The notes under the pieces: model-generated
What the model was told of the DNA's origin: nothing
Databases searched by the model: none
What the model saw: only the letters and a program-made list of their open reading frames with translations
Made by a program: the position numbers and the translations under genes
From: Utricularia gibba
Lineage: Eukaryota > Streptophyta > Magnoliopsida > Lamiales > Lentibulariaceae
Assembly: GCA_002189035.1 (NCBI GenBank)
Contig: NEEC01000163.1
Span: 1 to 64,000 of the forward strand
Direction: 5' to 3'
DNA length: 64,000 nucleotides
In this document: positions 1-64,000 of the stretch, piece by piece
How positions within the stretch are numbered: the stretch's first letter is position 1
Layout of the letters: every line of letters begins with the position of its first letter

Positions 1-1490
1 GCGACTCCTTTGCTCGTTTTTATGCGAAAATTTTTGTCGGATTGCGAAACCCGCGTGATTCGTTAATATATGTAAAATCCTGAATTTCGCAGCATTCTCA
101 TGCGTTTCTATGGGTGTGCTCGGGCCTGGGACTTCCTACACCAAGGGGTGGCCTCGCGCAGCCTTCGCCATTGACGCCACATCGTCCAAACCGTTTAGAG
201 TCACGCGACACACAGCATACCGTTTCGAAGCTCATTCTGAGACGATCGTTTTTCGTGTTGGGAGTCGCCCATCCGAGGAAAGTTCGAAGCTCGAAGGATG
301 GCCTTATATTAGCCTTGAATGTGTTCCCAAAATGGTCTAGCCATTGGGACATCGCGACTCCTTTGCTCCTTTTTATGCGAAAATTATTCTCGGATTGCGA
401 AACGCGTGATTCGTTAATATATGTCAAAATCTTGAATTTCGCGGCATTCTCATGCGTTTCTCCGAGTGTGCTCGGGCCCTGGAATTCCTACATTAAGGGG
501 TGGCCTCGCGCAGCCTTCGCCAATTGACGCCACATCGTCCAAACCGTTTAGAGTCACGCGACACACAGCATACCGTTTCGAAGCTCATTCTGACGATCGT
601 TTTTCGTGTTGGGACGCCCATCCGAGGAAAGTTCGAAGCTTGACGGATGGCCCTATATAAGCCTTGAATGGTGTCACAAAATGGCCTAGCCATTGGGGAC
701 GTTGCGACTCCTTTGCTCGTTTTTATGCGAAAATTGTTCTCGGATTGCGAACACGCGTGATTCGTTAATATATGTAAAATCTGAATTTCGCGGCATTCTC
801 ATGCGTTTCTCCGGTGTGCTCACTTCCTACACCAAGGGTGGCCTCGCGCAGCCTTCGCCATTGACGCCACATCGTCCAAACCGTTTAGAGTCACGCGACA
901 CAGCATACCGTTTCGAAGCTCATTCTGAGACGATCGTTTTTCGTGTTGGGAATCGCCCATCCGAGGAAAGTTCGAAGCTCGACGGATGGCCCTATATAAG
1001 TAATGGTGTCACAAAATGGCCTAGCCATTGGGGACGTTGGACTCGTTTGCTCGTTTTTATGCGAAAATAATCTCGGCTTGCGAAACACGCGTGATTCGTT
1101 AATATATGTAAAAATCTAAATTTCGCGGCATTCTCATGCGTTTCTACGGGTGTGCTCGGGCCCGGGACTTCCTACACCAAGGGGTGGCCTCGCGCAGCCT
1201 TCGCATTGACGCCACATCGTCCAAACCGTTTAGAGTCACGCGACACACAGCATACCGTTTCGAAGCTCATTCTGAGACGATCGTTTTTCGTGTTGGAAGT
1301 TCGCCCATCCGAGGAAAGTTCGAAGCTCGACGGATGGCCCTATATAAGCCTTGAATGGTGTCACAAAATGGCCTAGCCATTGGGGACGTTGGGACTCGTT
1401 TGCTCGTTTTTATGCGAAAATTGTTCTCGGCTTGCGAAACACGCGTGATTCGTTAATATATGTCAAAATCTTGAATTTCGCGGCATTCTC
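1..1490 (+). repeat. Gamma-delta-epsilon-zeta partial block at window start
   Basis: The copies at 100 (ATGGG start, AGTCGCCC, TTATATTAG, GACATCGCG), 452 (type Q with GCCAATTGACG, CTATATAAG), 801 (AATCGCCC, CTATATAAG) and 1136 (GGAAGTTCGCCC, GACGTTGGGACTCG) follow the last four steps of the six-member order and lead into an alpha copy at 1491. The junction entering the first copy has the rare TTTTTGTCGG, shared with the beta-gamma junction near 11576. This makes the stretch a close relative of 11550-13057. Confidence 0.55.
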
Positions 1491-4400
1491 ATGCGTTTCT
1501 CCGAGTGTGCTCGGGCCCTGGGAATTCCTACATTAAGGGGTGGCCTCGCGCAGCCTTCGCCATTGACGCCACATCGTCCAAACCGTTTAGAGTCACGCGA
1601 CACACAGCATACCGTTTCGAAGCTCATTCCGAGACGGTCGTTTTTCGTGTTGGGAGCTTGCCCATCCGAGGAAAGTTCGAAGCTCGAAGGATGGCCTTAT
1701 ATTAGCCTTCAATGTGTCAAAATGGTCTAGCCATTGGGGACATCGCGACTCCTTTGCTCGTTTTTATGCGAAAATTATTCTCGGCTTGCGAAACACGCGT
1801 GATTCGTTAATATATGTCAAAATCTTGAATTTCGCGGCATTCTCATGCGTTTCTCGGGTGTGCTCGGGCCCGGGACTTCCTACACCAAGGGGTGGCCTCG
1901 CGCAGCCTTCGCCATTGACGCCACATCGTCCAAACCGTTTAGAGTCACGCGACACACAGCATACCGTTTCGAAGCTCATTCTGAGACGATCGTTTTTCGT
2001 GTTGGGAGTTCGCCCATCCGAGGAAAGTTCGAAGCTCGACGGATGGCCCTATATAAGCCTTGAATGGTGTCACAAAATGGTCTAGCCATTGGGGACATTG
2101 ACTCCTTTGCTCGTTTTTATGCGAAAATTATTCTCGGATTGCGAAACACGCGTGATTCGTTAATATATGTCAAAATCTTGAATTTCGCGGCATTCTCATG
2201 CGTTTCTCTGTGTGCTCGGGCCCTGGGAATTCCTACATTAAGGGGTGGCCTCGCGCAGCCTTCGCCATTGACGCCACATCGTCCAAACCGTTTAGAGTCA
2301 CGCGAACACACAGCCGTTTCGAAGCTCATTCTGAGACGATCGTTTTTCGTGTTGGGAGTTCGCCCATCCGAGGAAAGTTCGAAGCTCGACGGATGGCCTA
2401 TATAAGCCTTGAATGGTGTCACAAAATGGTCTAGCATTGGGGACGTTGGGACTCGTTTGCTCGTTTTTATGCGAAAATAATCTCGGCTTGCGAAACACGC
2501 GTGATTCGTTAATATATGTCAAAATCTTGAATTTCGCGGCATTCTCATGCGTTTCTCGAGTGTGCTCGGGCCCTGGGAATTCCTACACCAAGGGGTGGCC
2601 TCGCGCAGCCTTCGCAATTGACGCCACATCAAAACCGTTTAGAGTCACGCGACACACAGCATACCGTTTCGAAGCTCATTCTGAGACGATCGTTTTTTGT
2701 GTTGAAAGCGCCCATCCGAGGAAAGTTCGAAGCTCGGATGGCCCTATATAAGCCTTGAATGGTGTCACAAAATGGCCTAGCCATTGGGGACGTTGGACTC
2801 GTTTGCTCGTTTTTATGCGAAAATTGTTCTCGGCTTGCGAAACACGCGTGATTCGTTAATATATGTCAAAATCTTGAATTTCGCGGCATTCTCATGCGTT
2901 TCTCAGTGTGCTCGGGCCCTGGGAATTCCTACATTAAGGGGTGGCCTCGCGCAGCCTTCGCCATTGACGCCACATCGTCCAAACCGTTTAGAGTCACGCG
3001 ACACACAGCATACCGTTTCGAAGCTCATTCTGAGACGGTCGTTTTTCGTGTTGGGAGTTCGCCCATCCGAGGAAAGTTCGAAGCTCGACGGATGGCCTAT
3101 ATAAGCCTTGAATGGTGTCACAAAATGGCCTAGCCATTGGGGACGTTGGGACTCGTTTGCTCGTTTTTATGCGAAAATAATTCGGCTTGCGAACACGCGT
3201 GATTCGTTAATATATGTCAAAATCTTGAATTTCGCGGCATTCTCATGCGTTTCTCGGTGTGCTCGGGCCCTGGGACTTCCTACACCAAGGGGTGGCCTCG
3301 CGCAGCCTTCGCCATTGACGCCACATCGTCCAAACCGTTTAGAGTCACGACACACAGCATACCGTTTCGAAGCTCATTCGAGACGGTCGTTTTTTGTGTT
3401 GGCCCATCCGAGGAAAGTTCGAAGCTCGAAGGATGGCCCTATATAAGCCTTGAATGGTGTCACAAAATGGCCTAGCCATTGGGGACGTTGGGACTCGTTT
3501 GCTCGTTTTTATGCGAAAATTATTCTCGGCTTGCGAAACACGCGTGATTCGTTAATATATGTCAAAATCTTGAATTTCGCGGCATTCTCATGCGTTTCTC
3601 GTGTGCTCGGGCCCTGGGAATTCCTACATTAAGGGGTGGCCTCGCGCAGCCTTCGCCATTGACGCCACATCGTCCAAACCGTTTAGAGTCACGCGACACA
3701 CAGCATACCGTTTCGAAGCTCATTCTGAGACGATCGTTTTTCGTGTTGGGAGTTCGCCCATCGAGGAAAGTTCGAAGCTCGAAGGATGGCCTTATATTAG
3801 CCTTGAATGGTGTCACAAAATGGTCTAGCCATTGGGGACGTTGCGACTCCTTTGCTCGTTTTATGCGAAAATTTTTCTCGGATTGCGAAACACGCGTGAT
3901 TCGTTAATATATGTAAAATCTGAATTTCGCGGCATTCTCATGCGTTTCTGGGTGTGCTCGGGCCTGGGACTTCCTACACCAAGGGGTGGCCTCGCGCAGC
4001 CTTCGCCATTGACGCCACATCGTCAAACCGTTTAGAGTCACGCGACACACAGCATACCGTTTCGAAGCTCATTCTGAGACGATCGTTTTTCGTGTTGGGA
4101 GCTCGCCCATCCGAGGAAAGTTCGAAGCTCGACGGATGGCCTTATATTAGCCTTGAATGGTGTCACAAAATGGTCTAGCCATTGGGGACGTTGCGACTCC
4201 TTTGCTCGTTTTTTATGCGAAAATTATTCTCGGATTGCGAAACACGCGTGATTCGTTAAATATGTCAAAATCTTGAATTTCGCGGCATTCTCATGCGTTT
4301 CTCAGTGTGCTCGGGCCCTGGATTCCTACATTAAGGGGTGGCCTCGCGCAGCCTTCGCCATTGACGCCACATCGTCCAAACCGTTTAGAGTCACGCGACA

Positions 4401-6442
4401 CACAGCATACCGTTTCGAAGCTCATTCTGAGACGATCGTTTTTCGTGTTGGGATCGCCCATCGAGGAAAGTTCGAAGCTCGACGGATGGCCTATATAAGC
4501 CTTGAATGGTGTCACAAAATGGCCTAGCCATTGGGGACGTTGCGACTCCTTTGCTCGTTTTTATGCGAAAATTGTTTCTCGGATTGCGAAACGCGTGATT
4601 CGTTAATATATGTAAAAATCTTGAATTTCGCGGCATTCTCATGCGTTTCTGGGTGTGCTCGGGCCGGGAATTCCTACACAAGGGGTGGCCTCGCGCAGCC
4701 TTCGCCATTGACGCCACATCGTCCAAACGTTTAGAGTCACGCGACACAGCATACCGTTTCGAAGCTCATTCTGAGACGATCGTTTTTCGTGTTGGGAAGC
4801 CCATCCGAGGAAAGTTCGAAGCTCGACGGATGGCCTATATAAGCCTTGAATGGTGTCACAAATGGCCTAGCCATTGGGGACGTTGGGACTCGTTTGCTCG
4901 TTTTTATGCGAAAATATCTCGGCTTGCGAAACACGCGTGATTCGTTAATATATGTAAAATCTTGAATTTCGCGGCATTCTCATGCGTTTCTCGGTGTGCT
5001 CGGGCCCTGGGACTTCCTACACCAAGGGGTGGCCTCGCGCAGCCTTCGCCATTGACGCCACATCGTCCAAACCGTTTAGAGTCACGCGACACAGCATACC
5101 GTTTCGAAGCTCATTCTGAGACGATCGTTTTTCGTGTTGGAAGTTCGCCCATCCGAGGAAAGTTCGAAGCTCGACGGATGGCCTATATAAGCCTTGAATG
5201 GTGTCACAAAATGGCCTAGCCATGGGGACGTTGGGACTCGTTTGCTCGTTTTTATGCGAAAATTGTTCTCGGCTTGCGAAACACGCGTGATTCGTTAATA
5301 TATGTCAAAATCTTGAATTTCGCGGCATTCTCATGCGTTTCTCCGGTGTGCTCGGGCCCTGGGAATTCCTACATTAAGGGGTGGCCTCGCGCAGCCTTCG
5401 CCATTGACGCCACATCGTCCAAACCGTTTAGAGTCACGCGACACACAGCATACCGTTTCGAAGCTCATTCCGAGACGGTCGTTTTTCGTGTTGGGAGTTG
5501 CCCATCCGAGGAAAGTTCGAAGCTCGAAGGATGGCCTTATATAGCCTTCAATGGTGTCACAAAATGGTCTAGCCATTGGGGACATTGCGACTCCTTTGCT
5601 CGTTTTTATGCGAAAATTATTCTCGGCTTGCGAAACACGCGTGATTCGTTAATATATGTCAAAATCTTGAATTTCGCGGCATTCTCATGCGTTTCTCGGG
5701 TGTGCTCGGGCCCGGGAATTCCTACACCAAGGGGTGGCCTCGCGCAGCCTTCGCCATTGACGCCACATCGTCCAAACCGTTTAGAGTCACGCGACACACA
5801 GCATACCGTTTCGAAGCTCATTCTGAGACGATCGTTTTTCGTGTTGGGAGTTCGCCCATCCGAGGAAAGTTCGAAGCTCGACGGATGGCCCTATATAAGC
5901 CTTGAATGGTGTCACAAAATGGCTAGCCATTGGGGACGTCGACTCCTTTGCTCGTTTTTATGCGAAAATTATTCTCGGCTTGCGAAACACGCGTGATTCG
6001 TTAATATATGTCAAAATCTTGAATTTCGCGGCATTCTCATGCGTTTCTCCGTGTGCTCGGGCCCTGGAATTCCTACATTAAGGGGTGGCCTCGCGCAGCC
6101 TTCGCCATTGACGCCACATCGTCCAAACCGTTTAGAGTCACGCGACACACAGCATACCGTTTCGAAGCTCATTCCGAGACGGTCGTTTTTCGTGTTGGGA
6201 GTTCGCCCATCCGAGGAAAGTTCGAAGCTCGACGGATGGCCTATATAAGCCTTGAATGGTGTCACAAAATGGTAGCCATTGGGGACGTTGCGACTCCTTT
6301 GCTCGTTTTTATGCGAAAATCTCGGCTTGCGAAACACGCGTGATTCGTTAATATATGTCAAAATCTTGAATTTCGCGGCATTCTCATGCGTTTCTCGGTG
6401 TGCTCGGGCCCTGGGACTTCCTACACCAAGGGGTGGCCTCGC

Positions 6443-6560
6443 GCAGCCTTCGCTTGACGCCACATGTTTAGAGTCACGCGACACACAGCATACCGTTTCG
6501 AAGCTCATTCTGAGACGGTCGTTTTTCGTGTTGGGTTGCCCATCGAAGCTCGGATGGCCT
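6443..6560 (+). repeat. Monomer with several internal deletions
   Basis: In the copy anchored at 6386, CACATCGTCCAAACCGTTTAG is reduced to CACATGTTTAG. Further on, the CCCATCCGAGGAAAGTTCG stretch plus GACGG is reduced to CCCATCGAAGCTCGGATGG. The interval to the next anchor is about 319 bp. The second loss removes one of the two TTCGAAGCTC copies in part, by joining across related sequence. Confidence 0.85.
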
Positions 6561-7764
6561 ATATAAGCCTTGAATGGTGTCACAAAATGGCCTAGCCATT
6601 GGGGACGTTGGGACTCGTTTGCTCGTTTTTATGCGAAACTCTCGGCTTGCGAAACACGCGTGATTCGTTAATATATGTCAAAATCTGAATTTCGCGGCAT
6701 TCTCATGCGTTTCTCCGAGTGTGCTCGGGCCCTGGGAATTCCTACATTAAGGGGTGGCCTCGCGCAGCCTTCGCCATTGACGCCACATCGTCCAAACCGT
6801 TTAGAGTCACGCGACACACAGCATACCGTTTCGAAGCTCATTCTGAGACGATCGTTTTTCGTGTTGGGAACGCCCATCCGAGGAAAGTTCGAAGCTCGAC
6901 GGATGGCCTATATAAGCCTTGAATGGTGTCACAAAATGGCCTAGCCATTGGGGACGTTGCGACTCCTTTGCTCGTTTTTATGCGAAAATTGTTCTCGGCT
7001 TGCGAAACACGCGTGATTCGTTAATATATGTCAAAATCTTGAATTTCGCGGCATTCTCATGCGTTTCTCCGGGTGTGCTCGGGCCCGGGACTTCCTACAC
7101 CAAGGGGTGGCCTCGCGCAGCCTTCGCCATTGACGCCACATCGTCCAAACCGTTTAGAGTCACGCGACACACAGCATACCGTTTCGAAGCTCATTCTGAG
7201 ACGATCGTTTTTCGTGTTGGGACGCCCATCCGAGGAAAGTTCGAAGCTCGACGGATGGCCCTATATAAGCCTTGAATGGTGTCACAAAATGGCCTAGCCA
7301 TTGGGGACGTTGGGACTCGTTTGCTCGTTTTTATGCGAAAATAATCTCGGCTTGCGAAACACGCGTGATTCGTTAATATATGTAAAAATCTGAATTTCGC
7401 GGCATTCTCATGCGTTTCTCGGGTGTGCTCGGGCCCGGGACTTCCTACACCAAGGGGTGGCCTCGCGCAGCCTTCGCCATTGACGCCACATCGTCCAAAC
7501 CGTTTAGAGTCACGCGACACACAGCATACCGTTTCGAAGCTCATTCTGAGACGGTCGTTTTTCGTGTTGGAAGTTCGCCCATCCGAGGAAAGTTCGAAGC
7601 TCGACGGATGGCCCTATATAAGCCTTGAATGGTGTCACAAAATGGCCTAGCCATTGGGGACGTTGGGACTCGTTTGCTCGTTTTTATGCGAAAATTGTTC
7701 TCGGCTTGCGAAACACGCGTGATTCGTTAATATATGTCAAAATCTTGAATTTCGCGGCATTCTC

Positions 7765-9175
7765 ATGCGTTTCTCCGAGTGTGCTCGGGCCCTGGGAATT
7801 CCTACATTAAGGGGTGGCCTCGCGCAGCCTTCGCCATTGACGCCACATCGTCCAAACCGTTTAGAGTCACGCGACACACAGCATACCGTTTCGAAGCTCA
7901 TTCCGAGACGGTCGTTTTTCGTGTTGGGAGTTGCCCATCCGAGGAAAGTTCGAAGCTCGAAGGATGGCCTTATATTAGCCTTCAATGGTGTCACAAAATG
8001 GTCTAGCCATTGGGGACATTGCGACTCCTTTGCTCGTTTTTATGCGAAAATTATTCTCGGCTTGCGAAACACGCGTGATTCGTTAATATATGTCAAATCT
8101 TGAATTTCGCGGCATTCTCATGCGTTTCTCGGGTGTGCTCGGGCCCGGGACTTCCTACACCAAGGGGTGGCCTCGCGCAGCCTTCGCCATTGACGCCACA
8201 TCGTCCAAACCGTTTAGAGTCACGCGACACACAGCATACCGTTTCGAAGCTCATTCTGAGACGATCGTTTTTCGTGTTGGAAGTTCGCCCATCCGAGGAA
8301 AGTTCGAAGCTCGAAGGATGGCCTTATATTAGCCTTGAATGGTGTCACAAAATGGTCTAGCCATTGGGGACGTTGCGACTCCTTTGCTCGTTTTTATGCG
8401 AAATTTTTCTCGGATTGCGAAACACGCGTGATTCGTTAATATATGTAAAATCCTGAATTTCGCGGCATTCTCATGCGTTTCTGGGTGTGCTCGGGCCTGG
8501 GACTTCCTACACCAAGGGGTGGCCTCGCGCAGCCTTCGCCATTGACGCCACATCGTCCAAACCGTTTAGAGTCACGCGACACACAGCATACCGTTTCGAA
8601 GCTCATTCTGAGACGATCGTTTTTCGTGTTGGGAGCTCGCCCATCCGAGGAAAGTTCGAAGCTCGAAGGATGGCCTTATATTAGCCTTGAATGGTGTCAC
8701 AAAATGGCTAGCCATTGGGGACATTGCGACTCCTTTGCTCGTTTTTATGCGAAAATTATTCTCGGCTTGCGAAACACGCGTGATTCGTTAATATATGTCA
8801 AAATCTTGAATTTCGCGGCATTCTCATGCGTTTCTCCGAGTGTGCTCGGGCCCTGGGAATTCCTACATTAAGGGGTGGCCTCGCGCAGCCTTCGCCATTG
8901 ACGCCACATCGTCCAAACCGTTTAGAGTCACGCGACACACCATACCGTTTCGAAGCTCATTCTGAGACGATCGTTTTTGTGTTGGGATCGCCCATCCGAG
9001 GAAAGTTCGAAGCTCGACGGATGGCCTATATAAGCCTTGAATGGTGTCACAAAATGGCCTAGCCATTGGGGACGTTGGGACTCGTTTGCTCGTTTTTATG
9101 CGAAAATAATCTCGGCTTGCGAAACACGCGTGATTCGTTAATATATGTCAAAATCTTGAATTTCGCGGCATTCTC
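7765..9175 (+). repeat. Alpha-beta-gamma-delta partial block
   Basis: 7765 (type Q, CCGAGACGGTCG, GAAGG, TTATATTAG, CAATGG, GACATTGCG), 8120 (type P, GGAAGTTCGCCC, TTATATTAG, GACGTTGCG), 8473 (GGGTG start, AGCTCGCCC, TTATATTAG, GACATTGCG) and 8826 (type Q, GGGATCGCCC, CTATATAAG) follow the first four steps of the six-member order. The copies after it run zeta-like (9176), beta-like (9532), gamma-like (9887), delta (10240) and zeta-like (10588) before the full block at 10943. Confidence 0.55.
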
Positions 9176-10942
9176 ATGCGTTTCTCCGAGTGTGCTCGGG
9201 CCCTGGGAATTCCTACATTAAGGGGTGGCCTCGCGCAGCCTTCGCCATTGACGCCACATCGTCCAAACCGTTTAGAGTCACGCGACACACAGCATACCGT
9301 TTCGAAGCTCATTCCGAGACGGTCGTTTTTCGTGTTGGGAGTTCGCCCATCCGAGGAAAGTTCGAAGCTCGACGGATGGCCTATATAAGCCTTGAATGGT
9401 GTCACAAAATGGCCTAGCCATTGGGGACGTTGGGACTCGTTTGCTCGTTTTTATGCGAAAATTGTTCTCGGCTTGCGAAACACGCGTGATTCGTTAATAT
9501 ATGTCAAAATCTTGAATTTCGCGGCATTCTCATGCGTTTCTCCGAGTGTGCTCGGCCCTGGGAATTCCTACACCAAGGGGTGGCCTCGCGCAGCCTTCGC
9601 CATTGACGCCACATCGTCCAAACCGTTTAGAGTCACGCGACACACAGCATACCGTTTCGAAGCTCATTCTGAGACGGTCGTTTTTCGTGTTGGAAGTTCG
9701 CCCATCCGAGGAAAGTTCGAAGCTCGAAGGATGGCCTTATATTAGCCTTGAATGGTGTCACAAAATGGTCTAGCCATTGGGGACGTTGCGACTCCTTTGC
9801 TCGTTTTTATGCGAAAATTTTCTCGGATTGCGAAACACGCGTGATTCGTTAATATATGTAAAAATCTTGAATTTCGCGGCATTCTCATGCGTTTCTAGGG
9901 TGTGCTCGGGCCCTGGGAATTCCTACACCAAGGGGTGGCCTCGCGCAGCCTTCGCCATTGACGCCACATCGTCCAAACCGTTTAGAGTCACGCGACACAC
10001 AGCATACCGTTTCGAAGCTCATTCTGAGACGATCGTTTTTCGTGTTGGGAGCTCGCCCATCCGAGGAAAGTTCGAAGCTCGAAGGATGGCCTTATATAGC
10101 CTTGAATGGTTTCACAAAATGGTCTAGCCATTGGGGACATCGCGACTCCTTTGCTCGTTTTTATGCGAAAATTATTCTCGGATTGCGAAACACGCGTGAT
10201 TCGTTAATATATGTCAAAATCTTGAATTTCGCCATTCTCATGCGTTTCTCCGAGTGTGCTCGGGCCCTGGAATTCCTACATTAAGGGGTGGCCTCGCGCA
10301 GCCTTCGCAATTGACGCCACATCGTCCAAACCGTTTAGAGTCACGCGACACAGCATACCGTTTCGAAGCTCATTCTGAGACGATCGTTTTTCGTGTTGGG
10401 AAATCGCCCATCCGAGGAAAGTTCGAAGCTCGACGGATGGCCCTATATAAGCCTTGAATGGTGTCACAAAATGGCCTAGCCATTGGGGACGTTGGGACTC
10501 CTTTGCTCGTTTTTATGCGAAAATATCTCGGCTTGCGAAACACGCGTGATTCGTTAATATATGTAAAATCTTGAATTTCGCATTCTCATGCGTTTCTCCG
10601 AGTGTGCTCGGGCCCTGGGAATTCCTACATTAAGGGGTGGCCTCGCGCAGCCTTCGCAATTGACGCCACATCGTCCAAACCGTTTAGAGTCACGCGACAC
10701 ACAGCATACCGTTTCGAAGCTCATTCCGAGACGGTCGTTTTTCGTGTTGGAAGTTCGCCCATCCGAGGAAAGTTCGAAGCTCGACGGATGGCCCTATATA
10801 AGCCTTGAATGGTGTCACAAAATGGCTAGCCATTGGGGACGTTGGGACTCGTTTGCTCGTTTTTATGCGAAAATTGTTCTCGGCTGCGAAACACGCGTGA
10901 TTCGTTAATATATGTCAAAATCTTGAATTTCGCGGCATTCTC

Positions 10943-13057
10943 ATGCGTTTCTCCGAGTGTGCTCGGGCCCTGGGAATTCCTACATTAAGGGGTGGCCTCG
11001 CGCAGCCTTCGCCATTGACGCCACATCGTCCAAACCGTTTAGAGTCACGCGACACACAGCATACCGTTTCGAAGCTCATTCCGAGACGGTCGTTTTTCGT
11101 GTTGGGAGCTTGCCCATCCGAGGAAAGTTCGAAGCTCGAAGGATGGCCTTATATAGCCTTCAATGTGTCACAAAATGGTCTAGCCATTGGGGACATCGCG
11201 ACTCCTTTGCTCGTTTTTATGCGAAAATTATTCTCGGCTTGCGAAACACGCGTGATTCGTTAATATATATCTTGAATTTCGCGGCATTCTCATGCGTTTC
11301 TCGGGTGTGCTCGGGCCCCGGGACTTCCTACACCAAGGGGTGGCCTCGCGCAGCCTTCGCCATTGACGCCACATCGTCCAAACCGTTTAGAGTCACGCGA
11401 CACACAGCATACCGTTTCGAAGCTCATTCTGAGACGATCGTTTTTCGTGTTGGAAGTTCGCCCATCCGAGGAAAGTTCGAAGCTCGAAGGATGGCCTTAT
11501 ATTAGCCTTGAATGGTTTCACAAAATGGTCTAGCCATTGGGGACGTTGCGACTCCTTTGCTCGTTTTTATGCGAAAATTTTTGTCGGATTGCGAAACACG
11601 CGTGATTCGTTAATATATGTAAAATCTGAATTTCGCGGCATTCTCATGCGTTTCTATGGGTGTGCTCGGGCTGGGACCTACACCAAGGGGTGGCCTCGCG
11701 CAGCCTTCGCCATTGACGCCACATCGTCCAAACCGTTTAGAGTCACGCGACACACAGCATACCGTTTCGAAGCTCATTCTGAGACGATCGTTTTTCGTGT
11801 TGGGAGTCGCCCATCCGAGGAAAGTTCGAAGCTCGAAGGATGGCCTTATATTAGCCTTGAATGGTGTCACAAAATGGTCTAGCCATTGGGGACGTTGCGA
11901 CTCCTTTGCTCGTTTTTATGCGAAAATTATTCTCGGATTGCGAAACACGCGTGATTCGTTAATATATGTCAAAATCTTGAATTTCGCCATTCTCATGCGT
12001 TTCTCCGAGTGTGCTCGGGCCCTGGGATTCCTACATTAAGGGGTGGCCTCGCGCAGCCTTCGCCAATTGACGCCACATCGTCCAAACCGTTTAGAGTCAC
12101 GCGACACACAGCATACCGTTTCGAAGCTCATTCTAAGACGATCGTTTTTCGTGTTGGGAAATCGCCCATCCGAGGAAAGTTCGAAGCTCGACGGATGGCC
12201 CTATATAAGCCTTGAATGGTGTCACAAAATGGCCTAGCCATTGGGACGTTGCGACTCCTTTGCTCGTTTTTATGCGAAAATTGTCTCGGATTGCGAAACA
12301 CGCGTGATTCGTTAATATATGTAAAAATCCTTGAATTTCGCGGCATTCTCATGCGTTTCTATGGGTGTGCTCGGGCCGGGACTTCCTACACCAAGGGGTG
12401 GCCTCGCGCAGCCTTCGCCATTGACGCCACATCGTCCAACCGTTTAGAGTCACGCGACACACAGCATACCGTTTCGAAGCTCATTCTGAGACGATCGTTT
12501 TTCGTGTTGGGAATCGCCCATCCGAGGAAAGTTCGAAGCTCGACGGATGGCCCTATATAAGCCTTGAATGGTGTCACAAAATGGCCTAGCCATTGGGGAC
12601 GTTGGGACTCCTTTGCTCGTTTTTATGCGAAAATAATTCTCGGCTTGCGAAACACGCGTGATTCGTTAATATATGTAAAAATCTGAATTTCGCGGCATTC
12701 TCATGCGTTTCTAGGGTGTGCTCGGGCCCTGGGACTTCCTACACCAAGGGTGGCCTCGCGCAGCCTTCGCCATTGACGCCACATCGTCCAAACCGTTTAG
12801 AGTCACGCGACACACAGCATACCGTTTCGAAGCTCATTCTGAGACGATCGTTTTTCGTGTTGGAAGTTCGCCCATCCGAGGAAAGTTCGAAGCTCGACGG
12901 ATGGCCCTATATAAGCCTTGAATGGTGTCACAAAATGGCCTAGCCATTGGGGACGTTGGGACTCGTTTGCTCGTTTTTATGCGAAAATTATTCTCGGCTT
13001 GCGAAACACGCGTGATTCGTTAATATATGTCAAAATCTTGAATTTCGCGGCATTCTC
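10943..13057 (+). repeat. Complete six-monomer higher-order block, copy 1 (~2.1 kb)
   Basis: Six diagnosable monomers occur in order. Alpha (10943): type Q, CCGAGACGGTCG, AGCTTGCCC, GAAGGATGG, TTATATAG, CAATG, then a GACATCGCG junction. Beta (11292): type P, GGAAGTTCGCCC, GAAGG, TTATATTAG. Gamma (11646): ATGGG start, AGTCGCCC, GAAGG, TTATATTAG. Delta (11995): type Q, GGGAAATCGCCC, GACGG, CTATATAAG, GACGTTGCG. Epsilon (12351): ATGGG start, AATCGCCC, CTATATAAG, GACGTTGGG. Zeta (12703): GGAAGTTCGCCC, GACGG, CTATATAAG, GACGTTGGGACTCG. The next copy, 13058, is again type Q. The same order recurs at 33120. Confidence 0.65.
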
Positions 13058-15176
13058 ATGCGTTCTCTCGAGTGTGCTCGGGCCCTGGGAATTCCTACAT
13101 TAAGGGGTGGCCTCGCGCAGCCTTCGCCATTGACGCCACATCGTCCAAACCGTTTAGAGTCACGCGACACACAGCATACCGTTTCGAAGCTCATTCTGAG
13201 ACGGTCGTTTTTCGTGTTGGGAGTTCGCCCATCCGAGGAAAGTTCGAAGCTCGACGGATGGCCTATATAAGCCTTGAATGGTGTCCAAAATGGTCTAGCC
13301 ATAGGGGACATCGCGACTCCTTTGCTCATTTTTATGCGAAAATTCTCGGATTGCGAAACACGCGTGATTCATTAATATATGTCAAAATCTTGAATTTCGC
13401 GGCATTCTCATGCGTTTCTCTCAGTGTGCTCGGCTTGGGAATTCCTACATTAAGGGTGGCCTCGCGCAGCCTTCGCCATTGACGCCACATCGTCCAAACC
13501 GTTTAGAGTCACGCGACACACAGCATACCGTTTCGAAGCTCATTCCGAGACGGTCGTTTTTCGTGTTGGGAGTTGCCCATCCGAGGAAAGTTCGAAGCTC
13601 GACGGATGGCCTTATATTAGCCTTCAATAGGTGTCACAAAATGGTCTAGCCATTGGGGACGTTCGCGACTCCTTTGCTCGTTTTTATGCGAAAAACTTCT
13701 CGGCTTGCGAAACACGCGTGATTCGTTAATATATGTCAAAATCTTGAATTTCGCGGCATTCTCATGCGTTTCTCGGTGTGCTCGGGCCCTGGGATTCCTA
13801 CACCAAGGGGTGGCCTCGCGCAGCCTTCGCCATTGACGCCACATCAAACCGTTTAGAGTCACGCGACACACAGCATACCGTTTCGAAGCTCATTCCGAGA
13901 CGGTCGTTTTTCGTGTTGGGAGTTGCCCATCCGAGGAAAGTTCGAAGCTCCGGATGGCCCTATATAAGCCTTGAATGGTGTCACAAAATGGCCTAGCCAT
14001 TGGGGACGTTGGGACTCGTTTGCTCGTTTTTATGCGAAAATTGTTCTCGGCTTGCGAAACACGCGTGATTCGTTAATATATGTCAAAATCTTGAATTTCG
14101 CGGCATTCTCATGCGTTTCTCCGTGTGTGCTCGGGCCCTGGGAATTCCTACATTAAGGGGTGGCCTCGCGCAGCCTTCGCCATTGACGCCACATCGTCCA
14201 AACCGTTTAGAGTCACGCGACACACAGCATACCGTTTCGAAGCTCATTCCGAGACGGTCGTTTTTCGTGTTGGGAGCTTGCCCATCCGAGGAAAGTTCGA
14301 AGCTCGAAGGATGGCCTATATTAGCCTTGAATGGTGTCCAAAATGGTCTAGCCATTGGGGACGTTGGACTCTTTGCTCGTTTTTATGCGAAAATTATTCT
14401 CGGCTTGCGAAACACGCGTGATTCGTTAATATATGTCAAAATCTTGAATTTCGCGGCATTCTCATGCGTTTCTACGGGTGTGCTCGGGCCCCGGGACTTC
14501 CTACACCAAGGGGTGGCCTCGCGCAGCCTTCGCCATTGACGCCACATCGTCCAAACCGTTTAGAGTCACGCGACACACAGCATACCGTTTCGAAGCTCAT
14601 TCTGAGACGATCGTTTTTCGTGTTGGGAAGTTCGCCCATCCGAGGAAAGTTCGAAGCTCGACGGATGGCCCTATATAAGCCTTGAATGGTGTCACAAAAT
14701 GGCCTAGCCATTGGGGACGTTGCGACTCTTTGCTCGTTTTTATGCGAAAATTGTTCTCGGCTTGCGAAACACGCGTGATTCGTTAATATATGTCAAAATC
14801 TTGAATTTCGCGGCATTCTCATGCGTTTCTCCGAGTGTGCTCGGGCCCTGGGAATTCCTACATTAAGGGGTGGCCTCGCGCAGCCTTCGCCATTGACGCC
14901 ACATCGTCCAAACCGTTTAGAGTCACGCGACACACAGCATACCGTTTCGAAGCTCATTCTGAGACGATCGTTTTTCGTGTTGGGAAATCGCCCATCCGAG
15001 GAAAGTTCGAAGCTCGACGGATGGCCTATATAAGCCTTGAATGGTGTCACAAAATGGCCTAGCCATTGGGGACGTTGCGACTCCTTTGCTCGTTTTTATG
15101 CGAAAATTGTTCTCGGATTGCGAAACACGCGTGATTCGTTAATATATGTCAAAATCTTGAATTTCGCGGCATTCTC

Positions 15177-15200
15177 ATGCGTTTCTATAACTTCCTACAC
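15177..15200 (+). repeat. Monomer lacking the GTGTGCTCGGGCC block
   Basis: After the anchor at 15177 the sequence goes from TTTCTATA straight to ACTTCCTACACC. The 18-19 bases that normally hold GGGTGTGCTCGGGCCCGGG are missing. The rest of the copy is full length and matches the epsilon member (GGGAAATCGCCC, CTATATAAG, ACTAATCTCGG junction). A smaller loss of the same block occurs in the copy anchored at 801 (CGGTGTGCTCACTTCC). Confidence 0.85.
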
Positions 15201-18200
15201 CAAGGGGTGGCCTCGCGCAGCCTTCGCCATTGACGCCACATCGTCCAAACCGTTTAGAGTCACGCGACACACAGCATACCGTTTCGAAGCTCATTCTGAG
15301 ACGATCGTTTTTCGTGTTGGGAAATCGCCCATCCGAGGAAAGTTCGAAGCTCGACGGATGGCCCTATATAAGCCTTGAATGGTGTCACAAAATGGCCTAG
15401 CCATTGGGGACGTTGGGACTCTTTGCTCGTTTTTATGCGAAAACTAATCTCGGCTTGCGAAACACGCGTGATTCGTTAATATATGTCAAAATCTTGAATT
15501 TCGCGGCATTCTCATGCGTTTCTACGGGTGTGCTCGGGCCCGGGACTTCCTACACCAAGGGGTGGCCTCGCGCAGCCTTCGCCATTGACGCCACATCGTC
15601 CAAACCGTTTAGAGTCACGCGACACACAGCATACCGTTTCGAAGCTCATTCCGAGACGGTCGTTTTTCGTGTTGGAGTTCGCCCATCCGAGGAAAGTTCG
15701 AAGCTCGACGGATGGCCCTATATAAGCCTTGAATGGTGTCACAAAATGGCCTAGCCATTGGGGACGTTGGGACTCGTTGCTCGTTTTTATGCGAAAATTG
15801 TTCTCGGCTTGCGAAACACGCGTGATTCGTTAATATATGTCAAAATCTTGAATTTCGCGGCATTCTCATGCGTTTCTCGAGTGTGCTCGGGGGGGGAATT
15901 CCTACATTAAGGGGTGGCCTCGCGCAGCCTTCGCCATTGACGCCACATCGTCCAAACCGTTTAGAGTCACGCGACACACAGCATACCGTTTCGAAGCTCA
16001 TTCGAGACGATCGTTTTTCGTGTTGGGAAATCGCCCATCCGAGGAAAGTTCGAAGCTCGACGGATGGCCCTATATAAGCCTTGAATGGTGTCACAAAATG
16101 GCCTAGCCATTGGGGACGTTGCGACTCCTTTGCTCGTTTTTATGCGAAAATTGTTCTCGGCTTGCGAAACACGCGTGATTCGTTAATATATGTCAAAATC
16201 TTGAATTTCGCGGCATTCTCATGCGTTTCTCCGAGTGTGCTCGGGCCCTGGGAATTCCTACATTAAGGGGTGGCCTCGCGCAGCCTTCGCCATTGACGCC
16301 ACATCGTCCAAACCGTTTAGAGTCACGCGACACACAGCATACCGTTTCGAAGCTCATTCCGAGACGGTCGTTTTTCGTGTTGGGAGTTCCCATCCGAGGA
16401 AAGTTCGAAGCTCGAAGGATGGCCTTATATTAGCCTTGAATGGTGTCCCAAAATGGTCTAGCCATTGGGGACGTTGCGACTCCTTTGCTCGTTTTTATGC
16501 GAAAATTATTCTCGGCTTGCGAAACACGCGTGATTCGTTAATATATGTCAAAATCTTGAATTTCGCGGCATTCTCATGCGTTTCTACGGTGTGCTCGGGC
16601 CCCGGGACTTCCTACACCAAGGGGTGGCCTCGCGCAGCCTTCGCCATTGACGCCACATCGTCCAAACCGTTTAGAGTCACGCGACACACAGCATACCGTT
16701 TCGAAGCTCATTCGAGACGGTCGTTTTTCGTGTTGGAGTTCGCCCATCCGAGGAAAGTTCGAAGCTCGACGGATGGCCTATATAAGCCTTGAATGGTGTC
16801 ACAAAATGGTCTAGCCATTGGGGACGTTGCGACTCCTTTGCTCGTTTTATGCGAAAATTTTCTCGGATTGCGAAACACGCGTGATTCGTTAATATATGTC
16901 AAAATCTTGAATTTCGCGGCATTCTCATGCGTTTCTCTAGTGTGCTCGGGCCCTGGGAATTCCTACATTAAGGGGTGGCCTCGCGCAGCCTTCGCCATTG
17001 ACGCCACATCGTCCAAACCGTTTAGAGTCACGCGACACACAGCATACCGTTTCGAAGCTCATTCTGAGACGGTCGTTTTTCGTGTTGGGAGCTCGCCCAT
17101 CCGAGGAAAGTTCGAAGCTCGAAGGATGGCCTTATATTAGCCTTGAATGGCAAAATGGTCTAGCCATTGGGGACATTGCGACTCCTTTGCTCGTTTTTAT
17201 GCGAAAATTAATCTCGGCTTGCGAAACACGCGTGATTCGTTAATATATGTCAAAATCTTGAATTTCGCGGCATTCTCATGCGTTTCTCCGAGTGTGCTCG
17301 GGCCCTGGGAATTCCTACATTAAGGGGTGGCCTCGCGCAGCCTTCGCCATTGACGCCACATCGTCCAAACCGTTTAGAGTCACGCGACACACAGCATACC
17401 GTTTCGAAGCTCATTCTGAGACGATCGTTTTTCGTGTTGGGAAATCGCCCATCCGAGGAAAGTTCGAAGCTCGACGGATGGCCCTATATAAGCCTTGAAT
17501 GGTGTCACAAAATGGCCTAGCCATTGGGGACGTTGCGACTCCTTTGCTCGTTTTTATGCGAAAATTGTTCTCGGATTGCGAAACACGCGTGATTCGTTAA
17601 TATATGTAAAAATCTGAATTTCGCGGCATTCTCATGCGTTTCTAGGTGTGCTCGGGGGGAATTCCTACACCAAGGGGTGGCCTCGCGCAGCCTTCGCCAT
17701 TGACGCCACATCGTCCAACCGTTTAGAGTCACGCGACACACAGCATACCGTTTCGAAGCTCATTCTGAGACGATCGTTTTTCGTGTTGGGAGTTCGCCCA
17801 TCCGAGGAAAGTTCGAAGCTCGACGGATGGCCCTTATAAGCCTTGAATGGTGTCACAAAATGGCCTAGCCATTGGGGACGTTGGGACTCTTTGCTCGTTT
17901 TTATGCGAAAACTAATCTCGGCTTGCGAAACACGCGTGATTCGTTAATATATGTAAAATCCTGAATTTCGCGGCATTCTCATGCGTTTCTACGGGTGTGC
18001 TCGGGCCCCGGGACTTCCTACACCAAGGGTGGCCTCGCGCAGCCTTCGCCATTGACGCCACATCGTCCAAACCGTTTAGAGTCACGCGACACACAGCATA
18101 CCGTTTCGAAGCTCATTCTGAGACGATCGTTTTTCGTGTTGGAAGTTCGCCCATCCGAGGAAAGTTCGAAGCTCGACGGATGGCCCTATATAAGCCTTGA

Positions 18201-21200
18201 ATGGTGTCACAAAATGGCCTAGCCATTGGGGACGTTGGGACTCGTTTGCTCGTTTTTATGCGAAAATTGTTCTCGGCTTGCGAAACACGCGTGATTCGTT
18301 AATATATGTCAAAATCTTGAATTTCGCGGCATTCTCATGCGTTTCTCTCGAGTGTGCTCGGGCCCTGGGAATTCCTACATTAAGGGGTGGCCTCGCGCAG
18401 CCTTCGCCATTGACGCCACATCGTCCAAACCGTTTAGAGTCACGCGACACACAGCATACCGTTTCGAAGCTCATTCCGAGACGTCGTTTTTCGTGTTGGG
18501 AGTTCGCCCATCCGAGGAAAGTTCGAAGCTCGACGGATGGCCCTATATAAGCCTTGAATGTGTCACAAAATGGCCTAGCCATTGGGGACGTTGGGACTCT
18601 TTGCTCGTTTTTATGCGAAAATAATCTCGGCTTGCGAAACACGCGTGATTCGTTAATATATGTCAAAATCTTGAATTTCGCGGCATTCTCATGCGTTTCT
18701 AGTGTGCTCGGGCCCTGGGATTCCTACACAAGGGGGGCCTCGCGCAGCCTTCGCCATTGACGCCACATCGTCCAAACCGTTTAGAGTCACGCGACACACA
18801 GCATACCGTTTCGAAGCTCATTCGAGACGATCGTTTTTCGTGTTGGAAATCGCCCATCCGAGGAAAGTTCGAAGCTCGACGGATGGCCCTATATAAGCCT
18901 TGAATGGTGTCACAAAATGGCCTAGCCATTGGGGACGTTGCGACTCCTTTGCTCGTTTTATGCGAAAATTGTTCTCGGATTGCGAAACACGCGTGATTCG
19001 TTAATATATGTCAAAATCTTGAATTTCGCGGCATTCTCATGCGTTTCTCCGAGTGTGCTCGGGCCCTGGGAATTCCTACATTAAGGGGTGGCCTCGCGCA
19101 GCCTTCGCCATTGACGCCACATCGTCCAAACCGTTTAGAGTCACGCGACACACAGCATACCGTTTCGAAGCTCATTCGAGACGGTCGTTTTTCGTGTTGG
19201 AGTTGCCCATCCGAGGAAAGTTCGAAGCTCGAAGGATGGCCTTATATAGCCTTGAATGGTGTCCCAAAATGGTCTAGCCATTGGGGACGTTTGGACTCGT
19301 TTGCTCGTTTTTATGCGAAAACTAATCTCGGCTTGCGAAACACGCGTGATTCGTTAATATATGTCAAAATCCTGAATTTCGCGGCATTCTCATGCGTTTC
19401 TACGGGTGTGCTCGGGCCCCGGGACTTCCTACACCAAGGGGTGGCCTCGCGCAGCCTTCGCATTGACGCCACATCGTCCAAACCGTTTAGAGTCACGCGA
19501 CACACAGCATACCGTTTCGAAGCTCATTCCGAGACGGTCGTTTTTCGTGTTGGAAGTTCGCCCATCCGAGGAAAGTTCGAAGCTCGACGGATGGCCCTAT
19601 ATAAGCCTTGAATGGTGTCACAAAATGGCCTAGCCATTGGGGACGTTGGGACTCGTTTGCTCGTTTTTATGCGAAAATTGTTCTCGGCTTGCGAAACACG
19701 CGTGATTCGTTAATATATGTCAAAATCTTGAATTTCGCGGCATTCTCATGCGTTTCTCCGAGTGTGCTCGGGCCCTGGGAATTCCTACATTAAGGGGTGG
19801 CCTCGCGCAGCCTTCGCCATTGACGCCACATCGTCCAAACCGTTTAGAGTCACGCGACACACAGCATACCGTTTCGAAGCTCATTCTGAGACGATCGTTT
19901 TTCGTGTTGGGAAATCGCCCATCCGAGGAAAGTTCGAAGCTCGACGGATGGCCCTATATAAGCCTTGAATGTGTCACAAAATGGCCTAGCCATTGGGGAC
20001 GTTGCGACTCCTTTGCTCGTTTTTATGCGAAAATTGTTCTCGGATTGCGAAACACGCGTGATTCGTTAATATATGTCAAAATCTTGAATTTCGCGGCATT
20101 CTCATGCGTTTCTATGGGTGTGCTCGGGCCCGGGACTTCCTACACCAAGGGGTGGCCTCGCGCAGCCTTCGCCATTGACGCCACATCGTCCAAACCGTTT
20201 AGAGTCACGCGACACACAGCATACCGTTTCGAAGCTCATTCTGAGACGATCGTTTTTCGTGTTGGGAAATCGCCCATCCGAGGAAAGTTCGAAGCTCGAC
20301 GGATGGCCCTATATAAGCCTTGAATGGTGTCACAAAATGGCCTAGCCATTTGGGACGTTGGGACTCCTTTGCTCGTTTTTATGCGAAAATTAATCTCGGC
20401 TTGCGAAACACGCGAGATTCGTTAATATATGTAAAAATCTTGAATTTCGCGGCATTCTCATGCGTTTCTTTTGTGTGTGCTCGGGCCCCGGGATTCCTAC
20501 ACCAAGGGGTGGCCTCGCGCAGCCTTCGCATTGACGCCACATCGTCCAAACCGTTTAGAGTCACGCGACACACAGCATACCGTTTCGAAGCTCATTCTGA
20601 GACGGTCGTTTTTCGTGTTGGGAGTTCGCCCATCCGAGGAAAGTTCGAAGCTCGACGGATGGCCCTATATAAGCCTTGAATGGTGTCACAAAATGGCCTA
20701 GCCATTGGGGACGTTGGGACTCTTTGCTCGTTTTTATGCGAAAATTGTTCTCGGCTTGCGAAACACGCGTGATTCGTTAATATATGTCAAAATCTTGAAT
20801 TTCGCGGCATTCTCATGCGTTTCTCCGAGTGTGCTCGGGCCCTGGGAATTCCTACATTAAGGGGTGGCCTCGCGCAGCCTTCGCCAATTGACGCCACATC
20901 GTCCAAACCGTTTAGAGTCACGCGACACACAGCATACCGTTTCGAAGCTCATTCTGAGACGATCGTTTTTCGTGTTGGGAATCGCCCATCCGAGGAAAGT
21001 TCGAAGCTCGACGGATGGCCCTATATAAGCCTTGAATGGTGTCACAAAATGGCCTAGCCATTGGGGACGTTGCGACTCCTTTGCTCGTTTTTATGCGAAA
21101 ATTTTCTCGGATTGCGAAACACGCGTGATTCGTTAATATATGTCAAAATCTTGAATTTCGCGGCATTCTCATGCGTTTCTCGAGTGTGCTCGGGCCCTGG

Positions 21201-23193
21201 GAATTCCTACATTAAGGGGTGGCCTCGCGCAGCCTTCGCCATTGACGCCACATCGTCCAAACCGTTTAGAGTCACGCGACACACAGCATACCGTTTCGAA
21301 GCTCATTCCGAGACGGTCGTTTTTCGTGTTGGGAGCTTGCCCATCCGAGGAAAGTTCGAAGCTCGAAGGATGGCCTTATATTAGCCTTCAATGGTGTCCC
21401 AAAATGGTCTAGCCATTGGGGACATTGCGACTCCTTTGCTCGTTTTTATGCGAAAATTATTCTCGGCTTGCGAAACACGCGTGATTCGTTAATATATGTC
21501 AAAATCTTGAATTTCGCGGCATTCTCATGCGTTTCTACGGGTGTGCTCGGGCCCTGGGACTTCCTACACCAAGGGGTGGCCTCGCGCAGCCTTCGCCATT
21601 GACGCCACATCGTCCAAACCGTTTAGAGTCACGCGACACACAGCATACCGTTTCGAAGCTCATTCTGAGACGATCGTTTTTCGTGTTGGGAGTTCGCCCA
21701 TCCGAGGAAAGTTCGAAGCTCGACGGATGGCCCTATATAAGCCTTGAATGGTGTCACAAAATGGTCTAGCCATTGGGGACATTGCGACTCCTTTGCTCGT
21801 TTTTATGCGAAAATTATTCTCGGATTGCGAAACACGCGTGATTCGTTAATATATGTCAAAATCTTGAATTTCGCGGCATTCTCATGCGTTTCTCGAGTGT
21901 GCTCGGGCCCTGGGAATTCCTACATTAAGGGGTGGCCTCGCGCAGCCTTCGCATTGACGCCACATCGTCCAAACCGTTTAGAGTCACGCGACACACAGCA
22001 TACCGTTTCGAAGCTCATTCTGAGACGGTCGTTTTTCGTGTTGGAGCTTGCCCATCCGAGGAAAGTTCGAAGCTCGAAGGATGGCCTTATATTAGCCTTG
22101 AATGGTGTCACAAATGGTCTAGCCATTGGGGACATTGCGACTCCTTTGCTCGTTTTTATGCGAAAACTAATCTCGGCTTGCGAAACACGCGTGATTCGTT
22201 AATATATGTCAAAATCTTGAATTTCGCGGCATTCTCATGCGTTTCTCCGAGTGTGCTCGGGCCCTGGAATTCCTACACAAGGGGTGGCCTCGCGCAGCCT
22301 TCGCCATTGACGCCACATCGTCCAAACCGTTTAGAGTCACGCGACACACAGCATACCGTTTCGAAGCTCATTCTGAGACGATCGTTTTTCGTGTTGGGAA
22401 ATCGCCCATCCGAGGAAAGTTCGAAGCTCGACGGATGGCCCTATATAAGCCTTGAATGGTGTCACAAAATGGCCTAGCCATTGGGGACGTTGGACTCTTT
22501 GCTCGTTTTTATGCGAAAATTGTTCTCGGCTTGCGAAACACGCGTGATTCGTTAATATATGTCAAAATCTGAATTTCGCGGCATTCTCATGCGTTTCTCC
22601 GGGTGTGCTCGGGCCCTGGGAATTCCTACATTAAGGGGTGGCCTCGCGCAGCCTTCGCCATTGACGCCACATCGTCCAAACCGTTTAGAGTCACGCGACA
22701 CACAGCATACCGTTTCGAAGCTCATTCTGAGACGATCGTTTTTCGTGTTGGAAGTTCGCCCATCCGAGGAAAGTTCGAAGCTCGACGGATGGCCCTATAT
22801 AAGCCTTGAATGGTGTCACAAAATGGCCTAGCCATTGGGGACGTTGGACTCGTTTGCTCGTTTTTATGCGAAAATTGTTCTCGGATTGCGAAACACGCGT
22901 GATTCGTTAATATATGTAAAATCTTGAATTTCGCGGCATTCTCATGCGTTTCTACGGGTGTGCTCGGGCCCTGGGACTTCCTACACCAAGGGGTGGCCTC
23001 GCGCAGCCTTCGCCATTGACGCCACATCGTCCAAACCGTTTAGAGTCACGCGACACACAGCATACCGTTTCGAAGCTCATTCTGAGACGATCGTTTTTCG
23101 TGTTGGGAGTTCGCCCATCCGAGGAAAGTTCGAAGCTCGACGGATGGCCCTATATAAGCCTTGAATGGTGTCACAAAATGGCCTAGCCATTGG

Positions 23194-23290
23194 GGAACTC
23201 GTTTATGCGAGTTCAAACACGCGTGACGTTACACTTGAATTTCGCATTCTCATGCGTTTCTCCGTGTTCGAATTCCTACATTAAGGGGTG
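23194..23290 (+). repeat. Strongly shortened monomer junction
   Basis: Between TTGGGGA and TTCGCATTCTC the normal ~105 bp is reduced to roughly half by several separate short losses, leaving AACTCGTTTATGCGAG, TTCAAACACGCGTG and ACGTTACACTTGAA. The loss continues after the anchor, where CCGTGTTCGAATTCC replaces the longer CCGAGTGTGCTCGGG-CCCTGGGAATTCC. The order of landmarks is kept, so this is piecemeal loss and not one clean deletion. It gives the shortest spacing in the window (22944 to 23252, about 308 bp). Confidence 0.85.
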
Positions 23291-26200
23291 GCCTCGCAGC
23301 CTTCGCCATTGACGCCACATCGTCCAAACCGTTTAGAGTCACGCGACACACAGCATACCGTTTCGAAGCTCATTCTAGACGATCGTTTTTCGTGTTGGGA
23401 GTCGCCCATCCGAGGAAAGTTCGAAGCTCGACGGATGGCCTATATAAGCCTTGAATGGTGTCACAAATGGCTAGCCATTGGGGACGTTGCGACTCCTTTG
23501 CTCGTTTTTATGCGAAAATTATTCTCGGATTGCGAAACACGCGTGATTCGTTAATATATGTAAAATCTTGAATTTCGCGGCATTCTCATGCGTTTCGAGT
23601 GTGCTCGGGCCCTGGGAATTCCTACATTAAGGGGTGGCCTCGCGCAGCCTTCGCCATTGACGCCACATCGTCCAAACCGTTTAGAGTCACGCGACACACA
23701 GCATACCGTTTCGAAGCTCATTCTGAGACGATCGTTTTTCGTGTTGGGAGTTGCCCATCCGAGGAAAGTTCGAAGCTCGACGGATGGCCTATATAGCCTT
23801 GAATGTGTCCAAAATGGTCTAGCCATTGGGGACGTTGCGACTCCTTTGCTCGTTTTTATGCGAAAATTATTCTCGGCTTGCGAAACACGCGTGATTCGTT
23901 AATATATGTCAAAATCTTGAATTTCGCGGCATTCTCATGCGTTTCTCGGGTGTGCTCGGGCCCTGGGACTTCCTACACCAAGGGGTGGCCTCGCGCAGCC
24001 TTCGCCATTGACGCCACATCGTCCAAACCGTTTAGAGTCACGCGACACACAGCATACCGTTTCGAAGCTCATTCCGAGACGGTCGTTTTTCGTGTTGGGA
24101 GTTCGCCCATCCGAGGAAAGTTCGAAGCTCGACGGATGGCCTATATAAGCCTTGAATGGTGTCACAAAATGGCTAGCCATTGGGGACGTTGCGACTCCTT
24201 TGCTCGTTTTTATGCGAAAATTATTCTCGGCTTGCGAAACACGCGTGATTCGTTAATATATGTCAAAATCTTGAATTTCGCGGCATTCTCATGCGTTTCT
24301 CAGTGTGCTCGGGCCCTGGGAATTCCTACATTAAGGGGTGGCCTCGCGCAGCTTCGCATTGACGCCACATTCCAAACCGTTTAGAGTCACGACAACAGCA
24401 TACCGTTTCGAAGCTCATTCTGAGACGGTCGTTTTTCGTTGGGAGTTGCCCATCCGAGGAAAGTTCGAAGCTCGAAGGATGGCCTTATATAGCCTTGAAT
24501 GGTTCAAAATGGTCTAGCCATTGGGGACGTTGCGACTCCTTTGCTCGTTTTTATGCGAAAATATCTCGGCTTGCGAAACACGCGTGATTCGTTAATATAT
24601 GTCAAAATCTTGAATTTCGCGGCATTCTCATGCGTTTCTCCGAGTGTGCTCGGGCCCTGGAATTCCTACATTAAGGGGTGGCCTCGCGCAGCCTTCGCCA
24701 ATTGACGCCACACGTCCAAACGTTTAGAGTCACGCGACACACAGCATACCGTTTCGAAGCTCATTCTAGACGATCGTTTTTCGTGTTGGGAGTCGCCCAT
24801 CCGAGGAAAGTTCGAAGCTCGACGGATGGCCCTATATAAGCCTTGAATGGTGTCACAAAATGGCCTAGCCATTGGGGACGTTGCGACTCCTTTGCTCGTT
24901 TTTATGCGAAAATTGTTCTCGGATTGCGAAACACGCGTGATTCGTTAATATATGTAAAATCTGAATTTCGCGGCATTCTCATGCGTTTCTCGGGTGTGCT
25001 CGGGCCGGGACTTCCTACACCAAGGGGTGGCCTCGCGCAGCCTTCGCCATTGACGCCACATCGTCCAAACCGTTTAGAGTCACGCGACACACAGCATACC
25101 GTTTCGAAGCTCATTCTGAGACGATCGTTTTTCGTGTTGGGAGTCGCCCATCCGAGGAAAGTTCGAAGCTCGACGGATGGCCCTATATAAGCCTTGAATG
25201 GTGTCACAAAATGGCCTAGCCATTGGGGACGTTGGGACTCGTTTGCTCGTTTTTATGCGAAAATAATTCTCGGCTTGCGAAACACGCGTGATTCGTTAAT
25301 ATATGTCAAAATCTTGAATTTCGCGGCATTCTCATGCGTTTCTACGGGTGTGCTCGGGCCCGGGACTTCCTACACCAAGGGGTGGCCTCGCGCAGCCTTC
25401 GCCATTGACGCCACATCGTCCAAACCGTTTAGAGTCACGCGACACACAGCATACCGTTTCGAAGCTCATTCTGAGACGATCGTTTTTCGTGTTGGGTTCG
25501 CCCATCCGAGGAAAGTTCGAAGCTCGACGGATGGCCCTATATAAGCCTTGAATGGTGTCACAAAATGGCCTAGCCATTGGGGACGTTGGGACTCCTTTGC
25601 TCGTTTTTATGCGAAAATTGTTCTCGGCTTGCGAAACACGCGTGATTCGTTAATATATGTCAAAATCTTGAATTTCGCGGCATTCTCATGCGTTTCTCCA
25701 GTGTGCTCGGGCCCTGGGAATTCCTACATTAAGGGGTGGCCTCGCGCAGCCTTCGCCATTGACGCCACATCGTCCAAACCGTTTAGAGTCACGCGACACA
25801 CAGCATACCGTTTCGAAGCTCATTCCGAGACGGTCGTTTTTCGTGTTGGGAGTTCGCCCATCCGAGGAAAGTTCGAAGCTCGACGGATGGCCCTATATAA
25901 GCCTTGAATGGTGTCACAAAATGGCCTAGCCATTGGGGACGTTGCGACTCGTTTGCTCGTTTTTATGCGAAAATAATTCTCGGCTTGCGAAACACGCGTG
26001 ATTCGTTAATATATGTCAAAATCTTGAATTTCGCATTCTCATGCGTTTCTCGGTGTGCTCGGGCCCTGGGAATTCCTACATTAAGGGGTGGCCTCGCGCA
26101 GCCTTCGCCATTGACGCCACATCGTCCAAACCGTTTAGAGTCACGCGACACACAGCATACCGTTTCGAAGCTCATTCTGAGACGATCGTTTTTCGTGTTG

Positions 26201-29200
26201 GGACGCCCATCCGAGGAAAGTTCGAAGCTCGACGGATGGCCCTATATAAGCCTTGAATGGTGTCACAAAATGGCCTAGCCATTGGGGACGTTGCGACTCC
26301 TTTGCTCGTTTTTATGCGAAAATTGTTCTCGGATTGCGAAACACGCGTGATTCGTTAATATATGTCAAAATCTTGAATTTCGCGGCATTCTCATGCGTTT
26401 CTCCGAGTGTGCTCGGGCCCTGGGAATTCCTACATTAAGGGGTGGCCTCGCGCAGCCTTCGCCATTGACGCCACATCGTCCAAACCGTTTAGAGTCACGC
26501 GACACACAGCATACCGTTTCGAAGCTCATTCCGAGACGGTCGTTTTTCGTGTTGGGAGCTTGCCCATCCGAGGAAAGTTCGAAGCTCGAAGGATGGCCTT
26601 ATATTAGCCTTCAATGTGTCACAAAATGGCTAGCCATTGGGGACGTTGGACTCGTTTGCTCGTTTTTATGCGAAAACTAATCTCGGCTTGCGAAACACGC
26701 GTGATTCGTTAATATATGTCAAAATCTTGAATTTCGCGGCATTCTCATGCGTTTCTCGGGTGTGCTCGGGCCCGGGGACTTCCTACACCAAGGGTGGCCT
26801 CGCGCAGCCTTCGCCATTGACGCCACATCGTCCAAACCGTTTAGAGTCACGCGACACACAGCATACCGTTTCGAAGCTCATTCTGAGACGGTCGTTTTTC
26901 GTGTTGGAAGTTGCCCATCCGAGGAAAGTTCGAAGCTCGACGGATGGCCCTATATAAGCCTTGAATGGTGTCACAAAATGGCCTAGCCATTGGGGACGTT
27001 GGGACTCGTTTGCTCGTTTTTATGCGAAAATTGTTCTCGGCTTGCGAAACACGCGTGATTCGTTAATATATGTCAAAATCTTGAATTTCGCGGCATTCTC
27101 ATGCGTTTCTCCGAGTGTGCTCGGGCCCTGGGAATTCCTACATTAAGGGGTGGCCTCGCGCAGCCTTCGCCATTGACGCCACATCGTCCAAACCGTTTAG
27201 AGTCACGCGACACACAGCATACCGTTTCGAAGCTCATTCTGAGACGATCGTTTTTCGTGTTGGGAGCGCCCATCCGAGGAAAGTTCGAAGCTCGACGGAT
27301 GGCCCTATATAAGCCTTGAATGGTGTCACAAAATGGCCTAGCCATTGGGGACGTTGCGACTCCTTTGCTCGTTTTTATGCGAAAATTGTTCTCGGATTGC
27401 GAAACACGCGTGATTCGTTAATATATGTAAAATCTTGAATTTCGCGGCATTCTCATGCGTTTCTCGGTGTGCTCGGGCCTGGGACTTCCTACACCAAGGG
27501 GTGGCCTCGCGCAGCCTTCGCCATTGACGCCACATCGTCCAACCGTTTAGAGTCACGCGACACACAGCATACCGTTTCGAAGCTCATTCTGAGACGATCG
27601 TTTTTCGTGTTGGGAAATCGCCCATCCGAGGAAAGTTCGAAGCTCGACGGATGGCCCTATATAAGCCTTGAATGGTGTCACAAAATGGCCTAGCCATTGG
27701 GACGTTGGGATTCGTTTGCTCGTTTTTATGCGAAAACTAATCTCGGCTTGGGAAACACGCGTGATTCGTTAATATATGTAAAAATCTGAATTTCGCGGCA
27801 TTCTCATGCGTTTCTCGGGTGTGCTCGGGCCCGGGACTTCCTACACCAAGGGGTGGCCTCGCGCAGCCTTCGCCATTGACGCCACATCGTCCAAACCGTT
27901 TAGAGTCACGCGACACACAGCATACCGTTTCGAAGCTCATTCCGAGACGGTCGTTTTTCGTGTTGGAAGTTCGCCCATCCGAGGAAAGTTCGAAGCTCGA
28001 CGGATGGCCCTATATAAGCCTTGAATGGTGTCACAAAATGGCCTAGCCATTGGGGACGTTGGGACTCGTTTGCTCGTTTTTATGCGAAAATTGTTCTCGG
28101 CTTGCGAAACACGCGTGATTCGTTAATATATGTCAAAATCTTGAATTTCGCGGCATTCTCATGCGTTTCTCCGAGTGTGCTCGGGCCCTGGGAATTCCTA
28201 CATTAAGGGGTGGCCTCGCGCAGCCTTCGCCATTGACGCCACATCGTCCAAACCGTTTAGAGTCACGCGACACACAGCATACCGTTTCGAAGCTCATTCT
28301 AAGACGATCGTTTTTCGTGTTGGGAAATCGCCCATCCGAGGAAAGTTCGAAGCTCGACGGATGGCCCTATATAAGCCTTGAATGGTGTCACAAAATGGCC
28401 TAGCCATTGGGGACGTTGCGACTCCTTTGCTCGTTTTTATGCGAAAATTGTTCTCGGATTGCGAAACACGCGTGATTCGTTAATATATGTAAAAAATCTT
28501 GAATTTCGCGGCATTCTCATGCGTTTCTCCGAGTGTGCTCGGGCCCTGGGAATTCCTACATTAAGGGGTGGCCTCGCGCAGCCTTCGCCATTGACGCCAC
28601 ATCGTCCAAACCGTTTAGAGTCACGCGACACACAGCATACCGTTTCGAAGCTCATTCCGAGACGGTCGTTTTTCGTGTTGGGAGTTGCCCATCCGAGGAA
28701 AGTTCGAAGCTCGAGGATGGCCTATATTAGCCTTGAATGGTGTCACAAAATGGTCTAGCCATTGGGGACGTTGCGACTCCTTTGCTCGTTTTTATGCGAA
28801 AATTATTCTCGGCTTGCGAAACACGCGTGATTCGTTAATATATGTCAAAATCTTGAATTTCGCGGCATTCTCATGCGTTTCTCGGGTGTGCTCGGGCCCG
28901 GGACTTCCTACACCAAGGGGTGGCCTCGCGCAGCCTTCGCCATTGACGCCAATCGTCCAAACCGTTTAGAGTCACGCGACACACAGCATACCGTTTCGAA
29001 GCTCATTCGAGACGGTCGTTTTTCGTGTTGGGAGTTCGCCCATCCGAGGAAAGTTCGAAGCTCGACGGATGGCCTATATAAGCCTTGAATGGTGTCCAAA
29101 ATGGTCTAGCCATTGGGGACATCGCGACTCCTTTGCTCGTTTTTATGCGAAAATTTTCTCGGATTGCGAAACACGCGTGATTCGTTAATATATGTCAAAA

Positions 29201-30997
29201 TCTTGAATTTCGCGGCATTCTCATGCGTTTCTCAGTGTGCTCGGGCCCTGGGAATTCCTACATTAAGGGGTGGCCTCGCGCAGCCTTCGCATTGACGCCA
29301 CATCTTCCAAACCGTTTAGAGTCACGCACAAAGCATACGTTTCGAAGCTCATTCTGAGACGGTCGTTTTTTCGTGTTGGGAGTTGCCCATCCGAGGAAAG
29401 TTCGAAGCTCGAAGGATGGCCTATATAGCCTTGAATGGTTCACAAATGGTCTAGCCATTGGGGACTTGCGACTCCTTTGCTCGTTTTTATGCGAAAATAA
29501 TCTCGGCTTGCGAAACACGCGTGATTCGTTAATATATGTCAAAATCTTGAATTTCGCGGCATTCTCATGCGTTTCTCCGAGTGTGCTCGGGCCCTGGGAA
29601 TTCCTACACCAAGGGGTGGCCTCGCGCAGCCTTCGCCATTGACGCCACATCGTCCAAACCGTTTAGAGTCACGCGACACACAGCATACCGTTTCGAAGCT
29701 CATTCTGAGACGATCGTTTTTCGTGTTGGGAGTCGCCCATCCGAGGAAAGTTCGAAGCTCGACGGATGGCCCTATATAAGCCTTGAATGGTGTCACAAAA
29801 TGGCCTAGCCATTGGGACGTTGGGACTCGTTTGCTCGTTTTTATGCGAAAATTGTTCTCGGCTTGCGAAACACGCGTGATTCGTTAATATATGTCAAAAT
29901 CTTGAATTTCGCGGCATTCTCATGCGTTTCTCCGAGTGTGCTCGGGCCCTGGGAATTCCTACATTAAGGGGTGGCCTCGCGCAGCCTTCGCCATTGACGC
30001 CACATCGTCCAAACCGTTTAGAGTCACGCGACACACAGCATACCGTTTCGAAGCTCATTCCGAGACGGTCGTTTTTCGTGTTGGAAGTTCGCCCATCCGA
30101 GGAAAGTTCGAAGCTCGACGGATGGCCCTATATAAGCCTTGAATGGTGTCACAAAATGGCCTAGCCATTGGGGACGTTGGGACTCGTTTGCTCGTTTTTA
30201 TGCGAAAATTGTTCTCGGCTTGCGAAACACGCGTGATTCGTTAATATATGTCAAAATCTTGAATTTCGCGGCATTCTCATGCGTTTCTCCGAGTGTGCTC
30301 GGGCCCTGGGAATTCCTACATTAAGGGGTGGCCTCGCGCAGCCTTCGCCATTGACGCCACATCGTCCAAACCGTTTAGAGTCACGCGACACACAGCATAC
30401 CGTTTCGAAGCTCATTCCGAGACGGTCGTTTTTCGTGTTGGGAGTTGCCCATCCGAGGAAAGTTCGAAGCTCGAAGGATGGCCTTATATAGCCTTCAATG
30501 GTGTCAAAAATGGTCTAGCCATTGGGGACATTGCGACTCCTTTGCTCGTTTTTATGCGAAAATTATTCTCGGCTTGCGAAACACGCGTGATTCGTTAATA
30601 TATGTCAAATCTTGAATTTCGCGGCATTCTCATGCGTTTCTCCGAGTGTGCTCGGGCCCTGGGAATTCCTACACCAAGGGGTGGCCTCGCGCAGCCTTCG
30701 CCATTGACGCCACATCGTCCAAACCGTTTAGAGTCACGCGACACACAGCATACCGTTTCGAAGCTCATTCTGAGACGATCGTTTTTCGTGTTGGGAATCG
30801 CCCATCCGAGGAAAGTTCGAAGCTCGAACGGATGGCCCTATATAAGCCTTGAATGGTGTCACAAAATGGCCTAGCCATTGGGGACGTTGGGACTCGTTTG
30901 CTCGTTTTTATGCGAAAATTTTCTCGGCTTGCGAAACACGCGTGATTCGTTAATATATGTCAAAATCTTGAATTTCGCGGCATTCTCATGCGTTTCT

Positions 30998-31011
30998 CCG
31001 AGTGTGCTCGG
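30998..31011 (+). other. Short inverted repeat in Q monomers (representative)
   Basis: CCGAG-TGTG-CTCGG forms a perfect 5 bp stem with a 4-base loop, immediately after the anchor. It is present in most Q copies. P copies replace the left arm with CGGG, which breaks the stem but creates the 8 bp palindrome CGGGCCCG a few bases on. Whether it has any role is unknown; a 5 bp stem is weak. Confidence 0.6.
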
Positions 31012-31195
31012 GCCCTGGGAATTCCTACATTAAGGGGTGGCCTCGCGCAGCCTTCGCCATTGACGCCACATCGTCCAAACCGTTTAGAGTCACGCGACAC
31101 ACAGCATACCGTTTCGAAGCTCATTCCGAGACGATCGTTTTTCGTGTTGGGAAGTTCGCCCATCCGAGGAAAGTTCGAAGCTCGACGGATGGCCC

Positions 31196-31203
31196 TATAT
31201 AAG
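31196..31203 (+). promoter_or_regulatory. TATA-box-like motif, one per monomer (representative)
   Basis: TATATAAG matches the eukaryotic TATA-box consensus and sits in a fixed context, GGCCC before and CCTTGAATGG after. It recurs once per monomer in delta-, epsilon- and zeta-type copies. In alpha-, beta- and gamma-type copies the site reads TTATATTAG, and in many copies it is shortened to TATATAG. One copy, near 46656, has CTATAAAG. Without a known start site this is only a sequence match. Satellite transcription is documented in plants, but nothing here shows it. Confidence 0.15.
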
Positions 31204-31345
31204 CCTTGAATGGTGTCACAAAATGGCCTAGCCATTGGGGACGTTGGGACTCGTTTGCTCGTTTTTATGCGAAAATTGTTCTCGGCTTGCGAAACACGCG
31301 TGATTCGTTAATATATGTCAAAATCTTGAATTTCGCGGCATTCTC

Positions 31346-33119
31346 ATGCGTTTCTCCGAGTGTGCTCGGGCCCTGGGAATTCCTACATTAAGGGGTGGCC
31401 TCGCGCAGCCTTCGCCATTGACGCCACATCGTCCAAACCGTTTAGAGTCACGCGACACACAGCATACCGTTTCGAAGCTCATTCCGAGACGGTCGTTTTT
31501 CGTGTTGGGAGCTTGCCCATCCGAGGAAAGTTCGAAGCTCGAAGGATGGCCTTATATAGCCTTCAATGGTGTCACAAAATGGTCTAGCCATTGGGGACGT
31601 TGCGACTCCTTTGCTCGTTTTTATGCGAAAATTATTCTCGGCTTGCGAAACACGCGTGATTCGTTAATATATGTCAAAATCTTGAATTTCGCGGCATTCT
31701 CATGCGTTTCTACGGGTGTGCTCGGGCCCCGGGACTTCCTACACCAAGGGGTGGCCTCGCGCAGCCTTCGCCATTGACGCCACATCGTCCAAACCGTTTA
31801 GAGTCACGCGACACACAGCATACCGTTTCGAAGCTCATTCTGAGACGATCGTTTTTCGTGTTGGAAGTTCGCCCATCCGAGGAAAGTTCGAAGCTCGAAG
31901 GATGGCCTTATATTAGCCTTGAATGGTGTCACAAAATGGTCTAGCCATTGGGGACGTTGCGACTCCTTTGCTCGTTTTTATGCGAAAATTTTTCTCGGCT
32001 TGCGAAACACGCGTGATTCGTTAATATATGTCAAAATCTTGAATTTCGCGGCATTCTCATGCGTTTCTGGGTGTGCTCGGGCCTGGGACTTCCTACACCA
32101 AGGGGTGGCCTCGCGCAGCCTTCGCCATTGACGCCACATCGTCCAAACCGTTTAGAGTCACGCGACACACAGCATACCGTTTCGAAGCTCATTCTGAGAC
32201 GATCGTTTTTCGTGTTGGGAGTCGCCCATCCGAGGAAAGTTCGAAGCTCGAAGGATGGCCTTATATTAGCCTTGAATGGTGTCACAAAATGGTCTAGCCA
32301 TTGGGGACATCGCGACTCCTTTGCTCGTTTTTATGCGAAAATTATTCTCGGATTGCGAAACACGCGTGATTCGTTAATATATGTCAAAATCTTGAATTTC
32401 GCGGCATTCTCATGCGTTTCTCCGAGTGTGCTCGGGCCCTTGGAATTCCTACATTAAGGGGTGGCCTCGCGCAGCCTTCGCCATTGACGCCACATCGTCC
32501 AAACCGTTTAGAGTCACGCGACACACAGCATACCGTTTCGAAGCTCATTCTGAGACGATCGTTTTTCGTGTTGGGATCGCCCATCCGAGGAAAGTTCGAA
32601 GCTCGACGGATGGCCCTATATAAGCCTTGAATGGTGTCACAAAATGGCCTAGCCATTGGGGACGTTGGGATTCGTTTGCTCGTTTTTATGCGAAAATAAT
32701 CTCGGCTTGCGAAACACGCGTGATTCGTTAATATATGTCAAAATCTTGAATTTCGCGGCATTCTCATGCGTTTCTCCGAGTGTGCTCGGGCCCTGGGAAT
32801 TCCTACATTAAGGGGTGGCCTCGCGCAGCCTTCGCAATTGACGCCACATCGTCCAAACCGTTTAGAGTCACGCACACAGCATACCGTTTCGAAGCTCATT
32901 CCGAGACGGTCGTTTTTCGTGTTGGAAGTTCGCCCATCCGAGGAAAGTTCGAAGCTCGACGGATGGCCCTATATAAGCCTTGAATGGTGTCACAAAATGG
33001 CCTAGCCATTGGGGACGTTGGGACTCCTTTGCTCGTTTTTATGCGAAAATTGTTCTCGGCTTGCGAAACACGCGTGATTCGTTAATATATGTCAAAATCT
33101 TGAATTTCGCGGCATTCTC
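31346..33119 (+). repeat. Five-monomer higher-order block lacking epsilon
   Basis: Copies 31346 (alpha: AGCTTGCCC, TTATATAG, CAATGG), 31702 (beta), 32059 (gamma: CCTGGGACTT, AGTCGCCC, then GACATCGCG), 32412 (delta: GGGATCGCCC, CTATATAAG) and 32766 (zeta-like but type Q, GGAAGTTCGCCC) precede the next alpha at 33120. The period is 1774 bp. The same delta to Q-type zeta step is present at 8826-9176 and 10240-10588. Loss of the epsilon member therefore looks like a repeated structural variant of the block rather than a single event. Confidence 0.55.
31702..32058 (+). repeat. Reference P-type monomer, 357 bp
   Basis: This is a well-preserved representative of the second main monomer family. After the anchor it reads ACGGGTGTGCTCGGG rather than CCGAGTGTGCTCGGG. 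It has CCCCGGGACTTCC in place of CCCTGGGAATTCC, so the EcoRI site is lost and a SmaI-type CCCGGG is present. It then has CACCAAGG in place of CATTAAGG. Downstream it carries GGAAGTTCGCCC, GAAGGATGG and TTATATTAG, followed by GGTCTAGCC and the GACGTTGCGACTCC junction. By its position after an alpha copy (31346) it is the beta member of the higher-order block. Confidence 0.85.
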
Positions 33120-35238
33120 ATGCGTTTCTCCGAGTGTGCTCGGGCCCTGGGAATTCCTACATTAAGGGGTGGCCTCGCGCAGCCTTCGCCATTGACGCCA
33201 CATCGTCCAAACCGTTTAGAGTCACGCGACACACAGCATACCGTTTCGAAGCTCATTCCGAGACGGTCGTTTTTCGTGTTGGGAGCTTGCCCATCCGAGG
33301 AAAGTTCGAAGCTCGAAGGATGGCCTTATATTAGCCTTCAATGTGTCACAAAATGGTCTAGCCATTGGGGACATTGCGACTCCTTTGCTCGTTTTTATGC
33401 GAAAATTATTCTCGGCTTGCGAAACACGCGTGATTCGTTAATATATGTCAAAATCTTGAATTTCGCGGCATTCTCATGCGTTTCTCGGGTGTGCTCGGGC
33501 CCGGGACTTCCTACACCAAAGGGGTGGCCTCGCGCAGCCTTCGCCATTGACGCCACATCGTCCAAACCGTTTAGAGTCACGCGACACACAGCATACCGTT
33601 TCGAAGCTCATTCTGAGACGATCGTTTTTCGTGTTGGGAGTTCGCCCATCCGAGGAAAGTTCGAAGCTCGAAGGATGGCCTTATATTAGCCTTGAATGGT
33701 GTCACAAAATGGTCTAGCCATTGGGGACGTTGCGACTCCTTTGCTCGTTTTTATGCGAAAATTTTTCTCGGATTGCGAAACACGCGTGATTCGTTAATAT
33801 ATGTCAAAATCTTGAATTTCGCGGCATTCTCATGCGTTTCTCGGTGTGCTCGGGCCTGGGAATTCCTACACCAAGGGGTGGCCTCGCGCAGCCTTCGCCA
33901 TTGACGCCACATCGTCCAAACCGTTTAGAGTCACGCGACACACAGCATACCGTTTCGAAGCTCATTCTGAGACGATCGTTTTTCGTGTTGGGAGTCGCCC
34001 ATCCGAGGAAAGTTCGAAGCTCGAAGGATGGCCTTATATAGCCTTGAATGGTGTCACAAAATGGTCTAGCCATTGGGGACATTGCGACTCCTTTGCTCGT
34101 TTTTATGCGAAAATTATTCTCGGATTGCGAAACACGCGTGATTCGTTAATATATGTCAAAATCTTGAATTTCGCGGCATTCTCATGCGTTTCTCCGAGTG
34201 TGCTCGGGCCCTGGAATTCCTACATTAAGGGGTGGCCTCGCGCAGCCTTCGCCATTGACGCCACATCGTCCAAACCGTTTAGAGTCACGCGACACACAGC
34301 ATACCGTTTCGAAGCTCATTCTGAGACGATCGTTTTTCGTGTTGGGACGCCCATCCGAGGAAAGTTCGAAGCTCGACGGATGGCCCTATATAAGCCTTGA
34401 ATGGTGTCACAAAATGGCCTAGCCATTGGGACGTTGCGACTCCTTTGCTCGTTTTTATGCGAAAATTTTCTCGGATTGCGAAACACGCGTGATTCGTTAA
34501 TATATGTAAAAATCTGAATTTCGCGGCATTCTCATGCGTTTCTGGGTGTGCTCGGGCCGGGACTTCCTACACCAAGGGTGGCCTCGCGCAGCCTTCGCCA
34601 TTGACGCCACATCGTCCAAACCGTTTAGAGTCACGCGACACACAGCATACCGTTTCGAAGCTCATTCTGAGACGATCGTTTTTCGTGTTGGGAATCGCCC
34701 ATCCGAGGAAAGTTCGAAGCTCGACGGATGGCCCTATATAAGCCTTGAATGGTGTCACAAAATGGCCTAGCCATTGGGGACGTTGGGACTCGTTTGCTCG
34801 TTTTTATGCGAAAATAATTCTCGGCTTGCGAAACACGCGTGATTCGTTAATATATGTAAAAATCTTGAATTTCGCGGCATTCTCATGCGTTTCTCGGGTG
34901 TGCTCGGGCCCGGGACTTCCTACACCAAGGGGTGGCCTCGCGCAGCCTTCGCCATTGACGCCACATCGTCCAAACCGTTTAGAGTCACGCGACACACAGC
35001 ATACCGTTTCGAAGCTCATTCTGAGACGATCGTTTTTCGTGTTGGAAGTTCGCCCATCCGAGGAAAGTTCGAAGCTCGACGGATGGCCCTATATAAGCCT
35101 TGAATGGTGTCACAAAATGGCCTAGCCATTGGGGACGTTGGACTCGTTTGCTCGTTTTTATGCGAAAATTGTTCTCGGCTTGCGAAACACGCGTGATTCG
35201 TTAATATATGTCAAAATCTTGAATTTCGCGGCATTCTC
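33120..35238 (+). repeat. Complete six-monomer higher-order block, copy 2 (~2.1 kb)
   Basis: The members are at 33120 (alpha), 33476 (beta), 33832 (gamma), 34184 (delta), 34534 (epsilon) and 34885 (zeta). Total length is 2119 bp, against 2115 bp for the block at 10943. The diagnostic variants appear in the same order: AGCTTGCCC with CAATG in alpha, TTATATTAG with GGTCTAGCC in beta, TTATATAG with GGTCTAGCC in gamma, and CTATATAAG with GGCCTAGCC in delta, epsilon and zeta. GACGTTGGGACTCG and ATTGTTCTCGGCTT appear at the epsilon-zeta end, with zeta itself reading GACGTTGGACTCG. Small differences from copy 1, such as a gamma that is type M here, show the blocks have diverged. The call rests on reading by eye, not on an alignment. 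Confidence 0.65.
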
Positions 35239-38200
35239 ATGCGTTTCTCCGAGTGTGCTCGGGCCCTGGGAATTCCTACATTAAGGGGTGGCCTCGCGCA
35301 GCCTTCGCCATTGACGCACATCGTCCAAACCGTTTAGAGTCACGCGACACACAGCATACCGTTTCGATGCTCATTCTGAGACGATCGTTTTTCGTGTTGG
35401 AGTCGCCCATCCGAGGAAAGTTCGAAGCTCGACGGATGGCCCTATATAGCCTTGAATGGTGTCCAAAATGGTCTAGCCATTGGGACAGCGACTCCTTTGC
35501 TCGTTTTTATGCGAAAATTATTCTCGGATTGCGAAACACGCGTGATTCGTTAATATATGTCAAAATCTTGAATTTCGCGGCATTCTCATGCGTTTCTAGT
35601 GTGCTCGGGCCTGGGAATTCCTACATTAAGGGGTGGCCTCGCGCAGCCTTCGCCATTGACGCCACATCGTCCAAACCGTTTAGAGTCACGCGACACACAG
35701 CATACCGTTTCGAAGCTCATTCCGAGACGGTCGTTTTTCGTGTTGGGAGTTCGCCCATCCGAGGAAAGTTCGAAGCTCGACGGATGGCCTTATATTAGCC
35801 TTGAATGGTGTCCAAAATGGTCTAGCCATTGGGGACATCGCGACTCCTTTGCTCGTTTTTATGCGAAAATTATTCTCGGATTGCGAAACACGCGTGATTC
35901 GTTAATATATGTCAAAATCTTGAATTTCGCGGCATTCTCATGCGTTTCTCGAGTGTGCTCGGCCCTGGGAATTCCTACATTAAGGGTGGCCTCGCGCAGC
36001 CTTCGCCATTGACGCCACATCGTCCAAACCGTTTAGAGTCACGCGACACACAGCATACCGTTTCGAAGCTCATTCTGAGACGGTCGTTTTTTCGTGTTGG
36101 GAGTTGCCCATCCGAGGAAAGTTCGAAGCTCGAAGGATGGCCTATATAGCCTTGAATGGTGTCACAAAATGGTCTAGCCATTGGGGACGTTGCGACTCCT
36201 TTGCTCGTTTTTATGCGAAAATGGCTTGCGAAACACGCGTGATTCGTTAATATATGTCAAAATCTTGAATTTCGCGGCATTCTCATGCGTTTCCGTGTGC
36301 TCGGGCCCTGGGAATTCCTACACCAAGGGTGGCCTCGCGCAGCCTTCGCCATTGACGCCACATCGTCCAAACCGTTTAGTCACGCGACACACCATACCGT
36401 TTCGAAGCTCATTCTGAGACGATCGTTTTTGTGTTGGGATCGCCCATCCGAGGAAAGTTCGAAGCTCGACGGATGGCCCTATATAAGCCTTGAATGGTGT
36501 CACAAAATGGCCTAGCCATTGGGGACGTTGGGACTCGTTTGCTCGTTTTTATGCGAAAACTAATCTCGGCTTGCGAAACACGCGTGATTCGTTAATATAT
36601 GTCAAAATCTTGAATTTCGCGGCATTCTCATGCGTTTCTCCGAGTGTGCTCGGGCCCTGGGAATTCCTACATTAAGGGGTGGCCTCGCGCAGCCTTCGCC
36701 ATTGACGCCACATCGTCCAAACCGTTTAGAGTCACGCGACACACAGCATACCGTTTCGAAGCTCATTCCGAGACGGTCGTTTTTCGTGTTGGAAGTTCCC
36801 ATCCGAGAAAGTTCGAAGCTCGACGGATGGCCCTATATAAGCCTTGAATGGTGTCACAAAATGGCCTAGCCATTGGGGACGTTGGACTCGTTTGCTCGTT
36901 TTTATGCGAAAATTGTTCTCGGCTTGCGAAACACGCGTGATTCGTTAATATATGTCAAAATCTTGAATTTCGCGGCATTCTCATGCGTTTCTCCGAGTGT
37001 GCTCGGGCCCTGGGAATTCCTACATTAAGGGGTGGCCTCGCGCAGCCTTCGCCATTGACGCCACATCGTCCAAACCGTTTAGAGTCACGCGACACACAGC
37101 ATACCGTTTCGAAGCTCATTCCGAGACGGTCGTTTTTCGTGTTGGGAGCTTGCCCATCCGAGGAAAGTTCGAAGCTCGACGGATGGCCCTTATATAAGCC
37201 TTCAATGGTGTCACAAAATGGCCTAGCCATTGGGGACGTTGCGACTCCTTTGCTCGTTTTTATGCGAAAATTGTTCTCGGCTTGCGAAACACGCGTGATT
37301 CGTTAATATATGTCAAAATCTTGAATTTCGCGGCATTCTCATGCGTTTCTCGGTGTGCTCGGGCCCGGGACTTCCTACACCAAGGGGTGGCCTCGCGCAG
37401 CCTTCGCCATTGACGCCACATCGTCCAAACCGTTTAGAGTCACGCGACACACAGCATACCGTTTCGAAGCTCATTCTGAGACGATCGTTTTTCGTGTTGG
37501 AGTTCGCCCATCCGAGGAAAGTTCGAAGCTCGAAGGATGGCCTTATATTAGCCTTGAATGGTTTCACAAAATGGTCTAGCCATTGGGGACGTTGCGACTC
37601 CTTTGCTCGTTTTTATGCGAAAATTTTTTCTCGGATTGCGAAACACGCGTGATTCGTTAATATATGTAAAATCTGAATTTCGCGGCATTCTCATGCGTTT
37701 CTATGGGTGTGCTCGGGCCTGGGACTTCCTACACCAAGGGGTGGCCTCGCGCAGCCTTCGCCATTGACGCCACATCGTCCAAACCGTTTAGAGTCACGCG
37801 ACACACAGCATACCGTTTCGAAGCTCATTCTGAGACGATCGTTTTTCGTGTTGGGAGCTCGCCCATCCGAGGAAAGTTCGAAGCTCGAAGGATGGCCTAT
37901 ATTAGCCTTGAATGGTTTCACAAAATGGTCTAGCCATTGGGGACGTTGCGACTCCTTTGCTCGTTTTTATGCGAAAATTATTCTCGGATTGCGAAACACG
38001 CGTGATTCGTTAATATATGTCAAAATCTTGAATTTCGCGGCATTCTCATGCGTTTCTCGAGTGTGCTCGGGCCCTGGAATTCCTACACCAAGGGGTGGCC
38101 TCGCGCAGCCTTCGCCATTGACGCCACATCGTCCAAACCGTTTAGAGTCACGCGACACACAGCATACCGTTTCGAAGCTCATTCTGAGACGATCGTTTTT

Positions 38201-41200
38201 CGTGTTGGGAGTTCGCCCATCCGAGGAAAGTTCGAAGCTCGACGGATGGCCCTATATAAGCCTTGAATGGTGTCACAAAATGGCCTAGCCATTGGGGACG
38301 TTGGGACTCGTTTGCTCGTTTTTATGCGAAAATTGTTCTCGGCTTGCGAAACACGCGTGATTCGTTAATATATGTCAAAATCTTGAATTTCGCGGCATTC
38401 TCATGCGTTTCTCCGAGTGTGCTCGGGCCCTGGGAATTCCTACATTAAGGGGTGGCCTCGCGCAGCCTTCGCCATTGACGCCACATCGTCCAAACCGTTT
38501 AGAGTCACGCGACACACAGCATACCGTTTCGAAGCTCATTCCGAGACGGTCGTTTTTCGTGTTGGGAGTTCGCCCATCCGAGGAAAGTTCGAAGCTCGAC
38601 GGATGGCCTATATAGCCTTCAATGGTGTCCAAAATGGTCTAGCCATTGGGGACGTTGCGACTCCTTTGCTCGTTTTTATGCGAAAATTATTCTCGGCTTT
38701 GCGAAAACACGCGTGATTCGTTAATATATGTCAAAATCTTGAATTTCGCGGCATTCTCATGCGTTTCTCGGGGTGTGCTCGGGCCCGGGACTTCCTACAC
38801 CAAGGGGTGGCCTCGCGCAGCCTTCGCCATTGACGCCACATCCCAAACCGTTTAGAGTCACGCGACACACAGCATACCGTTTCGAAGCTCATTCTGAGAC
38901 GGTCGTTTTTCGTGTTGGGAGTCGCCCATCCGAGGAAAGTTCGAAGCTCGACGGATGGCCCTATATACCCTTGAATGGTGTCACAAAATGGCCTAGCCAT
39001 TGGGACGTTGGACTCGTTTGCTCGTTTTATGCGAAAATATTCTCGGCTTGCGAAACACGCGTGATTCGTTAATATATGTCAAAATCTTGAATTTCGCGGC
39101 ATTCTCATGCGTTTCTCCGAGTGTGCTCGGGCCCTGGGAATTCACCAAGGGGTGGCCTCGCGCAGCCTTCGCCATTGAGCCACATCGTCCAAACCGTTTA
39201 GAGTCACGCGACACACAGCATACCGTTTCGAAGCTCATTCTGAGACGATCGTTTTCGTGTTGGGAGCTCGCCCATCCGAGGAAAGTTCGAAGCTCGACGG
39301 ATGGCCTATATAGCCTTGAATGGTGTCACAAAATGGCCTAGCCATTGGGGACGTTGCGACTCCTTTGCTCGTTTTTATGCGAAAATTGTTCTCGGATTGC
39401 GAAACACGCGTGATTCGTTAATATATGTAAAAATCTGAATTTCGCGGCATTCTCATGCGTTTCTCCGAGTGTGCTCGGGCCCTGGGAATTCCTACATTAA
39501 GGGGTGGCCTCGCGCAGCCTTCGCCATTGACGCCACATCGTCCAAACCGTTTAGAGTCACGCGACACACAGCATACCGTTTCGAAGCTCATTCTGAGACG
39601 GTCGTTTTTCGTGTTGGGAGCTTGCCCATCCGAGGAAAGTTCGAAGCTCGAAGGATGGCCTTATATAAGCCTTGAATGGTGTCACAAAAATGGTCTAGCC
39701 ATTGGGGACGTTGCGACTCCTTTGCTCGTTTTTATGCGAAAATTATTCTCGGCTTGCGAAACACGCGTGATTCGTTAATATATGTCAAAATCTTGAATTT
39801 CGCGGCATTCTCATGCGTTTCTACGGGTGTGCTCGGGCCCGGGACTTCCTACACCAAGGGGTGGCCTCGCGCAGCCTTCGCCATTGACGCCACATCGTCC
39901 AAACCGTTTAGAGTCACGCGACACACAGCATACCGTTTCGAAGCTCATTCCGAGACGGTCGTTTTTCGTGTTGGGAGTTCGCCCATCCGAGGAAAGTTCG
40001 AAGCTCGACGGATGGCCTATATAAGCCTTGAATGGTGTCACAAAATGGCTAGCCATTGGGGACGACTCCTTTGCTCGTTTTTATGCGAAAATTATTCTCG
40101 GATTGCGAAACACGCGTGATTCGTTAATATATGTCAAAATCTTGAATTTCGCGGCATTCTCATGCGTTTCTAGTGTGCTCGGGCCCTGGGACTTCCTACA
40201 AAGGGGTGGCCTCGCGCAGCCTTCGCATTGACGCCACATCGTCCAAACCGTTTAGAGTCACGCACACAGCATACCGTTTCGAAGCTCATTCTGAGACGGT
40301 CGTTTTTCGTGTTGGGAGCTTGCCCATCCGAGGAAAGTTCGAAGCTCGACGGATGGCCTTATATAAGCCTTGAATGGTGTCACAAATGGCTAGCCATTGG
40401 GGACGTTGGACTCGTTTGCTCGTTTTTATGCGAAAATAATTCTCGGCTTGCGAAACACGCGTGATTCGTTAATATATGTCAAAATCTTGAATTTCGCGGC
40501 ATTCTCATGCGTTTCTCCGAGTGTGCTCGGGCCCTGGGAATTCCTACATTAAGGGGTGGCCTCGCGCAGCCTTCGCCATTGCGCCACATCGTCCAAACCG
40601 TTTAGAGTCACGCGACACACAGCATACCGTTTCGAAGCTCATTCCGAGACGATCGTTTTTCGTGTTGGGAGTCGCCCATCCGAGGAAAGTTCGAAGCTCG
40701 AAGGATGGCCTATATAAGCCTTGAATGGTGTCACAAAATGGCCTAGCCATTGGGGACGTTGCGACTCCTTTGCTCGTTTTTATGCGAAAATTGTTTCTCG
40801 GATTGCGAAACACGCGTGATTCGTTAATATATGTCAAAATCTTGAATTTCGCGGCATTCTCATGCGTTTCTCGGGTGTGCTCGGGCGGGACTTCCTACAC
40901 CAAGGGGTGGCCTCGCGCAGCCTTCGCCATTGACGCCACATCGTCCAAACCGTTTAGAGTCACGCGACACACAGCATACCGTTTCGAAGCTCATTCTGAG
41001 ACGATCGTTTTTCGTGTTGGGATCGCCCATCCGAGGAAAGTTCGAAGCTCGACGGATGGCCCTATATAAGCCTTGAATGGTGTCACAAAATGGCCTAGCC
41101 ATTGGGGACGTTGGACTCGTTTGCTCGTTTTTATGCGAAAATCTCGGCTTGCGAAACACGCGTGATTCGTTAATATATGTCAAAATCTTGAATTTCGCGG

Positions 41201-42419
41201 CATTCTCATGCGTTTCTCGGGTGTGCTCGGGCCCTGGGACTTCCTACACCAAGGGGTGGCCTCGCGCAGCCTTCGCATTGACGCCATCGTCCAAACCGTT
41301 TAGAGTCACGCGACACACAGCATACCGTTTCGAAGCTCATTCTGAGACGATCGTTTTTCGTGTTGGGAGTTCGCCCATCCGAGGAAAGTTCGAAGCTCGA
41401 CGGATGGCCTATATAAGCCTTGAATGGTGTCACAAAATGGCCTAGCCATTGGGGACGTTGGGACTCGTTTGCTCGTTTTTATGCGAAAATTGTTCTCGGC
41501 TTGCGAAACACGCGTGATTCGTTAATATATGTCAAAATCTTGAATTTCGCGGCATTCTCATGCGTTTCTCCGAGTGTGCTCGGGCCCTGGGAATTCCTAC
41601 ATTAGGGGTGGCCTCGCGCAGCCTTCGCCATTGACGCCACATCGTCCAAACCGTTTAGAGTCACGCGACACACAGCATACCGTTTCGAAGCTCATTCCGA
41701 GACGGTCGTTTTTCGTGTTGGAGCTTGCCCATCCGAGGAAAGTTCGAAGCTCGACGGATGGCCTTATATAGCCTTCAATGGTCACAAAATGGCTAGCCAT
41801 TGGGGACGTTGCGACTCCTTTGCTCGTTTTTATGCGAAAATTATTCTCGGCTTGCGAAACACGCGTGATTCGTTAATATATGTCAAAATCTTGAATTTCG
41901 CGGCATTCTCATGCGTTTCTCGGTGTGCTCGGCCCCGGGACTTCCTACACCAAGGGGTGGCCTCGCGCAGCCTTCGCCATTGACGCCACATCGTCCAAAC
42001 CGTTTAGAGTCACGCGACACACAGCATACCGTTTCGAAGCTCATTCTGAGACGATCGTTTTTCGTGTTGGGAGTTCGCCCATCCGAGGAAAGTTCGAAGC
42101 TCGACGGATGGCCTATATAAGCCTTGAATGGTGTCACAAAATGGTCTAGCCATTGGGGACGTTGCGACTCCTTTGCTCGTTTTTATGCGAAAATTATTCT
42201 CGGATTGCGAAACACGCGTGATTCGTTAATATATGTCAAAATCTTGAATTTCGCGGCATTCTCATGCGTTTCTAGTGTGCTCGGGCCTGGGAATTCCTAC
42301 ATTAAGGGGTGGCCTCGCGCAGCCTTCGCCATTGACGCCACATCGTCCAAACCGTTTAGAGTCACGCGACACACAGCATACCGTTTCGAAGCTCATTCTG
42401 AGACGATCGTTTTTCGTGT

Positions 42420-42440
42420 TGGGAATCGAAAAAGTTCGAA
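42420..42440 (+). repeat. Monomer lacking CCCATCCGAGG
   Basis: In the copy anchored at 42264, GGGAATCG runs directly into AAAAAGTTCGAAGC, so the CCCATCCGAGG block found in nearly every other copy is gone. Spacing to the next anchor is about 337 bp. Confidence 0.8.
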
Positions 42441-45400
42441 GCTCGACGGATGGCCTATATAGCCTTGAATGGTGTCACAAAATGGCTAGCCATTGGGACG
42501 TTGCGACTCCTTTGCTCGTTTTTATGCGAAAATTTTTCTCGGATTGCGAAACACGCGTGATTCGTTAATATATGTAAAATCTTGAATTTCGCGCATTCTC
42601 ATGCGTTTCTGGGTGTGCTCGGCCTGGGACTTCCTACACAAGGGGTGGCCTCGCGCAGCCTTCGCCATTGACGCCACATCGTCCAAACCGTTTAGAGTCA
42701 CGCGACACACAGCATACCGTTTCGAAGCTCATTCCGAGACGGTCGTTTTTCGTGTTGGGAGTTCGCCCATCCGAGGAAAGTTCGAAGCTCGACGGATGGC
42801 CCTATATAAGCCTTGAATGGTGTCACAAAATGGCCTAGCCATTGGGGACGTTGGGACTCGTTTGCTCGTTTTTATGCGAAAATAATCTCGGCTTGCGAAA
42901 CACGCGTGATTCGTTAATATATGTCAAAATCTTGAATTTCGCGGCATTCTCATGCGTTTCTCGGTGTGCTCGGGCCCTGGGACTTCCTACACCAAGGGGT
43001 GGCCTCGCGCAGCCTTCGCCATTGACGCCACATCCCGTTTAGAGTCACGCGACACACAGCATACCGTTTCGAAGCTCATTCCGAGACGGTCGTTTTTCGT
43101 GTTGGGAGCTTGCCCATCCGAAAAGTTCGAAGCTCGGATGGCCCTATAAGCCTTGAATGGTGTCACAAAATGGCCTAGCCATTGGGGACGTTGGGACTCG
43201 TTTGCGTTTTTATGCGAAAATTGTTCTCGGCTTGCGAAACACGCGTGATTCGTTAATATATGTCAAAATCTTGAATTTCGCGGCATTCTCATGCGTTTCT
43301 CCGAGTGTGCTCGGGCCCTGGGAATTCCTACATTAAGGGGTGGCCTCGCGCAGCCTTCGCCATTGACGCCACATCGTCCAAACCGTTTAGAGTCACGCGA
43401 CACACAGCATACCGTTTCGAAGCTCATTCCGAGACGGTCGTTTTTCGTGTTGGGAGCTTGCCCATCCGAGGAAAGTTCGAAGCTCGAAGGATGGCCTTAT
43501 ATTAAGCCTTCAATGGTCCAAAATGGTCTAGCCATTGGGGACATCGCGACTCCTTTGCTCGTTTTTATGCGAAAATATTCTCGGCTTGCGAAACACGCGT
43601 GATTCGTTAATATATGTCAAAATCTTGAATTTCGCGGCATTCTCATGCGTTTCTCGGGTGTGCTCGGGCCCCGGGACTTCCTACACCAAGGGGTGGCCTC
43701 GCGCAGCCTTCGCCATTGACGCCACATCGTCCAAACCGTTTAGAGTCACGCGACACACAGCATACCGTTTCGAAGCTCATTCTGAGACGATCGTTTTTCG
43801 TGTTGGGAGTTCGCCCATCCGAGGAAAGTTCGAAGCTCGACGGATGGCCCTATATAAGCCTTGAATGGTGTCCCAAAATGGTCTAGCCATTGGGGACGTT
43901 GCGACTCCTTTGCTCGTTTTTATGCGAAAATTATTCTCGGCTTGCGAAACACGCGTGATTCGTTAATATATGTCAAAATCTTGAATTTCGCGGCATTCTC
44001 ATGCGTTTCTCAGTGTGCTCGGGCCCTGGGAATTCCTACATTAAGGGGTGGCCTCGCGCAGCCTTCGCCATTGACGCCACATCGTCCAAACCGTTTAGAG
44101 TCACGCGACACACAGCATACCGTTTCGAAGCTCATTCTGAGACGGTCGTTTTTCGTGTTGGGAGTCGCCCATCCGAGGAAAGTTCGAAGCTCGAAGGATG
44201 GCCTATATTAGCCTTGAATGGTTTCACAAAATGGTCTAGCCATTGGGGACGTTGCGACTCCTTTGCTCGTTTTTATGCGAAAATCTCGGCTTGCGAAACG
44301 CGTGATTCGTTAATATATGTCAAAATCTGAATTTCGCGCATTCTCATGCGTTTCTAGGGTGTGCTCGGGCCTGGGACTTCCTACACCAAGGGGTGGCCTC
44401 GCGCAGCCTTCGCCATTGACGCCACATCGTCCAAACCGTTTAGAGTCACGCGACACACAGCATACCGTTTCGAAGCTCATTCCGAGACGGTCGTTTTTCG
44501 TGTTGGGAGTTCGCCCATCCGAGGAAAGTTCGAAGCTCGACGGATGGCCCTATATAAGCCTTGAATGGTGTCACAAAATGGCCTAGCCATTGGGGACGTT
44601 GCGACTCGTTTGCTCGTTTTTATGCGAAAAATTCGGCTTGCGAAACACGCGTGATTCGTTAATATATGTCAAAATCTTGAATTTCGCGGCATTCTCATGC
44701 GTTTCTCGGTGTGCTCGGCCCTGGGACTTCCTACACCAAGGGGTGGCCTCGCGCAGCCTTCGCCATTGACGCCACATCGTCCAAACCGTTTAGAGTCACG
44801 CGACACACAGCATACCGTTTCGAAGCTCATTCCGAGACGGTCGTTTTTCGTGTTGGGAGCTTGCCCATCCGCAAAGTTCGAAGCTCAAGGATGGCCCTAT
44901 ATAAGCCTTGAATGGTGTCACAAAATGGCCTAGCCATTGGGGACGTTGGGACTCGTTTGCTCGTTTTTATGCGAAAACTCGGCTTGCGAAACACGCGTGA
45001 TTCGTTAATATATGTCAAAATCTTGAATTTCGCGGCATTCTCATGCGTTTCTCCGAGTGTGCTCGGGCCCTGGGAATTCCTACATTAAGGGGTGGCTCGC
45101 GCAGCCTTCGCCATTGACGCCACATCGTCCAAACCGTTTAGAGTCACGCGACACACAGCATACCGTTTCGAAGCTCATTCCGAGACGGTCGTTTTTCGTG
45201 TTGGGAGTTGCCCATCCGAGGAAAGTTCGAAGCTCGAAGGATGGCCCTATATAGCCTTGAATGGTGTCACAAAATGGTCTAGCCATTGGGGACGTTGCGA
45301 CTCCTTTGCTCGTTTTTATGCGAAAATCTCGGCTTGCGAAACACGCGTGATTCGTTAATATATGTCAAAATCTTGAATTTCGCGGCATTCTCATGCGTTT

Positions 45401-48400
45401 CTCCGAGTGTGCTCGGGCCCTGGGAATTCCTACATTAAGGGGTGGCCTCGCGCAGCCTTCGCCATTGACGCCACATCGTCCAAACCGTTTAGAGTCACGC
45501 GACACACAGCATACCGTTTCGAAGCTCATTCTGAGACGGTCGTTTTTCGTGTTGGGAGCTTGCCCATCCGAGGAAAGTTCGAAGCTCGAAGGATGGCCCT
45601 ATATTAGCCTTGAATGTGTCACAAAATGGTCTAGCCATTGGGGACGTTGGACTCCTTTGCTCGTTTTTATGCGAAAATTATTCTCGGCTTGCGAAACACG
45701 CGTGATTCGTTAATATATGTCAAAATCTTGAATTTCGCGGCATTCTCATGCGTTTCTCCGGGTGTGCTCGGGCCCCGGGACTTCCTACACCAAGGGGTGC
45801 CTCGCGCAGCCTTCGCCATTGACGCCACATCGTCCAAACCGTTTAGAGTCACGCGACACACAGCATACCGTTTCGAAGCTCATTCTGAGACGATCGTTTT
45901 TCGTGTTGGGAGTCGCCCATCCGAGGAAAGTTCGAAGCTCGACGGATGGCCTATATAGCCTTGAATGGTGTCACAAAATGGTCTAGCCATTGGGGACGTT
46001 GCGACTCCTTTGCTCGTTTTTATGCGAAAATTTTTCTCGGATTGCGAAACACGCGTGATTCGTTAATATATGTCAAATCTTGAATTTCGCGGCATTCTCA
46101 TGCGTTTCTCGGGTGTGCTCGGGCCGGGAATTCCTACACCAAGGGGTGGCCTCGCGCAGCCTTCGCCATTGACGCCACATCGTCCAAACCGTTTAGAGTC
46201 ACGCGACACACAGCATACCGTTTCGAAGCTCATTCTGAGACGATCGTTTTTCGTGTTGGGAGTCGCCCATCCGAGGAAAGTTCGAAGCTCGACGGATGGC
46301 CTTATATAGCCTTGAATGGTGTCACAAAATGGTCTAGCCATTGGGGACATCGGACTCCTTTGCTCGTTTTTATGCGAAAATTATTCTCGGCTTGCGAAAC
46401 ACGCGTGATTCGTTAATATATGTCAAAATCTTGAATTTCGCATTTCTCATGCGTTTCTCCGGGTGTGCTCGGGCCCTGGGAATTCCTACATTAAGGGGTG
46501 GCCTCGCGCAGCCTTCGCCATTGACGCCACATCGTCCAAACCGTTTAGAGTCACGCGACACACAGCATACCGTTTCGAAGCTCATTCTGAGACGATCGTT
46601 TTTCGTGTTGGGAGTCGCCCATCCGAGGAAAGTTCGAAGCTCGACGGATGGCCCTATAAAGCCTTGAATGGTGTCACAAATGGCCTAGCCATTGGGGACG
46701 TTGCGACTCCTTTGCTCGTTTTTATGCGAAAATTGTTCTCGGCTTGCGAAACACGCGTGATTCGTTAATATATGTCAAAATCTTGAATTTCGCGGCATTC
46801 TCATGCGTTTCTCGGTGTGCTCGGGCCCGGGAATTCCTACACAAGGGGTGGCCTCGCGCAGCCTTCGCCATTGACGCCACATCGTCCAAACCCGTTTAGA
46901 GTCACGCGACACACAGCATACCGTTTCGAAGCTCATTCTGAGACGATCGTTTTTCGTGTTGGGATCGCCCATCCGAGGAAAGTTCGAAGCTCGACGGATG
47001 GCCCTATATAAGCCTTGAATGGTGTCACAAAATGGCCTAGCCATTGGGGACGTTGGACTCGTTTGCTCGTTTTTATGCGAAAATAATTCTCGGCTTGCGA
47101 AACACGCGTGATTCGTTAATATATGTAAAAATCTAAATTTCGCGGCATTCTCATGCGTTTCTCGGTGTGCTCGGGCCCCGGGACTTCCTACACCAAGGGG
47201 TGGCCTCGCGCAGCCTTCGCCATTGACGCCACATCGTCCAAACCGTTTAGAGTCACGCGACACACAGCATACCGTTTCGAAGCTCATTCTGAGACGTCGT
47301 TTTTCGTGTTGGAAGTTCGCCCATCCGAGGAAAGTTCGAAGCTCGACGGATGGCCCTATATAAGCCTTGAATGGTGTCACAAAATGGCCTACCATTGGGG
47401 GTTGGGACTCGTTTGCTCGTTTTTATGCGAAAATTTTCTCGGCTTGCGAAACACGCGTGATTCGTTAATATATGTCAAAATCTTGAATTTCGCGGCATTC
47501 TCATGCGTTTCTACGGGTGTGCTCGGGCCCGGGACTTCCTACACCAAGGGTGGCCTCGCGCAGCCTTCGCCATTGACGCCACATCGTCCAAACCGTTTAG
47601 AGTCACGCGACACACAGCATACCGTTTCGAAGCTCATTCTGAGACGATCGTTTTTCGTGTTGGGAGTTCGCCCATCCGAGGAAAGTTCGAAGCTCGACGG
47701 ATGGCCCTATATAAGCCTTGAATGGTGTCACAAAATGGTCTAGCCATTGGGGACGTTGCGACTCCTTTGCTCGTTTTTATGCGAAAATTTCTCGGATTGC
47801 GAAACACGCGTGATTCGTTAATATATGTCAAAATCTTGAATTTCGCGGCATTCTCATGCGTTTTCTCAGTGTGCTCGGGCCTGGGAATTCCTACATTAAG
47901 GGGTGGCCTCGCGCAGCCTTCGCCATTGACGCCACATCGTCCAAACCGTTTAGAGTCACGCGACACACAGCATACCGTTTCGAAGCTCATTCCGAGACGG
48001 TCGTTTTTCGTGTTGGGAGCTTGCCCATCCGAGGAAAGTTCGAAGCTCGAAGGATGGCCTTATATAGCCTTGAATGGTGTCACAAAATGGCTAGCCATTG
48101 GGGACGCGACTCCTTTGCTCGTTTTTATGCGAAAATAATCTCGGCTTGCGAAACACGCGTGATTCGTTAATATATGTCAAAATCTTGAATTTCGCGGCAT
48201 TCTCATGCGTTTCTCGTGTGCTCGGGCCCTGGGACTTCCTACACCAAGGGGTGGCCTCGCGCAGCCTTCGCAATTGACGCCACATCGTCCAAACCGTTTA
48301 GAGTCACGCGACACACAGCATACCGTTTCGAAGCTCATTCCGAGACGTCGTTTTTCGTGTTGGAAGTTGCCCATCCGAGGAAAGTTCGAAGCTCGAAGGA

Positions 48401-49332
48401 TGGCCCTATATAAGCCTTGAATGGTGTCACAAAATGGCCTAGCCATTGGGGACGTTGGGACTCGTTTGCTCGTTTTTATGCGAAAATTGTTCTCGGCTTG
48501 CGAAACACGCGTGATTCGTTAATATATGTCAAAATCTTGAATTTCGCGGCATTCTCATGCGTTTCTCCGAGTGTGCTCGGGCCCTGGGAATTCCTACATT
48601 AAGGGGTGGCCTCGCGCAGCCTTCGCCATTGACGCCACATCGTCCAAACCGTTTAGAGTCACGCGACACACAGCATACCGTTTCGAAGCTCATTCCGAGA
48701 CGGTCGTTTTTCGTGTTGGGAGCTTGCCCATCCGAGGAAAGTTCGAAGCTCGAAGGATGGCCTTATATTAGCCTTGAATGTGTCCCAAAATGGTCTAGCC
48801 ATTGGGGACGTTGACTCCTTTGCTCGTTTTTATGCGAAAATCTCGGCTTGCGAAACACGCGTGATTCGTTAATATATGTCAAAATCTTGAATTTCGCGGC
48901 ATTCTCATGCGTTTCTACGGGTGTGCTCGGGCCCCGGGACTTCCTACACCAAGGGGTGGCCTCGCGCAGCCTTCGCCATTGACGCCACATCGTCCAAACC
49001 GTTTAGAGTCACGCGACACACAGCATACCGTTTCGAAGCTCATTCTGAGACGATCGTTTTTCGTGTTGGAAGTTCGCCCATCCGAGGAAAGTTCGAAGCT
49101 CGACGGATGGCCTATATAAGCCTTGAATGGTGTCACAAAATGGCCTAGCCATTGGGGACGTTGGGACTCGTTTGCTCGTTTTTATGCGAAAATTGTTCTC
49201 GGCTTGCGAAACACGCGTGATTCGTTAATATATGTCAAAATCTTGAATTTCGCGGCATTCTCATGCGTTTCTCCGAGTGTGCTCGGGCCCTGGGAATTCC
49301 TACATTAAGGGGTGGCCTCGCGCAGCCTTCGC

Positions 49333-49365
49333 CATGACGCCACATCGTTTTTAGAGTTACCGTTT
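49333..49365 (+). repeat. Monomer with loss of the CGCGACACACAGCATA block
   Basis: In the copy anchored at 49263 the usual path CGTCCAAACCGTTTAGAGTC, CGCGACACACAGCATACCG is replaced by CATCGTTTTTAGAGTTACCG. About 20-25 bp are missing in two pieces. Spacing to the next anchor is about 325 bp. The flanking sequence is normal on both sides. Confidence 0.85.
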
Positions 49366-51693
49366 CGAAGCTCATTCTGAGACGATCGTTTTTCGTGTTG
49401 GGAGCCCATCCGAGGAAAGTTCGAAGCTCGACGGATGGCCCTATATAGCCTTGAATGGTGTCACAAAATGGCCTAGCCATTGGGGACGTTGCGACTCTTT
49501 GCTCGTTTTTATGCGAAAATTGTTCTCGGCTTGCGAAACACGCGTGATTCGTTAATATATCAAAATCTTGAATTTCGCGGCATTCTCATGCGTTTCTCGG
49601 GTGTGCTCGGGGGACTTCCTACACCAAGGGGTGGCCTCGCGCAGCCTTCGCCATTGACGCCACATCGTCCAAACCGTTTAGAGTCACGCGACACACAGCA
49701 TACCGTTTCGAAGCTCATTCTGAGACGATCGTTTTTCGTGTTGGGAGCCCATCCGAGGAAAGTTCGAAGCTCGACGGATGGCCCTATATAAGCCTTGAAT
49801 GGTGTCACAAAATGGCCTAGCCATTGGGGACGTTGCGACTCGTTTGCTCGTTTTTATGCGAAAATAATCTCGGCTTGCGAAACACGCGTGATTCGTTAAT
49901 ATATGTCAAAATCTTGAATTTCGCGGCATTCTCATGCGTTTCTCGGGTGTGCTCGGCCCCGGGACTTCCTACACAAGGGGTGGCCTCGCGCAGCCTTCGC
50001 CATTGACGCCACATCGTCCAAACCGTTTAGAGTCACGCGACACACAGCATACCGTTTCGAAGCTCATTCTGAGACGGTCGTTTTTCGTGTTGGGAGTTCG
50101 CCCATCCGAGGAAAGTTCGAAGCTCGACGGATGGCCCTATAAGCCTTGAATGGTGTCACAAAATGGCTAGCCATTGGGGACGTTGGGACTCGTTTTGCTC
50201 GTTTTTATGCGAAAATTGTTCTCGGCTTGCGAAACACGCGTGATTCGTTAATATATGTCAAAATCTTGAATTTCGCGGCATTCTCATGCGTTTCTCCGAG
50301 TGTGCTCGGGCCCTGGAATTCCTACATTAAGGGGTGGCCTCGCGCAGCCTTCGCCATTGACGCCACATCGTCCAAACCGTTTAGAGTCACGCGACACACA
50401 GCATACCGTTTCGAAGCTCATTCCGAGACGATCGTTTTTCGTGTTGGGAGTCGCCCATCCGAGGAAAGTTCGAAGCTCGACGGATGGCCCTATATAAGCC
50501 TTGAATGGTGTCACAAAATGGCCTAGCCATTGGGGACGTTGCGACTCCTTTGCTCGTTTTTATGCGAAAATTGTTCTCGGATTGCGAAACACGCGTGATT
50601 CGTTAATATATGTAAAAATCTTGAATTTCGCGGCATTCTCATGCGTTTCTCCGAGTGTGCTCGGGCCCCGGGACTTCCTACACCAAGGGGTGGCCTCGCG
50701 CAGCCTTCGCCATTGACGCCACATCGTCCAAACCGTTTAGAGTCACGCGACACACAGCATACCGTTTCGAAGCTCATTCTGAGACGATCGTTTTTCGTGT
50801 TGGGAGTCGCCCATCCGAGGAAAGTTCGAAGCTCGACGGATGGCCTATATAGCCTTGAATGGTGTCACAAAATGGTCTAGCCATTGGGGACGTTGCGACT
50901 CCTTTGCTCGTTTTTATGCGAAAACGGCTTGCGAAACACGCGTGATTCGTTAATATATGTCAAAATCTTGAATTTCGCGGCATTCTCATGCGTTTCTCGT
51001 GTGCTCGGGCCCTGGGACTTCCTACACCAAGGGGTGGCCTCGCGCAGCCTTCGCCATTGACGCCACATCGTCCAAACCGTTTAGAGTCACGCGACACACA
51101 GCATACCGTTTCGAAGCTCATTCTGAGACGATCGTTTTTCGTGTTGGGAGTCGCCCATCCGAGGAAAGTTCGAAGCTCGAAGGATGGCCTATATAGCCTT
51201 GAATGGTGTCACAAAATGGCTAGCCATTGGGGACGTTGCGACTCCTTTGCTCGTTTTTATGCGAAAATTATTCTCGGATTGCGAAACACGCGTGATTCGT
51301 TAATATATGTCAAAATCTTGAATTTCGCGGCATTCTCATGCGTTTCTCCGAGTGTGCTCGGGCCCTGGAATTCCTACATTAAGGGGTGGCCTCGCGCAGC
51401 CTTCGCCATTGACGCCACATCGTCCAAACCGTTTAGAGTCACGCGACACACAGCATACCGTTTCGAAGCTCATTCTGAGACGATCGTTTTTTCGTGTTGG
51501 GAAATCGCCCATCCGAGGAAAGTTCGAAGCTCGACGGATGGCCCTATATAAGCCTTGAATGGTGTCACAAAATGGCTAGCCATTGGGGACGTTGCGACTC
51601 CTTTGCTCGTTTTTATGCGAAAATTGTTCTCGGCTTGCGAAACACGCGTGATTCGTTAATATATGTCAAAATCTTGAATTTCGCGGCATTCTC

Positions 51694-54600
51694 ATGCGTT
51701 TCTCCGAGTGTGCTCGGGCCCTGGGAATTCCTACATTAAGGGGTGGCCTCGCGCAGCCTTCGCCATTGACGCCACATCGTCCAAACCGTTTAGAGTCACG
51801 CGACACACAGCATACCGTTTCGAAGCTCATTCCGAGACGGTCGTTTTTCGTGTTGGGAGTCGCCCATCCGAGGAAAGTTCGAAGCTCGACGGATGGCCTA
51901 TATAAGCCTTGAATGGTGTCACAAATGGTCTAGCCATTGGGGACATTGCGACTCCTTTGCTCGTTTTTATGCGAAAATATTCGGGCTTGCGAAACACGCG
52001 TGATTCGTTAATATATGTCAAAATCTTGAATTTCGCGGCATTCTCATGCGTTTCTCCGTGTGCTCGGGCCCTGGGAATTCCTACACCAAGGGGTGGCCTC
52101 GCGCAGCCTTCGCCATTGACGCCACATCGTCCAAACCGTTTAGAGTCACGCGACACACAGCATACCGTTTCGAAGCTCATTCCGAGACGGTCGTTTTTTG
52201 TGTTGAAAGTTGCCCATCCGAGGAAAGTTCGAAGCTCGAAGGATGGCCCTATATAAGCCTTGAATGGTGTCACAAAATGGCCTAGCCATTGGGGACGTTG
52301 GGACTCGTTTGCTCGTTTTTATGCGAAAATTTCTCGGCTTGCGAAACACGCGTGATTCGTTAATATATGTCAAAATCTTGAATTTCGCGGCATTCTCATG
52401 CGTTTCTCGGGTGTGCTCGGGCCCGGGACTTCCTACACCAAGGGGTGGCCTCGCGCAGCCTTCGCCATTGACGCCACATCGTCCAAACCGTTTAGAGTCA
52501 CGCGACACACAGCATACCGTTTCGAAGCTCATTCTGAGACGGTCGTTTTTTCGTGTTGGGAGTCGCCCATCCGAGGAAAGTTCGAAGCTCGACGGATGGC
52601 CCTATATAAGCCTTGAATGGTGTCACAAAATGGCCTAGCCATTGGGGACGTTGCGACTCGTTTGCTCGTTTTTATGCGAAAATAATTCGGCTTGCGAAAC
52701 ACGCGTGATTCGTTAATATATGTCAAAATCTTGAATTTCGCGGCATTCTCATGCGTTTCTCCGGGTGTGCTCGGGCCCTGGGAATTCCTACACCAAGGGG
52801 TGGCCTCGCGCAGCCTTCGCCATTGACGCCACAATCGTCCAAACCGTTTAGAGTCACGCGACACACAGCATACCGTTTCGAAGCTCATTCTGAGACGATC
52901 GTTTTTCGTGTTGGAGTCGCCCATCCGAGGAAAGTTCGAAGCTCGACGGATGGCCCTATATAAGCCTTGAATGGTGTCACAAAATGGCCTAGCCATTGGG
53001 GACGTTGCGACTCCTTTGCTCGTTTTTATGCGAAAACTCTCGGCTTGCGAAACACGCGTGATTCGTTAATATATGTAAAAATCTTGAATTTCGCGGCATT
53101 CTCATGCGTTTCTACGGGTGTGCTCGGGGGGACTTCCTACACCAAGGGGTGGCCTCGCGCAGCCTTCGCCATTGACGCCACATCGTCCAAACCGTTTAGA
53201 GTCACGCGACACACAGCATACCGTTTCGAAGCTCATTCTGAGACGATCGTTTTTCGTGTTGGGAGTCGCCCATCCGAGGAAAGTTCGAAGCTCGAAGGAT
53301 GCCTATATTAAGCCTTGAATGGTGTCACAAAATGGTCCTAGCCATTGGGGACGTTGCGACTCCTTTGCTCGTTTTTATGCGAAAATTTCTCGGATTGCGA
53401 AACACGCGTGATTCGTTAATATATGTCAAAATCTGAATTTCGCGGCATTCTCATGCGTTTCTCGTGTGCTCGGGCCAACTTCCTACACCAAGGGGTGGCC
53501 TCGCGCAGCCTTCGCCATTGACGCCACATCGTCCAAACCGTTTAGAGTCACGCGACACACAGCATACCGTTTCGAAGCTCATTCTGAGACGATCGTTTTT
53601 CGTGTTGGGAGTTCGCCCATCCGAGGAAAGTTCGAAGCTCGACGGATGGCCCTATATAAGCCTTGAATGGTGTCACAAAATGGCCTAGCCATTGGGGACG
53701 TTGCGACTCCTTTGCTCGTTTTTATGCGAAAATTTTCTCGGCTTGCGAAACACGCGTGATTCGTTAATATATGTCAAAATCTTGAATTTCGCGGCATTCT
53801 CATGCGTTTTCTCGAGTGTGCTCGGGCCCTGGGAATTTCCTACACCAAGGGGTGGCCTCGCGCAGCCTTCGCCATTGACGCCACATCGTCCAAACCGTTT
53901 AGAGTCACGCGACACACAGCATACCGTTTCGAAGCTCATTCTGAGACGGTCGTTTTTCGTGTTGGGAGCGCGCCATCCGAGGAAAGTTCGAAGCTCGAAG
54001 GATGGCCCTATATAGCCTTGAATGGTGTCACAAAATGGCCTAGCCATTGGGGACGTTGGACTCCTTTGCTCGTTTTTATGCGAAAATTATTCTCGGCTTG
54101 CGAAACACGCGTGATTCGTTAATATATGTCAAAATCTTGAATTTCGCGGCATTCTCATGCGTTTCTACGGGTGTGCTCGGGCCCTGGGACTTCCTACACC
54201 AAGGGGTGGCCTCGCGCAGCCTTCGCCATTGACGCCACATCGTCCAAACCGTTTAGAGTCACGCGACACACAGCATACCGTTTCGAAGCTCATTCTGAGA
54301 CGATCGTTTTTCGTGTTGGGAGTTCGCCATCCGAGGAAAGTTCGAAGCTCGACGGATGGCCCTATATAAGCCTTGAATGGTGTCACAAAATGGCCTAGCC
54401 ATTGGGGACATTGCGACTCCTTTGCTCGTTTTTATGCGAAAATTATTCTCGGATTGCGAAACACGCGTGATTCGTTAATATATGTCAAAATCTTGAATTT
54501 CGCGGCATTCTCATGCGTTTCTCCGAGTGTGCTCGGGCCCTGGGAATTCCTACATTAAGGGGTGGCCTCGCGCAGCCTTCGCCATTGACGCCACATCGTC

Positions 54601-57600
54601 CAAACCGTTTAGAGTCACGCGACACACAGCATACCGTTTCGAAGCTCATTCTGAGACGATCGTTTTTCGTGTTGGGAGTTCCCATCCGAGGAAAGTTCGA
54701 AGCTCGACGGATGGCCCTATATAAGCCTTGAATGGTGTCACAAAATGGCCTAGCCATTGGGGACGTTGGGACTCGTTTGCTCGTTTTTATGCGAAAATAA
54801 TTCTCGGCTTGCGAAACACGCGTGATTCGTTAATATATGTCAAAATCTTGAATTTCGCGGCATTCTCATGCGTTTCTCGAGTGTGCTCGGGCCCTGGGAC
54901 TTCCTACACCAAGGGGTGGCCTCGCGCAGCCTTCGCCATTGACGCCACATCGTCCAAACCGTTTAGAGTCACGCGACACACAGCATACCGTTTCGAAGCT
55001 CATTCCGAGACGGTCGTTTTTCGTGTTGGGAGCTTGCCCATCCGAGGAAAGTTCGAAGCTCGAGGATGGCCCTATATAAGCCTTGAATGGTGTCACAAAT
55101 GGCTAGCCATTGGGGACGTTGGACTCCTTTGCTCGTTTTTATGCGAAAATTATTCTCGGATTGCGAAACACGCGTGATTCGTTAATATATGTCAAAATCT
55201 TGAATTTCGCGGCATTCTCATGCGTTTCTCCGAGTGTGCTCGGGCCCTGGGAATTCCTACATTAAGGGGTGGCCTCGCGCAGCCTTCGCCATTGACGCCA
55301 CATCGTCCAAACCGTTTAGAGTCACGCGACACACAGCATACCGTTTCGAAGCTCATTCTGAGACGATCGTTTTTCGTGTTGGGAGTTGCCCATCCGAGGA
55401 AAGTTCGAAGCTCGAAGGATGGCCTTATATTAGCCTTGAATGGTGTCACAAAATGGTCTAGCCATTGGGGACGTTGCGACTCCTTTGCTCGTTTTTATGC
55501 GAAAATTATTCTCGGCTTGCGAAACACGCGTGATTCGTTAATATATGTCAAAATCTTGAATTTCGCGGCATTCTCATGCGTTTCTCGGGTGTGCTCGGGC
55601 CCGGGACTTCCTACACCAAGGGGTGGCCTCGCGCAGCCTTCGCCATTGACGCCACATCGTCCAAACCGTTTAGAGTCACGCGACACACAGCATACCGTTT
55701 CGAAGCTCATTCTGAGACGATCGTTTTTCGTGTTGGGAGTTCGCCCATCCGAGGAAAGTTCGAAGCTCGAAGGATGGCCTATATTAGCCTTGAATGGTGT
55801 CACAAAATGGTCTAGCCATTGGGGACGTTGCGACGCGTTTGCTCGTTTTTATGCGAAAATTGTCGGATTGCGAAACACGCGTGATTCGTTAATATATGTC
55901 AAAATCTTGAATTTCGCGCATTCTCATGCGTTTCTATGGGTGTGCTCGGGCCCTGGGACTTCCTACACCAAGGGGTGGCCTCGCGCAGCCTTCGCCATTG
56001 ACGCCACATCGTCCAAACCGTTTAGAGTCACGCGACACACAGCATACCGTTTCGAAGCTCATTCTGAGACGGTCGTTTTTCGTGTTGGGAGTTCGCCCAT
56101 CCGAGGAAAGTTCGAAGCTCGACGGATGGCCTATATAAGCCTTGAATGGTGTCACAAAATGGCCTAGCCATTGGGGACGTTGGGACTCGTTTGCTCGTTT
56201 TTATGCGAAAACTAATCTCGGCTTGCGAAACACGCGTGATTCGTTAATATATGTCAAAATCTTGAATTTCGCGGCATTCTCATGCGTTTCTCCGAGTGTG
56301 CTCGGGCCCTGGGAATTCCTACATTAAGGGGTGGCCTCGCGCAGCCTTCGCAATTGACGCCACACGTCCAAACCGTTTAGAGTCACGCGACACACAGCAT
56401 ACCGTTTCGAAGCTCATTCTGAGACGTCGTTTTTCGTGTTGGAAGTTGCCCATCCGAAAGTTCGAAGCTCGAAGGATGGCCCTATATAAGCCTTGAATGG
56501 TGTCACAAAATGGCCTAGCCATTGGGGACGTTGGGACTCGTTTGCTCGTTTTTATGCGAAAATTGTTCTCGGCTTGCGAAACACGCGTGATTCGTTAATA
56601 TATGTCAAAATCTTGAATTTCGCGGCATTCTCATGCGTTTCTCCGAGTGTGCTCGGGCCCTGGGAATTCCTACATTAAGGGGTGGCCCTCGCGCAGCCTT
56701 CGCCATTGACGCCACATCGTCCAAACCGTTTAGAGTCACGCGACACACAGCATACCGTTTCGAAGCTCATTCCGAGACGGTCGTTTTTCGTGTTGGGAGT
56801 TCGCCCATCCGAGGAAAGTTCGAAGCTCGACGGGATGGCCCTATATAAGCCTTGAATGGTGTCACAAAATGGCTAGCCATTGGGGACGTTGCGACTCCTT
56901 TGCTCGTTTTTATGCGAAAATTATTCTCGGCTTGCGAAACACGCGTGATTCGTTAATATATGTCAAAAATTGAATTTCGCGGCATTCTCATGCGTTTCTA
57001 GTGTGCTCGGGCCCTGGGAATTCCTACATTAAGGGGTGGCCTCGCGCAGCCTTCGCCATTGACGCCACATCGTCCAAACCGTTTAGAGTCACGCGACACA
57101 CAGCATACCGTTTCGAAGCTCATTCTGAGACGATCGTTTTTCGTGTTGGGAGTTCGCCCATCCGAGGAAAGTTCGAAGCTCGACGGATGGCCCTATATAA
57201 GCCTTGAATGGTGTCACAAAATGGCCTAGCCATTGGGGACGTTGGGACTCGTTTGCTCGTTTTTATGCGAAAATAATTCTCGGCTTGCGAAACACGCGTG
57301 ATTCGTTAATATATGTCAAAATCTTGAATTTCGCGGCATTCTCATGCGTTTCTCCGGTGTGCTCGGGCCCTGGGACTTCCTACACCAAGGGGTGGCCTCG
57401 CGCAGCCCTTCGCCATTGACGCCACGTCCAAAAACCGTTTAGAGTCACGCGACACACAGCATACCGTTTCGAAGCTCATTCCGAGACGGTCGTTTTTCGT
57501 GTTGGGAGCTTGCCCATCCGAAAGTTCGAAGCTCGAAGGATGGCCCTATATAAGCCTTGAATGGTGTCACAAAATGGTCTAGCCATTGGGGACGTTGGGA

Positions 57601-60600
57601 CTCGTTTGCTCGTTTTTATGCGAAAATTGTTCTCGGCTTGCGAAACACGCGTGATTCGTTAATATATGTCAAAATCTTGAATTTCGCGGCATTCTCATGC
57701 GTTTCTCCGAGTGTGCTCGGGCCCTGGGAATTCCTACATTAAGGGGTGGCCTCGCGCAGCCTTCGCCATTGACGCCACATCGTCCAAACCGTTTAGAGTC
57801 ACGCGACACACAGCATACCGTTTCGAAGCTCATTCCGAGACGGTCGTTTTTCGTGTTGGGAGTTGCCCATCCGAGGAAAGTTCGAAGCTCGAAGGATGGC
57901 CTTATAAGCCTTCAATGGTGTCACAAAATGGTCTAGCCATTGGGGACATTGCGACTCCTTTGCTCGTTTTTATGCGAAAATTATTCTCGGCTTGCGAAAC
58001 ACGCGTGATTCGTTAATATATGTCAAAATCTTGAATTTCGCGGCATTCTCATGCGTTTCTCGGGTGTGCTCGGGCCCTGGGAATTCCTACACCAAGGGGT
58101 GGCCTCGCGCAGCCTTCGCCATTGACGCCACATCGTCCAAACCGTTTAGAGTCACGCGACACACAGCATACCGTTTCGAAGCTCATTCTGAGACGATCGT
58201 TTTTCGTGTTGGGAGTCGCCCATCCGAGGAAAGTTCGAAGCTCGAGGATGGCCTATATAGCCTTGAATGGTGTCACAAAATGGTCTAGCCATTGGGGACG
58301 TTGCGACTCCTTTGCTCGTTTTTATGCGAAAATTTTTCTCGGCTTGCGAAACACGCGTGATTCGTTAATATATGTCAAAATCTTGAATTTCGCGGCATTC
58401 TCATGCGTTTCTCGGGTGTGCTCGGGCCCTGGGACTTCCTACACCAAGGGGTGGCCTCGCGCAGCCTTCGCCATTGACGCCACATCGTCCAAACCGTTTA
58501 GAGTCACGCGACACACAGCATACGTTTCGAAGCTCATTCTGAGACGATCGTTTTTCGTGTTGGGAGTTCGCCCATCCGAGGAAAGTTCGAAGCTCGACGG
58601 ATGGCCCTATATAAGCCTTGAATGGTGTCACAAAATGGCCTAGCCATTGGGGACGTTGCGACTCCTTTGCTCGTTTTTATGCGAAAATATTCTCGGCTTG
58701 CGAAACACGCGTGATTCGTTAATATATGTCAAAATCTTGAATTTCGCGGCATTCTCATGCGTTTCTCGGTGTGCTCGGGCCCTGGGAATTCCTACACCAA
58801 GGGGTGGCCTCGCGCAGCCTTCGCCATTGACGCCACATCTCCAAACCGTTTAGAGTCACGCGACACACAGCATACCGTTTCGAAGCTCATTCTGAGACGG
58901 TCGTTTTTCGTGTTGGGAGGCCCATCCGAGGAAAGTTCGAAGCTCGACGGATGGCCCTATATAAGCCTTGAATGGTGTCACAAAATGGCCTAGCCATTGG
59001 GACGTTGGGACTCGTTTGCTCGTTTTTATGCGAAAATTGTTCTCGGCTTGCGAAACACGCGTGATTCGTTAATATATGTCAAAATCTTGAATTTCGCGCA
59101 TTCTCATGCGTTTCTCCGAGTGTGCTCGGGCCCTGGGAATTCCTACATTAAGGGGTGGCCTCGCGCAGCCTTCGCCATTGACGCCACATCGTCCAAACCG
59201 TTTAGAGTCACGCGACACACAGCATACCGTTTCGAAGCTCATTCTGAGACGGTCGTTTTTCGTGTTGGGAGCTTGCCCATCCGAGGAAGTTCGAAGCTCG
59301 AAGGATGGCCCTATATTAGCCTTCAATGGTGTCACAAAATGGTCTAGCCATTGGGGACGTTGCGACTCCTTTGCTCGTTTTTATGCGAAAATTATTCTCG
59401 GATTGCGAAACACGCGTGATTCGTTAATATATGTCAAAATCTTGAATTTCGCGGCATTCTCATGCGTTTCTCGGTGTGCTCGGGCCCTGGGACTTCCTAC
59501 ACCAAGGGTGGCCTCGCGCAGCCTTCGCCATTGACGCCACATCGTCCAAACCGTTTAGAGTCACGCGACACACAGCATACCGTTTCGAAGCTCATTCTGA
59601 GACGATCGTTTTTCGTGTTGGAGTCGCCCATCCGAGGAAAGTTCGAAGCTCGAAGGATGGCCTATATTAGCCTTGAATGGTGTCACAAAATGGTCTAGCC
59701 ATTGGGGACGTTGCGACTCCTTTGCTCGTTTTTATGCGAAAATTTTCTCGGATTGCGAAACACGCGTGATTCGTTAATATATGTCAAAATCTTGAATTTC
59801 GCGGCATTCTCATGCGTTTCTGGGTGTGCTCGGGCCTGGGACTTCCTACACCAAGGGGTGGCCTCGCGCAGCCTTCGCCATTGACGCCACATCGTCCAAA
59901 CCGTTTAGAGTCACGCGACACACAGCATACCGTTTCGAAGCTCATTCCGAGACGGTCGTTTTTCGTGTTGGGAGTTCGCCCATCCGAGGAAAGTTCGAAG
60001 CTCGACGGATGGCCCTATATAAGCCTTGAATGGTGTCACAAAATGGCCTAGCCATTGGGGACGTTGCGACTCCTTTGCTCGTTTTTATGCGAAAATAATC
60101 TCGGCTTGCGAAACACGCGTGATTCGTTAATATATGTCAAAATCTTGAATTTCGCGGCATTCTCATGCGTTTCTCGTGTGCTCGGGCCCGGGGACTTCCT
60201 ACACCAAGGGGTGGCCTCGCGCAGCCTTCGCCATTGACGCCACATCGTCCAAACCGTTTAGAGTCACGCGACACACAGCATACCGTTTCGAAGCTCATTC
60301 TGAGACGGTCGTTTTTCGTGTTGGGAGCTTGCCCATCCGAAAAGTTCGAAGCTCGGATGGCCCTATATAAGCCTTGAATGGTGTCACAAAATGGCCTAGC
60401 CATTGGGGACGTTGCGACTCGTTTGCTCGTTTTTATGCGAAAATTATTCTCGGCTTGCGAAACACGCGTGATTCGTTAATATATGTCAAAATCTTGAATT
60501 TCGCGCATTCTCATGCGTTTCTCGAGTGTGCTCGGCCCGGGAATTCCTACATTAAGGGGTGGCCTCGCGCAGCCTTCGCCATTGACGCCACATCGTCCAA

Positions 60601-63600
60601 ACCGTTTAGAGTCACGCGACACACAGCATACCGTTTCGAAGCTCATTCTGAGACGCGTTTTTCGTGTTGGGAGCTTGCCCATCCGAGGAAAGTTCGAAGC
60701 TCGAAGGATGGCCCTATATAGCCTTCAATGGTGTCACAAAATGGCTAGCCATTGGGGACGTTGCGACTCCTTTGCTCGTTTTTATGCGAAAACTCGGCTT
60801 GCGAAACACGCGTGATTCGTTAATATATGTCAAAATCTTGAATTTCGCGGCATTCTCATGCGTTTCTCGGGTGTGCTCGGGCCCCGGGACTTCCTACACC
60901 AAGGGGTGGCCTCGCGCAGCCTTCGCCATTGACGCCACATCGTCCAAACCGTTTAGAGTCACGCGACACACAGCATACCGTTTCGAAGCTCATTCTGAGA
61001 CGATCGTTTTTCGTGTTGGGAGTCGCCCATCCGAGGAAAGTTCGAAGCTCGAGGATGGCCCTATATTAAGCCTTGAATGGTGTCACAAATGGTCTAGCCA
61101 TTGGGGACGTTGCGACTCCTTTGCTCGTTTTTATGCGAAAATTGTCTCGGATTGCGAAACACGCGTGATTCGTTAATATATGTCAAAATCTTGAATTTCG
61201 CGGCATTCTCATGCGTTTCTACGGGTGTGCTCGGGCCTGGGACTTCCTACACCAAGGGGTGGCCTCGCGCAGCCTGCATTGACGCCACATCGTCCAAACC
61301 GTTTAGAGTCACGCGACACACAGCATACCGTTTCGAAGCTCATTCTGAGACGATCGTTTTTCGTGTTGGGAGTCGCCCATCCGAGGAAAGTTCGAAGCTC
61401 GAAGGATGGCCCTATATAGCCTTGAATGGTGTCACAAAATGGTCTAGCCATTGGGGACATTGCGACTCCTTTGCTCGTTTTTATGCGAAAATTATTCTCG
61501 GATTGCGAAACACGCGTGATTCGTTAATATATGTCAAAATCTTGAATTTCGCGCATTCTCATGCGTTTCTCCGGTGTGCTCGGGCCTGGGAATTCCTACA
61601 AAGGGGTGGCCTCGCGCAGCCTTCGCCATTGACGCCACATCGTCCAAACCGTTTAGAGTCACGCGACACACAGCATACCGTTTCGAAGCTCATTCTGAGA
61701 CGATCGTTTTTCGTGTTGGGAGTCGCCCATCCGAGGAAAGTTCGAAGCTCGACGGATGGCCCTATATAAGCCTTGAATGGTGTCACAAAATGGCCTAGCC
61801 ATTGGGGACGTTGCGACTCCTTTGCTCGTTTTTATGCGAAAATTGTTCTCGGATTGCGAAACACGCGTGATTCGTTAATATATGTCAAAATCTGAATTTC
61901 GCGGCATTCTCATGCGTTTCTAGGTGTGCTCGGGTGGGAATTCCTACACCAAGGGGTGGCCTCGCGCAGCCTTCGCCATTGACGCCACATCGTCCAAACC
62001 GTTTAGAGTCACGCGACACACAGCATACCGTTTCGAAGCTCATTCTGAGACGATCGTTTTTCGTGTTGGGAGTCGCCCATCCGAGGAAAGTTCGAAGCTC
62101 GACGGATGGCCCTATATAAGCCTTGAATGTGTCACAAAATGGCCTAGCCATTGGGGACGTTGGGACTCGTTTGCTCGTTTTTATGCGAAAATAATCTCGG
62201 CTTGCGAAACACGCGTGATTCGTTAATATATGTCAAAATCTTGAATTTCGCGGCATTCTCATGCGTTTCTCGAGTGTGCTCGGGCCCTGGGAATTCCTAC
62301 ACCAAGGGGTGGCCTCGCGCAGCCTTCGCCATTGACGCCACATCGTCCAAACCGTTTAGAGTCACGCGACACACAGCATACCGTTTCGAAGCTCATTCTG
62401 AGACGATCGTTTTTCGTGTTGGGAGTTCGCCCATCCGAGGAAAGTTCGAAGCTCGACGGATGGCCCTATATAAGCCTTGAATGGTGTCACAAAATGGCTA
62501 GCCATTGGGGACGTTGCGACTCGTTTGCTCGTTTTTATGCGAAAATTATTCTCGGCTTGCGAAACACGCGTGATTCGTTAATATATGTCAAAATCTTGAA
62601 TTTCGCGGCATTCTCATGCGTTTCTCCGAGTGTGCTCGGGCCCTGGGAATTCCTACATTAAGGGGTGGCCTCGCGCAGCCTTCGCCATTGACGCCACATC
62701 GTCCAAACCGTTTAGAGTCACGCGACACACAGCATACCGTTTCGAAGCTCATTCCGAGACGGTCGTTTTTCGTGTTGGGAGTTGCCCATCCGAGGAAAGT
62801 TCGAAGCTCGAAGGATGGCCTTATATTAGCCTTCAATGGTGTCACAAAATGGCTAGCCATTGGGGACGTTGCGACTCCTTTGCTCGTTTTTATGCGAAAA
62901 TTATTCTCGGCTTGCGAAACACGCGTGATTCGTTAATATATGTCAAAATCTTGAATTTCGCGGCATTCTCATGCGTTTCTCGGGTGTGCTCGGGCCGGGA
63001 CTTCCTACACCAAGGGGTGGCCTCGCGCAGCCTTCGCCATTGACGCCACATCGTCCAAACCGTTTAGAGTCACGCGACACACAGCATACCGTTTCGAAGC
63101 TCATTCTGAGACGGTCGTTTTTCGTGTTGGGAGTTCGCCCATCCGAGGAAAGTTCGAAGCTCGAAGGATGGCCCTATATAAGCCTTGAATGGTGTCACAA
63201 AATGGTCTAGCCATTGGGGACATTGACTCCTTTGCTCGTTTTTATGCGAAAATTATTCTCGGCTTGCGAAACACGCGTGATTCGTTAATATATGTCAAAA
63301 TCTTGAATTTCGCGGCATTCTCATGCGTTTCTCGTGTGCTCGGGCCCTGGGAATTCCTACATTAAGGGGTGGCCTCGCGCAGCCTTCGCCATTGACGCCA
63401 CATCGTCCAAACCGTTTAGAGTCACGCGACACACAGCATACCGTTTCGAAGCTCATTCCGAGACGGTCGTTTTTCGTGTTGGGAGTTCGCCCATCCGAGG
63501 AAAGTTCGAAGCTCGACGGATGGCCCTATATAAGCCTTGAATGGTGTCACAAAATGGCCTAGCCATTGGGGACGTTGCGACTCGTTTGCTCGTTTTTATG

Positions 63601-64000
63601 CGAAAATAATCTCGGCTTGCGAAACACGCGTGATTCGTTAATATATGTCAAAATCTTGAATTTCGCGGCATTCTCATGCGTTTCTCGTGTGCTCGGGCCC
63701 TGGGACTTCCTACACCAAGGGGTGGCCTCGCGCAGCCTTCGCCATTGACGCCACATCGTCCAAAACCGTTTAGAGTCACGCGACACACAGCATACCGTTT
63801 CGAAGCTCATTCGAGACGGTCGTTTTTTGTGTTGGGAGCGCCCATCCGAGAAAAGTTCGAAGCTCGAAGGATGGCCCTATATAAGCCTTGAATGGTGTCA
63901 CAAAATGGCCTAGCCATTGGGGACGTTGGGACTCCTTTGCTCGTTTTTATGCGAAAATTTTTCTCGGCTTGCGAAACACGCGCGTGATTCGTTAATATAT
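51694..64000 (+). repeat. Array segment 6, monomer register to window end
   Basis: Anchors and types: 51694Q 52046M 52398P 52751M 53104P 53453P 53802M 54157P 54513Q 54868P 55220Q 55576P 55926P 56282Q 56633Q 56990Q 57344P 57697Q 58051M 58403P 58757M 59106Q 59462P 59812P 60165P 60513Q 60858P 61211P 61561M 61912M 62261M 62616Q 62971P 63323Q 63676P. There are 35 copies. Three M copies in a row at 61561-62261 are the longest such run in the window. The last monomer is cut off by the window edge. Just before the end it has a two-base CG expansion in the MluI region (CACGCGCGTG near 63980). Confidence 0.9.

Follow-up and report, generated by a model that had tools for sequence, protein, structure and literature searches.

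One-base deletions at family-defining columns of a satellite array in Utricularia gibba and their probable origin in the assembly consensus

The satellite array described here raises the question of whether its many one-base deletions belong to the DNA or were introduced when the contig was assembled. The window, which is the whole stretch of 64,000 nucleotides that was analysed, begins at the first base of contig C74, which is 84,521 bp long and belongs to an assembly of 100.09 Mb in 516 contigs. The same satellite continues beyond the window so that the entire contig is array, and on C402, a contig of 2.63 Mb, it covers the initial 135 kb or more; it occupies parts of C382 and C410 as well. 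A pattern search of the assembly contigs for one diagnostic short form located it on these four contigs only. Comparison with Rfam and a plasmid collection, neither of which is expected to contain plant satellites, gave no match.

Deletions concentrate at polymorphic columns

The 181 complete monomers of the window were aligned, and each was then re-aligned to a profile in which either allele is allowed at polymorphic columns, defined as those whose second allele reaches at least 5%. The alignment has 357 columns, 28 (8%) of which are polymorphic. The window contains 671 deletion events, 470 of them of one base, together with 45 inserted bases and 67 private substitutions. There are thus more than ten deletions for each inserted base and ten for each private substitution, a balance unlike that of mutation. 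Nearly half of the deleted bases (519 of 1,088, 48%) lie in the polymorphic columns, and 301 of the 470 one-base deletions can be placed on one, compared with 53.6±7.0 when deletions are randomised within the same monomers (200 runs, maximum 75). The stricter count of deletions that can be placed solely on polymorphic columns is 46, against 10.1±3.4 expected, and an expectation matched for run length, using the rates of equally long non-polymorphic runs, is 28.7 for the 301 observed. Relative to the random expectation the enrichment is about 6-fold, and relative to the run-length-matched one about 10-fold. Hybrid products that are one base longer are rare; at column 190, for example, there are 29 short forms and one long form.

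The first-pass annotation had proposed that losses fall mainly at columns that differ between monomer families, and the alignment bears this out; all 21 of the examples it cited are present, within 2 bases of the positions given. It had also described the remaining losses as mostly homopolymeric. Of the 133 that lie away from polymorphic columns 106 are indeed in runs of at least two, but most of these are runs of two.

Higher-order repeat structure was considered as a source of the pattern, but no higher-order repeat or local homogenisation was found in the window, and adjacent monomers are no more identical in their alleles than random pairs. Allele identity is slightly negative at lag 1 and slightly positive at lags 11-30. 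That neighbours are no more alike than random pairs fits an array in which the copies were not individually resolved, although local structure could be missing from a genuine array as well. We note that at columns 117 and 118 the minor allele A clusters strongly along the contig (z of about 6), unlike most other minor alleles.

A neighbour rule and mirror-image blocks

The enrichment is confined to columns at which at least one allele is identical to an adjacent base. Column 249 (CGG[C/A]TTG) has a minor allele at 29% and no one-base losses in the window, column 171 (CTT[G/C]AAT) likewise has none, and column 206 (GAC[G/A]TTG) has one. The corresponding short forms number 0, 0 and 1 on C402, as counted by exact-match site counting over 135 kb. 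Among the worst columns for losses are 158 (C[C/T]T) and 164 (T[A/T]A), at which both alleles equal a neighbour. The earlier suggestion that losses target informative columns is thus correct as to the enrichment and too general as to its reach, because columns 249, 171 and 206 are nearly spared. Each of the one-column examples in that annotation has a neighbour-equal allele, so that its loss can also be read as the shortening of a run.

A more complex pattern is seen when the columns are divided by the side on which the identical base lies. Columns 190, 118 and 319, where an allele equals its right neighbour, were taken as R sites, and columns 91, 98, 149, 216 and 342, where an allele equals its left neighbour, as L sites. 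Losses at L sites are crowded between 12.0 and 22.5 kb of the window, and those at R sites lie mostly outside this interval. A two-state segmentation of C74, with rates learned from C402, fits better than all of 2000 shuffles of the monomer order, and the resulting blocks are listed in Table 1 with examples of each type of loss.

Table 1. Coordinates of the array, its segmentation blocks and representative losses in the window
Feature	Position	Strand	Details
Satellite array, head to tail	1..64000	+	monomer ~354 bp; 181 complete monomers
R block	1..12002	+	11 R events, 2 L; two-state model, C402 rates
L block	12003..22945	+	16 L events, 3 R; two-state model, C402 rates
R block	22946..64000	+	runs to 82,955 of the contig; 95 R, 15 L over the whole block; two-state model
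Right-type loss, column 190	5921..5928	+	GGCTAGCC from GGCCTAGCC/GGTCTAGCC
Left-type loss, column 216	14368..14375	+	ACTCTTTG from ACTCCTTTG/ACTCGTTTG; inside the L block
Double loss, columns 158 and 164	29418..29428	+	GGCCTATATAG; alleles each neighbour-equal; lost in both block types

The same alternation is found on C402. Losses at column 190 occupy three intervals there (3.8-19.7, 72-79 and 102-130 kb), and losses at column 216 occupy two others (31.9-68.3 and 82-100 kb) that do not overlap them. Blocks on this contig were defined from columns 190, 118, 216 and 91, and between R and L blocks the losses divide 25:0 at column 190 and 0:27 at column 216. The sites that were held out follow in the predicted direction (R blocks to L blocks, 2:34 for L site 342, 2:19 for L site 98 and 32:12 for R site 319). 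The frequency of either allele at a site is about the same in R blocks as in L blocks. A third contig, C410, opens with an 11-kb L block, with dozens of L-type losses before 11.1 kb and none of R type. The L and R blocks are complementary and are 10-60 kb long.

A prediction fixed in advance for four further sites in the window was only half borne out. Losses at column 118 are absent from the L block, as expected, but those at 319 are no more than weakly depleted there; columns 337 and 120 are not enriched in the L block, contrary to prediction. Columns 337, 120, 282 and 149 also have no clean block pattern on C402. Columns 337 and 120 sit in complex variable stretches, and 282 adjoins a run of A. 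Insertion and substitution totals for C402 are unreliable because about 10-20 kb of its array is scrambled and badly cut, and the conclusions for this contig rest on the exact-match site counts, with per-column rates serving as support only. The scrambling is seen at approximately 57-78 kb, where shortened and shuffled fragments of monomers adjoin one another in the wrong order; this stretch may be a badly merged consensus or truly degraded sequence.

Origin of the deletions

The deletions are very probably a product of assembly, in which mixed satellite reads were merged by a graph consensus with one-sided gap pushing. Noisy long reads from closely related monomer families would be indistinguishable and would be piled onto one seed read. 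The consensus graph would split each mismatch into an insertion-deletion pair and shove the gaps to one side, and the program pbdagcon does split mismatches and normalise gaps by pushing them to the right. Where an allele equals the next base, an edge that bypasses a base would form, and the best path could enter through one family and leave through the other, so that the consensus would be one base shorter and need not match any read. With a seed reading ...G T C T... and a read ...G C C T..., for example, pushing right would align the first C of the read to the C of the seed and leave the second C as an insertion, such that the edges from G to C and from C to T join as G C T, which is shorter than either family sequence. 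Where neither allele equals a neighbour there would be no bypass, only a simple fork at which one allele wins. Because the direction of pushing would be set by the seed read, seeds of opposite strand would lose bases at mirror-image columns. We infer that the reads were mixed and that they were merged by pbdagcon or a closely related program; the edges of the blocks are probably joins between seed reads.

The choice of columns that lose bases, and its dependence on strand, was reproduced in a simplified re-implementation of graph consensus in which noisy reads of two families were aligned to a noisy seed, each mismatch was converted to an insertion-deletion pair, gaps were pushed right in the orientation of the seed, and the best path was scored by edge weight minus half the coverage. 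A 50:50 mixture gave losses at columns 190, 282, 158, 164 and 210 with seeds of the + strand, and at 91, 98, 149, 216, 342, 158, 164 and 210 with seeds of the - strand; columns 171, 206 and 249 had near zero loss on both. The rates observed in R and L blocks correlate with the simulated + and - rates (Spearman 0.75), compared with 0.12 when the strands are swapped. When gap pushing was turned off the strand difference disappeared and losses at these columns were several-fold lower. The simulation produced roughly one insertion per two deletions, more than are present in the array, so that the real program must differ in detail. Monomers with at least three such losses have weaker linkage between diagnostic columns than those with none (mean r2 0.26 vs 0.38, P=0.01), as is expected if a sequence switches families along its path.

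The first-pass annotation had attributed the deletions to a consensus that drops a base wherever mixed reads disagree. The enrichment, the blocks and the simulation support a mixed-read consensus artefact, but the rule as worded is too broad; columns without a matching neighbour are nearly spared and the side of the loss is set by the block, so plain disagreement is insufficient.

Real deletions are very unlikely as the source. One biological scenario is replication slippage in two-base runs, with spread by unequal crossing-over and gene conversion; indels do occur in real satellites, and for each of the enriched single columns there is one family or more in which a run of at least two bases can form. 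Non-polymorphic two-base runs, however, lose 0.011 per run compared with about 0.1 at columns such as 190, and slippage gives no reason for the paucity of insertions, or for a blockwise switch between left-equal and right-equal columns at constant allele frequencies. Spread by duplication is also at odds with the distribution of the deletions, as adjacent monomers have no common deletions beyond chance. Sharing at lag 1 in the window equals that of random pairs (z=0.2) and is weak at lags 1-10 (z=2.3), contrary to the biological expectation that neighbouring or duplicated monomers share deletions.

Heteroduplex repair between families is a more specific proposal, in which realignment at a mismatch beside an identical base leaves a loop of one base, which is then removed. 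The observed dependence on two alleles and on a neighbour-equal base is what it would require, and the removal of loops could favour one strand; the losses would then be real, arising from mismatches in inter-family exchange that are resolved beside an identical base with a strand preference over domains of 10-60 kb. That preference would have to flip between blocks of this size on three contigs and leave almost no insertions, and the same mirror rule arises from a gap-pushing consensus with no biology at all, so we regard this explanation as extremely unlikely.

Plain uncorrected homopolymer errors of long reads, independent of mixing, are extremely improbable as the cause. Bases are indeed lost from runs of two to four, and from the 5S rDNA arrays of the same assembly, but in the run-length-matched comparison such errors explain some 29 of the 301 polymorphic-column events and are thereby largely refuted, and simulated unmixed reads with the same error rate give almost no losses and leave these columns intact. 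The 5S rDNA arrays, on contigs C223 and C224 with a unit of about 546 bp, have more deletions than substitutions, mostly in homopolymers, and the losses reach inside the 5S gene at a run of C (alignment columns 87-91). Elsewhere in the assembly, and for actin exons alone, many exons are open without stop codons; the actin genes have an exon arrangement of the plant type.

Consequences and comparison with known systems

If the deletions were made in assembly as proposed, then satellite monomers in older assemblies of noisy long reads can bear invented deletions at the very positions that define families, and monomer length spectra, variant catalogues and divergence estimates drawn from such arrays would be wrong. 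The sequence of the window is accordingly unsuited to statistics on monomer length, indels or families unless the reads are consulted. The neighbour rule and the left/right blocks provide a read-free screen that can be applied to other assemblies.

In its general form the array resembles plant tandem satellites with units of about 350 bp, which are arranged head to tail in hundreds of copies and comprise several monomer families, as here. The putative centromeres of Utricularia gibba have been reported to be without satellite repeats (PMC8333044). HGAP, which builds preassembled reads from seed reads, was used for the Utricularia gibba assembly, and the mean length of the reads was 10,385 (PMC5793159); if the assembly analysed here is that one, the 10.9-kb L block is about one read long.

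Merging of variants into a haploid consensus has been described in diploid Candida assemblies, where a passage of PMC5592916, citing Butler et al. 2009, reports errors that truncate genes. The likeness is that two variants are fused into one erroneous consensus; the difference is that the variants here are satellite families, and that the errors could be assigned to neighbour-equal columns and have a direction that depends on strand. The literature searched gave no account of strand-dependent losses at neighbour-equal columns. Another close counterpart is the consensus step itself. Canu uses the graphs of pbdagcon and falcon_sense, in which reads are aligned to a template, represented as a directed acyclic graph and resolved by the best path (PMC5411767), and these programs, used in HGAP, FALCON and Canu, share with the mechanism proposed here the alignment of reads to a seed, the graph built from them and the best path taken through it.
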